NCBI RefSeq assembly: GCF_014195505.1
Contig: NZ_JACIBV010000001.1
Span: 1,054,001 to 1,118,000, forward strand
Direction: 5' to 3'
DNA from: Nonomuraea dietziae
Lineage (GTDB): Bacteria > Actinomycetota > Actinomycetes > Streptosporangiales > Streptosporangiaceae
DNA: 64,000 nucleotides
Positions 1 through 64,000 of this stretch are shown here, in pieces (the first letter of the stretch is position 1; every line of letters starts with the position of its first letter). The position numbers and the translations under genes are program-made. Below the pieces are notes generated by a model. The model worked only from the letters and a program-made list of their open reading frames with translations, searched no databases and was not told the origin of the DNA.

Positions 1-1
1 C

Positions 2-451
2 ACGGCGCTCGGCGTCGCCCGCCGCGTGCGCGACGTGTGCATGGAGTACGGCGCGACCAAGACGGTGAAGGGCGCCCCGCTGACCGGCAACGCGGTGTTC
101 GCCGGCCGGCTCGGCCAGTTCGAGATGGAGATCGAGGTCATGGCCAACCAGTGCACGGCCGCGGCGCGCGCCTACGACGCGATCGCCGCCCGGCCGGACG
201 CGGGCGAGGAGTTCCTGCGCGTGGGGACGCTGAAGCAGGCGCTGACGGCCAAGATGTTCTGCGGCCAGACGGGGTGGCGCATCGCCTCGGCGGCCTCGGA
301 GATGTTCGGCGGGCTCGGCTACACGCACGAGTCCGTCATCGGCAAGCTGCTGCGCGACATGCGCTACGTCTCGATCGTCGAGGGCGGTGACGACGTGCTG
401 CGCGAGCTGGTGTTCAGCCGGTACGTGGTGCCGGTGTCGAAGCGGTCGTGA
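2..451 (+). CDS. Acyl-CoA dehydrogenase, C-terminal part (cut by left edge)
   Basis: The gene enters from the left and only about 149 C-terminal residues are visible, open from base 2 to a TGA at 449-451. The sequence matches the C-terminal helical domain of FAD-dependent acyl-CoA dehydrogenases: a stretch around [10 protein letters not shown] is the usual substrate/FAD contact loop, and VEGGDD near the end sits where family members carry the YEGT-type segment with the catalytic Glu. The substrate is unknown. It is the only plus-strand gene in the first 39 kb and converges on the phosphopantetheinyl transferase, overlapping its 3' end by 38 bp. It may be the end of another operon and need not belong to the PKS pathway. 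Confidence 0.85.
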
Positions 452-1163
452 CCAGGGCGGTCATGACCAGGGCAGTCGTGACCAGGGCGGCGGCGTAGCC
501 GGGCGCGACGTCCAGCCAGCGGACGCGGCACTCGGGGAAGCGCGCGGAGCGCGACAGCACGGTGGCGTGCGTCGCGCTCCCTTCGCGTACGAGGACGTCA
601 CTCATCCCGGCCAGGCCCACGCCTGACGCCTTGACGTAGGCCTCCTTGGCGGTCCAGAGCCGGAAGAACCCCTCCGGTCCCGTGGCCCGCAGCCGGGCGA
701 CCTCCTCGGGCTGGTAGAAGCGCCGGGCCAGCGCCAGGTGGTCGAAGCGGGCGCGGACCTGCTCGACGTCCACCCCCACGCGGGCGCCCGGCGGCGCGGT
801 CGCCACCAGGGCCCACGCACCGGAGTGCGACAGGTTGAAATCGGGCACCGGCCGCCGGCCCAGGGGCAGCAGGCACGGACGGCCTGAGCCGTCGCGGCCG
901 AAGCCGAGCCGGTCCGCGGGCACGCCGCACAGCCCGCCGAGCACCGTGCGCAGGGCGGCGTGCGCCACCACGTAGCGGCGCCGTTCGACCGGGTCGGCGA
1001 AGGCCAGCGCCCGCTCGCGCTCGGCGCAGGACAGCAGGCGCCACCCGCGGCGGGCGCCCGCCCTGTCCAGGTCCACCCGCCACACCCGCACACCCGCGGC
1101 GTCCGCCGGATCCGGCCGGACGCGTGAGACCCGCGACGCGAAGAGCGCCCGCCGGTGCCTCAC
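414..1163 (-). CDS. Sfp-type 4'-phosphopantetheinyl transferase
   Basis: This enzyme would transfer 4'-phosphopantetheine from CoA to the conserved Ser of carrier domains, activating the PKS and NRPS proteins. The Sfp signatures are present: GVDVEQ with the metal-binding Asp, and [12 protein letters not shown] with the catalytic Glu/Lys. I chose the GTG at 1163 because it forms a GTGA overlap with the thioesterase stop; a GTG two codons upstream (1169) is also possible. Length is about 249 aa, normal for the family. It is last in the minus-strand PKS operon, which fits a dedicated activator. The C-terminal tail is low-complexity, encoded by the 15-bp repeats at 448-492. Confidence 0.9.
448..492. 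repeat. Three tandem 15-bp repeats at a convergent gene end
   Basis: Three consecutive 15-bp units (448-462, 463-477, 478-492) differ at only a few positions around the core GACCAGGGC. They span the stop codon of the acyl-CoA dehydrogenase gene and encode a repetitive Thr/Ala/Val tail near the C-terminus of the phosphopantetheinyl transferase on the other strand. The array looks like slippage-generated extension of a coding end. Confidence 0.75.
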
Positions 1164-1954
1164 ACCCACGGGAGCAGCGCCTGGGCGAGCAGCCGCTGGG
1201 TGCGCGCCGCCTGCTCGAACACCGCGAAGTGCCCGCCGTCGAACGGGTGCAGCGCGAAGGGTGCCGTGGTCTGGTCACGCCAGCGGGCCACCTTCGCGGG
1301 CGCGACGCGCGGGTCCGAGGCGCTCGGGAGCGCGGAGATCGGCACGTCGAGCGGCGGCTCCTCCCGGTAGAGGTAGGTCTCCTTGACGGTGAAGTCGGCC
1401 TGCACGGCGGGCAGGATCATCTCCAGCGCGTCCGGATCGGCCAGCAGCCACTCGGGGGTGCCGCCGAGCCGCCGCAGCAGGGCGACCACCTCCGCCCTGG
1501 TCATACCCGACACCGGCGGTCCAGGCTCGTAGGTGACGTGCGGGGCGTCGGCTCCCGAGACGAACAGGTGCACAGGCTCGGGCCCGCCCCGCCGCCGGAC
1601 CTCCCGGACCAGCTCGAAGGCCACCAGCGCGCCCAGGCTGTGCCCGTACAGGGCGTAGCGGCGGCCGGCCGACGACAGCTCCACGTCGGCGAGCACCACG
1701 TCGGCCAGGTCCGAGGCCAGCTCGGACATGTGCAGGTAGGGCGGTTCCTTGTGCCGGCCCTCCCTGCCGGGCGGCTGCACGGGCTGGACGGCGACGCCCG
1801 GTAGCTTGCGCTGCCACATGCGGAACGCGGAGGCGGCGCCGCCGGCGTGCGGCAGGCAGTAGAGCGGCAGCGCCCCCGGCTCGGCGCCGGTCAGGGTCCT
1901 GAACGGCAGCCACCGGACGAGGACGTCGTCGTCGGTCAGGTCATGGACGGTCAT
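1160..1954 (-). CDS. Type II (editing) thioesterase
   Basis: A 264-aa alpha/beta hydrolase of the external thioesterase family that removes stalled or wrong acyl groups from PKS/NRPS carrier domains. The N-terminal LPHAGG is the usual TEII oxyanion region, GHSLGA carries the nucleophilic Ser, and a GGHFAVFE segment near the C-terminus carries the catalytic His. ATG start at 1954. It lies 10 bp after the FkbH homologue and overlaps the phosphopantetheinyl transferase by 4 bp. Because the modular PKS has no integrated thioesterase, it could in principle also assist release, but the family role is editing. Confidence 0.9.
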   Translation of the reverse strand: MTVHDLTDDDVLVRWLPFRTLTGAEPGALPLYCLPHAGGAASAFRMWQRKLPGVAVQPVQPPGREGRHKEPPYLHMSELASDLADVVLADVELSSAGRRYALYGHSLGALVAFELVREVRRRGGPEPVHLFVSGADAPHVTYEPGPPVSGMTRAEVVALLRRLGGTPEWLLADPDALEMILPAVQADFTVKETYLYREEPPLDVPISALPSASDPRVAPAKVARWRDQTTAPFALHPFDGGHFAVFEQAARTQRLLAQALLPWV

Positions 1955-1964
1955 GGTCGGTCCC

Positions 1965-3038
1965 TCATTCGGCGATGTCGAGCTTCACGTAGGAGGGCGG
2001 CGGCTGGACGGCGCTCAGGTCGGCCTCCAGCACCACGTGGGCGCCGTCCCTGCTCACCTCCCTGAACCCGGCGAAGGCGTAGGTGATCTGCATCATGCGG
2101 TTGCGGCCCGTCTCCACGAAGTCGGCCCGCACGGCGACGCCCGCCTCGGCGGCCAGCCGCATGATGTGGTTGAGCAGCACCATCCCCACGCCGCGCGACA
2201 TCACCCTGCACGACATCAGCATCATGCACAGCCGCCAGGCGTCCTCGCCCTTCTCCACCAGCGCCAGCCCGATCTTGCCGTAGCTGCCGAACATGTCGGT
2301 GAGGGAGGCGACGAGAAGCAGGTGATCGGGCGACTCGCGCAGCGCGTCGAGCTCGTCGTAGGAGTAGGTGCGGCCGGTGGAGTTGAGCTGGTTGGTGCGG
2401 ACCGTGAGCTCCTCGGCCCGCTGCAGGTCCTCCCTGCGGGCGGGCGCGATGGTGAAGGTCATGCCGAGGCCGGCCAGGAACTCCTCGTTGGTGCCGACGA
2501 ACTCCTGCTCCAGCTCCTCCCTGGCGATCTGGCCGCGGTACATGGCGCGCCGCTGCGCCGACTCGTCGGTGACGAACCTGGGCCGGAACTCGGGCCTGGT
2601 CAGCGCCTCCTCCAGCTCCAGGATGTCGACGCAGGTCACCTCCGGAGCCTGGTGGGCCACCTCGGCCCGCTCGAACTCCTGGTCGTCGACGAAGGCTAAG
2701 GCGTCCAGGCCGAGGTTGAGCGCCTTGGCGATGGTCCTGATCGAGTCGGACTTGGCGTTCCAGTTGATCTGCGGGTGCAGGAACATCTCCTCCAGCCCGA
2801 GCTCGCGCAGCTTCTCCATGGCCGCGTCGCGATCGTTCTTGCTGGCGATGGAGTGGAGCACGCCCTTGCGGTCCAGCTCGTGGATGCGCTCCACGACGTC
2901 GGGCCGCACGCTGACCTCGCCGTCCTCCAGCAGCACCCCGTTCCACAGCGTGTTGTCGAGGTCCCACACGATGCACTTGATGCGGCCGCGCGCGGGCTTG
3001 GCGGGAAGCGCGTCGGGCCGCTCGGTGGTCACGGTCAT
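1965..3038 (-). CDS. fkbH: FkbH-like glyceryl-ACP loading enzyme (HAD superfamily)
   Basis: FkbH proteins take 1,3-bisphosphoglycerate, dephosphorylate it and load the glyceryl group onto a dedicated ACP, the first step to hydroxymalonyl- or methoxymalonyl-ACP. The 357-aa protein has the HAD motif VWDLDNTLWNG near residue 26 and the SKNDRD segment, followed by the C-terminal GNAT-like half ending in the typical ETGRNRMM...F region. Start ATG at 3038 overlaps the acyl-CoA dehydrogenase stop as ATGA; the open frame continues upstream to 4025, but that part is a shadow of the dehydrogenase gene. It is the last of a K-J-I-H gene order as in the FK520 cluster. Confidence 0.95.
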   Translation of the reverse strand: MTVTTERPDALPAKPARGRIKCIVWDLDNTLWNGVLLEDGEVSVRPDVVERIHELDRKGVLHSIASKNDRDAAMEKLRELGLEEMFLHPQINWNAKSDSIRTIAKALNLGLDALAFVDDQEFERAEVAHQAPEVTCVDILELEEALTRPEFRPRFVTDESAQRRAMYRGQIAREELEQEFVGTNEEFLAGLGMTFTIAPARREDLQRAEELTVRTNQLNSTGRTYSYDELDALRESPDHLLLVASLTDMFGSYGKIGLALVEKGEDAWRLCMMLMSCRVMSRGVGMVLLNHIMRLAAEAGVAVRADFVETGRNRMMQITYAFAGFREVSRDGAHVVLEADLSAVQPPPSYVKLDIAE

Positions 3039-4195
3039 CTGGTCGTCTCCCGTTCTGCCTGGCCCGCGATGGTGATCCGCTGGACCTCGTTGCTGCCTTC
3101 GATGATCTCCATCACCTTGGCGTCGCGGTAGAAGCGCGCCACCGGGGAGCCCGGCGCGCAGCCGTTCGCGCCGTGGATCTGAACAGCCTCGGAGGCGTGC
3201 CTGGCCGCCGCGGTGGAGGCGAAGTACTTCGCCACCCAGGTCGCCATGATCGTGGCGGACTCCCCTGCGTCCTTGAGCCGGCCCGCCTGCGCGACCAGCA
3301 GCCGGGCCGCGCGCGCGTCGGTCACCATGTCGGAGAGCTTGGCCTGGATCAGCGGCAGCTCCGCCAGCGGGCGGCCGCCCACCTCCCGGCGAGCGGCGTA
3401 GCTCGCGGACGCCTCCAGGCACGCCTGGAGGATGCCGAGGGAGCCGGCCGCCACGCTGTAGCGGCCGAGGTCGAGGGTGCCGGTCAGGACCATGCCGGCG
3501 GTGAAGCCGCTCGGTCCGAGCAGCGCGTCGGGGCCGAGGGCCACGTCCGTGAAGGAGATCTCCGCCAGCATGGAGGCGCGGGTGCCGAGCATGTCGTCGA
3601 TCGGCAGGACCTCCACCCCGGGAGTGTCCTTCGGCACGAGGAACGCGCCGATGCTGGTGGGGGTACGGGCGAAGACGAGGAACACGTCGGCCCGCTGGCC
3701 GCCGGTCGTCCACTTCTTCACGCCGTTGATCACCCAGCCGGCGCCCGTCGGGGTGGCGGTGGTGGTGATGCCTGCGGCGTCGCTGCCGGCGCCGGGCTCC
3801 GACAGGCAGAACGCGCCGAGCGTGTCTCCTCGCCCGAGCGCCGCCGTCCATCGCTCGCGCTGCTCGGGGGTGCCCCAGCGCTGCACGGTCCACGAGACCA
3901 TGGTGTGCACGGTGAGCAGGCTGCGCAGCGACGAGCAGCCGCGGCCCACCTCCTCGTGGATCTCGCCGAGGGTGACCATGTCCATCCCCGCGCCGCCCGA
4001 GTCCGGCGGCAGGAACGGCGCCCACAGCCCGGCCTCGGCGACCCGCCGCAGCAGTTCCTCGGGAACGCGGCCGCTCCTGTCGTAGGCGTCGGCGTACGGC
4101 ACGACGTGGGTGTCGACGAAGGCGCGGGCCGAGCGCCGGTCGGTGACGGGTCCGGTGCCCGCCGCGGTGGCGGGCACCGTGCCGGTGAGGGTCAC
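3035..4195 (-). CDS. fkbI: FkbI-like acyl-CoA dehydrogenase (hydroxymalonyl-ACP pathway)
   Basis: A 386-aa acyl-CoA dehydrogenase-family flavoprotein, expected to oxidise the ACP-bound glyceryl-derived intermediate towards hydroxymalonyl-ACP together with the FkbK homologue. Family motifs are clear: LSEPGAGSDAAG for FAD/substrate binding, VKKWTTGG, and the C-terminal EGSNEVQR segment with the catalytic Glu. The GTG start at 4195 overlaps the ACP stop as GTGA, and its own stop overlaps the FkbH start by 4 bp, so translation is probably coupled. Its assignment to extender-unit synthesis rather than fatty-acid oxidation rests on this gene context. Confidence 0.92.
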   Translation of the reverse strand: MTLTGTVPATAAGTGPVTDRRSARAFVDTHVVPYADAYDRSGRVPEELLRRVAEAGLWAPFLPPDSGGAGMDMVTLGEIHEEVGRGCSSLRSLLTVHTMVSWTVQRWGTPEQRERWTAALGRGDTLGAFCLSEPGAGSDAAGITTTATPTGAGWVINGVKKWTTGGQRADVFLVFARTPTSIGAFLVPKDTPGVEVLPIDDMLGTRASMLAEISFTDVALGPDALLGPSGFTAGMVLTGTLDLGRYSVAAGSLGILQACLEASASYAARREVGGRPLAELPLIQAKLSDMVTDARAARLLVAQAGRLKDAGESATIMATWVAKYFASTAAARHASEAVQIHGANGCAPGSPVARFYRDAKVMEIIEGSNEVQRITIAGQAERETTR

Positions 4196-4446
4196 GCGAC
4201 GGCCAGGTCGGGCGCGAGCCTGGACACCAGCCCGGACATGGCGTCGGCGGTGCGGAAGTTGTCGATGCGCAGCTCCTCGTTGGGGATGGTGACCTCGAAC
4301 GTCTTCTCGACGAACATCACCAGCTCCATGGCGAACAGCGAGTTGACGAAGCCGAGCGCGAAGATGTCCTGCGACTCGTCGATCTCAGCCTGCGGGTACC
4401 TGCCGCGGATGAAGTCGAGGATCTGGCCCTTGGCGGTGGTGGACAT
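4192..4446 (-). CDS. fkbJ: FkbJ-like acyl carrier protein for hydroxymalonyl unit
   Basis: An 84-aa stand-alone carrier protein. The phosphopantetheine Ser lies in GFVNSLFAMELV, where the usual Asp before Ser is Asn; FkbJ-type ACPs carry this NS pattern. It would hold the glyceryl, then hydroxymalonyl group and present it to a PKS AT domain. ATG start at 4446 lies 11 bp after the FkbK homologue's stop. Its stop overlaps the acyl-CoA dehydrogenase start. Confidence 0.92.
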   Translation of the reverse strand: MSTTAKGQILDFIRGRYPQAEIDESQDIFALGFVNSLFAMELVMFVEKTFEVTIPNEELRIDNFRTADAMSGLVSRLAPDLAVA

Positions 4447-4457
4447 GCGTGACTCCT

Positions 4458-5309
4458 TCAGTTCTGCGTGTCGTAGGTGTAGAAGCCGCGCCCGGACTTG
4501 CGTCCGTGCAGCCCTGCGTCGGTCATCTGCTTCAGCAGCGGGCAGGGGCGGTACTTGCTGTCGGCGTAGTGCTCGTAGAGCACCTCGACGCTGTAGAGGA
4601 TGGTGTCGACACCGATCAGGTCGGCGGTCTCCAGCGGGCCCATCGGATGGCCGAAGCAGCTGCGGAAGACCTCGTCCACCGACTCGGCGTCGGCCACGCC
4701 CTCGTGCACCAGGTAGGCGGCCTCGTTGACGGTCAGCATCAGCACCCGGTTGGAGACGAAGCCGCACGAGTCCTTGACGTCGATGGCCTTCTTGCCCATG
4801 GCGGCCAGCAGGTCCCTGGTGCGCTGGACGGTGTCCTGTGAGGTGTGGAAGCCGGGGATCAGCTCCACGGCGGGCTTGGCGGGGACGGGGTTCATGAAGT
4901 GCACGCCGATCACCTTGTCGGGCCGCCGGGTGACGGCCGCGACCTTGGTGATGGGGATGGCGGAGGTGTTGACGACGAAGACGGTGCCGGGGCCGCACTC
5001 GGCGTCGAGCGTCTCGTACACCTCCCGCTTGACGTCCCAGTTCTCCGTCACGTTCTCGATGACGAGGTCGGCCTTGGCCGCGCCGGCGGCGCCGACCGCG
5101 GTGGTGATCCTGGACAGCACCTCGTCGGGGTCCAGGGCCGGGCCGCCCATGAGGCGGCTCATCCTGGCGTTGCGGCCGATCGTGGCCAGCGCCTCCCGCA
5201 GGACACGCTCGTCCTTGTCGACCAGGACCACGTCGTGGCCGGTCTGGGCGAGGTTCTGGGCAACGCCGACGCCCATCACGCCGGCGCCGATTACGCCGAT
5301 CACGGTCAT
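4458..5309 (-). CDS. fkbK: FkbK-like 3-hydroxyacyl-CoA dehydrogenase family protein
   Basis: A 283-aa NAD(P)-dependent dehydrogenase with the N-terminal Rossmann motif GVIGAGVMGVG and the family segment HFMNPVPAKP around residues 140-150. In methoxymalonyl and hydroxymalonyl pathways the FkbK homologue oxidises the primary alcohol of glyceryl-ACP. The C-terminal helical domain (GLHGRKSGRGFYTY) is intact. ATG at 5309. It is the first of the four extender-unit genes and follows PKS-E by 45 bp, so the set is probably co-transcribed with the PKS genes. Confidence 0.92.
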   Translation of the reverse strand: MTVIGVIGAGVMGVGVAQNLAQTGHDVVLVDKDERVLREALATIGRNARMSRLMGGPALDPDEVLSRITTAVGAAGAAKADLVIENVTENWDVKREVYETLDAECGPGTVFVVNTSAIPITKVAAVTRRPDKVIGVHFMNPVPAKPAVELIPGFHTSQDTVQRTRDLLAAMGKKAIDVKDSCGFVSNRVLMLTVNEAAYLVHEGVADAESVDEVFRSCFGHPMGPLETADLIGVDTILYSVEVLYEHYADSKYRPCPLLKQMTDAGLHGRKSGRGFYTYDTQN

Positions 5310-5354
5310 GTGCGCTCCGTTCCGCTCATCGTGGTTCCTTCTGTGGATGTGGTG

Positions 5355-8300
5355 TCACCGGCCGCGTCTGCGGGCGGCGGAGGCTTCGAGCCCGGATCTG
5401 CGCAGCTGGGCGCGTACCTGGCTGCCGCCTGGGTCGGCGGCCGCGGGCGTCGCGCCGGAGGCGAGCGCCTCGGCGGTGCGGGCGAGCGCGGCCACGGTCG
5501 GGGCCTCGTAGAGGATGTGCGGCGGCAGCTCGTCCAGCTCGAACGCGCGGCGCACCGCGGCCACGATCGTGACGCCGAGCAGGGAGTTGCCGCCGAGTTC
5601 GAAGAAGTTGTCGAGCACGCCGACGCGCTCAAGGCGCAGCGACTCCCCCCAGATCGCGGCGATGGCCTCCTCGGTGGGGCCGGCCGGTTCCTGGTAGGGG
5701 GTGAGCAGTTCGGGACGGGGGTGCCGCTCGCCGCCGCCGCCTCCCAGCCCCGGCGAGGTCACCGCCTCCAGCGTGAACCGGGCGCTGCCGGCCACCAGGG
5801 TGGGGAAGTCCTGGGTGGAGACGACGACGCGCGGCTCTCCGGTGGCCAGGGCGCGCAGCAGAGAGCGCCAGCCGTCGTCGAACCCGATGCCGATGCGAGC
5901 CCGGTTGTCGCGGAAGAAGTCGCGCAGCGCCTCCTCGTACCCCTCGAGCCCGGCCTCCCAGGCGTTCCAGGTCCACTCGCCCCAGCCGACGGCGACCACG
6001 CGGCGGCCGGTGGCCGCGAGCCGGCAGGCGTAGGCGTCGAGGTAGGCGTTGGCGGCGCAGTAGTCGACCTGGCCTGGGCCGCCGCCGGTGGCGGAGGTGA
6101 TCGAGGAGAACAGGGCGAGGAAGTCGAGCTCGATCTCGTCGGGGCGGCCGAGGCGCAGCGCCTCGGCGATCGCGAGCGTGCCGCCGACCTTGGGGGCGAG
6201 CACCTCGTCGAGCTCCTCGGCACGCTTGAACTGCATGAGCCCCATGGCGGGCACCCCGGCGGCGTGCAGGACGCCGTGCAGCGCGCCGAAGCGGTCCAGG
6301 GCCGCCTCCACGGCGCGGCGCACGTCCGCGGCCCGTGCCGTGTCGCCGGTGACGATCTCGACCTCGGCGCCCAGCTCGATCAGTCCTGCGACCTGGGCCA
6401 CGCGCCGCCTGGTCGTCTCCGTGGCCGCCTGCCGGCCGTCCAGGATGGCGGCCCACTCCGCGCGGGGCGGCAGGCCGTTCCTGGCCAGCAGCACGAGCCG
6501 GGCACGGCGCTCGCGCGCCAGATGCTCGGCCAGGCCGAGGGCGATGCCGCCGAGCCCGCCGGTGATCAGATACACGCCGCCGTCCCGCAGCGGCTCCGGG
6601 GTGGCGGGGACGGGCATCGGGTCGTAGCCGGGCAGCCAGCGCCGGCCGCGGCGCAGCGCCACCGTGCGGTCGCCATGCGGACGGGCCAGCTCGGCGGCCA
6701 GCGCGTCCAGGTCCGCGGCGGCCGGCTCGCCCGGCAGGTCGATGAGGCGGGTGGTCACACCCGGGTACTCCAGCGGGATCACCAGGCAGGGGCCGGTCAG
6801 TGTGGCACCGGAGGGGTCGGTCACCTCCTCGCCCAGCACCTGCTGGGTGCCGGAGACGGCCACGTCGAGCGACCAGCCGCCGATGCCCGACTCGCCGGCG
6901 GCGCGGGCGAGCGCGACGAGCGTGTGCAGGCCGCGGGCGACGGTGAGGTCGTGCGGCCCAGGCTCCAGCGTCCACAGGTGGACGACCCGCTCCAGGGGGC
7001 GGCCGGCGGCGCGCAGGTCGCGCAGCAGGGCGAGCGCGTCGGCGACGCTGCCCGGCCTGATGGTGTGGCCGTGGGGGGTGACGGTGTAGGCGTCGCCCGG
7101 CCGTACCAGGGTGACGGCGGCACCGGTGGCGCTCAGCCGCCGCGCGGCCTCGTCGGCGAGGCCGTCGCGGGTGAGGACCAGCCAGGAGCCGGGCTGCCCC
7201 GCGGCGGGCGCGGGGGCCGCGGTCTGCCGCCACACGGGCAGGTAGAGCCACTCGTCCTCGGGCAGCTTGGGCAGGCCGGCGACGGCCTCGAACAGGTCCT
7301 CGGGCTCGGCTGCGGCCTGCGCGCGGCGGGCGGGCGGGTCGATCCAGTGGCGCTGTCGCTGGAAGGGGTAGGTGGGCAGCGGGATGCGGCCGGGCAGCCC
7401 GCCGGCGGCGGCGTCCGGGGCCCTGCCGTGGTAGGCGTCCCAGTCGAGGGTGACGCCGGACAGCCAGAGCCGCGCCAGGCAGCCGGCCAGCGCCTCGTCC
7501 CCGGGGGTGGCGTCGCTCGCGGCGGGCATCGTGTGCGTGATCAGCGGCCACCGCTCCGGCGGGCAGCCGGCGCCGCGCACCAGCGCGCCGAGCGACTGGC
7601 CCGGCCCGATCTCCACGACGGCCAGCTCGGGGTCGGTCAGCAGCCGGTCGGCGCCGTCGGCGAACCGCACGGTCGCGCACATGTGCCGGGCCCAGTAGCC
7701 GGGGTCGCACACCAGCTCGGCGTCCGCGACGCCGCCGGTGACGTTGGAGATGTACGGCATGGCGGGCGGGTTGAGCGTGACGTTGGCCTTGATCCACTGG
7801 GTGAGGTCGTGGGCCGCGGGCTCCAGCATGCGGGAGTGGAAGGCGTGGGTGGTCTCCAGGGGCCGGCAGGGGATCTCGGCGGCGCGCAGCTCGGCGGCCA
7901 GGGCGGCGACGGGCTCGGCGGGACCGGCGACGACGGTGATCTGGGGGCCGTTGACCGCGGCGACGTCGAGGCCGCGCTCCTCCAGCCGGAAGCGGCGGCT
8001 CAGCGCGGCGGCGGGCATCGAGACGGCGAGCATCGACCCTGCGGGCAGGCCCGCGATGAGCCGCGCCCGGTAGGCGACCAGGGCGACGGCGTCCTCGAGG
8101 GAGAGCACGCCCGCCAGGCAGGCCGCGACGTACTCGCCGAGGCTGTACCCGAGCATGATCTCCGGCCGCGCGCCCCACGCCATGAGGGTGCGTGCCAGCG
8201 CGTACTCCACGGCGAACATCGCGGGCTGCGCGACCTCGGTCCGCGCCAGGGCCGCGGCCCGCTCGTCGCGGGTGCCGTCGCGGCCCAGCAGGGCGGCCAG

Positions 8301-11300
8301 GCCGGGGCCGGCGGCGCGGGCTCTGGTCAGCAGGGCGGCGACGTCCTCGAGGTCCACGACCTCCTCCAGCAGGTGCAGGCATTCATCGAGCGCCTGGCGG
8401 AAGGCCGGTTCGTGCCGGTGCAGGTCGGCGGCGAGCCCGGGGTACTGCTCGCCGACCCCGGCGAGCAGGAAGGCGACCTTGCGGCCCTGGACGGTGTCCA
8501 CCCGGCTGAGCAGGCCGGTGCCGCCGTCCAGCGCGGCGGCGGCTGCGCCGGTGTCGGCGGCAACCAGCGCGCGCCGGTGCTCGAACGTCTTCCGTCCGGC
8601 CTGCAGGGTGTAGGCCACGTCCGCGAGCCGCGTGTCCGGCTCGGCGGCCAGGTGGCGGCCGAGGCGGCGGCACGCCTCGTCCGCGGCGGCGGCGCCGCGG
8701 GCCGAGATCGGCAGCACCTGGTGGCGGCGGACGGGTGGCGGCGCGTCGGGGCGGGCGGGCGGCTCCTCGATCACCATGTGCACGTTGGTGCCGCCCATGC
8801 CGAGCGAGTTGAGTCCCGCGATGCGCGGACGGCCGTCGCGGGTCCGCCACGGCGACAGCTCGGTGTTGACGTAGAAGGGGCCGGACTCGAAGTCGATCTC
8901 CGGGTTGGGGCTGGTGTAGTGCAGGCTGGCCGGGATCACGCCCTCGCGCAGCGCGAACGCGGTCTTGATCAGGCCGCTCGCCCCCGCCGCGCGGTCGAGG
9001 TGGCCGACGTTGGTCTTGACCGAGCCGATCGCGCAGTACCGGTTGTCGCGGGTGGGCCCGAAGGCGCGGGTGAGCGCCGCCACCTCGATCGGGTCGCCCA
9101 GCTCGGTGGCGGTGCCGTGCGCCTCGACGTAGCTGATGTCCTCGCCGGTGACGCCGGCGTCGGCCATCGCGTCGGCGATCACCCGGGACTGGCCGACGAC
9201 GCTCGGCGCGGTGTAGCCGACCTTCATGGCGCCGTCGTTGTTCATGGCCGAGCCGCGGATCACCCCCCAGATGTGGTCGCCGTCGCGCAGCGCGTCGGGC
9301 AGGCGCTTGAGCAGGACGGCGGCGGCGCCGTCGCCGAACATGCTGCCCTTGGCCCGGGCGTCGAAGGTGCGCACGTGCCCGTCGGGCGACTCCTGCCCGC
9401 CCGGCCCGTACAGGTGGCCCACGCGGTCAGGCACGCGGATGGAGACGCCGCCGGCCAGGGCGAGCTCGCACTCCCCGTTGCGCAGGCTCTGCACCGCCAG
9501 GTGCGCGGCGACCAGCGAGGTGGAGCAGAACGTCTGCACCGCGACGCTGGGCCCGTGCAGGTCGAGCAGGTAGGAGACGGTGGTGGGCAGGGCGTCCTTG
9601 TCATTGCCCATGATCACTTCGAAGTCGGTGAAGCCCTTCTGGCCCCCGCCGAGCAGGTGGTCGGTCATCCTGAGCAGGTAGGTGCTGATGTTGGCGCCGC
9701 CGAACACGCCGACCCGGCCCCGGTGCTCGGGTGCCGCGTAGCCGGCCTGCTCCAGGGCCTCCCAGCAGACCTCCAGGAAGGCCCGCTGCTGCGGGTCGGT
9801 GATCGCGGCCATGCGCGGGCTCATGCCGAAGAACGTGGCGTCGAAGCCGCCGACGTCGTCGAGCACCGGCCTGGCGGGCACGTAGGCGGGGTCGCGCACC
9901 TGCGCGGGGTCCGCCCCGGCGGCGATCAGCTCCTCCTCGGAGAAGAACGTGATCGACTCGACGCCGTCCCGGAGGTTCCGCCAGAACGCGGACACGTCGG
10001 GGGCGCCGGGAAAACGGCCGGCCATGCCGACGATCGCGATCCGCCGGTCGTCGTCGGCGCGCTCGGTGACATGGACGGGCGCCGCCCTGACGGGCTGCCG
10101 GACGGGCTGCCTGACGGGCTGGGGGGCGCTTTCGCCGCGCCGCTCGTCGAGGGCGGCGGCCAGCGTCTGCACGGTGGGCGCCTCGAACAGGGTCACGGTC
10201 GGCACCGCGATGCCGTGGCGCTTCTTCACCAGCGCCAGCATCTGCAGCGCCACCAGGGAGTTGCCGCCCAGGTCGAAGAAGTTGTCACGGGTGCCGACCG
10301 GCTCGACGCCGAGCACCTCCGACCAGAGCCCGGCGAGGTCGCGCTCGGACTGCGAGGTCGGCGCCGCGTAGGGCTGGGGCAGCTCGGGCCGCGGAAACCG
10401 GTCGGCGCCTCCCGCTGCGGACCCCGCTGCGGCCTGCCCGCCCGGCAGCGCGAGCATCGCCCTGGGGAGGCGGTCGTCCAGGCCGCCCGCGGCCACGACG
10501 ACGTGGGGGCGGCCTGCGGCCCGCAGCCGGTCGAAGGCGGCCAGCGCCTCGTCGGCGGTCATGGAGTGGGCGGCCATGGCCGCGCCGAACCCGCCCTCGA
10601 TGCGGTCGAGCGTCACCGACCAGGTGTCCCAGCTCGCGGCCGTCCACGGGGCGGGCCCTTCGTGGTGGCGGTGGGCGAGCGCGGTCAGCGCCGCGTTGGC
10701 GGCGGCGTAGCTGCCGAAGGTGATGCCGCCGAGCAACGCGGAGGTGGAGGAGAACAGCACGCAGAAGTCGGGCGCGAGGTCCGTCTCGGCGAGGGCCCGC
10801 TCCAGCGTCAGGGCGCCGGTGACCTTGGCGTCGAAGTGCCTGGCGACGCCATCCCCTTCGAGGTCGCGCAGCGGGCTGAAGGTGTCGGGAGTGGTCACGG
10901 CGGCGGCGTGCACGACGCCGTCCAGGCGGCTCTCCCCTGCGAGCAGCGCGCGTACGGCTGCGGCGTCCGTGACGTCCACCCTGGGCGTGCTGACCTCGAC
11001 GCCCAGCTCGCGCAGCGCGTCCACGGCCACGCGGCGCGGATGCCCCTCGTCGTCGGGCACGCCGCCCCTGCTCAGCAGGATCAGGCGGCCTGCGCCCTTC
11101 CTGGCCAGGTGCCCGGCCAGCAGCAGGCCGACGTCCCCGAGCCCGCCGGTGACGAGATACGTCCCGCCAGCCCGGACCGGCGCCCCGCCTGGCCCGGACG
11201 CGGGCTCGGCGGGGGTGTAGGCGCGGATCAGGCGGGATCCTTCGCGGTAGGCGACGAAGACGTCACCGGACGGGTGGCGCACCTCCGCGGCGAGCGCGCC

Positions 11301-14300
11301 TGCCACCTCGGCGGCGTCCGCGCCGGGTGCCACGTCGACGGTGGCGCAGTCGAGGTTCAGGTACTCCTGGTTGGCGACCATGGGGAGCGTGGCGGCGGCG
11401 GCCTGCCCGGGATCGGGGCGCTCGCCGGCGGAGACGGCCTGGCCGCCCCGCGTGACGAGGAGGACGCGGGCGGAGTCGGCGCCCGCCTCGCCCCAGGCGG
11501 CGAGCAGCCGCGCCACGGGAGGCAGCGTGTCCCTGCCGTCACCGTCTTCCGGACGGTCGAGCAGGCGCAGGTCGACCACGGTGACGCCCGCGGAGGTGGT
11601 GAGGCGCTCTGCCAGGGCGGCGTGGTCGGCGGGTGAGGCGGGGTCGATGGTGAAGCCGCCCGGTGTCTCGGTGAAGGCGTTCCCGCCGGTGACGGTGATG
11701 ACCTCGGTGCCCGCGGCGCGCAACGCCCGGGCCAGCGCCTCACCGGCCCCCGCGTCGTCGGGCAGGATGACGCAGCGCGCGATCTGCCGTCCGGCGTCCG
11801 CGGGCGCGCCGGGTGTCCACCGGGGGGCCATCAGCGTCACGTGAGCGGCCCGCGAAGCGCCGTCTCCGGCCCCGCCCCTGGCGGACGCGTCCTCCCCCGC
11901 CCGCCCGTTCGAGGGGATGGGCTCGCCGACGGAGGGAGCGGTGTCGCGGGCGAGCGCGCCGCCGGGGAGGGCGGCTGCGCCGCCTCCTGGGGGGTTCACC
12001 CAGAAGCGCTCGCGCTGGAAGGGATACGTGGGCAGGCCGACCTTGGCGACGGGGCGGTCCTGGCGGTAGCCGGTCCAGTCGATGGGGACGCCCGCCAGCC
12101 AGAGCCGCCCCGCCGCCTCGGCGAGCACGGCCTGGGCGGGGCGGGGGTCGCTCGCGCCGGGCATGGACGCCACGATGAGCGGCCAGCGCTCCGGCGGGCA
12201 GTCGGCGTGGCCGCGCGCCATCGCGCCCAGCGACTGGCCGGGCCCGATCTCCAGGAGCGCGGGCTCGCCCTCCTGCCGCAGGAGGGTGCGCAGCACGTCG
12301 TGGAAGCGGACGGGCGCGCACATGTGCTCGGCCCAGTAGGCCGGGTCGGTGACCTGCTCGGCGACGGCCGGCTCGCCCGTGACGTTGGACACGTACGGCA
12401 CGCGCGGCGCGTGCAGCGGCACGTTGGCGGCGATCCACGAGGTGAGCCTTTCGCGGAGCGGCTCCATCATGGCGGAGTGGAAGGCGTGCGTGGTGGCCAG
12501 CGGCCGGCACGGCACCGCCTCGGCCTCCAGGAGCGCCCTGACGGCGGCGATGCCCTGCGGCTCGCCGGACAGCACGGTGAGCTCGGGCCCGCTGATCGCG
12601 CCGACGCCGACACCGGTGATGCCGGCGCGTTCGATGCGCTCCAGCACGTCCGCGGCGGCCAGCGGCACCGCGGCCATGGCCCCCGCGGGCAGCTCGTCGA
12701 TGAGGCGGGCGCGGTGGGTGACGAGGGCGAGCGCCGATTCCAGGGAGAGCACGCCGGCCAGGCAGGCGGCCACGTACTCGCCGAGGCTGTATCCGGCCAG
12801 CATCGCCGGCTGGATCCCCCAGGACTGGACGAGCCTGGCGAGCGCGTACTCGACCGCGAACAGGGCGGGCTGCAGCACGCCGGTCGGGGTCGCGGCGGCG
12901 GGCTCGGGCGCGCGGCCGAACAGCGCGCCGAGCGTGCCGTCCGCCGGGGGCGTCCTGGGGGCGAGCATCTCGGCGAGCGGGTCGGCGCCGCCCATGAGCC
13001 TGCGCAGCTGCGCGCGGCAGTCGTCGAGCACCTCGCGGTAGACCGGCTCGCTGACGTACAGGTCGGCGGCCATGCCGGGGTACTGCTCGCCGGTGCCCGC
13101 GATGAGGAAGGCGACGGGCCGGTCGGTGCGGCTCTCGGCGCGGCCGAGCACGGTCGCGCCCGCCAGCCCCACGGCGGCCTCGGCGGTGGAGGAGGCGACC
13201 AGCAGCCTGCGGTGTCCGAACTGCTGCCGCCCGGCCTGCAGCGTGTGGGCCACATCGGCCAGCCGGTGCTCGCGCCCGTCGCCCGCGAGGTGGCCGGCGA
13301 GCCGGGCGGCCATCTCGTCGGCGGCCGCGGCCGTGCGCGCCGACCAGATCAGCGGTTCCGGGCGCGGTCTCTCCTCGGTCCTGGGCACCAGCGGCGCCTC
13401 CTCCAGCACCACGTGGGCGTTGGTGCCGCCGATGCCGAACGCGCTCACCCCTGCCCTGCGGATGCGGCCGGCCTCGCGCGGCCAGCTTCGCAGCCTGGTG
13501 ACCACGTCGAGCCTGGCCTCACCGGTGCCGAGCTGCGGGTTCGGCTCCGACAGGTTGAGCGTGGGCGGGATCTCGTCGTGGCGCAGGGCGAGCGCGGCCT
13601 TGATCAGGTTGGTCACGCCCGCGGCCCGGTCCAGGTGGCCGACGTTGGGTTTGACGGAGCCGATCAGCAGCGACTGACCGCCGTAGACCTGCTGGAGCGC
13701 GGCCAGCTCGGCGGCGTCGCCGAGCGCGGTGCCCGTGCCGTGCGCCTCGATGTAGTCGATGTCGGCGGGCGAGAGGTCGGCGCTGGCCAGCGCCTCGGCC
13801 ATGACGGCGGCCTGCCCCTGCACGCCTGGCGCGGTGAAGCCGACCTTGCGCCCGCCGTCGTTGTTGACCGCCCAGCCGCGGATGACCGCGTAGATCTGGT
13901 CGCCGTCGGCGAGCGCGTCCTCCAGCCGCCGCAGGGCGACGACGCCGACGCCGCTGCCGAGCGGGCTGCCGAGGCCGCGCGCGTCGAAGGCGCGGCACCT
14001 GCCGTCCGGCGGCGCGATGCCGCCCTGCTGGTACAGGTAGCCGACCCGCTGCGGCACGTTGACCGCGACGCCGCCGGCCAGGGCCAGGTCGCACTCGTAG
14101 CCCGCCAGGCTCGAGGCGCCGGCGCACACGGCGACGAGCGAGGTGGAGCAGTAGCTCTGCACGCCGTAGCTGGGGCCCGACAGGCCGATCGTGTGCGCCA
14201 CCCGGGTGGTGAGCGAGTCCTTGTCGTTGGCCAGGCCGACGGCGAGGTCGCCCATGACGGCGGTGATGCCGCTGGGCAGCAGGTTGTTCTGCATGTAGGA

Positions 14301-14717
14301 GCTGTGGGCGCAACCGCCGAACACGCCGATGGCGCCGTCGAAGCGCTTGGGGTCGCAGCCCGCGTCCTCCAGCGCCGCCCAGCTGTGCTCCAGGAACAGC
14401 CGGTGCTGCGGGTCGAGGATCTGGGCCTCCTTGGGGCTGAAGCCGAAGAAGGCCGCGTCGAACTCCTCGACGCCGTCGATGACCGGCGCGGCCTTCACGT
14501 ACGCGGGGTCGTCCACGAGTTCGGCGGGGACGCCCGCGGCCCGCAGTTCCTCGTCGGTGAAACGGGTGATCCCTGAGGCACCCGCGCGGATGGCCGACCA
14601 GAGCTCGGCGACGCCTGACGCCCCGGGGAAGCGGCCGGACATGCCGACGATCGCGATGTCGGTGCCAGGGCCGTCGATGTCGTCGATCACGTCTACCGTC
14701 CTCATGTCCGGCCTCAT
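5355..14717 (-). CDS. PKS-E: bimodular type I PKS, (KS-AT-KR-ACP) x 2
   Basis: A 3120-aa protein expected to act last in the modular line. Module 5: KS (about 15-440, active Cys in YCSTSLVA, His in EAHGTGT and NVGHLDRAAG), AT (about 540-840, GYSLGEY, HAFH), KR (about 1180-1405, FSSTSALL and YAAANA), ACP (about 1440-1530, DLGGNSL). Module 6: KS (about 1557-1980, FCSTSLVA), AT (about 2080-2390, GYSLGEY, HAFH), KR (about 2710-2970, FSSITS and DYCAANAY), ACP (about 3010-3080, ELGGNSLL). No DH, ER or TE is seen, so each module should leave a beta-hydroxyl. The KS and AT sequences belong to a different lineage from PKS-A to C: KS entry FTDEEL/FSEEEL and AT entry GEQYPG. HAFH suggests malonyl, but an ACP-bound hydroxymalonyl unit cannot be excluded. 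ATG at 14717 overlaps the PKS-D stop as ATGA. There is no N-terminal coiled coil and no C-terminal docking tail. Confidence 0.95.
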   Translation of the reverse strand: MRPDMRTVDVIDDIDGPGTDIAIVGMSGRFPGASGVAELWSAIRAGASGITRFTDEELRAAGVPAELVDDPAYVKAAPVIDGVEEFDAAFFGFSPKEAQILDPQHRLFLEHSWAALEDAGCDPKRFDGAIGVFGGCAHSSYMQNNLLPSGITAVMGDLAVGLANDKDSLTTRVAHTIGLSGPSYGVQSYCSTSLVAVCAGASSLAGYECDLALAGGVAVNVPQRVGYLYQQGGIAPPDGRCRAFDARGLGSPLGSGVGVVALRRLEDALADGDQIYAVIRGWAVNNDGGRKVGFTAPGVQGQAAVMAEALASADLSPADIDYIEAHGTGTALGDAAELAALQQVYGGQSLLIGSVKPNVGHLDRAAGVTNLIKAALALRHDEIPPTLNLSEPNPQLGTGEARLDVVTRLRSWPREAGRIRRAGVSAFGIGGTNAHVVLEEAPLVPRTEERPRPEPLIWSARTAAAADEMAARLAGHLAGDGREHRLADVAHTLQAGRQQFGHRRLLVASSTAEAAVGLAGATVLGRAESRTDRPVAFLIAGTGEQYPGMAADLYVSEPVYREVLDDCRAQLRRLMGGADPLAEMLAPRTPPADGTLGALFGRAPEPAAATPTGVLQPALFAVEYALARLVQSWGIQPAMLAGYSLGEYVAACLAGVLSLESALALVTHRARLIDELPAGAMAAVPLAAADVLERIERAGITGVGVGAISGPELTVLSGEPQGIAAVRALLEAEAVPCRPLATTHAFHSAMMEPLRERLTSWIAANVPLHAPRVPYVSNVTGEPAVAEQVTDPAYWAEHMCAPVRFHDVLRTLLRQEGEPALLEIGPGQSLGAMARGHADCPPERWPLIVASMPGASDPRPAQAVLAEAAGRLWLAGVPIDWTGYRQDRPVAKVGLPTYPFQRERFWVNPPGGGAAALPGGALARDTAPSVGEPIPSNGRAGEDASARGGAGDGASRAAHVTLMAPRWTPGAPADAGRQIARCVILPDDAGAGEALARALRAAGTEVITVTGGNAFTETPGGFTIDPASPADHAALAERLTTSAGVTVVDLRLLDRPEDGDGRDTLPPVARLLAAWGEAGADSARVLLVTRGGQAVSAGERPDPGQAAAATLPMVANQEYLNLDCATVDVAPGADAAEVAGALAAEVRHPSGDVFVAYREGSRLIRAYTPAEPASGPGGAPVRAGGTYLVTGGLGDVGLLLAGHLARKGAGRLILLSRGGVPDDEGHPRRVAVDALRELGVEVSTPRVDVTDAAAVRALLAGESRLDGVVHAAAVTTPDTFSPLRDLEGDGVARHFDAKVTGALTLERALAETDLAPDFCVLFSSTSALLGGITFGSYAAANAALTALAHRHHEGPAPWTAASWDTWSVTLDRIEGGFGAAMAAHSMTADEALAAFDRLRAAGRPHVVVAAGGLDDRLPRAMLALPGGQAAAGSAAGGADRFPRPELPQPYAAPTSQSERDLAGLWSEVLGVEPVGTRDNFFDLGGNSLVALQMLALVKKRHGIAVPTVTLFEAPTVQTLAAALDERRGESAPQPVRQPVRQPVRAAPVHVTERADDDRRIAIVGMAGRFPGAPDVSAFWRNLRDGVESITFFSEEELIAAGADPAQVRDPAYVPARPVLDDVGGFDATFFGMSPRMAAITDPQQRAFLEVCWEALEQAGYAAPEHRGRVGVFGGANISTYLLRMTDHLLGGGQKGFTDFEVIMGNDKDALPTTVSYLLDLHGPSVAVQTFCSTSLVAAHLAVQSLRNGECELALAGGVSIRVPDRVGHLYGPGGQESPDGHVRTFDARAKGSMFGDGAAAVLLKRLPDALRDGDHIWGVIRGSAMNNDGAMKVGYTAPSVVGQSRVIADAMADAGVTGEDISYVEAHGTATELGDPIEVAALTRAFGPTRDNRYCAIGSVKTNVGHLDRAAGASGLIKTAFALREGVIPASLHYTSPNPEIDFESGPFYVNTELSPWRTRDGRPRIAGLNSLGMGGTNVHMVIEEPPARPDAPPPVRRHQVLPISARGAAAADEACRRLGRHLAAEPDTRLADVAYTLQAGRKTFEHRRALVAADTGAAAAALDGGTGLLSRVDTVQGRKVAFLLAGVGEQYPGLAADLHRHEPAFRQALDECLHLLEEVVDLEDVAALLTRARAAGPGLAALLGRDGTRDERAAALARTEVAQPAMFAVEYALARTLMAWGARPEIMLGYSLGEYVAACLAGVLSLEDAVALVAYRARLIAGLPAGSMLAVSMPAAALSRRFRLEERGLDVAAVNGPQITVVAGPAEPVAALAAELRAAEIPCRPLETTHAFHSRMLEPAAHDLTQWIKANVTLNPPAMPYISNVTGGVADAELVCDPGYWARHMCATVRFADGADRLLTDPELAVVEIGPGQSLGALVRGAGCPPERWPLITHTMPAASDATPGDEALAGCLARLWLSGVTLDWDAYHGRAPDAAAGGLPGRIPLPTYPFQRQRHWIDPPARRAQAAAEPEDLFEAVAGLPKLPEDEWLYLPVWRQTAAPAPAAGQPGSWLVLTRDGLADEAARRLSATGAAVTLVRPGDAYTVTPHGHTIRPGSVADALALLRDLRAAGRPLERVVHLWTLEPGPHDLTVARGLHTLVALARAAGESGIGGWSLDVAVSGTQQVLGEEVTDPSGATLTGPCLVIPLEYPGVTTRLIDLPGEPAAADLDALAAELARPHGDRTVALRRGRRWLPGYDPMPVPATPEPLRDGGVYLITGGLGGIALGLAEHLARERRARLVLLARNGLPPRAEWAAILDGRQAATETTRRRVAQVAGLIELGAEVEIVTGDTARAADVRRAVEAALDRFGALHGVLHAAGVPAMGLMQFKRAEELDEVLAPKVGGTLAIAEALRLGRPDEIELDFLALFSSITSATGGGPGQVDYCAANAYLDAYACRLAATGRRVVAVGWGEWTWNAWEAGLEGYEEALRDFFRDNRARIGIGFDDGWRSLLRALATGEPRVVVSTQDFPTLVAGSARFTLEAVTSPGLGGGGGERHPRPELLTPYQEPAGPTEEAIAAIWGESLRLERVGVLDNFFELGGNSLLGVTIVAAVRRAFELDELPPHILYEAPTVAALARTAEALASGATPAAADPGGSQVRAQLRRSGLEASAARRRGR

Positions 14718-17700
14718 TTGCGATTGCCTGAACGGGCCCGGCGCCGCCGCTGCCCCCGTGCGGAACTGGTGGAGAGCGCCTCCTGCGCGCCGGGGTCGCC
14801 GCCGCCGTCCAGGGCGGCCGCGAAGGCGGCGACGGTGGGGTGCTCGAACAACACCGCGGGCGCGATGGGACGGCCGAGGTCCTTCTCGATGGCGAGCACC
14901 ATGGCCATGCCGGTCAGGGAGTTGCCGCCGAGGTCGAAGAACGGGTCGTGCACGCCGACCTGGTCGATGCCGAGGTAGGCGCCCCACAGGTCGGCCATCC
15001 TGGCCTCGGCCTCGGTCCTCGGTGCGGCGAAGTCGGTGCGCAGGCGGGGCCGGGGGAAGCGCTCGCCCTGCGGCGCGGCCGTGGCCGCCTGGAGGAGGCC
15101 GTCCAGGTCGAGCATGTTCGTCCAGGCGTCGAGCACCTCGCGCAGCGGCTGCCTGACGGCCATGACCGAGCCGTGGCCACCGGCGAGGATGCGGTCCAGG
15201 AGGGCGCATCCGGCGTCGTCGGCGAAGCCGTAGCGGGCGCGGTAGGCGGCGACCCTGTCGGCGAGGCCGCCGGTGGTCCCGAGCCGTTCCGACTGCCAGA
15301 CGTCGTGCTGCCAGGGCCCCCAGGCGACGGAGACGACCCGGGTGGAGGGCGCGGCGCCGGCCAGGGCCTGGCCGTAGGCGTCGAGCACGGTGTTGGCGGC
15401 GCAGTAGTCGCCCTCGCCGATGCCGCCGAAGGCGGTGACGGCGGAGGAGTAGAGGACGAGCAGTTCGAGCCGCTCGTTCTCGGGGGTGTCCGGGCCGACC
15501 AGCTCGGCGAGCGGGCCCATGGCGTACACCTTGGGGGCGAGCACCTGGGCGGCCTCGGCGGGGGTGCGCCGCACCAGCAGCCCGCCGGCGGGCAGTCCTG
15601 CGGCGTGGATCACGCCGTGCAGCGCGCCGAAGTGCTTCCGCGCTCGTCTGAGGGCGGCGCGCAGCTGCTCGGGGACCCCCGCGTCGGCGGTCAGCAGCAG
15701 CACCTCGGCGCCCGCGGCCTCCAGCCGCGCGACCTCTTCGTCGCCCTCGGGCAGAGGGGTCCTGGCGAGGAGGGCGAGGCGGCGGACGCCCGCGCGGACG
15801 AGGTGCCGGGCCAGAGCCATGCCGAGGCCGCGGGTGCCGCCGGTGATGAGGTAGGTGCCGTCGGGGCGCCAGGGGGGCAGGTCCGGCTCGGCGTGGCGGG
15901 GGACGGGGGTCCAGCCGCGTACCCAGCGCCGGCCGCGCCGCCAGCCGGTGAGCGGGTCGGGCGAGTCGGGGGCGTCGCCCGCGCCGGGCTCGGTGAGCAG
16001 CTCGGTGAGGAGCTGCGGGGCGGCGCCGTCGAGCGGGGCGCCGGGGTCGAGGTCGGCGCCTGACCAGGTGAGGCCGGGGTACTCGTGCCGCGCCGCGCGG
16101 CCCAGCCCGTGGGCCAGCGCCTGGTGGGGCGCGGTGGCGTCGCCGCCGAGGATGTCCGCCGCGCCCCGTGTCACGGTGAGCAACCGGGCGGGCCGCTCCC
16201 CCAGGGCCTGCACGGCGAGCATGAGGCTGTGGAAGCCGTGCTCCACGGCGGCGCGCAGGTCGTCGTCGCCGGGCGGGGCCGCTCCCTTCGCGCCGGGGAC
16301 GGCCAGGCTCCACAGATGGGCCACGTGCACGGGCCCGTCGCCCAGCCCGGCGAACGCCTCGGCGTACTGCGCGGGGTCGGCGGGGTCGATGGTGAGGCGG
16401 CGTCCTTCGCGGCGCGGCCCGGTGCCTGGCACCACCTCGACGACGTGGGTGCCGGACCCGGCGGCCAGGTCGGCGAGGGCCGTCCCTGTCCCCTCGGGGT
16501 CGGCGAAGACGACGAGCGGGCCGGGCAGCGGGCGGCCGGCCGGTGAGGTGGCGCGGGCGGCGGGGTCGCGCCGCCAGGTGGGGGCGAAGGTGTGATCGGC
16601 GGGTTCGGCCGTCCCTGTCCCGGCGGTCCCGGGGAGGGGCTGGGTCGGCTCGGGCCAGAAGCGGACGCGCTGGAAGGGGTAGGTGGGCAGGTCGAGGACC
16701 CGGCCGCGGCCCGGCCTGGCGAGGTCCCAGGTGACGTCCACGCCGAGTTCCCACAGCGTGGCGCAGGTGGCGACGAGGTCGCCATGGGGCTGCCCGCTCT
16801 CCGCCGCGTTCCAGCGCGGGGTGAGCGTGCCGAGGACGGCGGCGGCGCCGCCGGTGCCGCCGGTCAGGTTCTGGCGGACCAGCCCGCCGAGTGTCTGGCC
16901 GGGGCCGAGTTCGACGAACGCGGACACCTCCTGCTCCAGGCAGTGCCGGACGCCGTCGGCGAAGCGGACGGTGCCGACGAGCTGGTCGGCCCAGTAGGAG
17001 GTGCTGGTGGCCTGGTCGGCGGTGAGCTGCCGCCCGGTGAGGTTGGACACGATGGCGATGGCGGGAGGACGCCGGGTCACGCCCTCCAGCACGGCGGCGA
17101 GCTTCTCCCTGGCAGGCTGCAGCAGCGTGGAGTGGAAGGCGTGCGCCGAGCGCAGGGGACGGCAGGCGAGGCCGTCCGCCGTGAGCGCGGCGGTCACGGC
17201 GTCGATCTCGGCGGGCAGGCCGCTGAGCACGGTCATCGCGGGCCCGTTGCGGGCGGCGACGTCCACTTCGGCGCCGCTTCCCGCGAGGGCGGCGCGGATC
17301 CGGTCCTCGGGGGCGGCGACCGCGACCATGCGTCCCGCGGGCACGGCGCTGATCAGGTGGGCCCGCTCGACGACCACGTGCAGGGCGTCTTCGAGGGTGA
17401 ACACGCCGGCCAGGCACGCGGCGACGTACTCGCCGAGGCTGTAGCCGACGAGCAGGTCGGGCGTGACGCCCCAGTGGCCGAGGAGCCTGGCGAGCGCGTA
17501 CTCGACGGTGAACAGGAAGGGGTGGGCGATCGCGGCCTGGTCGAGCGGGTCGTGGGAGTCGCCGGACTCCTCGCGCGCCCGGCCGAGGAGGGCGGCCAGG
17601 TCGGCGGGGCGGCCGGCGGGGGTGTCGCCTTCGGGGAAGAACAGGGGGTGAAGGTCCACGCCTGAGCGTCGACGCACGAGCTCGACGCACCGGTCGACGG

Positions 17701-19456
17701 TCTCGGCGTAGACGGGTTCGGCGGCGTACAGCTCCCTGCCGAGGCCGGCGTACTGGTCGCCGACGCCGGGGAGCAGGAAGGCGATGCGGGGGCGGCGCTT
17801 GACGCGGTGACCGCCGGCGGCGGCGGAGCGCAGCTGCCGCAGGGCCTCGCCGGTGTCGGCGCAGACGAGGGCGCGACGGTGGTCCAGTTCGGCGCGGCCG
17901 GTCTGGAGCGTGTGGGCGACGTCGGCCAGGCCGGAACCCGGCCGCTCTTCGAGCCAGCCGGCCAGGCGGTCGGCCTGCTCCCGCAGCGCCGCCTCGCTGC
18001 CCGCCGACAGCGGCAGCACGTACGGCGCGGCCGGAACCTCCCCCGCCGGACGGTCGGGGCTCGCGGGGGACGGGGGCGCCTGCAGGACGAGGTGCGCGTT
18101 GGTGCCCGACAGCCCGAAGGAGCTGACGCCGGCGAGCCTCGGGGTGTCCTGGCGGGGCAAGGGAAGCGCTCCGGTGACGGGCTGCACGGTGCCGTCGCCG
18201 GGGATGGCGGCGGCAGGGGTGCTGAGGTTGAGGCTGGGCGGGATCAGCTCGTTCTCCAGGATGAGCACCGTCTTGATCAGGCCGGCGACCCCGGCGGCGG
18301 CCTGGGTGTGGCCGATGTTGGTCTTGACGGCGCCGACCAGGAGGGGGCGGCTCGCGGGGCGTCCGCCGAAGACGTCGTGCAGCGCGGACAGCTCGATGGC
18401 GTCGCCGAGGTGGGTGCCTGAGCCGTGCGCCTCGACGTAGTCGATCTCGTCGGGCGTGACGTGCGCGGCGGCGAGCGCGCGGGTGATCACGTCGGCCTGG
18501 GCCCTGCGGCTGGGGGCGGTGAGCCCGTTGCTGCGGCCGTCCTGGTTGACGGCCGAGCCGCGCAGCACGGCGCGGATGCGGCGGCCGTTGGCCAGGGCCT
18601 TGGACAGCGGTTCGAGCACGACGAGGCCGCCGCCCTCGCCCATGACGTAGCCGTCGGCGTTCTCGTCGAAGGTCTTGCACCTGCCGTCGGGGCACATCAT
18701 GAGCCCGGCGCACGCCTGGATGTAGAGCGTGGGGTGCAGCGACAGGGACGCCCCGGCCGCCAGCGCGAGGTCGCACTCTCCTCTGCGCAGGCTCTCGGCG
18801 GCCAGGTGGACGGCGATGAGCGAGGAGGAGCAGGCGGTGTCGACCGTGAGGGTGGGGCCGATCAGGTCGAGTTGGTAGGCGATGCGCCCGGCCGCGACGC
18901 TGGGGATGGCGCCCTGGCCGAGGTAGGGGTCGGACAGGGCGTCGCGGCCCTGCCACTCGATCTGGAGCCTGCCGTACTGGAGGGTGTCCATGAAGCCGAC
19001 CATGACGCCGGTGCGGCTGCCTCTGAGCCGTGACGGTGACAGGCCGGCGTTCTCCAGGCCCTCCCATGCGAGCTCCAGGAGCATGCGCTGCTGGGGATCC
19101 ATGCGCAGGGCCTCGCGGGGTGACAGGCCGAAGAACTCGGCGTCCCAGCCGGCGATGTCGTCGAGGAAGGTGCCGTAGCGGGTGTAGATGCCGCCGGGGA
19201 CCCGCGGGTCGGGGTCGTAGTACTCGTCGATGTCCCACCGGGTGGAGGGCACTTCGCGGACCGCGTGCCGGCCGTCCCTGAGCAGGTCCCAGAAGCCCTC
19301 GGCGGTGTCCGCGCCGCCGGGGTAACGGCAGGCCATGCCGATGACGGCGATGGGCTCGTCGCGTCGCTCCTCCACCTCGGCGAGGAGGCGGCGGGTCTGG
19401 GCCAGTTCGACGGTCACGCGTTTGAGGTAGGCGCGGAGCTTGTCCTCGGTCCCCAT
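14714..19456 (-). CDS. PKS-D: type I PKS module KS-AT-KR-ACP
   Basis: About 1580 aa, module 4 of the line. An N-terminal coiled-coil docking segment (DKLRAYLKR) leads into KS (about 35-460, [24 protein letters not shown]), AT (about 565-870, GYSLGEY, HAFH, malonyl-like), KR (about 1165-1400, YSSAVTAFGG and DYCAAN) and ACP (about 1480-1550, DLGGNSLT). No DH or ER is seen, so a beta-hydroxyl is expected. I prefer the ATG at 19456 because an AGGAAAGG ribosome-binding site lies 8 bp upstream; the frame is open to an ATG at 19483. Its KS resembles the actinobacterial type while its AT resembles those of PKS-E, so it sits at the border of the two lineages. The C-terminus is a short basic tail instead of the docking domain seen in PKS-B and C. 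Confidence 0.95.
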   Translation of the reverse strand: MGTEDKLRAYLKRVTVELAQTRRLLAEVEERRDEPIAVIGMACRYPGGADTAEGFWDLLRDGRHAVREVPSTRWDIDEYYDPDPRVPGGIYTRYGTFLDDIAGWDAEFFGLSPREALRMDPQQRMLLELAWEGLENAGLSPSRLRGSRTGVMVGFMDTLQYGRLQIEWQGRDALSDPYLGQGAIPSVAAGRIAYQLDLIGPTLTVDTACSSSLIAVHLAAESLRRGECDLALAAGASLSLHPTLYIQACAGLMMCPDGRCKTFDENADGYVMGEGGGLVVLEPLSKALANGRRIRAVLRGSAVNQDGRSNGLTAPSRRAQADVITRALAAAHVTPDEIDYVEAHGSGTHLGDAIELSALHDVFGGRPASRPLLVGAVKTNIGHTQAAAGVAGLIKTVLILENELIPPSLNLSTPAAAIPGDGTVQPVTGALPLPRQDTPRLAGVSSFGLSGTNAHLVLQAPPSPASPDRPAGEVPAAPYVLPLSAGSEAALREQADRLAGWLEERPGSGLADVAHTLQTGRAELDHRRALVCADTGEALRQLRSAAAGGHRVKRRPRIAFLLPGVGDQYAGLGRELYAAEPVYAETVDRCVELVRRRSGVDLHPLFFPEGDTPAGRPADLAALLGRAREESGDSHDPLDQAAIAHPFLFTVEYALARLLGHWGVTPDLLVGYSLGEYVAACLAGVFTLEDALHVVVERAHLISAVPAGRMVAVAAPEDRIRAALAGSGAEVDVAARNGPAMTVLSGLPAEIDAVTAALTADGLACRPLRSAHAFHSTLLQPAREKLAAVLEGVTRRPPAIAIVSNLTGRQLTADQATSTSYWADQLVGTVRFADGVRHCLEQEVSAFVELGPGQTLGGLVRQNLTGGTGGAAAVLGTLTPRWNAAESGQPHGDLVATCATLWELGVDVTWDLARPGRGRVLDLPTYPFQRVRFWPEPTQPLPGTAGTGTAEPADHTFAPTWRRDPAARATSPAGRPLPGPLVVFADPEGTGTALADLAAGSGTHVVEVVPGTGPRREGRRLTIDPADPAQYAEAFAGLGDGPVHVAHLWSLAVPGAKGAAPPGDDDLRAAVEHGFHSLMLAVQALGERPARLLTVTRGAADILGGDATAPHQALAHGLGRAARHEYPGLTWSGADLDPGAPLDGAAPQLLTELLTEPGAGDAPDSPDPLTGWRRGRRWVRGWTPVPRHAEPDLPPWRPDGTYLITGGTRGLGMALARHLVRAGVRRLALLARTPLPEGDEEVARLEAAGAEVLLLTADAGVPEQLRAALRRARKHFGALHGVIHAAGLPAGGLLVRRTPAEAAQVLAPKVYAMGPLAELVGPDTPENERLELLVLYSSAVTAFGGIGEGDYCAANTVLDAYGQALAGAAPSTRVVSVAWGPWQHDVWQSERLGTTGGLADRVAAYRARYGFADDAGCALLDRILAGGHGSVMAVRQPLREVLDAWTNMLDLDGLLQAATAAPQGERFPRPRLRTDFAAPRTEAEARMADLWGAYLGIDQVGVHDPFFDLGGNSLTGMAMVLAIEKDLGRPIAPAVLFEHPTVAAFAAALDGGGDPGAQEALSTSSARGQRRRRARSGNRK

Positions 19457-19487
19457 CGGTGGAGCCTTTCCTGTCGCGGTCATGTCG

Positions 19488-22400
19488 TCACAGTTCGTTG
19501 TCGATGAGGGCGAAGATCTCCTCGTCGGAGGCGGTGTCGATCTTGTCCATCACGCCGCCGGCGTCCGCGGGGGCGGCTCCGAGCTTGGTGAGCGCGCCCT
19601 GCAGGATCGGCACGAGCCGGGCGCGGACGACGTCTCCCTCCCCGTTGGCGTTGAGGAGCAGGTCGTCGATCTGCTCCAGCGCCCTGCGCAGCGTGTCCTC
19701 GGCTGAGGGCGGCGCGGGGGCGAGGACTTCGGCCAGGTAGGCGGCCAGCGCGGTGACGGTGGGGTGGTCGAAGACGAGCGTGGGCGGCAGGCGCAGGCCG
19801 GTGTCGGCGTTGAGCCGGTTGCGCAGCTCGACGGCGGTGAGAGAGTCGAAGCCGAGCTGGTTGAAGGGGCGGTCGAGTTGGACGCTGTCGGGGCTGCCGT
19901 GGGCGAGGACGGCGGCGACCTGGGCGCGGACGGTGTCGACGAGGAGGCGGAGCGCGTCCTGGCGGGGCAGCGTGGCCAGGCGTCCTGCGAGCGCGCCAGG
20001 TCCGGCTCCTGCGCCGGTTCCGGCGGTGCGTCGGGGTGCGCGGACGAGCCCGCGGAGCATGACCGGCAGCTCGCCCGCCTCGGCTCTGGCCCGCAGCCCC
20101 GCCATGTCCCACCGCGCCGCCACCACCAACGGATCAGCACTCGACACCGCCGCGTCGAACAGCTCCAACCCCTGCTCCACACTCAGCGGCGCGACACCCG
20201 CCCGCGCCAGCCTGGCCACATCCGCCTGCGACAGGCCACCGGTCATCCCCGACTCGGTGTCCCACAACCCCCACGCCACCGACACACCCGCCAGCCCCAA
20301 CCGCCTGCGATGCGCCGCCAACGCGTCCAAGAACGCGTTCGCCGCCGCGTAGTTGCCCTGCCCCGCATTGCCCAGCACCCCGGCCAGCGAGGAGAACAAC
20401 ACGAACAACGACAACGGCCGCTCCGCCGTCAGCTCGTGCAGATACCAGGCCGCATCCGCCTTCGGCGCCAGCACCGTGTCCATCCGTTCCGCGCTCAACC
20501 CCTCCACCAGCGCGTCGTCCAGCACCCCCGCGGTGTGCACCACCCCCGCCAGCGCCACCCGCTCCAGTAGAGCGGCCAGCGCCTCACGATCGGAGACGTC
20601 ACAGGCGGCCACCGCCACCCGCGCGCCCAGCCCCTCCAGCTCCGCCACCAGCTCGGCCGCACCCGGCGCGCCCGGCCCGCGACGCGAGACCAGCAACAGA
20701 TCCCGCACCCCGTGACGCGACACCAACCGCCGCGCCACCAACGCGCCCAGACCACCCGTGCCACCGGTCACCAGCACCGTCCCCGCCACCTCGGGCAACG
20801 GCTCGGCGGCGACCTCACGCCGGGTCAGACGCGGGACGAGGGGCTTGCCGTGCACGACCCTGACCTGGGGTTCGCCGGTCGCCGTGACGAGAGACCAGTC
20901 GGCGTGGCCGTCCTCGACCTCGGCCAGGACGAACCTGCCAGGCTGCTCCGACTGCGCCGAGCGCACCAGCCCCCACACGGCCGCGCCCGCGGGGTCGCCC
21001 GCCCGGGTGGCGAAGACGACGGTGGCGTCGCCGGGGGTGAGGTCGTCGGGCTGTGCGGCGATGGCGTCCAGGACCCGGCCGGTCAGCTCGCGGACGCGGG
21101 CGGGCATGTCGGGCTGGTCGCTCACGCACGAGATCACCACGGGCTCGGCCGCTCCGGCCGCGGCGGCGGGCGCTTCGACCCAGTCCACGCCGTGCGCCGC
21201 CGTGCCGGCGAGGGCGGCCTGGCGGGGGGCGGCGGCCCGCACGCGGAGCGCGTCGATCGACAGGACCGGCGCGCCGGCGGGGTCGGCCGCCTCGACCAGG
21301 GTGTCCTCGCCGGTGGTGGTCAGCCGTACGCGCAGCTCGGGGGCTCCGGAGGCGTGCAGCAGCACGCCGCCGAACGCGAACGGCAGCCGCAGCTCCTCAT
21401 CGCCGCCGGTCAGGACGAGGGGGTGGAGGGCCGCGTCGAGCAGGGCGGGGTGGATGCCGTATCCGGCAGAGTCCACCTCCTCGGGCAACGCCACCTCGGC
21501 GAACAGCTCCTCCCCCCGCCGCCACACCGCGCGCAACCCCTGGAAGGCGGGCCCGTACTCGTAACCCCGCTCGGCCAGCCGCTCGTAACCGCCCTCCACC
21601 TCCACCGGCTCGGCACCGGACGGCGGCCACACCGACGCCCACGGGTACGGCGCGCCGGCGGGGGCGCCGGCGGTGAGGGCGCCGGAGGCGTGCCTTCGCC
21701 AGCCGTCGGGGGTGCGGGAGTGGATGGCGACGGCGCGGCGCTGCTCGTCGTCGGGCGGGTCCACGGTGACCTGGATGGTGACGGAGCCGTTCTCGGCAAG
21801 CAGCAGCGGCGTCTCGATGACGAGTTCGTCCAGGCGTCCGCAGCCGGCGTGGGCGCCGCCCTCGAGGGCGAGCTCGGCGAAGGCGGCACCGGGCAGCAGG
21901 ACGCCGCCCTCCACGGCGTGGTCTCCGAGCCAGGGCGCGCTCCTGGCCGACAGCTGGCCGGACAGGACGTAGGCGTCGCCGGCCACGGGGACGACGGCGG
22001 AGAGCAGCGGGTGCCGGGAGCCTTCGACGCCCGCGCCGGTGGGGCGGCCGGGAGCCTCGTGGTCCCCGAGCCAGTAGCGGCGCCGCTCGAAGGCGTAGGT
22101 GGGCGGATCGGCCATCGGATGCGGGGCAGGGCCGAGCGCGGTGAGCCAGTCGACGCCCGCGCCGAGCACCCAGGCGTGGGCGAGCGCGGTGAGGAAGCGC
22201 GGCCAGTCGCCCGCGCCGCGGCGCAGTGACGCGCAGACCCCGGCGGTGATGCCCGCGGCGTGGCAGCTGTCGTCGGCGTCGGCGCCCAGCACGGGGTGCG
22301 GGCTGACCTCGACGAACAGCGGGGTGCCCGGTCCTGCGCACGCTCTGATCGCCTCGTCGAAGAGCACCGGGTTGCGCAGGTTGTCGTACCAGTAGCCGGC

Positions 22401-24791
22401 GGTCAGCCGGGCCGGCTCGACGAACTGCCCGGCGAGGGAGGAGCAGAAGGCGATGCCGGTGTCCTGCGGCCGCACCCCGTCGAGGGCGGCGGCGAGCTCG
22501 TCGGCGATGGGCTCGACGAGCGGGGTGTGGGAGGCGTAGTCGACGGCGATGCGGCGCACGCGGACGCTCTCTCCGCAGGCGGCGGTGAACTCCTCCAGCG
22601 CGCCGGCCTCGCCGGCGACGACGCAGGAGGCGGGGCCGCTGTGGACGGCCACCCAGAGGCGGCCCTCCCAGGGTCCGAGCCGCGCCTGGGTCTCGGCCGC
22701 GGGCAGGGCCACGGCGAGCATGCCGCCGGTGCCGCTGAGCCGGATCAGCGCCCTGGAGCGCAGGGCGACGACCTTGGCGGCGTCCTCCAGGGTGAGCGCT
22801 CCTGCCACGCACGCGGCGGCGATCTCGCCCTGGGAGTGGCCGATGACGGCCGTGGGGTGGACGCCGTGGGAGCGCCAGAGCTCGGCGAGGGAGACCATGA
22901 CGGCGAACAGGACGGGCTGGATGACGTCGGTGCCCTCCAGGGCCGGGGCGCCGTCCCTGCCGTGCAGCACGTCGACGACCGACCAGCCGGTGTGCGGGCG
23001 CAGCGCCTCGTCGCAGCCCAGCAGCCGGGTGCGGAAGACCTCGCTGGTGCCCATGAGGTCGACAGCCATGCCCGCCCACTGGGAGCCCTGGCCGGGGAAG
23101 ACGAACACGGGCCTGGCGGCGGGGAGCGCCTCCCCTATGACGGCGGCGGCGTGGGGGGTTCCTTCGGCGACGGCGGCGAGCGCGGCGAGCAGTTCGGCGC
23201 GGTCCTCGGCCACCACGACGGCGCGGTGCGCGAATCCGGCTCTCGTGGCCAGGGCGCGGCCGGCGGCGCGCAGGTCGTCGTCGGGGACGCCGGCGGCGTA
23301 CCGGCGCAGCCTGCCGGCCTGGGCGCGCAGGGCGGTCTCGGTCTTGGCCGACACGATCCAGACGAGCGGCTCGCCTGCCGCGGCGGGCCGCTCCTCCGGG
23401 GCGGTCGCGGGGACGCCTTCCAGGACGACGTGGGCGTTGGTGCCGCTGACGCCGAAGCTGGAGATGCCGGCGCGGGCCGGCCGGTCGGTGGGGAAGTCCA
23501 CCGCGCGGGTGGCCACGCGGACGCCTCCGGAGTCCCAGTCGACGTGCGGGGTCGGCTCGGTGACGTGCAACGTCGGCGGCAACACCCCATGCCGCATCGC
23601 CTGCACCATCTTGATCACCCCCGCCACCCCCGCCGCCGCCTGCGTGTGACCGATGTTCGACTTCACCGACCCCACCCACACCGGCCGACCCTCCGCCCGG
23701 CCCCGCCCATACGTCGCCAGCAACGCCCCCGCCTCGATCGGATCACCCAACCGCGTCCCCGTCCCATGCGCCTCCACCGCGTCCACATCCCGCGTGTCCA
23801 GCAACGCGTCCGCCAACGCCTGCTGAATCACCCGCTCCTGCGCAGGACCACTCGGCGCCGTCAACCCGTTGCTCGCCCCGTCCTGGTTCACCGCCGACCC
23901 CCGGATCACCGCCAGCACCCGCCGCCCATGACGGACCGCCTGCGACAACCGCTCCAGCACCAGCACCCCCACCCCCTCAGCCCACGCCGCACCGTCAGCC
24001 GAAGCCGAGAACGACTTGCACCGCCCGTCGGCCGACAGCGCCCGCTGCCGGGAGAACTCCACGAACGGAACCGGCGAGGCCATGACGGACACGCCTCCGG
24101 ACAGGGCGAGCGAGCACTCTCCGCGCCGGAGCGCCTGCACGGCCAGGTGCATGGCGACCAGCGAGGAGGAGCAGGCGGTGTCGATCGTGATGGACGGCCC
24201 TTCGAGGCCGAGGGTGTAGGAGACGCGCCCGGACAGCACGCTGGAGGCGCTGGAGGTGAACAGGGTCCCCTCGACGGAGCCGGGGGCGAGTTCCAGGAAG
24301 CGGGTGGAGTAGTGCTCGTACATGCATCCGGCGTAGACGCCGGTACGGCTGCCGCGTAACGACCCCGGATCGATCCCGGCCCGCTCCAGCGCCTCCCAGC
24401 ACGACTCCAGGAACAGCCGATGCTGCGGATCGGTCGCCAGCGCGCTACGCGGGCTCATCCCGAAGAACCCCGCGTCGAACTCCCCCGCGTCATGCACGAA
24501 CCCGCCGTGCCGCACATACGACTTGCCCGACGCCTCCGGATCAGGATCGAACAACCCCTCCAGATCCCACCCGCGATCGGCCGGGAACCCACTGATCGCG
24601 TCCCCGCCCGACGCCACCAGGTCCCACAGCTCCTCAGGACCCGTCACCCCACCGGGGAAACGGCAGGCCATCCCGACGATCGCCACCGGTTCGTGCCTGC
24701 GGCCCTCCTCCTCGGCGAGGCGCTGGCGGGTCTCCGCCAGTTCGACGGTCGCACGCTTGAGGTAGGCGCGGAGCTTGTCCTCGGTTCCCAT
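19488..24791 (-). CDS. PKS-C: type I PKS module KS-AT(methylmalonyl)-DH-KR-ACP
   Basis: About 1767 aa, module 3. Docking coiled coil, KS (about 35-460, DTACSSS, EAHGTGT, NIGHTQ), AT (about 550-860, GHSQG and YASH, the usual methylmalonyl pattern), DH (about 920-1180, [10 protein letters not shown] and the second-fold DAALH), KR (about 1230-1590, B-type LDD in [30 protein letters not shown]), ACP ([10 protein letters not shown]) and a C-terminal docking domain ending [11 protein letters not shown]. No ER. It should add a methyl-branched carbon pair and leave a double bond. The ATG at 24791 has a GGAAAGG site 8 bp upstream; the frame is open to 24818. Large parts are almost identical in DNA to PKS-B and PKS-A. 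Confidence 0.96.
20101..20801. repeat. KR-block copy in PKS-C
   Basis: A 701-bp segment covering most of the KR domain (LDD loop to catalytic Tyr and onward). It is nearly identical in length and sequence to 25436-26136 in PKS-B and 30915-31615 in PKS-A. The identity is at DNA level, including synonymous positions, which indicates recent duplication or gene conversion. Confidence 0.9.
21433..21643. repeat. DH-block copy in PKS-C
   Basis: A 211-bp segment in the second half of the DH domain, including the catalytic Asp region, nearly identical to 26756-26966 in PKS-B. Flanking DH sequence on both sides is clearly diverged. Confidence 0.85.
23535..24065. repeat. KS C-terminal block copy in PKS-C
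   Basis: A 531-bp segment carrying the two KS active-site His motifs. By eye it differs from 28990-29520 in PKS-B at a single base. Both copies end at the same base on the catalytic-Cys side. Confidence 0.9.
24314..24689. repeat. KS N-terminal block copy in PKS-C
   Basis: A 376-bp segment encoding the KS N-terminal part, nearly identical to 29769-30144 in PKS-B; only a few synonymous differences are visible. Confidence 0.9.
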
Positions 24792-24822
24792 CGGTCGGGC
24801 CTTTCCTGTCGCGGTCATGGCG

Positions 24823-27800
24823 TCACAGTTCGTTGTCGATGAGGGCGAAGATCTCCTCGTCGGAGGCGGAGTCGATCTTGTCCACCATCGTGTCGGGACG
24901 GTCTGTGCCGTCCGGTGCGGCGCCGAATCTGGCCAGGCCGCTCTGCAGCACGGCGACGAGCTTGCTGCGGATGGCCTCGCCGTCGTCCTTGGCGCCGGTG
25001 AGCATGGATCCCACGCGTTCGAGCGCGCCGCGCAGTGTCTCCTCGGGAGACGGCGGCGCCGGTGCGAGGGTGCTGAACAGGAACTCGGCGAGTGAGCTGA
25101 TCGTGGGGTGGTCGAAGACGAGGGTAGGCGGCAGGCGCAGGCCGGTGTCGGCGTTGAGCCGGTTGCGCAGCTCGACGGCGGTGAGGGAGTCGAAGCCGAG
25201 CTGGTTGAAGGCGCGGTCCACGCTGACCTTGTCGGGACTGCCGTGGGCGAGGACGGCTGCGACGTGGCCGCGGACTCTCTCGGTGAGCAGCCGCAGCGCC
25301 TCGTCCCTGGTGAGGGCGGCGAGGCGGATCATCAGTTCGGCCACGCCCCCGGAGTTCGTGGAGCGTCGGGGTGCGCGGACGAGTCCGCGGAGCATGACCG
25401 GCAGGTCACCCGCCTCGGCCCTGGCCCGCAACCCCGCCATGTCCCACCGCGCCGCCACCACCAACGGATCAGGACTCGACACCGCCGCGTCGAACAGCTC
25501 CAACCCCTGCTCCACACTCAGCGGCGCGACACCCGCCCGCGCCAGCCTGGCCACATCCGCCTGCGACAGGCCACCGGTCATCCCCGACTCGGTGTCCCAC
25601 AACCCCCACGCCACCGACACACCCGCCAGACCCAGCCGCCTGCGATGCGCCGCCAACGCGTCCAGGAACGCGTTCGCCGCCGCGTAGTTGCCCTGCCCCG
25701 CATTACCCAGCACCCCGGCCAGCGAGGAGAACAACACGAACAACGACAACGGCCGCCCCGCCGTCAGCTCGTGCAGATACCACGCCGCATCCGCCTTCGG
25801 CGCCAGCACCGTGTCCATCCGTTCCGCGCTCAACCCCTCCACCAGCGCGTCGTCCAGCACCCCCGCGGTGTGCACCACACCCGCCAACGCCACCCGCTCC
25901 AGCAGACCGGCCAGCGCCTCACGATCGGAGACGTCACAGGCGGCCACCGCCACCCGCGCGCCCAACCCCTCCAGCTCCGCCACCAACTCGGACGCACCAG
26001 GCGCGCCAGGACCGCGACGCGAGACCAGCAACAGATCACGCACCCCATGACGCGCCACCAACCGCCGCGCCACCAACGCGCCCAGACCACCCGTGCCACC
26101 GGTCACCAGCACCGTCCCCGCCACCTCGGGCAACGGTTGTGCCTCAAGCCTGCGGCGGGCCAGCCTGGGGGCCAGCATCCTGCCGTCGCGTACGCGTACC
26201 TGCGGCTCGGCGACCGCCGCCAGCCGCCCCCAGTCGGCGTGGCCGTCCTCCACTTCGGCCAGGACGAACCTGCCAGGCTGCTCCGACTGCGCCGAGCGCA
26301 CCAGCCCCCACACGGCGGCGCCCGCGGGGTCGCCCGCCCGGGTGACGAACGTCAGCCGGGACTCGGCCAGCCGCTCGTCCCTGATGGCCTCCAGCACCTG
26401 CGTGGTCAGCTGCCGCACCGCGGAGGGGACGTCGGGCCGGTCGCTCACGCACGGGATCACCACGGCCTCCGCCACTCCGTCCCCGGCCTGCGTCTCGACC
26501 CAGTCCACTCCGTAGACGGCCTGGGCGGAGCCGGCCAGCGTCCCGGACGGGACCGGCCGTACCCGGAGCGAGGCGAGGGAGAGCACGGGCCTTCCGGCCG
26601 TGTCGGCGGCCTCGACGGCGCACGCGTCCGCCTCCGCGCCGGTCAGGCGGACCCGCAGGGTGCCCGTCCCGGGCTGGAGCAGCCGCAGGCCGCGCAGCTC
26701 GAACGGCAGCCGCACCGTCGCGCTGTCCCCTGCGACGAGCAGCGGGTGGAAGGCGGCGTCGAGCAGGGCGGGGTGGATGCCGTATCCGGCGGCATCCACC
26801 TCCTCGGGCAACGCCACCTCGGCGAACAGCTCCTCCCCCCGCCGCCACACCGCGCGCAACCCCTGGAAGGCGGGCCCGTACTCGTAGCCCCGCTCGGCCA
26901 GCCGCTCGTAACCGCCCTCCACCTCCACCGGCTGGGCACCGGACGGCGGCCACACCGACGCCCACGAACCCGATCCGTCGGCAGTGCCGACGACCGGCAC
27001 GGGGCCGTCCTCGCCGTCGGGGATGACCGTGGCCGACACGTGGCGGGTCCAGGCGGCGTCCTGGTCGTCGGCGGGGCGCGAGTACACGCGCACCGGCCTG
27101 GCGCCGGAGGCGTCGGCGCGCTCCACGACGACCTGGATCGCCACGCCGCCGCCGGCCGGCAGCGTGAGCGGGGCCTCGAACACCAGCTCTTCGACCAGGT
27201 CGCAGCCCGCCCGGCCGCCGGCCTCCAGGACCAGCTCGGCGAGCGCGGCCCCGGGCAGGACGACCGTGCCGGACACCGCGTGGCCGGCCAGCCATGGCGC
27301 GGCGGCGACCGACAGCCGGCCTGTCAGCACGGCCTGGCCGTCCTCGGGCAGGTCGACGGCCGCACTGAGCAGCGGATGGCCGGCCTCGCGCAGGCCCGCC
27401 GAGGCCAGGTCGGCGGCGGGTGCGGGCGGGTCGAGCCAGAAGCGCTCGCGGTCGAAGGCGTAGGTGGGCAGGTCCACGTGCCTGCCCCCGCCCGCCAGCG
27501 CGGTCCAGTCCACCTCCGCCCCCGCCGTCCACGCGCGGGCGAGGCAGTCGGCCAGCGCGTCGGGTTCGGTACGGTCGCGGCGGTGCAGGGAGACGATCGC
27601 GGCGCCCTCGCGGGTGACGCAGTCGTGCGCCATGCCGGACAGCACCGCCTGCGGCCCCACCTCCAGGAAGACGCCGACGCCCTCGTCCTCGAGCCGGGAG
27701 ATCGCCGTCTGGAACAGGACGGGCCTGGTGATCTGGTCGAGCCAGTAGCGGGCGGAGGTCCACGTTCCCTCGATGCCGGTGACGGTGGCCGTGTGGGGGC

Positions 27801-30246
27801 GGTCGAACGTCACGCGCGCCAGCTCGGCGGCGAACGCGGACAGCATCGGCTCCATGAGCGGGGAGTGGAAGGCGTGGCTGACGGACAGCCGCCTGGTGCG
27901 CCGGCCGCGCGCCCGCCACTGCTCGGCCAGCGCCAGGCACTCCTGCTCGGCGCCGGACACGACCACGCCGGTGGGACCGTTGACGGCGGCGACGCCGACG
28001 CGCGACTCCAGCCCGGTCAGCGTCGCGGCGACCTCCTCGGCCGTCGCCTCCACCGCGACCATGGCGCCGGGTTCGCGCAGCTCCTGCATGAGGCGGCCGC
28101 GGGCGGCGATGAGGCGGGCCGCGTCCGCCAGGGACCAGACGCCGGCGGCGTACGCGGCCGCGTACTCGCCCACCGAGTGCCCTGCGACGATGTCAGGTCT
28201 CACCCCGTACGACTCCAGCAGCCGGAAGGCGGCCACCTCGAAGGCGAACAGCGCCGGTTGCGTGTAGGCGGTCTGGTTCAGCAGCTCGGCGTCGGGGCTG
28301 CCGGGCTCGGCCCACATCACCTCGCGCAGCGGTCTGTCGAGGTGGGGGTCCAGGGCGGCGCACACCTCTTCGAGGGCGGCGGCGAACGCCGGCGCGGCGG
28401 CCGCGAGCTGCCTGCCCATCCCTGCGCGCTGCCCGCCCTGTCCGGTGAACAGGAACGCGGTCCGCGGCTGCTCGGCTGCCACACCCTCGACCACCGCCGC
28501 CAGTGGCCGCGCGCCGGCGGTCGCGGCCTCCCCGTCCAGGCGGGAAGCCGCCCGGCCGTCGCCGCCGGGCGGGGGCGCCGCCGTGGGCTGGTTCGCGTAC
28601 GCCGCGAGGGTGGCGGTGAGGGTGGTGTGATCGCGGGCGAGCACGACGGCGCGGTGGGGGAAGGCGGCGCGTCCTGCGAGTGTGTGCGCCACGTCGGCGG
28701 GGTCGGGCTGCTCACCCGAGGTGACGGCCGCGTGCAGCCGGGCGGCCTGGGCCCGCAGGGACCGGTCGCTGCGCGCGCTGATCGGCCAGGCGATCGGCCC
28801 CGCGAGCGGAGGCGGCGGCTCCTCGCCGAGATCGGTCGCCCTGCCCGCTTCCTGTGGGGCGGGGGGCTCCTCGAGGATGAGGTGGGCGTTGGTGCCGCTG
28901 ATGCCGAACGAGGAGACGCCCGCGCGACGGGGCCGCTCACCGGCCGGCCAGGCGCGGGCTCCGGTCAGCAGCTCGGCCCGCCCCGCCGACCAGTCGACGT
29001 GCGGGGTCGGCTCGGTGACGTGCAACGTCGGCGGCAACACCCCGTGCCGCATCGCCTGCACCATCTTGATCACCCCCGCCACCCCCGCCGCCGCCTGCGT
29101 GTGACCGATGTTCGACTTCACCGACCCCACCCACACCGGCCGACCCTCCGCCCGGCCCCGCCCATACGTCGCCAGCAACGCCCCCGCCTCGATCGGATCA
29201 CCCAACCGCGTCCCCGTCCCATGCGCCTCCACCGCGTCCACATCCCGCGTGTCCAGCAACGCGTCCGCCAACGCCTGCTGAATCACCCGCTCCTGCGCAG
29301 GACCACTCGGCGCCGTCAACCCGTTGCTCGCCCCGTCCTGGTTCACCGCCGACCCCCGGATCACCGCCAGCACCCGCCGCCCATGACGGACCGCCTGCGA
29401 CAACCGCTCCAGCACCAGCACCCCCACCCCCTCAGCCCACGCCGCACCGTCAGCCGAAGCCGAGAACGACTTGCACCGCCCGTCGGCCGACAGCGCCCGC
29501 TGCCGGGAGAACTCCACGAAGACGTCGGGGGCGGCGATCACGGTGACGCCGCCGGCCAGCGCGAGCGTGCACTCCTGCTGGCGCAGCGCCCTGGTCGCCA
29601 GGTGGAGCGCCACCAGGGAGGAGGAGCAGGCGGTGTCGACCGTGATGGACGGCCCTTCCAGGCCGAGGGTGTAGGAGACGCGCCCGGACAGCACGCTCGG
29701 CGTGCTGGAGGTGAGCAGCGTGCCCTCGACCGACTCGGGCACCCGGTCGAGGAACCGGGTCGAGTAGAGCTCGTACATGCATCCGGCGTAGACGCCGGTA
29801 CGGCTGCCGCGTAACGACCCCGGATCGATCCCCGCCCGCTCCAGCGCCTCCCAGCACGACTCCAGGAACAGCCGATGCTGCGGATCGGTCGCCAGCGCGC
29901 TACGCGGGCTCATCCCGAAGAACCCCGCGTCGAACTCCCCCGCGTCATGCACGAACCCGCCGTGCCGCACATACGACTTGCCCGACGCCTCCGGATCAGG
30001 ATCGAACAACCCCTCCAGATCCCACCCACGATCGGCCGGGAACCCAGAGATCGCGTCCCCGCCCGACGCCACCAGATCCCACAACTCCTCAGGACCCGTC
30101 ACCCCACCGGGGAAACGGCAGGCCATCCCGACGATCGCCACCGGCTCGTGCCAGCGGCCCTCCTCCTCGGCGAGGCGTCGGCGGGTCTCGGCCAGCTCGA
30201 CGGTCACACGCTTGAGGTAGGCGCGGAGCTTCTCGTCATTCGCCAC
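24823..30246 (-). CDS. PKS-B: type I PKS module KS-AT(malonyl)-DH-KR-ACP
   Basis: 1807 aa, module 2. Docking coiled coil (EKLRAYLKR), KS (about 35-460, DTACSSS, EAHGTGT), AT (about 600-890, GHSVG and HAFH, malonyl type), DH (about 935-1200, [10 protein letters not shown] and DAAFH), KR (about 1250-1610, B-type LDD), ACP ([10 protein letters not shown]) and a C-terminal docking domain ending [11 protein letters not shown]. No ER, so an unbranched double bond is expected. GTG start at 30246 with a GGAAAGG site 7 bp upstream. It overlaps the PKS-A stop by 11 bp. The AT is unlike those of PKS-A and PKS-C although the flanking KS and KR DNA is nearly identical to them, which suggests that the AT-containing segment was exchanged. 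Confidence 0.96.
25436..26136. repeat. KR-block copy in PKS-B
   Basis: Second 701-bp copy of the KR block; differs from the PKS-C copy only at scattered bases. The match ends abruptly just upstream of the catalytic KR, in the structural half, where the modules diverge. Confidence 0.9.
26756..26966. repeat. DH-block copy in PKS-B
   Basis: Partner of 21433-21643. A part of the same segment also recurs in protein terms in PKS-A, but with diverged DNA. Confidence 0.85.
28990..29520. repeat. KS C-terminal block copy in PKS-B
   Basis: Partner of 23535-24065. Directly beyond 29520 the sequence around the catalytic Cys diverges between the two modules. Confidence 0.9.
29769..30144. repeat. KS N-terminal block copy in PKS-B
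   Basis: Partner of 24314-24689. Between this block and the KS C-terminal block lies about 250 bp around the active Cys that is more diverged. Confidence 0.9.
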
Positions 30247-33200
30247 GTTCGGGCCTTTCCATAGACAGGGGGGACGTCATCGCCCGGTTGTCGATGAGGG
30301 CGAAGATCTCCTCGTCCGAAGCGGAACCGATCTCCTCGGCCCCGCTGGAGCCGGTGGGGGCGGTGGAGGGGGCGGCGGCGGCGCCGCCGATCCTGGTGAG
30401 CGCGCTCTGCAGGATGGCGACGAGCTGACCGCGGACGGCCTCCGACTCGCCGTTGGCCGCCCGCAGCGTCGACTCGGCCTGGTCCACCGCGGCGCGCAGG
30501 GCGTCCTCGGCCGACGGCGCCTCGGGCGCCAGCGCGTTGAACAGGTAGCCGGCGAGCGCGGTGACGGTCGGGTGGTCGAAGACGAGCGTGGCCGGCAGGC
30601 GGAGCCCGGCGGCGGCGTTGAGCCGGTTGCGCAGCTCGACGGCGGTGAGGGAGTCGAAGCCGAGTTCGTTGAAGGCGCGGTCCACGTCCACCTGGTCGGG
30701 GCGGCCGTGCGCGAGGACGGCGGCGACGTGTGAGCGGACCAGCTCGGTCAGGTGGGCGCGGCCGTCGGCCTCGCTCAGCCCGGCCAGCCGGTCGGTCAGC
30801 CCGCCGAGGCCTGCGGCGGCGGTCCCGGCCGCCGCCGTCGCGCGTCGGGGTGCGCGGACGAGCCCGCGGAGCATGACCGGCAGGTCACCCGCCTCGGCCC
30901 TGGCCCGCAACCCCGCCATGTCCCACCGCGCCGCCACCACCAACGGATCAGGACTCGACACCGCCGCGTCGAACAGCTCCAACCCCTGCTCCACACTCAG
31001 CGGCGCGACACCCGCCCGCGCCAGCCTGGCCACATCCGCCTGCGACAGGCCACCGGTCATCCCCGACTCGGTGTCCCACAACCCCCACGCCACCGACACA
31101 CCCGCCAGACCCAGCCGCCTGCGATGCGCCGCCAACGCGTCCAGGAACGCGTTCGCCGCCGCGTAGTTGCCCTGCCCCGCATTACCCAGCACCCCGGCCA
31201 GCGAGGAGAACAACACGAACAACGACAACGGCCGCCCCGCCGTCAGCTCGTGCAGATACCACGCCGCATCCGCCTTCGGCGCCAGCACCGCGTCGAGCCG
31301 GGAGGCGGAGAGCCCTTCGAGGACGGCGTCGTCGAGCACGGCGGCGGTGTGCACCACACCGCCCAGCGGCACCCCCTCCAGCAGACCTGCCAGCGCCTCA
31401 CGATCGGAGACGTCACACGCCGCCACCACCACCCGCGCGCCCAACCCCTCCAGCTCCGCCACCAACTCGGACGCACCAGGCGCGCCAGAACCGCGACGCG
31501 AGACCAGCAACAGATCCCGCACCCCATGACGCGCCACCAACCGCCGCGCCACCAACGCACCCAGACCACCCGTGCCACCGGTCACCAACACCGTCCCCGC
31601 CACCTCGGGCAACGGCTCGGCGGCGACCTCACGCCGGGTCAGGCGCGGCGCCAGCAGGTCCTGTCCCGCGGCGGTGAGCTGGGTCTCGCCGGCGGCGATC
31701 GCGGCGGCCAGCCGCTCCCAGCCGGAGAAGCCCGGGGCGATCTCAGCGAGGACGAACCGGCCAGGGTGCTCCGACTGCGCCGAGCGCACCAGCCCCCACA
31801 CCGCCGCCGCCTCGGGCCCGCCGGGGCGGGTGGCGAACACCAGCCGGGACTCGGCGAACCGCTCGTCGGCCAGCCAGCCCTGTGCCAGGTCGAGCACCTC
31901 ACGCAGGGCGTCGTGCGCGGCGTAGGGGAGATCGTCGGCGTCGGCGTGGACGGGAGCCAGCACCACGCCCGGGACCCGGCCTGCGCTCATGCCGGCCAGC
32001 GAGGCGAGGTCGTAGTGGCGTGGCGCCGCGATGCCCGCCCGCTCCAGGTCGGCGCCCAGTTCGTCGGCCGCCTCGTCGTAGCCGACCAGCGCCCAGTCCC
32101 CTTCACCCGTCCCGGCGCCGAGCACGGGCGGTTCAGCCCATTCGACGGTGTAGCGGGCGGCGGCGGAGGCGGGGCGGGCGGCGCTTCTCGGCAGGCGGCG
32201 CAGCGCCAGCAGGTCGACGGCGGCGATCCGGTCTCCCGCCCCGTCGAACAGGCTCAGCGCGATCCGGTCGTCTCCGAGATCCGTCACACGAGCGCGCAGC
32301 GCCTCCGCGCCGAGCGCGGCCACTCGCACCCCGCTCCAGGAGAACGGCAGCAGCAGCGCGGCAGGGTCGTCGGCCGACTCCAGCACCACCAGGTGCAGCA
32401 CCGCGTCCAGCAGGGCGGGGTGCAGGACGAACCGCCCGGCGTCGGCGCGTACCTGGTCGGGCGGCGCCACCTCGACGAAGGCGTCGTCGCCCGCGCGCCA
32501 GGCGGCGCGCAGCCCCTGGAACGCGGGACCGTAGGCGTACCCCCGCTCGGCGAGCAGGTCGTAGAGCCCGTCCAGGCCGATCGGGACGCCATCGGGCGGC
32601 CAGGAAGGCAGGCGCTCGGGCGGGTCCTCGGGGGCAGGGCCGAGCAGGCCGGTGGCGTGGCGGGTCCAGGGGGCGTCGGCGTCGCCGGCAGGGCGGGCGT
32701 GGACGCCCACGGTACGGCGGCCCTGTTCGTCCTGGCCGCCCACGGTGACCTGGACGTGGACGCCACCGGCCGCGGGCAGCGGCAGCGGGGCCTCCAAGGT
32801 CAGCTCCTCGACGGCGTCGCAGCCCGCCGTGACGGCGGCCTGCAGCGCCAGCTCGACGAAGGCGGTGCCGGGCAGCAGGACGGTGCCGTCCACCGCGTGG
32901 TCGGCCAGCCACGGATCGGTACCGGCGGACAGCCGGCCGGCCAGCAGGAAGCCGCCGTCGGCCGCGAGCGGCAGCGCGGTGCCGAGCAGCGGATGGCCGG
33001 AGCCGCCGGGGCCGCCGCCAGGGCCGCCGGAGCGGCCGGGGGCGAGCCAGTGCCTGTGCCGCTCGAAGGGGTAGGCGGGCAGGCTGTCGTGGTGGCGGCC
33101 GGCGGGGCCGAGCGCGGCCGCCCAGTCCACGTCGGCGCCGAGCACCCACGCCTGGCCGAGCGCCTTGAACAGCCTCGGCAGGCCGCCGTCGTCGCGCCGC

Positions 33201-36200
33201 AGCGTGCCGGTGGCGCCTCCGGCGACGCCTGCGGCCGCCAGCGTGTCCACGACGTGGCCGGTGAGCACCGGGTGCGGGCTGGCCTCGACGAACACCGGCG
33301 TTCCTGCGGCCGCGACCGCCTCGATCGCCTGCTGGAAGCGGACCGGGTTGCGCAGGCTCGTGAACCAGTAGCCGGCCGTCAGCAGGCCGGTGTCGATGAA
33401 CTCTCCCGCGTAGGAGGAGCAGAACGCCACCTCGGTGTCGCGGGGCCGTACTCCGTCGAGGCTGCGCAGGATCTCCTCGCGCAGGGCCTCGATGTGCGGG
33501 GTGTGGGCGGCGTAGCCGATCGCGACCCGGCGGGCCTGGACGTCGTCGCCGCAGGCGGCGGCGCACTCCTCCAGTGCGTCGGTGTCGCCCGCCACCACCG
33601 TGCTGGAAGGGCCGCTGTACACGGCCGGCCACAGGCGGCCGGCCCAGGGCCGCAGCAGTTCCTCGGCCCTGGCGGCGGGCAGCGACACGGCCAGCATGCC
33701 GCCCTTGTCGCCGAGCCTGGTCAGGGCCCGGCTGCGCAGCGCGACCACGCGCGCGGCGTCCTCCAGGGAGAGCGCCCCTGCCACGCACGCCGCGGCGATC
33801 TCGCCCTGGGAGTGGCCGACGACGGCCGCGGGGTGGACGCCGAGCGAGCGCCACAGCCCGGCCAGCGCGATCATGACGGCGAACAGCGCAGGCTGGATGA
33901 CGTCCGAGCCCTCCAGCGGGGGCGCGCCGTTCCTGCCGCGCAGCACGTCCACGACCGACCATCCGGTGTACGGCCGCAGCGCGCGGTCGCACCGGCCGAC
34001 CTGGTCGCGGAAGGCGGGGCTGGCGTCGAGGAGGTCCACGGCCATGCCGGCCCACTGGGAGCCCTGTCCTGGGAAGACGAACACCGGCCTGGCCTCGGCG
34101 GGCGCGGTCCCGCTGGTGACGGTGGCGTGCGGGGTCCCCGCGGCCACGGCCTCGAGCCCGGCGAGCAGCTCGTCGCGGCCGGCGGCCACCACCACGGCGC
34201 GATGCGCGAACGCGGCTCGCCTGGCCAGCGTCCGCCCGGCGTCGGCCAGCTCGGCGTCCGCGAGCCCGCCGGCGTACGCGTGCAGCCTGGCCGCCTGGGC
34301 GCGCAGCGCGGGCTCGCTCCTGGCCGACACCACCCACACCATCGGCTCTTCCGCCGGGTCGAGGACCTGCGGCGCCTGGTCAGGGCGCGCGGCGGGCGGC
34401 GGCGGGGCGGCTTCCACGATGAGGTGGGCGTTGGTGCCGCTGATGCCGAAGCTGGACACCCCTGCCCGCGGCGGCCGGTCCTGCGCCAGCTCGACCTTCC
34501 CGGTGAGCAGCCGGACCCCGGCCGAGGCCCAGTCCACGTGCGGCGTGGGGTCGGCGGCGTGCAGGGTGGGCGGCAGGGTGCGGTGTTCCAGCGCCTTCAC
34601 CATCTTGATCACCCCGGCCACCCCGGCCGCCGCCTGGGTGTGGCCGATGTTGGACTTGAGCGAGCCGAGCCAGACCGGTCGTCCCGGGTCCCTGCCCTCG
34701 CCGTACACGGCGATGATCGAGTCCGCCTCGATGGGGTCGCCCAGGCGGGTGCCCGTGCCGTGCGCCTCCACGGCGTCGACCTCGGCGGCGGTGAGCCGGG
34801 CGTCGGCCAGCGCCTGCCTGATGACCTCACGTTGCGCCTGGCCGCTCGGCGCGGTGAGGCCGTTGCTGGCGCCGTCCTGGTTGACCGCGCCGCCCCGCAG
34901 CACGGCGAGGACCGGATGACCGTTGCGGCGCGCGTCGGAGAGCCGCTCCAGCACGAGCATGCCCGCGCCCTCGGCCCACCCCGTGCCGTCGGCCAGGGCG
35001 GAGAAGGCCTTGCACCGTCCGTCGGGGGCCAGGCCGCCCTGCCTGCTGAACTCCACGAACATGCCGGGCGTGGACATGACGGTCACGCCGCCCGCGAGCG
35101 CCAGCGCGCATTCCCCGCGGCGCAGCGCCCGCAGCGCCAGGATGATCGAGACGAGCGAGGACGAGCAGGCCGTGTCCGTGGTGATCGCCGGTCCGCGCAG
35201 GCCGAGCGCGTACGCGACGCGGCCGGAGACGACGCTGAGCGCGGTGCCGGTCAGCAGGTGACCGTCGGAGGCGCCGTCCGGCTGGTGCAGCCGGGGTCCG
35301 TAGTCGGGGGCCATGGCGCCGACGTAGACGCCGGTGGCCGAGCCCCGCAGGGTGGCCGGGTCGATGCCGGCGCGCTCCACGGCTTCCCAGCAGGTCTCCA
35401 GGAGCACTCGCTGCTGCGGGTCCATGGCCGTGGCCTCGCGCGGGCTGATTCCGAAGAACGCGGCGTCGAACCGGTCGGCGTCATGCAGGAACCCGCCGTA
35501 CCGGGTGTCGCTGGTGCCCGAGGCGCCGGGGGCGAAGAGCGTGTCGAGGTCCCATCCGCGGTTGGCGGGGAACTCGGTGATCGCGTCGGTGCCGGTGCTG
35601 ACCAGCCGCCAGAGGTCCTCGGGCGAGACGACCTCGCCGGGGTAGCGGCAGCCCATGCCGACCACCGCGATCGGGTCGTCGTCCGCCCGCTCCCGCGCGC
35701 CGCCGCCGTCCGCTTCCTCCGGCCCGCCGCCGGTGAGCAGCGCGTGCAGGTGGCCGGCCAGCCGGTCGGGCGTGGGGTGGTCGTACAGCAGTCCGGCGGG
35801 CAGCCGCAGCCCGGTGGCCGAACGCAGCCTGTCCCGCAGCTCGACGGCGGTGGCCGACTCCAGTCCGAGGTCCTTGAACGTGCGCTCAGGCTCCACGGCG
35901 GTCGCGTCGCCGTATCCGAGCAGCCGCGCCGTGGCCGCCAGCACCAGCTCGCGCAGCTCCTTCCTGGACCCGGCCGCCGGCGCGTCCGGCGTCCCCGACG
36001 GCTCCGGCGTGCCCGCCGCGTCCGCCGCTCGCGGCCGTGCGGTACGGGGCGGAGGGGCGGCCGTGGTGTGGCGGCGGCGCTGGAACGGGTAGGTGGGCAG
36101 GTCCACCAGCCGCCCGCCGGGGCAGAGCAGGGACCAGTCCACCGGCGCGCCCTGGGCGTACGCCTGGGCGAGTGACCGGGTCAGCCGCTGCGCGCCGCCC

Positions 36201-38845
36201 TCGCCGCGGCGCAGCGTGGCGACCACGGCCACCTCCCGGCCGGCGTCCTCCGCGCTCTCCTCCACGCCCGTGACCAGGACGGGGTGCGGGCTGCACTCCA
36301 CGAACAGGGCGCAGCTCTCCAGGGCGGCCCGTACGGCCTGGCCGAAGCGGACCGGGCGGCGCAGGCTGCGATACCAGTAGGCGGCGTCGAGCCCTGCCGT
36401 GTCCATGGGCTCGCCCGTGAGCGTGGAGACGAACGCCGTCGCGCTGCTCACCGGCCGGATCGGGGCCAGCGCCGCCAGCACCTCCTCGCGCACCGCCTCG
36501 ACCTCGGGCGAGTGGGAGGCGTAGTCCACAGTAATGATCTTGGTTCGGTGGCCGGGCAGCCGGGCGGCGAGCTCGGCCAGCGCCTGTCTCGGGCCGGAGA
36601 CCACCAGAGAGCGTGGGCCGTTGAAGGCGGCCACGGACACGCCTTCGGGCAGGACCGGCTCGACCACGTCCAGGGGGGCGGCGACCGACATCATGCCGCC
36701 CCTGCCGGTGATGCCGGCGATGGCGCGGCTGCGCAGCGCGACGACCCTGGCGGCGTCGGGCAGGGTGAGCGCGCCGGCGACGGTGGCGGCGGCGATCTCG
36801 CCCTGGGAGTGGCCGACGACCACGTCGGGCCGCACGCCGTGCGCCCGCCACGTCTCGGCGAGCGAGACCATGACGGCCCACAGGGCGGGCTGCACCACGT
36901 CCACCCGGTCCAGGCCCGGGGCGCCGGGACGCTCCTGGAGCACGTCCATCAGGGCGTAGCCGGTGAAGGGTTCGAGCGCGCCTGCGCACTCGGCCAGCCG
37001 CGCGCCGAAGATCGGCGAGGCGGCGATCAGCTCGCGCGCCATCCCCGGCCACTGCGAGCCCTGCCCGGGGAAGACGAAGGCGTACCCGCCGCCGACGGCG
37101 CCGCCGGTGACGACGGCGTCGTGGAGTCGGCCCGCGGCCAGTGCGCGCAGCGCTTCCTGACGCGTGGCGGAGTCGGGAGCGAGCACGACGGCACGGCGCT
37201 CGAAGGCCGTCCTGCTCACGGAGAGGCTCATCGCCACGTCCACAGGGCGCGCGCCGTCGATGTCCACGCCGGCGGCAGCGTCGTGGGGCGCGGCGTGGGC
37301 GGCGGCGTGGGCGGCGGCGTGGGCGGCGGCGATCGTGGCCAGCCGGGCCGCCTGCTCGCGCACCGCCTCCTCCGTCCGCCCGGACACCACCCAGGGCGCC
37401 TCCGCCCCCGGCCCCCCGGAGTCGTGTCCCGCGGTGCCGTGTCCCGCGGTGCCGTGTCCCGCGGTGCCGTGTCCCGCGGTGCCGTGTCCCGCGGTGCCGT
37501 GTCTCGCGACGTCGTGTTCAGCGACGTCGTGTTGCGCGGTGCCGGGCGTTTCGCCTGGGGCGACCGTGGCGGTGGGAGGGGGCTCGGCGACGATCAGGTG
37601 GCAGTTCGTGCCGCCCATGCCGAAGGAGCTGACGCCCGCCACCAGACGGCCGCCCTCCGGCCAGGGGCGGGTCTCCTGCACCACCCGCAGGCGCAGGGCG
37701 TCCAGGGGAATCCGCGCGGGAGGGGTCTGGAAGTGCAGGCTGGCGGGCAGCCGGCGGTGCTTGACCGCGAGCACCACCTTGAGCAGCCCGGCGATGCCCG
37801 CCGCGCCCTCCAGGTGGCCGATGTTCGTCTTGACGGACCCGACCAGGAGCGGCTCCGTACGCCCGGCTCCGTAGGCGGCGCCGAGCGCGGCAGCCTCCAC
37901 CGGGTCGCCGACCTTGGTGCCCGTGCCGTGCAGCTCGACGTAGCCCACGTCGCCCGGCGTGACCCCGGCTTCGGCGCAGGCGAGCCTGATGACCTCCTCC
38001 TGCGCCCGTGCGCTGGGCACGGTCAGCCCCTCGCCGCCGCCGTCGTTGTTGACGGCCCCGCCGAGGATCACCGCGTGCACCTGGTCGCCGTCGGCCAGCG
38101 CGTCGGCCAGCCGCTTGAGCACCACGATCGCGCCGCCCTCGCCGCGCACGTACCCGTTGGCCCGCTCGTCGAAGACGTGGCAGCGCCCGTCGGGCGACAG
38201 CGCGCCGAAGGCGCCGATGGCGGCGGTGGTCTCGGCGAGCAGGTTCAGGTTCACCCCGCCGGCCAGCGCCAGGTCGCTCTCGCCGCGCCGCAGGCTCGCC
38301 CCGGCCATCTGGACCGCGACGAGCGACGACGACTGGCCCGTGTCGAGGGTGAGGCTGGGCCCGCGCAGCCCGAGCACGTACGAGATCCGGTTGGCGATCA
38401 GCGCCCGGTTGACGCCGGTGTAGGCGTGCCGGCCGGGGCTCGCGGTCCTGTCACTCAGCGCGGCGTAGTCCTGGGAGATGGCGCCGAGGAAGACGCCGGC
38501 GGCGCTGCCGCGCAGGGCGGCGGGCAGGACGCGGGCGTTCTCCAGCGCCTCCCAGCCGAGTTCGAGCGCCAGCCGCTGGTGCGGGTCCATCGCCGCCGCC
38601 TCGTTCGGCGAGATGCCGAAGAAGGCCGCGTCGAAGCCGTCCACGTCGGCCAGGAATCCGCCCCTGCGGTACTCGGCGGCCTCCGGCCACCGGCCGGCGG
38701 GCGCGTCGGCGACCGCGTCCACGCCCTCGCGCAGCAGCCTCCAGAAACCCGCCGGATCGGCGGCCTGAGGGAGCCTGCACGCCATGCCGATGACGGCGAT
38801 CGCGTCCGGCCCGCCCGTCCCGGGTCGCTGTCTCGACTCAGCCAT
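30236..38845 (-). CDS. PKS-A: loading module KSQ-AT-ACP plus module 1 KS-AT-DH-KR-ACP
   Basis: 2869 aa, start of the assembly line. The first KS has DTGQSSS in place of DTACSSS: Gln171 (codon 38333-38335) replaces the active Cys, the signature of a decarboxylating KSQ. Loading AT (about 587-880) has GHSQG and YASH, so methylmalonyl-CoA and hence a propionyl starter is inferred. Loading ACP Ser is at about 997 (LGLES). Module 1: KS (about 1057-1480, DTACSSS), AT (about 1588-1880, GHSQG with YAAH), DH (His about 1983 in [15 protein letters not shown]), KR (about 2400-2650, LDD), ACP and a docking segment. ATG at 38845; a TTG one codon upstream is in frame. The KSQ-AT linker holds a Gly/His/Ala repeat. 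The C-terminal docking motif EEIFALIDN continues into a 17-aa tail because the stop lies inside the next gene. Confidence 0.96.
30915..31615. repeat. KR-block copy in PKS-A with a diverged patch
   Basis: Third 701-bp copy. It matches PKS-B closely except in a patch at roughly 31288-31380 around the LDD loop, where the DNA and several residues differ (AAVLDDAV instead of AGVLDDAL). Confidence 0.88.
37290..37325. repeat. Three tandem 12-bp repeats in PKS-A linker
   Basis: Three perfect 12-bp units plus a partial fourth, on the minus strand encoding an AAAH repeat in the linker between KSQ and loading AT (about residues 509-520). Confidence 0.85.
37424..37543. repeat. Eight 15-bp tandem repeats in PKS-A linker (HGTAG)n
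   Basis: Five perfect 15-bp units (37424-37498) are followed by three diverged ones (37499-37543). On the minus strand they encode the pentapeptide HGTAG five times, preceded by variants such as HDVAE and HDVAR. They lie in the KSQ-AT linker of the loading module. The unit keeps the reading frame, so copy number could change without breaking the gene. Confidence 0.95.
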
Positions 38846-39108
38846 CAATACGCCACCCCAAGCCTCGGGCGTCCATAAGACGCCGTTTATCCGAACGGCT
38901 GTGATGCATTTACCGACAGCCGGACGAGTTCGCGGCTATTGCATAGTGAATGAGACCCTAATTGCCGGTCCTCATGCGGCACACGGTCTGCGGGCGGCAC
39001 CTTGTTGCCGCCATTTATTGCCATCGCCTCCGACCGGGCCGAGCCTTGACCCGGACGTCCGGGTCGGGGATGAATGACGGACGGAGAAATCCGCGGGAGG
39101 AGGGGCGC
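38846..39108. promoter_or_regulatory. Divergent intergenic region between PKS-A and the NRPS genes, with an inverted repeat
   Basis: This 263-bp gap separates the leftward PKS operon from the rightward condensation-domain gene and must hold promoters for both. It is visibly richer in A/T than its surroundings. An inverted repeat with 6-bp arms (GCCGTT, 6-bp spacer, AACGGC) lies at 38882-38899, 37-54 bp upstream of the PKS-A start; it could be an operator or a leader hairpin. No -10/-35 pair was clear enough to call. Confidence 0.55.
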
Positions 39109-40467
39109 ATGCCCGTCGAGTCTCCGCTCAGCCACGGCCAGCTCTTCAGCTGGCGCGAGATCGAGCGGTATCCGGAGGACTGGCTGGCCGAGGCGAACCT
39201 GCCGGCCACCTGGGATCTGCGTGGCCTGTCCACCGGGCAGGTGACGGCCGCGCTGGAGCGGCTCGTCGAGCGGCACGAGGCCCTGCGGACCACCTACCAC
39301 CTGGGCGGCGACGGCCCGGTCCAGCACGTGCACGAGGTCGTGGCGCCGCCGATCGAGCGGGTCGACCGGATCGTCACCGACCCCTCGGAGCACGAGCGGA
39401 CCAAGGCCGAGCTGGTGGCGCTGCCGTTCTCGATGGCGGGAGACCTCAACTGGCGCGGCCGGATGGTCAGCTCGCGGGGCGCCCCGGTGTACCTGTCGCT
39501 GACCTTCTCCCATCTGATCGTCGACCTGTGGTCGATCCACCACCTGCAGGATGAGTTCAAGGCGCTGACGTCCGGCGCGGGCGGGGTGGCGCCGGCCGGA
39601 CCGCCGCCGCGCGAGCTGGCGCGGCGGCAGCGCGGGGCGGCCTGGCGGCCCCGGCAGGAGAGCGCGGAGCGTTACTGGCGGGGGGTGCTGGCCGAGGGGC
39701 TCACGGACGAGCTGCCGACGCTGCCCGCACGGGTCAAGCGGGAGCGGCTGGAGCTGACCCTGCACTCGCGGCGCCTGGGCGGCCTGGCGGCGGAGACGGC
39801 CCGCAGGCACGGCGTCACCGCCCCCGCGGTGGTGATGGCCTTCGTGGCCGCCGGTCTGGCCAGGCATCTCGGCACCGACCGGGTCACGATGAGCCTGATG
39901 TCGTCCAACCGGTTCGCCCCCGAGGATCAGCACCTCATCGGCACGATGAACCAGCTCATCCCCGTCGTCACGGAGGTGGACCGGCGGGCCACGCTCGCCG
40001 AGCACATCAGGCGCCTGCACTGGGCGGGCGCCCGGGCCTACCGTCACGGCTCCTACGACGTCGACCGGATCGCCGAGGTGGCCGGGGCCGCCGGGCGGGC
40101 GCCGGGGCACGGCTGCTGGATCAACCACCTCTTCCGGGCCTGGTTCAACTACATCCAGGTCGACAGGCGGCCGTGCGACCCGGCCGACCAGACGCCCGCC
40201 GAGCTGGCCTGGACGCCTCTGGCCCAGCCGTACGGCCAGGCCTTCCGGGTCCGGATCGAGGTGCGGGGCGGGCGCACCAGCGTGCTCATGCTGGCCGACC
40301 CCGAGGTGCTGCCGGCCCCTGCGATGATCGACATCATGCGGACGATCCCGCTGGGGATGCAGCTCGCGCTGACCGACCCCGGCCGGGCGTTGAAGGACCT
40401 GTGGAGCGCGGGCGAGGAGCTGCCGCCGGCGCTGTTCCCCTCCCACCCGCCCGAGCCGCCCGGGTAG
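39109..40467 (+). CDS. Free-standing NRPS condensation-domain protein
   Basis: A 452-aa stand-alone condensation domain that would form an amide or ester between two carrier-bound substrates. The core motif reads SHLIVDLWS, keeping the second (catalytic) His and the Asp of HHxxxDG but losing the first His and the Gly. The N-terminal LSHGQLFSW fits the C1 motif and ERHEALRTTY fits C2. I chose ATG 39109 because a strong GGAGGAGGGG site is just upstream; ATG 39070 is in frame. It precedes the adenylation gene by 27 bp. Because PKS-E has no thioesterase, this protein is a candidate for chain release by amidation, which is an inference. Confidence 0.85.
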   Translation: MPVESPLSHGQLFSWREIERYPEDWLAEANLPATWDLRGLSTGQVTAALERLVERHEALRTTYHLGGDGPVQHVHEVVAPPIERVDRIVTDPSEHERTKAELVALPFSMAGDLNWRGRMVSSRGAPVYLSLTFSHLIVDLWSIHHLQDEFKALTSGAGGVAPAGPPPRELARRQRGAAWRPRQESAERYWRGVLAEGLTDELPTLPARVKRERLELTLHSRRLGGLAAETARRHGVTAPAVVMAFVAAGLARHLGTDRVTMSLMSSNRFAPEDQHLIGTMNQLIPVVTEVDRRATLAEHIRRLHWAGARAYRHGSYDVDRIAEVAGAAGRAPGHGCWINHLFRAWFNYIQVDRRPCDPADQTPAELAWTPLAQPYGQAFRVRIEVRGGRTSVLMLADPEVLPAPAMIDIMRTIPLGMQLALTDPGRALKDLWSAGEELPPALFPSHPPEPPG

Positions 40468-40494
40468 CGGCCGGGCCATCACCGTGGAGAGCCC

Positions 40495-42162
40495 ATGGCA
40501 CGCACCCTCTACCAGTGGTTCGCCGGTTCTGCGGCACGGTTCGGCGATCGGGTCGCCCTGGAGGTCGGCGGCGAGCGGTACACCTACGCCGAGCTGGAGA
40601 CGATGTCCGGGGTTCTCGCGGCGCGGATCGCGGCCACCTGCGACCGGCCTCCGGCGCGGGTGGGGCTGCACGCCGGCCGCGGCGTGCTGGCCTACGCCGG
40701 GTATCTGGCGATCCAGCGGCTGGGCGCGGCGGCGGTCCCGCTGAACCCGGCCGCGCCGGCCGCGCGCAACCGCCTGGTGGCCGCCTCCGCCCACCTCGAC
40801 CTCGTGCTGTCCGACGCCTCTCATGAGCCGCCGGATCTCGCCGAGCCGTCAGGGCGCGGCCCACGCACCGTGCGGGTGGACCAGAGCGCCCTGCGGACCG
40901 GCCCGCGCACCGCCGCAGCCCTTCGGGAGGCGGGCGCCGACGACCTGGCCTATGTGCTGTTCACGTCGGGATCCACCGGCGTCCCGAAGGGGGTGCCGGT
41001 GCGCCATCGCGGCGTGGACGCCTACCTGCGGCACGTGATCCCCCGGTACGAGCTCGGCCCAGGCAGCCGCGTCTCCCAGACCTTCGACCTGACCTTCGAC
41101 CTGTCGGTGTTCGACCTGTTCGCCACCTGGGGCAGCGGTGCGACGCTCGTCGTGCCCGGCCGCTACGACCTGCTCAAGCCCGTCGCGTTCGCCGCTCGGG
41201 AACGGCTGACCCACTGGTTCTCGGTGCCGTCGGTGGTGTCGGTGGCCATGCGGCTGCGTCGGCTGACGCCCGCGGCGATGCCGTCACTGCGGTGGAGCCT
41301 GTTCTGCGGGGAGCCCCTCACCCTGCGGCAGGCCGACGCCTGGCGGGTGGCCGCGCCAGGCAGCGTCCTGGAGAACCTGTACGGTCCGACGGAGCTGACG
41401 CTCAGCTGCACCGAGTACCGCCTGCCTGCCGACCGGTCCCGCTGGCCGGAGACGGTCAACGGCACGGTGCCGATCGGCCTGCCCTACCCCGGCGTCGAGC
41501 ATCTGGTGCTCGACGGGGACGGGCGGCCCGCCGAGGAGGGCGAGCTGTGCCTGCGCGGCGTGCAGCGCTTCCCCGGTTACACCGATCCGGCGGCGAACGC
41601 GGGCCGGTTCGCCGCCTTCGACGGCGGCTCCGCCGTCCCCGCCGCGACGGGCGACACGGCCGCGCCCGAGCTGTGGTACCGCACCGGGGACCGGGTGGCG
41701 TGGCGCGACGGGCTCCTGGTGCACCTGGGCCGGTTGGACCAGCAGGTGAAGATCTCGGGTCACCGGGTGGAGCTGGGTGAGGTCGAGTGCGCCCTGCGCG
41801 GGCAGCCGGGGGTGCGGGAGGCGATCGTGCTGGCGGTGCCAGGGCCCGACGGCGAGGCGGAGCTGGTCGCCGCCTGCACAGGCGCGGGCCTGGACGCGAT
41901 GGCGCTGGTCAAGGGCGTCACGCAGGCGCTGCCCGGATACATGGTGCCCCGCTCGGTCACGGTGCTGGCTGAGCTGCCGCTCAACGCCAACGGCAAGGTG
42001 GACCGGCGGGCTCTGGTGGGCCTGCTGGCAGGTGATCCGCGTCAGAACGATCGGGAGCTGTCCGATCCTGTCGTCATCAGCGTGGACAGCGCCCGCCACA
42101 ACGAGCCGACGGTCGCGAACGTGGCCTCGTCCAGGATCTCGTCGGGCAGTTCTACCGCGTAA
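40495..42162 (+). CDS. Free-standing adenylation (A-domain) enzyme
   Basis: A 555-aa AMP-forming enzyme that would activate an amino acid and load it on a separate carrier protein. Core motifs: FTSGSTGVPKG (A3), the FDLSVFDLF region (A4), NLYGPTE (A5), WYRTGD (A7), GRLDQQVKISGHRVE (A8) and NANGKVD (A10, with the catalytic Lys). Manual alignment to GrsA-Phe positions gives the code D-L-F-S-L-C-L-L-S-K, which I cannot assign with confidence; Asp235 indicates an alpha-amino acid. ATG 40495 has a GGAG site. The last 40 residues run through the 3' end of the carrier gene on the other strand and look unlike an A-domain tail. Confidence 0.9.
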   Translation: MARTLYQWFAGSAARFGDRVALEVGGERYTYAELETMSGVLAARIAATCDRPPARVGLHAGRGVLAYAGYLAIQRLGAAAVPLNPAAPAARNRLVAASAHLDLVLSDASHEPPDLAEPSGRGPRTVRVDQSALRTGPRTAAALREAGADDLAYVLFTSGSTGVPKGVPVRHRGVDAYLRHVIPRYELGPGSRVSQTFDLTFDLSVFDLFATWGSGATLVVPGRYDLLKPVAFAARERLTHWFSVPSVVSVAMRLRRLTPAAMPSLRWSLFCGEPLTLRQADAWRVAAPGSVLENLYGPTELTLSCTEYRLPADRSRWPETVNGTVPIGLPYPGVEHLVLDGDGRPAEEGELCLRGVQRFPGYTDPAANAGRFAAFDGGSAVPAATGDTAAPELWYRTGDRVAWRDGLLVHLGRLDQQVKISGHRVELGEVECALRGQPGVREAIVLAVPGPDGEAELVAACTGAGLDAMALVKGVTQALPGYMVPRSVTVLAELPLNANGKVDRRALVGLLAGDPRQNDRELSDPVVISVDSARHNEPTVANVASSRISSGSSTA

Positions 42163-42311
42163 TCGTTCTCGATGTCGACGAGCAGGCGCACCACGCCCAT
42201 CGAGTCGAGGCCGAGCGCGGACAGCTCGTCGCGGGCGGTCAGTCCGCCCGCCTCGGCGTACGGCAGATGCGCGCGCAGAATGCTCTGGAACCGGTCCGGT
42301 ATTTCCAGCAT
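42042..42311 (-). CDS. Stand-alone carrier protein (ACP/PCP)
   Basis: An 89-aa carrier protein with the phosphopantetheine motif LGLDSMGVVRLL and acidic helices typical of carrier proteins. It is the likely partner of the neighbouring adenylation enzyme. It is encoded on the opposite strand, so the two genes converge and overlap by 121 bp. ATG start at 42311. It also diverges from the second condensation gene. Confidence 0.88.
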   Translation of the reverse strand: MLEIPDRFQSILRAHLPYAEAGGLTARDELSALGLDSMGVVRLLVDIENDYAVELPDEILDEATFATVGSLWRALSTLMTTGSDSSRSF

Positions 42312-42517
42312 CGCGTTACCTCGAATCCAGCGGAGAATACTCGCCGATATCGAGGCTGCCGAATGGCCGGGCGCCGGTCAAGGCGGCGGGGAAAGGCGCA
42401 CGTGGCAGCTTATCCCGGGCCGGAACCTGCCATTGAGCAGTGGTTGTGCCAGGTGCCGGAAAAGCTGATCCTCGAACGTGTCCGGGATTATGCGACAACC
42501 GCTGGGGGTGGGAACCG
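42312..42517. promoter_or_regulatory. Divergent gap between carrier protein and second condensation gene
   Basis: About 206 bp with no convincing protein. The local composition is lower in GC than the neighbouring genes. It should contain promoters for the leftward carrier gene and the rightward condensation gene. No specific element could be assigned. Confidence 0.45.
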
Positions 42518-44164
42518 GTGAAATCCGCGAACCTGGGCTGGGGACAGCGCTACATGTGGCTGCGGTTCCATCAGCTGCCGCCCCGCCACCAGCGCGAGAC
42601 GCACGTGGTCCTGCGCTTCGATCTGCCCGCGGGGCTCACGGTAGCCGCCTGCAGGGCGATGCTCACCTACCTCGTGCGCCGGCACGAGATCCTGCGCACC
42701 ACCTTCGAGCTCGGCCCTGAGCCGGCGCAGCGGGTGCATCCGGCCGCGCCGCTACCGGTCACGGTGGCCACGACCGAGCGGGACGGCACCGCCGCGCCCG
42801 CCGACGTGGTCGAGGAGCTCACCGGCAGGCCGTTCGACCTCGCCGCCGAGTGGCCGATCCGGGCCTGCCTGATCACCTCGGGCGGCGTGCCGAGGCACTG
42901 CGTGCTGGTGTTCAACCACCTGGCCGTGGACGTGTGGACGCTCGGCGAGATCAAGAGGGAGCTGCGCGCGCAGAGCGCAGGCGCCGCCGCCCGCCGTCCC
43001 GCGGCCCTGCTCCCGGTGCGCCGTCAGCCCGCCGACCTGGCCCGTTACGAGGCGTCGGCCGACGCCGCCATCCTGGCGTCGCGGGCGATGGCGTACTGGC
43101 AGGACGAGGTGGCAGGGTTGCCCGCCGACCCGTTCGCGGCGCGGCGCGGCGCGAACGGGTCGGAGCCGCCCGCCCGGCACGCGACGCTGGTCTCACCGGC
43201 GATGTTGGGGGCCTCGCGGCGCCTGGCAGGCCGGCACGGCGTGTGGCCGTCGCTGGTGCACGTGGCCGCCTACACCGCGATGATGGCCGCCTACACCGGC
43301 CGGGACAGCGTCGCGCACCTGGCGTTCGTCAGCAACCGCGGGTCCCACCCCTGCCCGGATGTGCTGACGTGCATGTTCTCGCCGATGCTGGTGCGGGTCG
43401 GCTGCGCGGGCGACCCGTCGTTCGGCGAGCTGCTGCGCCGGGTGGCGGGCGCGTACGAGCGGGCGGGGGAGCACGCGTACGTCCCCTACGACAAGGTCGT
43501 CGAGATGGTGTCGCGGGAGGGCTCCCTTCGCGGCACGGCCGTACGGCTGGGCTCGGAGATCAACTTCATCAAGCAGCGCACCAAGGAGTACGGCGGCCGG
43601 CGCACCGCCTTCACCTGGAAGCCGGTCCCGGTGGCCTGGGCGCACCACGGCTCCGACACCTACCTGCGCGTGGACGAGTGGCGTGACGCCGTCGCCGTGG
43701 CGCTCCACGCCGCCTCGCCGGTCATGGACGCCGTCGCCGTGGAACGCTTCCTGCGCGGCATGGAGGCGCTGGTGCTCGCGCACGACGACCCCGCCACCGA
43801 CCTGCCGCTGAGTGAGGCGGCCCGGCTGGCCGGGTTCGAACCGCCCCGCGGCGCGCCCGCCGCCGCCCCGATCGAGGTCTGGGACGGCGAGGCGGGCCCC
43901 CGCCGCCCGCGCGCTGGTCGACGCCGTGCGGCAGGCGCACGGCCTCGGCGACCTCGAGCTGTCCGACAGCTACACCCTCGCCGGAGGTCAGGCCCTGCGC
44001 ATCCCGCAGGTGCTGGCCGAGCTCACCAGGCGCGGCTGGGAGGGCCTGACCCTCAACCAGCTCGCCGGTCCTGCGCCGCTGGGCGCGCTGGCCTCCCGGC
44101 TGGCCCCAAACCCGCGGACCGCCCCTGCCCAGAACCCCGTGAATTCGGAGTGACACCATCATGA
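42518..44164 (+). CDS. Condensation-domain protein with apparent frameshift before its C-terminal carrier-like domain
   Basis: The first about 460 residues form a condensation domain: ANLGWGQRYMW (C1), RRHEILRTTF (C2) and NHLAVDVWT, which keeps the catalytic His and Asp but not the first His or the Gly of HHxxxDG. After IEVWDGEAGP (about 43895) the frame changes to an Arg/Pro-rich sequence typical of off-frame reading until a TGA at 44164. In the next frame, from about 43902 to 44153, a carrier-like domain is readable. One extra C in the CCCCC run at 43897-43901 would explain this. I chose GTG 42518 by homology of the C1 region; GTG 42440 is in frame. Either a real mutation or a sequencing error. 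Confidence 0.75.
   Translation: MKSANLGWGQRYMWLRFHQLPPRHQRETHVVLRFDLPAGLTVAACRAMLTYLVRRHEILRTTFELGPEPAQRVHPAAPLPVTVATTERDGTAAPADVVEELTGRPFDLAAEWPIRACLITSGGVPRHCVLVFNHLAVDVWTLGEIKRELRAQSAGAAARRPAALLPVRRQPADLARYEASADAAILASRAMAYWQDEVAGLPADPFAARRGANGSEPPARHATLVSPAMLGASRRLAGRHGVWPSLVHVAAYTAMMAAYTGRDSVAHLAFVSNRGSHPCPDVLTCMFSPMLVRVGCAGDPSFGELLRRVAGAYERAGEHAYVPYDKVVEMVSREGSLRGTAVRLGSEINFIKQRTKEYGGRRTAFTWKPVPVAWAHHGSDTYLRVDEWRDAVAVALHAASPVMDAVAVERFLRGMEALVLAHDDPATDLPLSEAARLAGFEPPRGAPAAAPIEVWDGEAGPRRPRAGRRRAAGARPRRPRAVRQLHPRRRSGPAHPAGAGRAHQARLGGPDPQPARRSCAAGRAGLPAGPKPADRPCPEPREFGVTPS
43902..44153 (+). other. Degenerate carrier-protein-like domain, out of frame with its condensation domain
   Basis: Read in the frame of 43902, the 83 residues resemble a PCP, including a helix-1 like stretch and LAGGQALRIPQV where active PCPs have LGGxSL. 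The phosphopantetheine Ser position is Ala, so the domain could not be charged. The stop at 44153 is 7 bp before the next start, a natural operon spacing, which supports this being the true 3' end of the condensation gene. Confidence 0.65.
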
Positions 44165-45051
44165 ACCACGTATCCACCGGCCCGGTGTCCAGGTCACGCC
44201 GGCTGGTCGCCTCCGAGCAGGAGCTCCGCGACGCCATAGCCCGGGAACTGCCAGGCCAGGACCTCGGCGGCCTGGTCGTCATGGGCGGCCACTTCATGCT
44301 GTTCGAGGACGAGGCGTCGGGGCGGCTGGTCCCCGGCGTCATCGAGGAGCAGGCGGACGAGACCATGCGCCGCCGCATCGCCGGTCGCGTCGGCGTCTTC
44401 CCCGGCTACACCTGGGAGCTGTCGGCCGGCCTGCTGCGCGACTACGCCGCGGCGGGGGTGGAGTCCCGGCTGCTCCTGCTCGTCAACGACTGGCAGTACG
44501 TGCCGTCGGCGGACCGGCCCGCCGGCGAGCTGCGCGCGGAGTTCTTCGAAGGGTTCACCGCGCTGCCCGCGGCCTACGAGAAGATCCTCTGCGAGGCCGG
44601 GCTGTCGGCCGCGGACGTGCTGCCGAGCAGGAAGCATCCGCTGGCCTTCCCCGAGACCTGGCTGAAGTACCGCTTCCAGAAGTCCGCCGACCGGCTGGTC
44701 AAGCAGGGCCGTCTGGAGAAGCGTTACCTCGACGGCGGGAGCGGGGACAGCGAGGTGGCCTTCCTCGACGCCGCCGGCGACTACCGCACGCTGATCAGCT
44801 GCGGCATCACCGGCTGCGCCGGCGAGATCACCGAGATGGTCGCCGAGGTGTACCGGGCCGGATACCGGGCGATCCTGATCTTCGCGCCGGGCGAGTGCCT
44901 GATGCCCGTGCAGACCGGCGTGGACATCGCCCTGAGCCTGTACGACCTTCCGGGCATGCGGGTGGTGATCGCCGACCCCGGCGGCAGCGGCGAGATGTCG
45001 CCCGAGGAGATCTACGGCAAGCTCGTCACCGTCAGCACGTTCCGGAGCTGA
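44161..45051 (+). CDS. Protein of unknown function, paired with cysteine desulfurase
   Basis: A 296-aa protein that I do not recognise. It appears soluble, with no signal peptide or membrane segment. Visible features are a GGHFMLFE segment near residue 42, a basic central stretch (KYRFQKSADRLVKQGR) and a cysteine pair in SCGITGCAGEI near residue 217, which could bind a metal or carry sulfur. ATG 44161 is the natural start. Four bases separate its stop from the cysteine desulfurase start, so the two are probably translated together and may cooperate in sulfur transfer or in another step on the NRPS-derived amino acid. The functional link is inference only. Confidence 0.8.
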   Translation: MNHVSTGPVSRSRRLVASEQELRDAIARELPGQDLGGLVVMGGHFMLFEDEASGRLVPGVIEEQADETMRRRIAGRVGVFPGYTWELSAGLLRDYAAAGVESRLLLLVNDWQYVPSADRPAGELRAEFFEGFTALPAAYEKILCEAGLSAADVLPSRKHPLAFPETWLKYRFQKSADRLVKQGRLEKRYLDGGSGDSEVAFLDAAGDYRTLISCGITGCAGEITEMVAEVYRAGYRAILIFAPGECLMPVQTGVDIALSLYDLPGMRVVIADPGGSGEMSPEEIYGKLVTVSTFRS

Positions 45052-45055
45052 CGTC

Positions 45056-46237
45056 GTGAAGAAGCTCATCTATCTGGACGGCTGCGCGACGACGCGGGTG
45101 GACGACGAGGTGTTCGAGGCGATGCTGCCGTTCCTCCGCGAGGAGTACGGCAACCCCTCCTCCCCGCACGTGCTCGGCAAGCGAGCGAGGCGGGCCGTGG
45201 ACGAGGCGGCCGCCTCGGTGGCCGCCCTCATGGGGGCCGACCCCGCCGACGTGGTGTTCACCTCCGGCGCGACAGAGGGCAACAATCTGGCGCTGCTCGG
45301 CATGTTCGGCCACGACGACCGGGCGCCGGTCGGCGGGCTGTTCTGCCCGACCGACCACAAGTCGTCGCTGGCGATCGGCAGGGCGCTGGCCGCCCGCGGC
45401 GTGGACGTCAGGACGATGCGGGTCGGACCGGACGGCAGGATCGACCTGCAGCACCTGGCCGGCCTGCTCGACCTGCACTCCAGGGTGGCGACCACGGCCT
45501 GGGTCAACAGCGAGATCGGCACCGTGCAGCCGGTGGCGGCGATGGCCGCGCTCTGCCACGAGGTGGGGACCATGCTGCACGTGGACGCCGCCCAGGCGGC
45601 CGGGCGGGTCCCGCTGCGAGTGCGGGAGGCCGAGATCGACACGATGTCGCTGTCCGGGCACAAGATCCGCGGCCCCAAGGGCGTCGGCGCGCTGTACGTC
45701 CGGCCGGAGATCCGCCATCGGCTGCGGCCGGTCATGTTCGGCGGCGGGCAGTACGAGCTGCGCAGCGGGACGATCCCGACGCACCTGGTGGTCGGGCTGG
45801 GCAAGGCGTGCGAGCTGGCGCTGGCCCGGCTCGACGCCGAGCGGCGGCGGGCCGTCGAGCTGCGCGCCACCGCGCTGGACATGCTGCGCGCGGGACTGCC
45901 GGGCGTGCGCGTCAACGGCGACCCGCGCCACGGCGTGCCGCACGTGCTCAACGTGGTCCTGCCCGGCGTGCGCGGGGAGAGCCTGGTCTCCAGCCTGTCG
46001 ACGGTGGCGCTGGCCACCGGGTCGGCGTGCAACTCCGGCTCGCAGGAGCCCTCGCACGTCCTGACCGCCATCGGCCTGAGCGCACAGGACGCCAACAGCT
46101 CGGTCCGGATCTGCCTGGACGCCAGCATGCCGTTCGAAGATCTGGTGCTCGGCCTCGACCTGATCGTCGAACGGGCCCGCGACCTGGCGGGCGTGGTCGT
46201 CGCCATGGGCGGCCACGCCCCCTTCAGCCCGTCTTGA
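45056..46237 (+). CDS. Cysteine desulfurase (NifS/IscS type, class V aminotransferase fold)
   Basis: A 393-aa PLP enzyme that would convert L-cysteine to L-alanine and an enzyme-bound persulfide. The PLP lysine is in SGHKIRGPKG and the N-terminal YLDGCATT and GATEGNN motifs are typical. A Cys is present in the GSACNSGSQEPSHVL loop, matching the persulfide-forming Cys of IscS-type enzymes. GTG start at 45056 with GGAG upstream. No isc/suf genes are next to it; its position after the NRPS genes suggests sulfur supply for the product. Its 3' end overlaps the convergent regulator by 14 bp. Confidence 0.93.
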   Translation: MKKLIYLDGCATTRVDDEVFEAMLPFLREEYGNPSSPHVLGKRARRAVDEAAASVAALMGADPADVVFTSGATEGNNLALLGMFGHDDRAPVGGLFCPTDHKSSLAIGRALAARGVDVRTMRVGPDGRIDLQHLAGLLDLHSRVATTAWVNSEIGTVQPVAAMAALCHEVGTMLHVDAAQAAGRVPLRVREAEIDTMSLSGHKIRGPKGVGALYVRPEIRHRLRPVMFGGGQYELRSGTIPTHLVVGLGKACELALARLDAERRRAVELRATALDMLRAGLPGVRVNGDPRHGVPHVLNVVLPGVRGESLVSSLSTVALATGSACNSGSQEPSHVLTAIGLSAQDANSSVRICLDASMPFEDLVLGLDLIVERARDLAGVVVAMGGHAPFSPS

Positions 46238-47225
46238 GGAACTTCCTTGCCGCTTCCACCCCGGCCTGGAAGCGGCTGGTGGCGTCGAGGTCGCGCATGA
46301 GGGTGGCGATGTGCCGGCGGCAGCTGCGCACCGACATGCCGAGCTTCCTGGCCACCACCTCGTCGGTGTAGCCCTTGGCCATGAGCGTGGCGATGGACTG
46401 CTGGAGGTCGTCGGCGACGGTGGCGTAGCCGAACTCGACACCCTCCAGCGGCGTCGCCGTCTCCCACAGATGGTTGAACATGTCGAGGAAGAACTGGGCG
46501 ATCCCCTGGTTGCGCACCCGGGCGAGGCTGACGTCGCCACCTTCCCCACCCTCGCCGTCGCCGAACAGGACGACGAGTGAGCGGTCGAAGACGATCGCCG
46601 AGCGCGGCACGTGGCTGACGGTGTAGACCTCCACGCCTGCGTCGGTCAGCCGCTTCATCGCCAGCCGCGTGGCCACGTCGGCCCTGCTGCGGTGCTGGCA
46701 GATGACCCGCACGGTCACGCCCCTGGCGACCAGCACCAGGAACATCTGCGACAGGTCGCCGGCCTCGCCCACGCCGCCCTGCAGGACGAGCAGCTCGTCG
46801 CGGCAGGCGTCGCCGGCCGTCTTCAGGAAGCCGCGCACCTCCATGGCTCCCACCAGGTACTCCACGGTGCTGGGCGGAGGATCGCCGCCGGTCCTGGCGC
46901 CGAAGACGCCGACCCGCTCGCGGATCTGGTCGATGAGCTCGCGCCGCCGGTAGATCTCCCGCTCGACGGAGGACACCAGCGAGGCGACCGCGAGATCGGG
47001 ATCGACGGGCACGAACCGTCCGCCCGTGCCGTCGTCGGCGCGCAGCAGGCGGCTCTCCATCAGGTGCCGCACGGCCTCGCTCACCAGGTGGACGTCGATC
47101 CCCAGGTCGGCTGCGGCCACTTCGACCGCCTCGATCGCCCCCTTGCGGGCGGCATAGTGGTACACGTCGGTCACATGCTCGCCACCGGAGGGCGACCTGC
47201 CGGTGAACAGCGCCGTCATGGACAT
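46224..47225 (-). CDS. LuxR-type transcriptional regulator with TrmB/PLD-like sensor part
   Basis: A 333-aa regulator. The N-terminal part looks like a TrmB-type winged helix (HLVSEAVRHLMES region), the middle like the phospholipase D-like sensor fold seen in such regulators, and the C-terminus is a LuxR-type helix-turn-helix (GYTDEVVARKLGMSVRSCRRHIATL). I chose ATG 47225, 8 bp after AAGGAG; GTG 47234 is in frame. It lies last in the right-hand operon, 17 bp after rmlA. It is the only regulator in the window and is a candidate pathway-specific activator; its target sites are unknown. Confidence 0.85.
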   Translation of the reverse strand: MSMTALFTGRSPSGGEHVTDVYHYAARKGAIEAVEVAAADLGIDVHLVSEAVRHLMESRLLRADDGTGGRFVPVDPDLAVASLVSSVEREIYRRRELIDQIRERVGVFGARTGGDPPPSTVEYLVGAMEVRGFLKTAGDACRDELLVLQGGVGEAGDLSQMFLVLVARGVTVRVICQHRSRADVATRLAMKRLTDAGVEVYTVSHVPRSAIVFDRSLVVLFGDGEGGEGGDVSLARVRNQGIAQFFLDMFNHLWETATPLEGVEFGYATVADDLQQSIATLMAKGYTDEVVARKLGMSVRSCRRHIATLMRDLDATSRFQAGVEAARKFLKTG

Positions 47226-47241
47226 GATGGTCACTCCTTAC

Positions 47242-48120
47242 TCACCTGTTCGCGAACCGCTCGGCCACCGAGATGACGTACTGGCCGTAGGCGGACGTGC
47301 CGAGTTCGACGCCGAGCCGGTGGCACGTCTCGGCGTCGATGTAGCCCATGCGCAGGGCGATCTCCTCCAGGCAGGCGATCCGCACGCCCTGCCGCTGCTC
47401 CATGAGCTGGACGTACTGGCCCGCCTGCAGCAGCGACTCGGGGGTTCCCGCGTCCAGCCACGCGAAGCCGCGACCGAGGTCGACCAGCTTCGCCTTGCCT
47501 CTTTCGAGGTAGACGCGGTTGAGGTCGGTGATCTCCAGCTCGCCCCGCGCCGACGGGGTGAGGTTCTTGGCGATGTCGACCGCGTCGCCGTCGTACAGGT
47601 AGAGACCGACGATCGCGCGGTTGGAGCGGGGCGCCGCCGGCTTCTCCACGATGGACAGCAGCCGGCCGTCCGCGGCCGTCTCGCCGATGCCGTACCGGTG
47701 GGGGTCGCCGACGGGGTAGCCGAACAGCACGCAGCCGTCCAGGCTGCGGCACTCCTGACGGAGCAGTTCCTGGAAGGAGTGGCCGTGGAAGACGTTGTCG
47801 CCGAGGACGAGCGCGACCGGGTCGCCGCCGATGTGCCCGGCCCCGATCAGCAGGGCCTCGGCGATGCCGTTGGGCTCGGGCTGTTCGGCGTAGTCGAGGT
47901 GGAGTCCGAGGTGGGAGCCGTCGCCGAGCAGGCGGTGCAGCTGCGACAGGTCCCTGGGCGTGGTGATGATCAGGATGTCCCTGATCCCGGCCAGCATGAG
48001 CACCGACAGCGGGAAGTACACCAGCGGCTTGTCGTTGACCGGCAGGAGCTGCTTGGAGACCGCCAGCGTGGTGGGCAGCAGGCGGGTGCCCCGCCCTCCG
48101 GCGAGCAGGATGCCCTTCAT
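47242..48120 (-). CDS. rmlA: Glucose-1-phosphate thymidylyltransferase
   Basis: A 292-aa enzyme that makes dTDP-glucose, the first step to dTDP-deoxysugars. It carries the nucleotidyltransferase signature GGRGTRLLP, SKQLLPVNDKPL, LGDNVFHGH and EKPAAPRSN, and has the length of the short RmlA form. ATG 48120. No dehydratase, epimerase or glycosyltransferase gene is present in this window, so either the remaining sugar genes lie outside or they are supplied elsewhere in the genome. Confidence 0.95.
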   Translation of the reverse strand: MKGILLAGGRGTRLLPTTLAVSKQLLPVNDKPLVYFPLSVLMLAGIRDILIITTPRDLSQLHRLLGDGSHLGLHLDYAEQPEPNGIAEALLIGAGHIGGDPVALVLGDNVFHGHSFQELLRQECRSLDGCVLFGYPVGDPHRYGIGETAADGRLLSIVEKPAAPRSNRAIVGLYLYDGDAVDIAKNLTPSARGELEITDLNRVYLERGKAKLVDLGRGFAWLDAGTPESLLQAGQYVQLMEQRQGVRIACLEEIALRMGYIDAETCHRLGVELGTSAYGQYVISVAERFANR

Positions 48121-48146
48121 CGCGTTCCCTCCTTCCTGCCCGGCGC

Positions 48147-49298
48147 TCACGTGCGGGCCGGGGTACGGCGGCTGAACAGGACCAGGGAGGTGACCAGCAG
48201 GAGGGCGGCCATCCCTGCGAGCACGCCGAGCTGCGGCAGCACCGCGTCCAGGCCGGTGCCGGGCTCGGCGAGCGTCAGCAGCGCGTCCATCCCCCAGGCG
48301 TGCGGGAAGAGGTGGCCGATGGCGTTGAGCACCTCTCCCGAGGACTCGCGCGGCCACAGGCAGCCGCCGAGCATGCCGAGGACCACGCCGAGCGGCGGGC
48401 CGATCGCCGGAGCCTGGTCGGGCGATCGCAGCAGCGTGCCGACGAGGAGCGCGGCTCCGGTCGCGACGAGCGCGAACACGCCCACGACAGCCGCCACGCC
48501 GAGCGGGTCGCCCCACGAGACGCCGAACGCCAGCGCACTGACCACCACGATGAGCGCGGCCTGCGCGAGCGCGACGAACAGGCGGCTCAGCGCCTCGCCG
48601 AGCAGCACCGACCTGCGCCGCACGGGAGCGGTGAGCGCGCGCTGCAGCATGCCCAGCCGGCGGCTCTCCACCAGGGCGGCCGCCACGGCCATCGAGTTGA
48701 TAAAGGTGAACAGCAGCAGGTTGGCCGGGGCCGTGTACGCGAAGCCGCGCGGATCGCCGCCGCCCGTGGCCGAGCCGGTCACGCCGACGCGGCCAGACTC
48801 GGCCTGCGCCCTGCGCACGTACCCGGCGGCCTGCTCGGGAGTGGCGCCGGCGGCCACGACGGCCCTGGTGGCCTCGAGGACGGCGGCGACCTTGGCGACC
48901 GCGCCGTCGATGGCGCCGCGGGCGGCCAGGCCGCTGCCGTTGGTCTGGGTCACGACGAGGTCCAGGCGGCCGGCGCCTGGCGAGATGACCAGGCCGGCGG
49001 CCAGCGAGCCGGCCCGCACGCCGGACCGTACGTCCTCGGCCGCCTCCAAGGGCCGCACCTCCAGGTCGGGATGCTCGCGCAGCTCGGCGAGCAGGGCGGC
49101 GGTGACGGCGTCGGAGCCGGGGGCGACGACGCCGACGGGGAGCCGGGAGGAGCCCGCGCCGCCGCCGAACGCCATGCCGACGAACAGGATGGACACGAAC
49201 GGCATGACGACCATGAAGAACAGGCCGGTGCGGTCGCGGGTGTGCCTGCGCAGGTTGGCGGCCACCAGCGCGGCCACCGGCCTCGGGCGGAGGGTCAC
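48147..49298 (-). CDS. ABC-2 type transporter permease (second subunit)
   Basis: A 383-aa membrane protein with an N-terminal transmembrane helix (GLFFMVVMPFVSILFVG), a long extracytoplasmic section and about five C-terminal helices, the topology of ABC-2 exporter permeases. The GTG start at 49298 overlaps the preceding permease stop as GTGA. With the ATPase and first permease it forms an efflux pump, probably for the pathway product (self-resistance or export). Confidence 0.92.
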   Translation of the reverse strand: MTLRPRPVAALVAANLRRHTRDRTGLFFMVVMPFVSILFVGMAFGGGAGSSRLPVGVVAPGSDAVTAALLAELREHPDLEVRPLEAAEDVRSGVRAGSLAAGLVISPGAGRLDLVVTQTNGSGLAARGAIDGAVAKVAAVLEATRAVVAAGATPEQAAGYVRRAQAESGRVGVTGSATGGGDPRGFAYTAPANLLLFTFINSMAVAAALVESRRLGMLQRALTAPVRRRSVLLGEALSRLFVALAQAALIVVVSALAFGVSWGDPLGVAAVVGVFALVATGAALLVGTLLRSPDQAPAIGPPLGVVLGMLGGCLWPRESSGEVLNAIGHLFPHAWGMDALLTLAEPGTGLDAVLPQLGVLAGMAALLLVTSLVLFSRRTPART

Positions 49299-50473
49299 AG
49301 CAGCATCCCCTTCCTGAGGCCGAGGACGGCCAGGCCGCCCGCGCCGAGCGCGATCGCCAGCAGGACGCCGATCGGCCCCATGACGGCGGCCACGCTCGCG
49401 CCGGACCCGGCCAGCTCCGCCAGCGCCGTGGCGGTCCAGCCGTTCGGCGTCAGCAGCGCCACCGCCTGGAGCACGCCGGGCAGGCTGTGCAGCGGTACGA
49501 GGCTGCCGCCGAGGAACGCCATCACGAACGAGATGACCATGATCACCCCGTCGGCCTGGGCGTCGGTCTTGACCCTGGCGGCCACCAGCATGGTGATCGC
49601 GGCGGCGGCCAGCACGTGGGCGGTCAGCACGGCGAGCACCGCGAGCGGGTCGCCCCAGCTGGAGCCGAAGATCAGCGTGCCGGAGACCCAGGTGGCGCAC
49701 ACGCTGACCATGGCCAGCGCGAACCCGACCACGGCCTTGCCCGCGACCGGGACCCAGGCGGCGAGCGGCCCGGCCCGCATCCGGTCGAGGGTGCCGAGCT
49801 TGCGCTCGGTGAGCAGGCTCCTGAACGACGCGCCGACGACGAAGAAGGCGAACAGCGCCGCCATGCCGGAGCCGTAGTAGACCGCGAGGTCCACCTTGCC
49901 GCCGGCCAGCGGGTCTCCGGTGAGCGTGAGCGCGGGCCCTGCCGCGCCGTTGCGCTCCACCAGCTCCTTGACGCGCTCTCCTGGCACCCCTGCGAGCAGG
50001 GCGGCGCGCACCGCCAGCGTCCTGGCGTCCACGACCGCCGAGATGCGGTCCACGACGGCTCCCGCGACCACTCCGGCCAGCGGCGAGCGGGGCGAGGTCA
50101 GGACGGTGACGTCGCCGCCCTCCCCCGCGCCGACGCTGCGGGTGAACCCGGCGGGGAAGATGATGGCCGCGCCGATCTCGTCGGCGTCGAGCGCCCGCCT
50201 CGCCTCCCCGCCGCTCGGCAGGTCGCGCAGCGTCACGCTGCCCTTCAGCTCCTCTGCCGCCGTCACCTCGCGCCGCACGCTGGCGGGGAACTCTCCGCCG
50301 TCCAGGTCCACGAAGCCGACCGTGGCGCGCAGCGGCGGGTCGTCGCCGCCCAGGGCCAGCCCGAACAGCGTGGCCAGGGTCACCGGCACGACGAGCGCGA
50401 TGACGATCGCGGTGCCGTCGCGCAGGCGGGTGCGCAGTTCGAGTGCGCTCACCGTGAGCATGGCTCGCCACAT
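49295..50473 (-). CDS. ABC-2 type transporter permease (first subunit)
   Basis: A 392-aa permease of the same topology as its neighbour: an N-terminal helix (AIVIALVVPVTLATLFGLALG), a large external domain, then several hydrophobic helices towards the C-terminus. ATG 50473 lies 2 bp after the ATPase stop. The two permeases differ clearly in sequence, so the exporter is probably a heterodimer. Confidence 0.92.
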   Translation of the reverse strand: MWRAMLTVSALELRTRLRDGTAIVIALVVPVTLATLFGLALGGDDPPLRATVGFVDLDGGEFPASVRREVTAAEELKGSVTLRDLPSGGEARRALDADEIGAAIIFPAGFTRSVGAGEGGDVTVLTSPRSPLAGVVAGAVVDRISAVVDARTLAVRAALLAGVPGERVKELVERNGAAGPALTLTGDPLAGGKVDLAVYYGSGMAALFAFFVVGASFRSLLTERKLGTLDRMRAGPLAAWVPVAGKAVVGFALAMVSVCATWVSGTLIFGSSWGDPLAVLAVLTAHVLAAAAITMLVAARVKTDAQADGVIMVISFVMAFLGGSLVPLHSLPGVLQAVALLTPNGWTATALAELAGSGASVAAVMGPIGVLLAIALGAGGLAVLGLRKGMLL

Positions 50474-50475
50474 GA

Positions 50476-51414
50476 TCAGTCCCGCAGGGTGGTGCCGGTG
50501 AGGTGCAGGAAGGTCGCTTCCAGGTCGGGTTCGATGACCTGGGTGGCCGTCACGGTGGCATGCCCCTCCACGGCGGTGATGAGCGACGGCAGCAGGTACC
50601 TGCCGCCGTCGGCCATCAGGCGGACCGACGCGGCCCCGGTCCTGACGGCCTCGGCCACGCCCTCGACGGCGCGCAGCTTGGCGCAGGCGGCTTCGACGTC
50701 GCCGTCGAGCACCAGCTCGACGGTGTCTGCGCCGCCGACCAGGGAGACCAGCTCGCGGCGGGTGCCGTCGGCGACGATGCGGCCGTGGTCGATGATCGCC
50801 ACCCGGTCGCAGACCCGCTCGACCTCCTCCATGTAGTGGGAGGTGTACAGCAGCGCCATGCCGTCGCCGACCAGGCGTTCCAGGCCTTCGAGGATGGCCT
50901 TGCGGCTCTGCGGGTCCACGCCCACGGTGGGCTCGTCGAGGATGAGCACCTCGGGGCGGTGCAGCAGGGCGGCCCCGATGTTGATGCGCCGCTTCATGCC
51001 GCCCGAGTAGGTGCCGAGCTTGGTGTCGGCCCGGTCGGCGAGGCCGATCAGGTCGAGCACCTCGGCGATGCGCGTGGCCAGGGCGCGGCGGGGAAGGCCG
51101 AAGAGCCGGCCGAAGAAGCGCAGGTTCTCCCGGCCGGTCAGCTCCGGGTAGAGGGCGATCTCCTGCGGCACGTAGCCGATCCTGGACTTGGCGCGCAGCG
51201 GCTCGCGGGCCAGGTCGACGCCGCCGACCAGGACGGTGCCCGTGTCCGGCCGCAGCAGACCCACCAGCATGGAGATCGTGGTGGTCTTGCCCGCGCCGTT
51301 GGGGCCGAGCAGGCCGTACGCCTGGCCTGGGGCGATGGAGAAGCCGACGTCGTGCACGGCGACCAGGTCGCCGTAGCGCTTGCCGAGTCCCCCGCAGGAC
51401 AGGGCGGCCGTCAT
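50476..51414 (-). CDS. ABC transporter ATP-binding protein (DrrA-type)
   Basis: A 312-aa ATPase driving the two neighbouring permeases. Walker A is [10 protein letters not shown], the signature is YSGGMKRR, Walker B is [13 protein letters not shown], followed by the switch His in TSHYMEEVE. The C-terminal about 80 residues form the extension typical of DrrA-like drug exporters. ATG 51414 overlaps the beta-helix stop as ATGA. Confidence 0.95.
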
Positions 51415-52427
51415 CGCCGCCACCCCTGCACGTCCTGCGGGTCGCCCTTGGCGGCGGTGTTGGCGGCGAACACCTGCCGGGCGGGGTCGGCGCCGAGCTG
51501 ATAGTCCAGCGGGGTGTTGCCGGTGACCCGGTTCCACAGCACGTGGCAGTCGAGGACGTCGTCGCCGCCGAAGTCCTTGGAGGAGCCCATGACGAACCCC
51601 GCGCCCATGACCGACTCGCCGCCGGGATGGTTGTCGTGGATGTGGTTGTCCACGACGGTGACCCGGTGCGTGCCGATCAGGGCGAGGCCGACGCCCGAGA
51701 TCGGCGGGCCGGCCGCGCCCAGGCCGTCCTGCTCGGCGCCCGCGGCCAGCACGTTGCCGTACAGGTCGTTGCCGGCCACCAGGCAGTCTCGTACGCCGCC
51801 CTCGGGCTCGCCCTCGTACACCTGGTTGAGCAGCAGGATGCCGATCGCGTTGCCGTGGCAGGCGTTGCCCAGCACCCTGGCCTCGGAGGAGTTGTCCACG
51901 AAGACGCCGAAGGCGTTGGCGGTGCACTCGTTGCCGGCGATCTCCGCGCCGGAGCGCGGGCAGAAGCTCAGGGCGACGCCGCCGTACTGGCTGCCCGAGG
52001 CCCTGCAGCGCACGACCCGGCAACCGGTGGACTCGCGCAGGTAGATCCCCCAGACGGCGTTGTCGCGCACCTCCACCTCGTGCACGGTCACGCCGGCGGC
52101 CGAGTGGGCGTAGACGCCGGCGCCGGAGAAGCCCCGCACGGTCAGCGCCTCCACGCGCACGTCGCCCGCGAGCTCGCCGTGCACGGTGAGGCCGCTGACC
52201 ACGTCCTCGGCCGCGTCGTGCAGCCGGGGGACGTCGGGCGGCCCGCCGCCGCCCGGCACCAGCACCGTGCGCCCTGCCCCTGCGCCGGTCAGCGTCACGC
52301 CGGGCTGCCTGATCCACACACTCTGCGCGTACGTCCCCTCCTCCAGCAGGATCCGGGCGCCGGGTCCGCTCTCGTCCAGCGCCCGCTGGATCGACTCCCC
52401 CGGTGAGACCGTTCTCGTCACGGACAT
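51411..52427 (-). CDS. Right-handed parallel beta-helix protein (NosD/pectate-lyase-like fold)
   Basis: A 338-aa protein built of short repeats such as VTLTGAG, VRVEALTVRGFSGAG, VHEVEVRDNAVWGIYL and AEIAGNECTANAFGVFVDN, typical of parallel beta-helices. There is no signal peptide, so a cytosolic role is likely. Such folds include polysaccharide lyases, isomerases and epimerases; here no catalytic triad is identifiable. Its start overlaps the AcpS-like gene by one base (TGATG) and its stop overlaps the ABC ATPase, so it is embedded in the biosynthetic operon. Function unknown; a cyclase, epimerase or binding role is possible. Confidence 0.85.
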   Translation of the reverse strand: MSVTRTVSPGESIQRALDESGPGARILLEEGTYAQSVWIRQPGVTLTGAGAGRTVLVPGGGGPPDVPRLHDAAEDVVSGLTVHGELAGDVRVEALTVRGFSGAGVYAHSAAGVTVHEVEVRDNAVWGIYLRESTGCRVVRCRASGSQYGGVALSFCPRSGAEIAGNECTANAFGVFVDNSSEARVLGNACHGNAIGILLLNQVYEGEPEGGVRDCLVAGNDLYGNVLAAGAEQDGLGAAGPPISGVGLALIGTHRVTVVDNHIHDNHPGGESVMGAGFVMGSSKDFGGDDVLDCHVLWNRVTGNTPLDYQLGADPARQVFAANTAAKGDPQDVQGWRR

Positions 52428-52906
52428 CAGCTTTCCTTCCCCTGCGCGACCGGCGCGCCGGCGTAGACGATCGCCAGCGACACGAGCACTCCGCCGCCCT
52501 CGCCCCAGCGGGCGGCGGCCTCGACCGTTCCCTGCGCGCCGGGACCCAGCCGCAGCAGCGCCGCGCCGGCGCTGGCGCCGCGGACCGCGTACGCCGTCCC
52601 TGCGGTCAGCGGCAGCCCGGTGGAGGCGGTCAGCTCGTCGGCGGCCTCGTCCAGCAGCGGCATGGTCCACGCGGCCGCAGGCGCGGCCACGGCCTCGAAG
52701 TCGTGCCAGGTGAAGCCGGGCGGCCTGCCTCCGACCGCCTTGATGAGGCTCTCCTTGACCGAGAAGGCGACGCGGCCCGCTTCCGTGCGCCGCTCGGCCG
52801 CGGTGGCGACGTGGCGGGCGAGGAGCTCCCCGCCCCGGTGCGCGGCCCTGGCCAGCCGGCCGGACTCCACGATGTCCACGCCCACGAGGACGGCGGGCGG
52901 GTTCAC
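52427..52906 (-). CDS. AcpS-type holo-ACP synthase-like protein
   Basis: A 159-aa protein with the two AcpS metal-binding motifs: GVDIVESGRL near the N-terminus (Asp) and FSVKESLIKAVGG (Glu), here KES instead of the usual KEA. It could load phosphopantetheine on the type II ACP encoded at 62.6 kb. GTG 52906 forms a GTGA overlap with the hydrolase stop; an ATG at 52924 is in frame. The C-terminal half is less typical. A second, degenerate AcpS-like gene lies 1.6 kb upstream. Confidence 0.8.
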   Translation of the reverse strand: MNPPAVLVGVDIVESGRLARAAHRGGELLARHVATAAERRTEAGRVAFSVKESLIKAVGGRPPGFTWHDFEAVAAPAAAWTMPLLDEAADELTASTGLPLTAGTAYAVRGASAGAALLRLGPGAQGTVEAAARWGEGGGVLVSLAIVYAGAPVAQGKES

Positions 52907-53682
52907 GCGAGGGCTCCCGCGCATCGGGCGACGAACGGCTCCAGCGCCGCGGTGTACTCCTCGGCGCACTCCACCATCGGGATGTGGCCGCTCTCCTCGA
53001 CCACGAGCGTCTCGTGCCCGTCCCGCCCTTCGAGGGCCTCCAGCCAGGGGGTCACCGGCGTCATCCGGTCGTGCCGTCCCCATACGTACAGGGCGGGGCA
53101 GGCCACCTTGTCCAGGGCGGGGGCGACGCGGTAGGCGCGGGTGGCCTTGAGGCTGCGGGCCATGGACACCATCGAGTCGGGGCGGCTGATCAGCTCGCCC
53201 GCCTCCGCCATGCGCTCGGCGGAGAAGTGGCAGCCGCGGTGGAAGAGCGCCGCCACCATGCGGCGGCCGAAGTCGTCGCCGGTCGGCCGCACGCTGCCCC
53301 GCCGGTCGAAGCTCAGCCCGACGTCCGGGTCGGCGGTGAGGCCTGGCGCGCCGCTCACCACGATGCCACGGACCCGGTCGGGGCGGCGGCCCGCCAGGTC
53401 GATGGCGACCAGGCCGCCGAGCGAGTTGGCGCAGACGACGATCTCGCCCAGGCCCGCGGCGTCGCAGGCGCTGAGCAGCGCGTCGCCGAGCCGCTCGATG
53501 GAGCCCGCCACCTGGCGGTCCATCGCGCAGATGGCCTCGTTCGTGCGCAGCACAGGGCGGCCGGCCCGCGCCAGGCTGTGGTACGGGTGGTCCCAGATCC
53601 AGCCGCCGGCGAACAGCGCGGACATGAACACCACAGCCGGCGCTCGGTCACCGGGCCGGTGCTCGGTGGTGAATTCCCTCAT
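52903..53682 (-). CDS. Alpha/beta-hydrolase
   Basis: A 259-aa alpha/beta-hydrolase. The nucleophile elbow is CANSLGG, with Asn in place of the first Gly of GxSxG. GRHDRMTP holds the probable Asp and ESGHIPM the catalytic His. It could release the chain from the ACP, hydrolyse an ester or act as a cyclase; the sequence does not decide. ATG 53682 has a GGAG site 5 bp upstream; GTG 53697 is in frame. Confidence 0.88.
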   Translation of the reverse strand: MREFTTEHRPGDRAPAVVFMSALFAGGWIWDHPYHSLARAGRPVLRTNEAICAMDRQVAGSIERLGDALLSACDAAGLGEIVVCANSLGGLVAIDLAGRRPDRVRGIVVSGAPGLTADPDVGLSFDRRGSVRPTGDDFGRRMVAALFHRGCHFSAERMAEAGELISRPDSMVSMARSLKATRAYRVAPALDKVACPALYVWGRHDRMTPVTPWLEALEGRDGHETLVVEESGHIPMVECAEEYTAALEPFVARCAGALA

Positions 53683-53701
53683 CAAGGCTCCAGTCACTCG
53701 G

Positions 53702-54544
53702 TCACAGCGTCGAGGCGTCGTCGGGGGTCCATCCGCAGCCGCAGGCCGAGCCGGCCGCCACGACCTGCGCGCAGCCGGGGCAGCGGGCGTAGTCGCGCAC
53801 GGTGGCGGGATACCAGACGCTGGTGTGGACGCGGGTGCACAGCCCTCCCTTGAAGAAGCGGCGCATGGCCCGCTGGTGCGGCCGGGCGTGGATCGCGCGC
53901 AGCGACTCGGGCCTGTCGAAGGCGCTGAGCGTGAACTTGCGCCCGCCGACGTCGAACGTGCTCACGCCGAGGAAGCCGCGCGAGGCGCGCAGCGACTTGA
54001 CGATCTCCACGCTGAGCAGGTCCACCTCGGCGGATTCGGCGTCGTCGCGGATCTCCAGCCAGGTCAGGACGAGCGCGCCGGGGCGCTCGGTGCGGCCGGT
54101 GGCGGCTCTGGCGCTCACGCCGAACTCGCGGGTCGCGTCGGCGGCGGGCACGAACCGCGCCGTGTAGCCGAGCGCCTCGGCGAGCGCGAGCCGGTCGAAG
54201 ACGCGTTGGACGTGCACGCCGCCGGCGCCTGCGGTCACCAGGTCGAGGCCGGACACGGTGGCGGCGCCGCCTGCCGCCGGCATGCCCAGGTACGCCTCGC
54301 GGTGATCGGCCGTCAGCCGCCAGGACACGGCGGCGGCGTCCCCGTCCCCCGTGACGCGGTCCACCTCGAAGCTCAGGTTCCTGAAGCGGGCCAGCGTGGC
54401 GGCGGCGTGCGCGGCCAGCGCCTCGCCGGTCAGCGGCCCCGGGCAGTCGGGGTCGGCGTAGGTGCCGGCGCAGGCCGCGACCGCCGCGGCGTCGCCGGCC
54501 TGCCACGCCTCCAGGTGCGCCTCGGCCGTCTTCCTGGCGTCCAT
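53702..54544 (-). CDS. SnoaL-like domain protein with ABM-like and zinc-ribbon C-terminus
   Basis: A 280-aa protein. The first about 140 residues (AEAHLEAWQAGDAAAVA..., FRNLSFEVDRV) resemble SnoaL-like cyclase/ester-cyclase folds. The middle section (ALVLTWLEIRDD..., SRGFLGVSTFDVGGRKFTL) resembles antibiotic-biosynthesis-monooxygenase (ABM) dimeric ferredoxin-like folds. The last 30 residues contain a CxxC-x9-CxC pattern consistent with a zinc ribbon. ATG 54544 shares one base with the stop of the preceding gene. The three-part architecture is unusual; a cyclisation or oxygenation role is possible. Confidence 0.75.
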   Translation of the reverse strand: MDARKTAEAHLEAWQAGDAAAVAACAGTYADPDCPGPLTGEALAAHAAATLARFRNLSFEVDRVTGDGDAAAVSWRLTADHREAYLGMPAAGGAATVSGLDLVTAGAGGVHVQRVFDRLALAEALGYTARFVPAADATREFGVSARAATGRTERPGALVLTWLEIRDDAESAEVDLLSVEIVKSLRASRGFLGVSTFDVGGRKFTLSAFDRPESLRAIHARPHQRAMRRFFKGGLCTRVHTSVWYPATVRDYARCPGCAQVVAAGSACGCGWTPDDASTL

Positions 54545-54996
54545 CAGCCGCCCCCGTCTTCCGGCAACCGCCGCGTACGCACCGCCAGGGCCATCGCCCG
54601 GACATCGGTGTGGCTGATCGACACCCGGATCCACCCGGCACCGCCGTCGGGCGCCGCGGGCCCGGCGGGGCGGGACGGAAGCGCCGCCAGGTCGCCGTGC
54701 AGGCGTACGGCGGGCGGGTGCCCGTCGAGGCAGGCCCTGCTCGCCCGGCAGGCCGTGGTGGGGAGCGGCAGGATCTCGACCTGGCCGAGGTGCTCGGGGG
54801 TGGGCGGCAGGCCGAGCAGGCGCAGGACGGCGCGCTTGGCGGCCAGACGTCCCGCCCAGTGCTGCAGCGTGCGCCCGCCCGCCGACCTGAGCCGTTCGGC
54901 GCGCGTGTAGACGACCTCCAGCGGCATGTCGCCGACGAGCTCGCGGGGGCTGGTGAGCCCCGCGTGGCCGACGATCGCGCTGCCCCACCGTTTCAC
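54544..54996 (-). CDS. Degenerate AcpS-like protein
   Basis: A 150-aa protein that resembles the AcpS fold by VSISHTDVRAMALAV at the C-terminus and WAGRLAAKRAVLRLLGL in the middle. The catalytic Glu of AAKEA is Arg here, and the N-terminal GxDxxE motif is not present, so it is unlikely to work as a phosphopantetheinyl transferase alone. It might bind ACPs or partner the intact AcpS-like protein. The GTG at 54996 overlaps the AT stop as GTGA, and it overlaps the SnoaL-like gene by one base. Confidence 0.7.
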   Translation of the reverse strand: MKRWGSAIVGHAGLTSPRELVGDMPLEVVYTRAERLRSAGGRTLQHWAGRLAAKRAVLRLLGLPPTPEHLGQVEILPLPTTACRASRACLDGHPPAVRLHGDLAALPSRPAGPAAPDGGAGWIRVSISHTDVRAMALAVRTRRLPEDGGG

Positions 54997-55934
54997 GCCG
55001 CCACCGCCTTCGCCAGCCGCCTGAGGGTCGCGGGGTCGGTCATGCTCAGGCAGCGCACCCCGGTGCGGCGGGCCAGCCCGGTGAGCACCTTGCTGTCGCC
55101 CACCTCGACGACGGACACCGGCGCGAGCGCCGTCTCCCGCATGCCGGCCGACGGGGTGGGCGCGATCGCCTCCATCGTGCGGGTCCAGCGGACGCGGCCC
55201 GTGAGCTGGGCGACCAGTGCGCGGCGCAGAACGGCGAGCTCCGTGGTGGGCTCGCCGGTGACGTTGGGGACGACGGGAACGCGGGGCTCGCGCATGGGGG
55301 CCGCCTCGACCGCCGCCGCCCAGGCGCGTTCGGCGCCGGCCATCAGCGGCGAGTGGAAGGCGTTGCCCACCCGCAAGGCAACGATCTTGTCGGCGTCGGC
55401 GGCGAGCTCCGCGAGCCGGTCCAGCGCGGGCGGCGAGCCCGACACCACCACGTGCCCTGGCGCGTTCTCCAGCCCCACCACGACGGGCTCCCCGGGCGCG
55501 GACGCGGCCTCGGCGAGCTGCTCGACCCGCTCCACCGGCAGGCCCATCACCGCCCGCATACCGCCGCGGACGTCCACGCCGGCCATGAGCCCGGCGCGCA
55601 GCTCCACCAGCCGGACCGTGCCGGCCAGGTCCAGCACGCCGGCCGCGTGCAGCGCGCTCAGCTCGCCCACGCTGTGCCCGGCCACGACGGCGGGCTCGTA
55701 CCCCTCCTCGTCGAGGACGGCCAGCGCCGCCAGGTTGCAGGCCGTGACCGCGATCTGGGCGTGCTCGGTGGCGACCAGCCGGTCGAGCGGCCCCCTGGCG
55801 CACAGCGGCGAGATCGGCCGGGTGAGCATCGCGTCGACCTGCTCGAGGCGTCGCCTGGCCGCCGGGCTGCGACGCAGCCATGCGCCCATGCCGATACGGA
55901 CCGTTCCCTGTCCGGGGAAGAGATAGCCCAGCAT
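54993..55934 (-). CDS. Stand-alone malonyl-CoA:ACP acyltransferase (FabD-like)
   Basis: A 313-aa acyltransferase with LFPGQGTVRIGMG at the N-terminus, GHSVGE as nucleophile elbow and NAFHSP, the malonyl-type motif with the catalytic His. It would load malonyl groups onto the discrete ACP of the type II system in this operon. It could also serve modules in trans, but the modular PKS proteins all have their own AT. ATG 55934. Confidence 0.92.
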   Translation of the reverse strand: MLGYLFPGQGTVRIGMGAWLRRSPAARRRLEQVDAMLTRPISPLCARGPLDRLVATEHAQIAVTACNLAALAVLDEEGYEPAVVAGHSVGELSALHAAGVLDLAGTVRLVELRAGLMAGVDVRGGMRAVMGLPVERVEQLAEAASAPGEPVVVGLENAPGHVVVSGSPPALDRLAELAADADKIVALRVGNAFHSPLMAGAERAWAAAVEAAPMREPRVPVVPNVTGEPTTELAVLRRALVAQLTGRVRWTRTMEAIAPTPSAGMRETALAPVSVVEVGDSKVLTGLARRTGVRCLSMTDPATLRRLAKAVAA

Positions 55935-55952
55935 GTCGTCTCCCTTCGCCGA

Positions 55953-56822
55953 CTAGAGCCGGCGCCTGGGGCGCCGCTCCTGGTGCGCGGGCCGTTCGGT
56001 GCCGAGGAAGCCGAGCAGCAGCTTGTTGACCTCGTCGGGGGCGTCCAGAGGGAGCCAGTGGCCGGCGTCCTCGATCCGCTCGTAGCGCCACGGACCCTTG
56101 ACGTACTTGCCGGAGGCGGCCATGCCCTCCTCCAGGAGCGCCTTGTCGCCCGCCCCCCAGATGCCGAGCGTCGGCGCGTACACCGGCGGGAACGGCCGGG
56201 CGGGGCGCAGCTCGGCCTCGGGCGAGCGGTTGGCCCTGTACCAGTTGAGCCCGGCGGTGAGCGCGCCGGGTCTGGCCAGGTCGCGCAGGTAGCGGTCGTG
56301 GTCGCCTTCGCGGCCCATGATCTCCTTGAACAGCCGCCAGCCGTTGCGCCGCAGCAGTTCCTCGCTCACTCCGGGGAACTGGTAGAAGAGCATGTACCAG
56401 GAGGCGGCCCGCTGCTCCAGCGAGGGCGTGGCGAAGACGCCGGGGTGGCCGACCGACATGACCACCAGGTGGTCGAGCCTGCGCGGCATCAGGAAGGCGT
56501 ACATCCAGGCGATCGCCGCCCCCCAGTCGTGGCCGACCAGATGCGGGCGTTTGACGCCCAGGTGGAGCGTGAGGGCCACGACGTCGTTGACGATGGTCTG
56601 CATGCCGTAGGCGGCGGCCTCCTGCGGCTTGCCGGAGTCGCCGAAGCCGCGCAGGTCGGGCGCGATGACCCGGAAACCGCCCTCGACGAGCGCCGGGATC
56701 TGATGACGCCACAGGTAGGAGGAGTCGGGGAAGCCGTGCAGCAGGATCACGGGCTCGCCCTCGCCCTCGTCCAGGTAGGCGAGTTCCACGTCGTTGACGC
56801 GTACGGTTCTCTTCTCGGTCAT
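55953..56822 (-). CDS. Epoxide-hydrolase-like alpha/beta-hydrolase
   Basis: A 289-aa protein of the epoxide hydrolase / haloalkane dehalogenase group. HGFPDSSYLW is the oxyanion motif, GHDWGAA carries the nucleophilic Asp, and EDAGHWLPLD the catalytic His. Such enzymes open epoxides to diols, and two FAD-dependent oxygenase-like genes lie close by. ATG 56822 overlaps the flavoprotein stop as ATGA, suggesting that the two act in sequence. Confidence 0.88.
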   Translation of the reverse strand: MTEKRTVRVNDVELAYLDEGEGEPVILLHGFPDSSYLWRHQIPALVEGGFRVIAPDLRGFGDSGKPQEAAAYGMQTIVNDVVALTLHLGVKRPHLVGHDWGAAIAWMYAFLMPRRLDHLVVMSVGHPGVFATPSLEQRAASWYMLFYQFPGVSEELLRRNGWRLFKEIMGREGDHDRYLRDLARPGALTAGLNWYRANRSPEAELRPARPFPPVYAPTLGIWGAGDKALLEEGMAASGKYVKGPWRYERIEDAGHWLPLDAPDEVNKLLLGFLGTERPAHQERRPRRRL

Positions 56823-58063
56823 GCCGTCTCCCTGAACAGCCGTTCAGCGAAGAACTCGCTGAAGCCGAACTCCGGTACGTCCTCCGGGGCGACCATGTTG
56901 AGCAGCCCGGTCACCTGCGCAGCGAAGTTGCGCGCCATGAGCTTGCGGACCCTGCGCCTGCGCTCGACGGCGGCGGGCCCGAACTCCACGTGCAGCCTGC
57001 TGATGATGGAGGCGCCGAAGTCCAGGCGCTCCAGGCGGAAGTCACGCTCCTCCACGTACGGCGCGAACGCCGAGGGCGACCAGTCGGAGGAGGCCAGCAG
57101 GATGTCGCAGACCGTGCGGGAGTCGCGCATGGCGCAGGACAGGCCGGTGCCGAGCACGGTGTCGGCGTTGCCCGCCTCGTCGCCGATCAGCACGACGCCC
57201 TCGGTCAGCGGCGGCCCCTCGGGGACGCTGGACACCGACGGCCACACCGACAGCGGGCCCGCGGGCGTCGCCTCGGTCACCGCCTTGCCCCGGTCCGGCA
57301 GGCACTCCAGCTCGAAGGCGGCCATGAACCGCTCGACGCCGCCAGGTCCCCTGTAGCGGTGCTTGTTGGCGGTGGGGAAGTTGAGGTAGAGGCGGGCCCG
57401 GCCGTAGCCCTGGGGGAAGACCATGAACATGACGTCGCCCTCGGTGCCCATGGCCTGCACGTCGGGCGGCCAGCCGGCCATGTCCTCGACCATCATGCCG
57501 CCGCCCCAGTGGTGCATGGAGTTGCGCATGGTGATGCCGACCTGGCGGCCGACCGTGCAGCCGCGGCCGGTGGCGCCGAGCACGAGGCGGGGCCGCAGCT
57601 CGAACGCGCCCTCCGGGGTCCGGTAGGTGACGACGGGCCGCTCACCGGGAACCACGACGATCTTGGAGGCGTTCATCACCAGGCGGGCGCCGGAGGCGGC
57701 GGCCTGCTCCGCCATCAGCGCGCACACGGCGTGGTGCGGGAAGGACATGGGGCCGCCGACGCCGGGGATGAACCTGGTCATGTCCACCGCCTCGACCTCG
57801 TCGTCCGTGACGGCTTCGTCCCAGGTCATCCACTCGCGGATCTCCCAGGCGCCGCCGGCCGAGAAACAGTCGTAGACGCCCAGGCGCTGCGCCTCCCTGA
57901 TCCCCCATGGCGCGAGCCACTCTCCGCGGACCAGATCCTGGTAGGTGTCCTGCTTCTCCAGCAGCACCACGGAAAGCCCGCCGGCGGTCAGCTTGCAGGC
58001 GGCCGACGCGCCGGCGATGCCGCCGCCGACGATGACGACGTCGGGCGGCTCGGGTCGGGTCAC
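56819..58063 (-). CDS. FAD-dependent oxidoreductase/monooxygenase
   Basis: A 414-aa flavoprotein with a dinucleotide-binding motif VVIVGGGIAGASAA at the N-terminus and the second FAD motif VVLIGDEAGNADTVLGTGLS, as in group A flavin monooxygenases and geranylgeranyl-reductase-like proteins. GTG 58063 overlaps the nitroreductase stop as GTGA. Likely roles are epoxidation or hydroxylation of the polyene or an aromatic part; the halogenase Trp motif WxWxIP was not seen. Confidence 0.88.
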   Translation of the reverse strand: MTRPEPPDVVIVGGGIAGASAACKLTAGGLSVVLLEKQDTYQDLVRGEWLAPWGIREAQRLGVYDCFSAGGAWEIREWMTWDEAVTDDEVEAVDMTRFIPGVGGPMSFPHHAVCALMAEQAAASGARLVMNASKIVVVPGERPVVTYRTPEGAFELRPRLVLGATGRGCTVGRQVGITMRNSMHHWGGGMMVEDMAGWPPDVQAMGTEGDVMFMVFPQGYGRARLYLNFPTANKHRYRGPGGVERFMAAFELECLPDRGKAVTEATPAGPLSVWPSVSSVPEGPPLTEGVVLIGDEAGNADTVLGTGLSCAMRDSRTVCDILLASSDWSPSAFAPYVEERDFRLERLDFGASIISRLHVEFGPAAVERRRRVRKLMARNFAAQVTGLLNMVAPEDVPEFGFSEFFAERLFRETA

Positions 58064-58788
58064 TGCCCCCACCTCTCCCAGTAGGTGCGTTCCTTGGCTC
58101 GGTAACGGTCGGCCGGGCGGAAGCCGGCGCCCAGCGTGTAGGCGACGGGGATCATGCAGACCTGCGTGACCCCTGTGGGTATGCCGAGCAGGCGCCCGGT
58201 CTCGCGTTCGTGCGGCACGTGCAGGCACGTGATCGTGCTGCCTAACCCCCTGCTGCGCAGGGCGAGCTGGAAGGACCAGATGGCGGGGAAGATGGAGCCG
58301 TAGAAGATGCTGGCCCGCGTCTCGCCGTGCTGGACGAGGTGGCCGGGGTCGTCGGCGATCTTGTCCGCCATCCGCGCGCGCCAGCGGGCGTTGATGGCGG
58401 CGATGTCCGGCGGCCTGCCCAACACGCAGGGGATGACCAGCACCGGCACCGCCGCGATCGTCTCGGTGAGCGCCTGCGCGGAGTCGTAGTTGCGGCGGGC
58501 CTGCGCGTCGTTGCGCCGCCGGCCCGCGTTGGTCCACATGTCGTTGCGGTGGAAGGCCCAGGACGAGCGGATCATCTCGGCGAGCTTCTCCTTGACGCCC
58601 GCCTCGGTGATCACCAGCCAGCGCCAGTTCTGGTGGTTGTTGGCGGTGGGCGCCTGGACGGCGACCTCCAGGGCCTGCTCCACGATCTCCCGGGGTACGG
58701 GCCGGTCCAGGTCCAGCCTGCGGCGCACGGACCGGGTGGTGGTCAGCAGCCGGTCGGTCTCGGCCACGTCGAAGGGCATCCGGCTCAC
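58060..58788 (-). CDS. Nitroreductase-family FMN oxidoreductase
   Basis: A 242-aa protein of the nitroreductase fold: SVRRRLDLDRPVP with the FMN phosphate-binding Arg residues, APTANNHQNWRW, and the C-terminal GIPTGVTQVCMIPVAYTLG. Members reduce nitro groups, quinones or enones, or catalyse oxidative dehydrogenation as in azoline oxidases. The GTG at 58788 overlaps the KS-CLF stop as GTGA; ATG 58779 is an alternative. Confidence 0.9.
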   Translation of the reverse strand: MSRMPFDVAETDRLLTTTRSVRRRLDLDRPVPREIVEQALEVAVQAPTANNHQNWRWLVITEAGVKEKLAEMIRSSWAFHRNDMWTNAGRRRNDAQARRNYDSAQALTETIAAVPVLVIPCVLGRPPDIAAINARWRARMADKIADDPGHLVQHGETRASIFYGSIFPAIWSFQLALRSRGLGSTITCLHVPHERETGRLLGIPTGVTQVCMIPVAYTLGAGFRPADRYRAKERTYWERWGQ

Positions 58789-61076
58789 ACCGCCTCCAGC
58801 AGGACGGCGCCGCGGACCGAGTCGTGCGCCGCGGTCAGCGCCAGCGCGCTCGCCATCGGACCCGCGAGTTCGGGGCGGGTCACGTACGAGCCCCTGTCGC
58901 CGGCGAGCGGCGCGGTGAGCCCGGTCAGCGCGGGGGCGAGACCGTCGCGGACCGCGAGTGCGGCCAGGGCGATGTTCATCGCGCCGGTGGCCGCCTGGCA
59001 GTCGCCGATGAGCGCCGCCGAGGCGGTGAGCAGCGCGCCCGGCATGCGGGCCAGGACCGCCGCCGCCTCCTCGCCGTCGCGGGGCAGCCCGGTGGCCGCG
59101 CCCACGACCAGGCCTGGTGCCGCTCCGGGCAGCGCGAGGCTGCGCGCCACCGGCTCGGCTCCCTCTCCTGCCGCGTGCCTGGTGCCTGCCACGCGGGCGT
59201 ACGGCCTGCCGCCGCGCGCCGCGCAGTGGTCGGCGGACTCGACCACGAAGGCCACGGCCCCCGATCCGGTCACCGGCTCCACCGCCTCCGCCCCGTACGG
59301 CACCGGCCCGTCGTCCTCGAACGGCGCGGAGGCGCCGCCGGGGGCGGGCCTGGCGGGCGTCTCGTCGGCGGCGACGACCAGGACCACCTCGGCCTTGCCC
59401 GCGTCGATCATCTCCAGCGCGCAGTCCAGGGCGATGGACGCCGACGCCGCGCCGTTGCAGAGGGTCGTGGTGGGGCCGCGCAGCCCGAGCGTCTGGCAGA
59501 CCGCGCCGCCGGTGGCGTTCAGCACGACGTTGGAGAAGCTCAGCACGGCCGGCTTGTTCGGGTTGAGCGCGATGCTGTCGTCGAAGCCGCCGGTGCTCTC
59601 GGCCGATCCCGCCCCTGTGGCGAAGACCAGCGCGACGTCGTCCAGCGCTTTGCGCGGCAGCTTGAGCTCGGCGTCCTCCCAGGCCAGGCGGGAAGCCGCG
59701 ATCGCCAGGCGGGACAGGCGGTTCATGTGCCGCCACAGTGAGCGCGGCGCGAACGTCCGGCCTTCGAGCGACGGGGCCTGCCCGGCCGCGCGGCGACCTG
59801 CGGCGATCGCCGCGGCCGTCTCGGCGATGCCGGTGCCGGCGCCGGTGACCGGCCCCAGCCCGCTGATCACCGCCTGCCTGCGGGGCGCCGGCTCGTACGG
59901 AACCGGGTCCCTGGGCCTGGCCAGCACGAGCGAGACGTTGTTGCCGCCGAAGGCGTAGTTGTTGGAGACCACGGTGTCGATGGGCATCGCCCTGGCCTGG
60001 TTCGGCACGTAGTCCAGGTCGGCCTGCGCGCCGTCGTCGAAGCCGATCGTGGGCGGCGCCACGCCGTGGCGCAGGGCCAGCACGCTGGCCACGGCCTCGA
60101 CCGCACCGGCGGCGCCGAGGGTGTGGCCGACGAAGGACTTGATGCTGCTGGTGGGTACCCGGGCGGCCCGCTCGCCGAAGACCAGGCGCATGACCTTGGC
60201 CTCCATGGCGTCGTTGGCCGGGGTGCCGGTGCCGTGCCCGCTGACGTAGTGGACGTCGCCGGGTGTGAGCCCGGCTTCGGCCAGTGCGCGGCGCACGGCG
60301 CTGGCCCCGCCGCGCCCGGTGGGGTCGGGGGCGGTGGCGTGGTAGGCGTCGGCGGACAGCCCGTAGCCGGCGACCTCCGCCAGCGGCGTCACCCCTCTGG
60401 CGAGCGCCAGGTCCAGCGGCTCCAGCAGCAGGAACGCGGCGCCCTCGCCGAGGTTGAGCCCGTCGGAGCGGCTGTAGGGCCGGCACGGGCCGGTGCTCAG
60501 TGCCTGCAGCCCGGCGAAGCCCGCGTAGGTGCCGAACAGCAGCGGGTCGACGCCGCCTGCCAGGACCGCGTCGGCCTCGCCGGTGAGGATCTTGTCCCTG
60601 GCCAGGCCGACCGCGTTGCCGCCGGCGGCGCAGGCGGTCGAGACGAGGATCCGCGGCCCGCGCAGGCCGAGCCGCTCCGCGACCACGTCGGCGGTGTGGT
60701 GCATGGGCTGGTAGCGCCCGGCGGGCCCTGGGGTGGCCTGGCACTTGCCGAGGATGATGCCGAACCGGTCGGGGGCGGGGGCCGCCCGTGCCGGCCCCGC
60801 CTGCTCGACCCCTGCCTGCTCGACCGCCTGGCGGGCGGCGACGAGCGCGAGCCGCGCGGTGCGGTCCCCTGCCTGCTCGCCTGCGGGCAGCTGGGCGTCG
60901 ATCCACTCGTCGGGCACCTGACCCGCGTGCCTGGCCGTGAACACGGCGAACGCCTCGTCCTCGATCGGGGCGAGCCCGCCCCTGGCCGTGGTGAGCCGCG
61001 TCCAGAACTCCTCGGGGTTCCTGCCGGCCGCGCAGATGATGCCCAGGCCGGTGACGACGACGGGCCGCAGCGCCAT
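58785..61076 (-). CDS. Fused ketosynthase - chain-length-factor-like protein (type II PKS)
   Basis: A 763-aa protein with two tandem FabF-like thiolase domains. The first (1-390) has a full KS triad: Cys149 in STACAAGG, His281 in GHGTGTPAND and His318 in FVGHTLGAAG. The second (400-763) lacks all three: at the Cys position (about 543) the aligned residue is Ala in LCNGAASAS, and no HGTGT follows. This is the arrangement of a KS and a CLF, normally two genes, in one polypeptide. ATG 61076 has an AGGAGG site 6 bp upstream. With FabG, FabZ, ACP and AT it would build a reduced, polyunsaturated chain. Confidence 0.93.
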   Translation of the reverse strand: MALRPVVVTGLGIICAAGRNPEEFWTRLTTARGGLAPIEDEAFAVFTARHAGQVPDEWIDAQLPAGEQAGDRTARLALVAARQAVEQAGVEQAGPARAAPAPDRFGIILGKCQATPGPAGRYQPMHHTADVVAERLGLRGPRILVSTACAAGGNAVGLARDKILTGEADAVLAGGVDPLLFGTYAGFAGLQALSTGPCRPYSRSDGLNLGEGAAFLLLEPLDLALARGVTPLAEVAGYGLSADAYHATAPDPTGRGGASAVRRALAEAGLTPGDVHYVSGHGTGTPANDAMEAKVMRLVFGERAARVPTSSIKSFVGHTLGAAGAVEAVASVLALRHGVAPPTIGFDDGAQADLDYVPNQARAMPIDTVVSNNYAFGGNNVSLVLARPRDPVPYEPAPRRQAVISGLGPVTGAGTGIAETAAAIAAGRRAAGQAPSLEGRTFAPRSLWRHMNRLSRLAIAASRLAWEDAELKLPRKALDDVALVFATGAGSAESTGGFDDSIALNPNKPAVLSFSNVVLNATGGAVCQTLGLRGPTTTLCNGAASASIALDCALEMIDAGKAEVVLVVAADETPARPAPGGASAPFEDDGPVPYGAEAVEPVTGSGAVAFVVESADHCAARGGRPYARVAGTRHAAGEGAEPVARSLALPGAAPGLVVGAATGLPRDGEEAAAVLARMPGALLTASAALIGDCQAATGAMNIALAALAVRDGLAPALTGLTAPLAGDRGSYVTRPELAGPMASALALTAAHDSVRGAVLLEAV

Positions 61077-61107
61077 GCTCTGCCTCCTTCTCAGCGTGAC
61101 CTGCCGA

Positions 61108-62172
61108 TCAGATGATCGGGATGCTCCAGCTCTTGGGCACGATGTACGGGCTGGTCAGCGTGGTGACGTCGACGCCGCCGACGGTCAGGCCGAGACCTGC
61201 CGCCGCCAGTTCGGGGTCCACGCGGGCCAGGCCGAGGGTGGCGCCGAGGCCGGCGCTCTGCACGGCGTAGACGACCTCGCCCACGTCCTGGCCGCCGGCG
61301 AGCACGCGGGTGCCAGGCGCAGGGACGCCCTCGCAGCCGGTGAAGCCGACCGTGCGTAGCCCGCCTCCGGTCTCGAAAGCCTCCAGCACGGCGGCGCGGC
61401 CGACGAAGTCGTCCTTGGTGATGTCGACCAGCCAGTTGGCGCCGATCTCGATCACCGAGGCGCCCGGGGTGGCCTCGTGGCGTGGGATCGGCTGGCGCAC
61501 CTCCAGCATCGCCAGCTCCAGCGCCTCCTGCCCCGCGGCCTGCGCGTGCTCCAGCGCGCCCGCCCACAGGCCGGGCGCGGCCTGCCTGGGGACGATCATC
61601 TGATAGCCGTACTCGCCGGTGTAGCCGGTCCTGGCGAAGACGATGTCCACGCCGTTCCAGGTGGTGTCCACCACGGACTCGAACGGCAGGGAGGCGAGTT
61701 CGCCGTCGATCAGCCGACCGACCACGCCCCACGCGTACGGGCCCTCCAGTCCGATGACCGTCAGGTCGGCGGAGCGGTCGGCGATCTCGGCGCCCTCCTC
61801 GGCGTGCGCCAGCAGATGGTCCAGCAGGCGGGCGCCGGCGCCGCAGGAGCTCTCCAGGAGCAGCCCCTCCTCCCGGCCGAAGGCGACGACCTGGTCCACG
61901 ACCTGGCCGGACTCGTCGAGAACGAGGCTCATCATGCAGCGGTCGGAGGTGAGGTACTCCACGTCGCGGGCCAGCACCCGCTGGGCGAAGTCCACGGCGG
62001 CGGGGCCGGTGATCTCGATGAGCCGGTGCCCGCCGAGGTCGAGCACGGCCGCGCGCTCCCTGAGCACCTGGTACTCCTGCGGGAAGGAGGAGAAGCGCAG
62101 CGGGACGGTGGCGTCGCCCACGTCGCCGTAGACGGTGTCCTCCGGATGCAGGGACGCGAGGACGCTAGCCAT
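61108..62172 (-). CDS. GcvT-like folate-binding protein (aminomethyltransferase family)
   Basis: A 354-aa protein of the glycine-cleavage T / YgfZ family: LDLGGHRLIEITGPAAVDF, VLDESGQVVD, GLEGPYAWGV, ARTGYTGEYGYQMIVP and a C-terminal barrel ending in a SPYIVPKSWSI-like tail. These proteins bind tetrahydrofolate and move one-carbon units or demethylate substrates. Glycine-cleavage partners P, H and L are absent, so a pathway-specific role, perhaps C1 transfer to the product, is inferred. ATG 62172, 3 bp after the dehydratase gene. Confidence 0.88.
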   Translation of the reverse strand: MASVLASLHPEDTVYGDVGDATVPLRFSSFPQEYQVLRERAAVLDLGGHRLIEITGPAAVDFAQRVLARDVEYLTSDRCMMSLVLDESGQVVDQVVAFGREEGLLLESSCGAGARLLDHLLAHAEEGAEIADRSADLTVIGLEGPYAWGVVGRLIDGELASLPFESVVDTTWNGVDIVFARTGYTGEYGYQMIVPRQAAPGLWAGALEHAQAAGQEALELAMLEVRQPIPRHEATPGASVIEIGANWLVDITKDDFVGRAAVLEAFETGGGLRTVGFTGCEGVPAPGTRVLAGGQDVGEVVYAVQSAGLGATLGLARVDPELAAAGLGLTVGGVDVTTLTSPYIVPKSWSIPII

Positions 62173-62175
62173 GGT

Positions 62176-62652
62176 TCACACCTTTCGCACAGAACGTTGG
62201 GTCGCCGGATCGGCGATCGTGAGGTTTCCTTCGGCGGCGACCTGGCCGTCCACCCGGGCCGAGACCCGGTACTCGGCGAACCCCGAGCCGCCGGCGGTCT
62301 GCTCGGCCGTCAGCACGAGCTGGTCGCCGGGCACGACCGGGCGGCGGAAGCGCATCGACCTGACGCCCGCCAGGTAGCTGATCTCGCTGGCGCCCGCCAG
62401 GGCGAAGACCACGCCGGCGAGCTGGGCCATGGCCTCGACCACGACGACCCCGGGCAGCACCGCCTGGCCGGGGAAGTGTCCCTGGAACCACAGCTCGGTG
62501 CCGGTGACGTTCTTGGTCGCCGTTCCCTTGACGCCGGGCACCACCTTGACGACCCGGTCGAGCAGCAGCATCGGCCAGCGGTGCGGCAGGACGGCGCGGA
62601 CCTGGTCGTGGGTCAGCCCGGAGACGGGCGGCGCCTGCTGTGCCACCGTCAT
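62176..62652 (-). CDS. fabZ: FabZ-type beta-hydroxyacyl-ACP dehydratase
   Basis: A 158-aa hot-dog-fold dehydratase. The signature PHRWPMLLLDRV and HFPGQAVLPGVVVVEAMAQ, with the catalytic His and Glu, are intact. It would dehydrate the beta-hydroxyacyl-ACP made by the ketoreductase at 62978. ATG 62652 overlaps the ACP stop as ATGA. A FabZ in a gene cluster without enoylreductase suggests retention of double bonds. Confidence 0.94.
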   Translation of the reverse strand: MTVAQQAPPVSGLTHDQVRAVLPHRWPMLLLDRVVKVVPGVKGTATKNVTGTELWFQGHFPGQAVLPGVVVVEAMAQLAGVVFALAGASEISYLAGVRSMRFRRPVVPGDQLVLTAEQTAGGSGFAEYRVSARVDGQVAAEGNLTIADPATQRSVRKV

Positions 62653-62939
62653 GCCGGCGCCCTCAGCGTGGGGTCGACCTCGTCGGCCAGTCGCGACACC
62701 GAGCCGAACACCGCCATGTCGCTGTCGTAGAGCGCGACGCCGAACTCGGCCTCGATGGCGACGTAGAGCTCCAGCACGTCGAGGCTGTCCAGCTCGAGGC
62801 CGCGGCCGAACAGCGGCTGGTCGTCGGTGATCCAGCCGGGCTCGATCTCCAGATCGAGCCGCGACACGATCATCTTCTTGATCTGGCTGCAGGTCTGCTG
62901 CCGCTGGGCGGCCTTCGCCCGCAGTTCGTCGATGGTCAT
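62649..62939 (-). CDS. Discrete acyl carrier protein (type II PKS)
   Basis: A 96-aa carrier protein with the phosphopantetheine Ser in GLELDSLDVLEL and a clearly acidic character. It should carry the growing chain for the KS-CLF, KR and DH of this operon. ATG 62939 has a GGAG site 6 bp upstream; the frame opens further to 62981, but that would overlap the preceding gene and adds an untypical N-terminus. Confidence 0.93.
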   Translation of the reverse strand: MTIDELRAKAAQRQQTCSQIKKMIVSRLDLEIEPGWITDDQPLFGRGLELDSLDVLELYVAIEAEFGVALYDSDMAVFGSVSRLADEVDPTLRAPA

Positions 62940-62977
62940 GGGTTCTCCTTGTGCGCCAGGCTGATGGTGGGGGCCGG

Positions 62978-63730
62978 TCACTGGAGGCCACCGCCGTGCG
63001 CGACGACCACCGAGCCGGACATGTACGAGGCCTTGTCCGAGGCGAGGAAGCTGACGATGGAGGCGATCTCCTCCGGCCGGCCCATCCGGCCCAGGCGGAT
63101 GCGCGACTCGTAGCGCTTCTTGATGTCGGCGGGCACCTTGCGGGTCATGTCGGTGGCGACGAAGCCGGGGGCGACCACGTTGGCCCGCACCCCGTGCGGG
63201 GCCGCCTCGTTCGACAGCGCGTGGGTGAAGGCGATGATCGCGCCCTTGGACGCCACGTAGTTGGTCTGGCCGGGAAAGCCGCCGTCGAGCCCGCTGGAGG
63301 AGGAGATGGTCACGATCGATCCGCTCCGCTGGTGCTGCATCACCTTCAGCGCCTCCCGGCAGGCGAGGAAGGTGCCGACGAGGTTGGTGTCCACGGGGGC
63401 GCGGAACTGCTCCAGGCTCATCGCGATGAGGTAGCGGTCCCTGGTGACGCCGGCGCTGGTCACCAGCACGTCGAGCCGCCCGTGCTCGGCCCGCACGGTG
63501 CGGAAGAGGCGCTTGACCGCCTCCTCGTCGGTGACGTCGGCCTGCACGGCGCTCGCGCTGCCGCCCTCCTGCGCGATCTGGTCGGCCACTTCCTTGGCGT
63601 CGCGCTCGGACTGGGCGTAGTTGACGATGACGTGGGCGCCCTCCCTGGCCAGGTCGAGCGCGACGGCCCGGCCGATCCCGCGGGACCCGCCCGTCACCAC
63701 GGCCACAGAGCCGGGGGCAAAGAGCATCAT
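62978..63730 (-). CDS. fabG: FabG-type 3-oxoacyl-ACP reductase
   Basis: A 250-aa short-chain dehydrogenase. TGGSRGIG binds NADPH, with the catalytic Ser in TISSSSGLDG, and Tyr/Lys in NYVASKGA; the NVVAPGFVATDM motif is also typical of FabG. It reduces beta-ketoacyl-ACP in the type II system. Two ATG codons in tandem (63730 and 63727) follow GGAGAG; the second has the better spacing. It is the first gene of the minus-strand operon and diverges from the monooxygenase at 63868. Confidence 0.94.
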   Translation of the reverse strand: MMLFAPGSVAVVTGGSRGIGRAVALDLAREGAHVIVNYAQSERDAKEVADQIAQEGGSASAVQADVTDEEAVKRLFRTVRAEHGRLDVLVTSAGVTRDRYLIAMSLEQFRAPVDTNLVGTFLACREALKVMQHQRSGSIVTISSSSGLDGGFPGQTNYVASKGAIIAFTHALSNEAAPHGVRANVVAPGFVATDMTRKVPADIKKRYESRIRLGRMGRPEEIASIVSFLASDKASYMSGSVVVAHGGGLQ

Positions 63731-63867
63731 CTCTCCAGGAATTCGATAATCACCGCATCGATCAATCTGGATCTTTACGCATAAGCTACTAAGCCGCGAT
63801 ATCACGCCTGCATCACCCAGATATCTCGGCATTGACCTGAATATTCGCGATATATGACTCTTGGCCC
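63731..63867. promoter_or_regulatory. Divergent promoter region with repeated GATAT motifs
   Basis: This 137-bp gap separates fabG (minus) from a monooxygenase (plus) and is much more AT-rich than the rest of the window. The 8-mer CGCGATAT occurs at 63795-63802 and 63846-63853, and an AGATATCT palindrome lies between them. The roughly 25-bp spacing suggests binding sites for a regulator shared by the two divergent genes. Confidence 0.5.
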
Positions 63868-64000
63868 ATGAATGAGCTCGATGTAGAAGTTCTGGTCGTC
63901 GGAGGTGGGCCTGTCGGGCTCTGCGCCGCCATTGAGCTCGCCCGCCACGGAATATCGGTGCTGCTGGTGGAAAGGCGGGCGGACACGTCGATTTTCCCGA
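63868..64000 (+). CDS. FAD-dependent aromatic-hydroxylase-type monooxygenase, N-terminus (cut by right edge)
   Basis: Only 44 residues are visible. They show the N-terminal FAD-binding Rossmann motif VVGGGPVGLCAA followed by the strand and acidic residue in VLLVERR, typical of p-hydroxybenzoate-hydroxylase-like group A flavin monooxygenases common in polyketide tailoring. ATG 63868. Transcription diverges from fabG, so it probably shares a regulatory region with the type II operon. Confidence 0.85.
   Translation, partial: MNELDVEVLVVGGGPVGLCAAIELARHGISVLLVERRADTSIFP

Follow-up and report, generated by a model that had tools for sequence, protein, structure and literature searches.

A conserved gene block for a probable reducing type II PKS, with fused KS-CLF and a degenerate GcvT-like protein, in a hybrid gene cluster of Nonomuraea dietziae

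The window analysed here, a stretch of 64,000 nucleotides from Nonomuraea dietziae, is filled between positions 46224 and 63730 by 19 genes, all on the minus strand and all with coding-type codon-position GC, as had been predicted from the sequence alone. Most of them overlap: with the start codons chosen here, neighbouring genes share 1 or 4 bp at 12 of the 18 junctions and are 2-31 bp apart at the remaining six. The run opens with a FabG-type ketoreductase (62978-63730; NF009466, 234.4 bits against a cut-off of 222; TIGR01830, 277.7 bits against 297.75; PF13561), followed by a discrete ACP of 110 aa with a GLELDSLD motif (62649-62981; PF00550, 1.6e-8), a FabZ-type dehydratase of 158 aa (62176-62652; NF000582, 143.3 bits, cut-off 113), a GcvT-fold protein that by motif comparison lacks the T-protein catalytic Asp and carries an EYGY signature (61108-62172; PF01571, 1.9e-37) and, in a single ORF of 763 aa, a KS-CLF fusion (58785-61076) assigned from its residues, an AlphaFold model and a PDB match. 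Then come a nitroreductase-family flavoprotein (58060-58788; PF00881, 4.5e-17), a first alpha/beta hydrolase (55953-56822; PF00561, 2.1e-34) and a FabD-like acyltransferase (54993-55934; PF00698, 7.7e-35; TIGR00128, 197.5 bits, below its cut-off of 260.9). An FAD-binding protein (56819-58063; PF01494) was left unnamed in the original prediction, whose count of 19 has space for one.

The second half of the run holds a protein with a SnoaL domain at residues 7-123, a further stretch conserved in the alignment and a Cys-rich C-terminal tail (53702-54544; PF07366, 4e-11), a second alpha/beta hydrolase (52903-53697; PF12697, 7.4e-11), a right-handed parallel beta-helix protein (51411-52427; PF13229, 6.3e-16) that is 55-71% identical across five relatives, and an exporter composed of a DrrA-type ABC ATPase (50476-51414; TIGR01188, 291.1 bits, below its cut-off of 312.45; PF00005) and two ABC-2 permeases (49295-50473 and 48147-49298; both PF12698). 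RmlA, a glucose-1-phosphate thymidylyltransferase (47242-48150; TIGR01207, 395 bits, cut-off 360.65), precedes the last gene. Pfam and NCBIfam families thus back the FabG, ACP, FabZ, GcvT-like, KS, nitroreductase, hydrolase, acyltransferase, SnoaL, beta-helix, exporter and RmlA assignments of the original prediction. They go only part of the way for two others: one of the two AcpS-like proteins, AcpS2 (52427-52906; PF01648, 3.1e-6), has a Pfam family, whereas the other, AcpS1 (54544-54996), has none yet folds in its model as a PPTase, and the proposed regulator (46224-47234), a probable HTH protein, has sub-threshold HTH_23/GerE matches only. None of the families listed for the block is an enoylreductase, again as predicted; PF13561, although named 'Enoyl-(ACP) reductase', is the SDR family into which FabG falls and is not counted as one.

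The first 17 genes, from FabG to the second permease (48147-63730), constitute a conserved block, with identical order and strand in all 15 relatives whose sequence covers it whole, which is far above chance. Two of these relatives (G005 and G025) have a broken or partial AcpS2 match, and the KS-CLF match of G025 extends over 88% of the length. Beyond the block, the regulator gene is present in 14 of the 15 relatives; RmlA, which the original prediction counted in the operon, is indeed there in the window but occupies that place in only 10 of the 15 and is missing in five, so that it is optional at the block's end and goes with deoxysugar genes. A divergent form of the block occurs at L028 (the same locus as G034, counted once) and in G021, and the FAD and beta-helix genes were not found in it, G021 being covered only to the first permease. 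Six loci (L024-L029) among the at least 80 from a scan with two very general KS patterns belong to the window's class; the others are wider KS proteins, of which L030, L031, L032 and L035 are used below. A CLF profile search matched 360 of 394 genomes, mostly ordinary KSs by their listed open-frame lengths, and this is not a family count.

The fusion is real: in all 20 aligned proteins (the window's own and 19 chosen from at least 120 fusions listed) the KS residues, C149, H281, K313 and H318 in the window's protein, are intact and their CLF equivalents, A543, A660 and D692 in the window, are lost, with A, G, N or E at the Cys position and His absent from both His sites. An active KS paired by its residues with an inactive CLF is a feature of highly reducing type II PKSs. 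The single-chain AlphaFold model (pTM 0.92) finds its best PDB match in 6riw, the KS-CLF didomain of PfaC, which covers both halves (TM 0.78, 20% identity, rmsd 7.6), and the KS half alone scores best against 9s5h_B, a 3-oxoacyl-ACP synthase (265 bits), ahead of FabF (239) and 6kxd_A (190), the last of which we take to be from an ishigamide-type system. With the PfaC didomain as best structural match, the fusion itself has a known precedent: the original prediction was right that KS and CLF share one chain here, but the arrangement is less unusual than it suggested, being known from PUFA synthases and many actinomycetes.

Why should one operon carry two AcpS-like genes? We take the motifs of AcpS-type PPTases to be GxD and KE metal motifs together with SxSH. 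In an alignment of the window with 13 relatives, all 14 AcpS1 rows retain SxSHT but have lost the metal-binding Glu. AcpS2 shows the converse: GVD and VKE are present in every one of its 14 rows, and SxSH is missing from the 11 whose C-terminus is readable (left out here were G005 and G025, where the reading runs into the frame of the next gene, and G036, which stops at a contig end). Judged by these motifs, the two are predicted to be complementary degenerate PPTases. They may even form one heteromeric enzyme, with AcpS2 supplying the metal site and AcpS1 the CoA-binding SxSHT motif, an idea encouraged by the reciprocal losses and by the AcpS1 model, which folds like AcpS and the PPT domain of fungal FAS. 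We hold it as a tentative possibility that we would on balance bet against: the single AcpS2-like proteins of related cassettes in Priestia and in an actinomycete (G313) likewise lack SxSH, so AcpS2 may act without AcpS1, and other PPTase-like genes lie nearby, at 414-1169 and at position 74237 in window numbering (placed by eye).

Discrete ACP, ketoreductase and dehydratase beside fused KS-CLF, and the absence of any recognised enoylreductase family, are the makings of a reducing type II PKS, as originally predicted. In the pathway that we propose, a PPTase activity would arm the ACP, the FabD-like acyltransferase would load malonyl, the fused KS-CLF would elongate the chain iteratively, and FabG and FabZ would turn each beta-keto group into a trans-enoyl group. 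Because this reducing machinery comes without a recognised enoylreductase family, the chain would remain unsaturated, as a polyenoyl-ACP or as an enoyl chain after few cycles; the product is most likely an unsaturated acyl unit, and we infer a polyene. The nitroreductase, FAD protein, SnoaL protein, beta-helix protein and hydrolases might then tailor the chain or set it free, and the product would presumably leave through the ABC system. Reduction of double bonds by the nitroreductase or by the FAD protein is conceivable, so the chain might not be a polyene. It is also conceivable, if rather unlikely, that few elongations are followed by cyclisation or aromatisation by the SnoaL, nitroreductase and FAD enzymes, all of which lie within the block, to give a short or cyclised unit comparable to those of the cispentacin and coronafacate KS-CYF systems; polyene-derived cinnamoyl groups offer a further comparison. 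The KS half does match cispentacin AmcF (249 bits) and FabZ matches AmcE (73 bits), but these fall short of the cut-offs (325 and 140), as does AmcG (26.6 against 80), the FabF models outscore the Amc models, and AmcG, a model of 157 positions, is far smaller than the CLF half here.

The block is one part of a wider conserved cluster, which the original prediction did not link to it and which also holds a modular PKS, NRPS pieces and deoxyaminosugar genes. Next to it on the plus strand are a conserved cysteine-desulfurase-like PLP protein (45056-46237; TIGR03235, 330.7 bits, below its cut-off of 480), a conserved protein with a sub-threshold Pfam match only (44161-45051), a stand-alone condensation domain (42518-44164; PF00668, 1.6e-23), a stand-alone adenylation domain (40495-42162; TIGR01733, 320.8 bits, cut-off 317.4) and a condensation-domain-like protein (38962-40467; PRK05691, 3.9e-18, below cut-off); a small carrier protein (42042-42311) is on the minus strand, called from its ORF and a PF00550 match at G000:C1:1096099-1096254. 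The minus strand also holds, by domain matches, five modular PKS ORFs (5355-38848), comprising a loading stretch of a KS with Q for Cys (DTGQSS), AT and ACP, three modules with DH-KR and three with KR only, and, by family matches, a methoxymalonyl-ACP-type set of FkbH, acyl-CoA dehydrogenase, ACP and 3-hydroxyacyl-CoA dehydrogenase (1965-5309). Of the 14 main-type relatives covered for 9 kb or more beyond the block, 13 have a modular PKS match following it. None was found in about 16 kb downstream of the block in the divergent G034 or in about 9 kb in G426. The product of the cassette need not always join a polyketide.

This shared conserved cluster would suit a chain that serves as starter of the modular PKS, which we nevertheless consider improbable, as the first modular ORF opens with a KSQ-AT-ACP loading module, and such modules make their own starter by decarboxylation. 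For the same reason the chain from the type II cassette probably serves as a second building block: the stand-alone condensation, adenylation and carrier proteins (38962-44164) would probably link it to an amino acid, and the resulting unit would then be added to the modular polyketide. It is the neighbouring genes that suggest the amino-acid link.

The GcvT-like protein has both GcvT family domains, PF01571 and PF08669, and its KS-associated copies form a group of their own. In 17 of 17 KS-associated rows (the window, 10 of 21 previously aligned relatives, L031 and L032 being counted apart, and six others) the second Asp of the canonical DD is absent, EYGY is present and the canonical RD motif has lost its Arg, whereas DD and RDT are kept in seven of seven canonical rows. 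The lost Asp, which we take to correspond to the catalytic D96 of the Thermotoga protein, is replaced in 18 of 18 copies once the Thermosporothrix protein, compared at this position and outside the tree, is included. A branch with 100/100 support separates the 17 KS-associated from the seven canonical rows, in a tree that carries long-branch warnings. The 'unusual tailoring' once proposed for this enzyme is therefore unlikely as GcvT-type chemistry: the protein has lost the catalytic Asp, and its gene accompanies KS-CLF repeatedly as part of the core set. That the protein remains an active enzyme, using folate or a different one-carbon carrier to attach a one-carbon unit or an aminomethyl group to the chain, is highly improbable, for although its match spans both Pfam parts and a Gly-x-Thr-(Gly/Ala)-Glu loop element is retained, the Asp and Arg are lost, Pfam and NCBIfam matches reveal no gcvH, gcvP or L-protein gene in the block, and the host genome carries a separate canonical GcvT. 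Most likely, to judge from these residues and gene contexts, it is no aminomethyltransferase but a protein recruited to partner the PKS. As such it would be a core companion of KS-CLF, recruited from the T-protein family, probably once. We would guess that it docks on the ACP-bound chain and aids elongation, double-bond placement or release, since the T-protein acts on another swinging-arm carrier, the H-protein.

A search of genomes for KS-CLF fusions beside GcvT-like genes, suggested by the original prediction, finds that the combination recurs; within the window's class the order FabG-ACP-FabZ-GcvT-KSCLF is kept. The core set of PPTase, AT, FabG, ACP, FabZ, GcvT-like protein and KS-CLF is found complete or in large part in Actinomycetota, Bacillota and Chloroflexota: the Priestia plasmid pBM500 carries PPTase-AT-FabG-ACP-FabZ-GcvT-KSCLF, the actinomycete G313 has the identical seven-gene order, and in Arthrobacter (L031), Rhodococcus (L032), Streptomyces (L035) and G322 an extra protein stands between FabZ and GcvT. 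In Thermosporothrix the GcvT-like gene follows FabG, ACP and FabZ, and KS-CLF lies about 12 kb off in opposite orientation; this lack of adjacency counts against the partnership. Fusions with no GcvT-like neighbour also exist (G195, G419, G294, G261 and Lachnospira), so KS-CLF as such can do without the protein. In the KS-CLF tree, GcvT-linked and other fusions split weakly (66/52), with all 15 GcvT-linked rows, among them Thermosporothrix (L030) assigned by hand, on one side. In open PubMed Central texts we found no match to the gene set, no paper describing a KS-CLF fusion with a GcvT-like protein and no identification of the product of the window's cluster, in line with the original prediction, which knew of no cluster with this combination; to our knowledge the core set appears new.

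As a whole, these observations are best explained if positions 48147-63730 are a self-contained reducing type II PKS cassette within a hybrid cluster, making an unsaturated chain with a GcvT-like partner, a reading that we put at roughly 60%; the block would thus probably supply a larger, antibiotic-like molecule with an unsaturated acyl chain. A broader joint reading, to which we give slightly less than even odds, holds that a degenerate T-protein was recruited once as partner of the fused KS-CLF, spread with it through Actinomycetota, Bacillota and Chloroflexota and into modular-polyketide and lanthipeptide-type clusters, and acts on the ACP-bound chain without folate chemistry, the synthase being in effect a PUFA synthase split into single proteins. 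If so, the GcvT-like protein would represent a novel type of PKS accessory protein, and a GcvT-fold protein that has given up folate while staying with an ACP-dependent synthase would be a case of a metabolic enzyme converted into a partner of a PKS. A reducing type II PKS class is defined here by its gene order and diagnostic residues; it is easily missed, because its members match general FabF and GcvT models and carry such names in public records. For mining genomes for the acyl chains of hybrid antibiotics, the EYGY signature together with a KS-CLF fusion is a simple marker. With the enoylreductase missing, the predicted product class, an unsaturated acyl, is directly testable by reconstitution.

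How does the cassette compare with known systems? With the T-protein of glycine cleavage, its GcvT-like protein shares the fold family and both Pfam parts but not the catalytic Asp and RD-motif Arg. The cassette has in common with highly reducing type II PKSs of the ishigamide type a discrete ACP, a FabG-like ketoreductase, a FabZ-like dehydratase, a KS with CLF and the lack of a recognised enoylreductase; there KS and CLF are separate subunits, whereas here they are one ORF, and we know of no GcvT-like partner in that class. PfaC of the PUFA synthases likewise has KS then CLF on one polypeptide, with both halves matching our model, but it belongs to a multidomain megasynthase, and the identity is 20%; here ACP, AT, KR and DH are all discrete beside a KS-CLF of 763 aa. 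The cluster of a toxic-bird Amycolatopsis has KS/CLF as gene pairs (PMC11446937). Cispentacin AmcF-AmcG, as presented in the main text of PMC10698177, which contains neither 'GcvT' nor 'aminomethyltransferase', is likewise a small reducing system in which a type II KS has a partner without catalytic function, but the two are separate genes rather than a fusion, and the AmcF and AmcG models stay below cut-off here. Zeamine and chitinimine come from hybrid PKS-NRPS-PUFA synthase clusters that, by the main text of PMC13291983, where the term GcvT is absent, set a lipid-type synthase beside modular PKS/NRPS genes, as here; their lipid part is a pfa-like multidomain synthase, unlike the cassette described here.

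The GcvT-like protein (61108..62172, minus strand) proved more interesting than the original prediction took it to be. It spans both GcvT domains, and all 17 KS-associated rows in its alignment lack the Arg of the RD motif that comes later and carry Q, I, A, L or E where the canonical DD has its second Asp, which we take to be the catalytic Asp of T-protein, together with a loop reading GEYGY or AEYGY. The loop and the Asp replacement recur in a copy from Thermosporothrix (Chloroflexota), and the Asp replacement agrees in 24/24 rows of a separate, overlapping alignment. Canonical GcvT proteins have DD, GE(D/H/R)G(F/Y)E and RDT (7/7, one from the window's own genome), and in a tree that carries long-branch warnings a single branch with 100/100 support splits the 17 KS-associated proteins from these 7. 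Given the lost Asp and Arg and the tree split, we read the GcvT-like protein as a putative recruited, non-aminomethylating partner of the neighboring fusion of a ketosynthase and a chain-length-factor-like half (KS-CLF; 58785..61076, minus strand). What might such a partner bind? Because the natural substrate carrier of T-protein is a swinging-arm carrier, our preferred guess is that the GcvT-like protein would dock on the ACP-borne chain.

The GcvT-like protein is a marker of a type II synthase class that spans phyla. The search for KS-CLF fusions next to GcvT-like genes that the original prediction called for did recover this linkage, in Priestia megaterium plasmid pBM500, genome G313, and the Rhodococcus (L032) and Arthrobacter (L031) loci. 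The annotated order on pBM500 is PPTase, malonyltransferase, FabG, ACP, FabZ, 'glycine cleavage T C-terminal barrel' and KS family, and G313 has the same seven genes in identical order; the four Priestia records that top the KS-CLF list also give the four best GcvT matches among plasmids (168 bits; next, 107 bits). The order is AT-FabG-ACP-FabZ-(unknown)-GcvT-KSCLF in Arthrobacter and FabG-ACP-FabZ-(unknown)-GcvT-KSCLF in Rhodococcus, where the intervening protein (L032:6822-8909, ~695 aa) has no Pfam match; it takes the same place between FabZ and GcvT in Streptomyces, and Arthrobacter and Thermosporothrix show partial similarity to it. In Thermosporothrix the GcvT-like gene, of the KS-associated type, follows FabG, ACP and FabZ with further genes between, and the KS-CLF lies ~12 kb away in opposite orientation. 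No GcvT-like neighbor was seen beside the KS-CLF fusions of genomes G195, G419, G294 and G261, nor among the annotated neighbors of the fusion on a Lachnospira eligens megaplasmid, which carries ACP, KS-CLF, FabG, FabZ and AT (L176 9245-14554). In Rhodococcus, lantibiotic-dehydratase-like (LanB-type), PALP and OCD genes border one end of the core and a RamC-like kinase-cyclase gene borders the opposite end; a Streptomyces locus (L035) shares the dehydratase, PALP and OCD types, with its LanB-type gene likewise near the core, and genome G322 (L161) shares PALP and OCD, which suggests lipid-bearing lanthipeptides.

The predicted set of 19 minus-strand genes at 46224-63730 (window G000:C1:1054001-1118000, within a 10.2-Mb genome) is borne out by codon-position GC, family matches and conservation, and with manually chosen start codons neighboring genes share 1 or 4 bp at 12/18 junctions. 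The order and strand of the 17 genes from FabG to the second permease (48147-63730) are kept in all 15 relatives with spanning sequence (G005, G025, G022, G033, G048, G027, G043, G026, G018, G032, G003, G426, G336, G367, G276), with an interrupted or incomplete AcpS2 match in G005 and G025, and order is kept in eight more within the extent of their fetched sequence (G016, G036, L024-L027, L029, G117). RmlA comes after this block in 10 of the 15 and the regulator in 14; neither was seen after the block in G426. The GcvT-like gene was found at E < 1e-90 in 17/54 genomes of the genus, the window's own included; 15 of these have the main type of block and two a divergent one. The divergent form (L028, which is G034, and G021) is mostly 40-60% identical and shows no match to the FAD or beta-helix protein.

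FabG and FabZ without a recognized enoylreductase predict an unsaturated chain, in its simplest form a polyene. The proposed polyene product is plausible, but the nitroreductase, FAD protein, SnoaL protein and hydrolases could alter the chain. Beyond its SnoaL domain, the protein at 53702-54544 has a long conserved stretch and ends in a Cys-rich tail, which reads RCPxC...CxCG in most aligned rows. As originally supposed, no described cluster with this gene set was found in literature searches of openly readable texts.

The two AcpS-like proteins appear complementary: AcpS2 (52427..52906) keeps GVD and VKE in 14/14 aligned rows and lacks SxSH in all 11 with a readable C-terminus, and AcpS1 (54544..54996), whose predicted structure matches AcpS and the PPT domain of fungal FAS, keeps SxSHT and has lost the Glu (14/14). 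Together they possibly form a heteromeric PPTase, although SxSH is likewise missing from the single AcpS2-like protein in Priestia and from that in G313, which counts against a strict requirement for AcpS1. The cluster region holds four PPTase-like genes: this pair (52427-54996), a HetI-like gene below its cut-off (414-1169) and, read by eye, an Sfp-like gene in the adjoining locus (L011 10237-10935).

We read the block and its sugar, NRPS, modular PKS and methoxymalonyl neighbors as one biosynthetic cluster. L011 contributes a SARP-type regulator, glycosyltransferase, DegT aminotransferase, 3,5-epimerase, C-methyltransferase and 2,3-dehydratase; beside the block lie stand-alone C, A and C proteins, a small carrier protein and a cysteine-desulfurase-like PLP protein, the last paired with a family-less conserved protein (44161-46237) and kept near the NRPS pieces in those relatives reaching it. 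Many sugar and NRPS neighbors recur in relatives, differing between lineages. Among the 14 main-type relatives whose fetched sequence runs 9 kb or more past the block, 13 have a modular PKS match after it; none was seen in ~16 kb downstream in G034. The relatives' fetched sequence stops short of the FkbH-type methoxymalonyl-ACP set (1965-5309). The type II chain is unlikely to prime the modular PKS, because the first modular ORF opens with a KS in which Q replaces Cys (DTGQSS), followed by AT and ACP, an arrangement that established rules class as a loading module.

The KS-CLF fusion is real. Across 20 aligned fusions (the window's and 19 of 120 listed), the KS half keeps its C-H-K-H set; in the CLF half, A, G, N or E stands where the Cys would be, and neither His is kept. 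A profile built from the C-terminal half picks up complete ketosynthases. The fusion is less new than first thought: many others exist, and the best PDB match of the predicted structure (pTM 0.92) is the PfaC KS-CLF didomain, a match that spans both halves (TM 0.78, rmsd 7.6, 20% identity). The arrangement therefore has a precedent in the PUFA synthases, in which KS and CLF are likewise fused.
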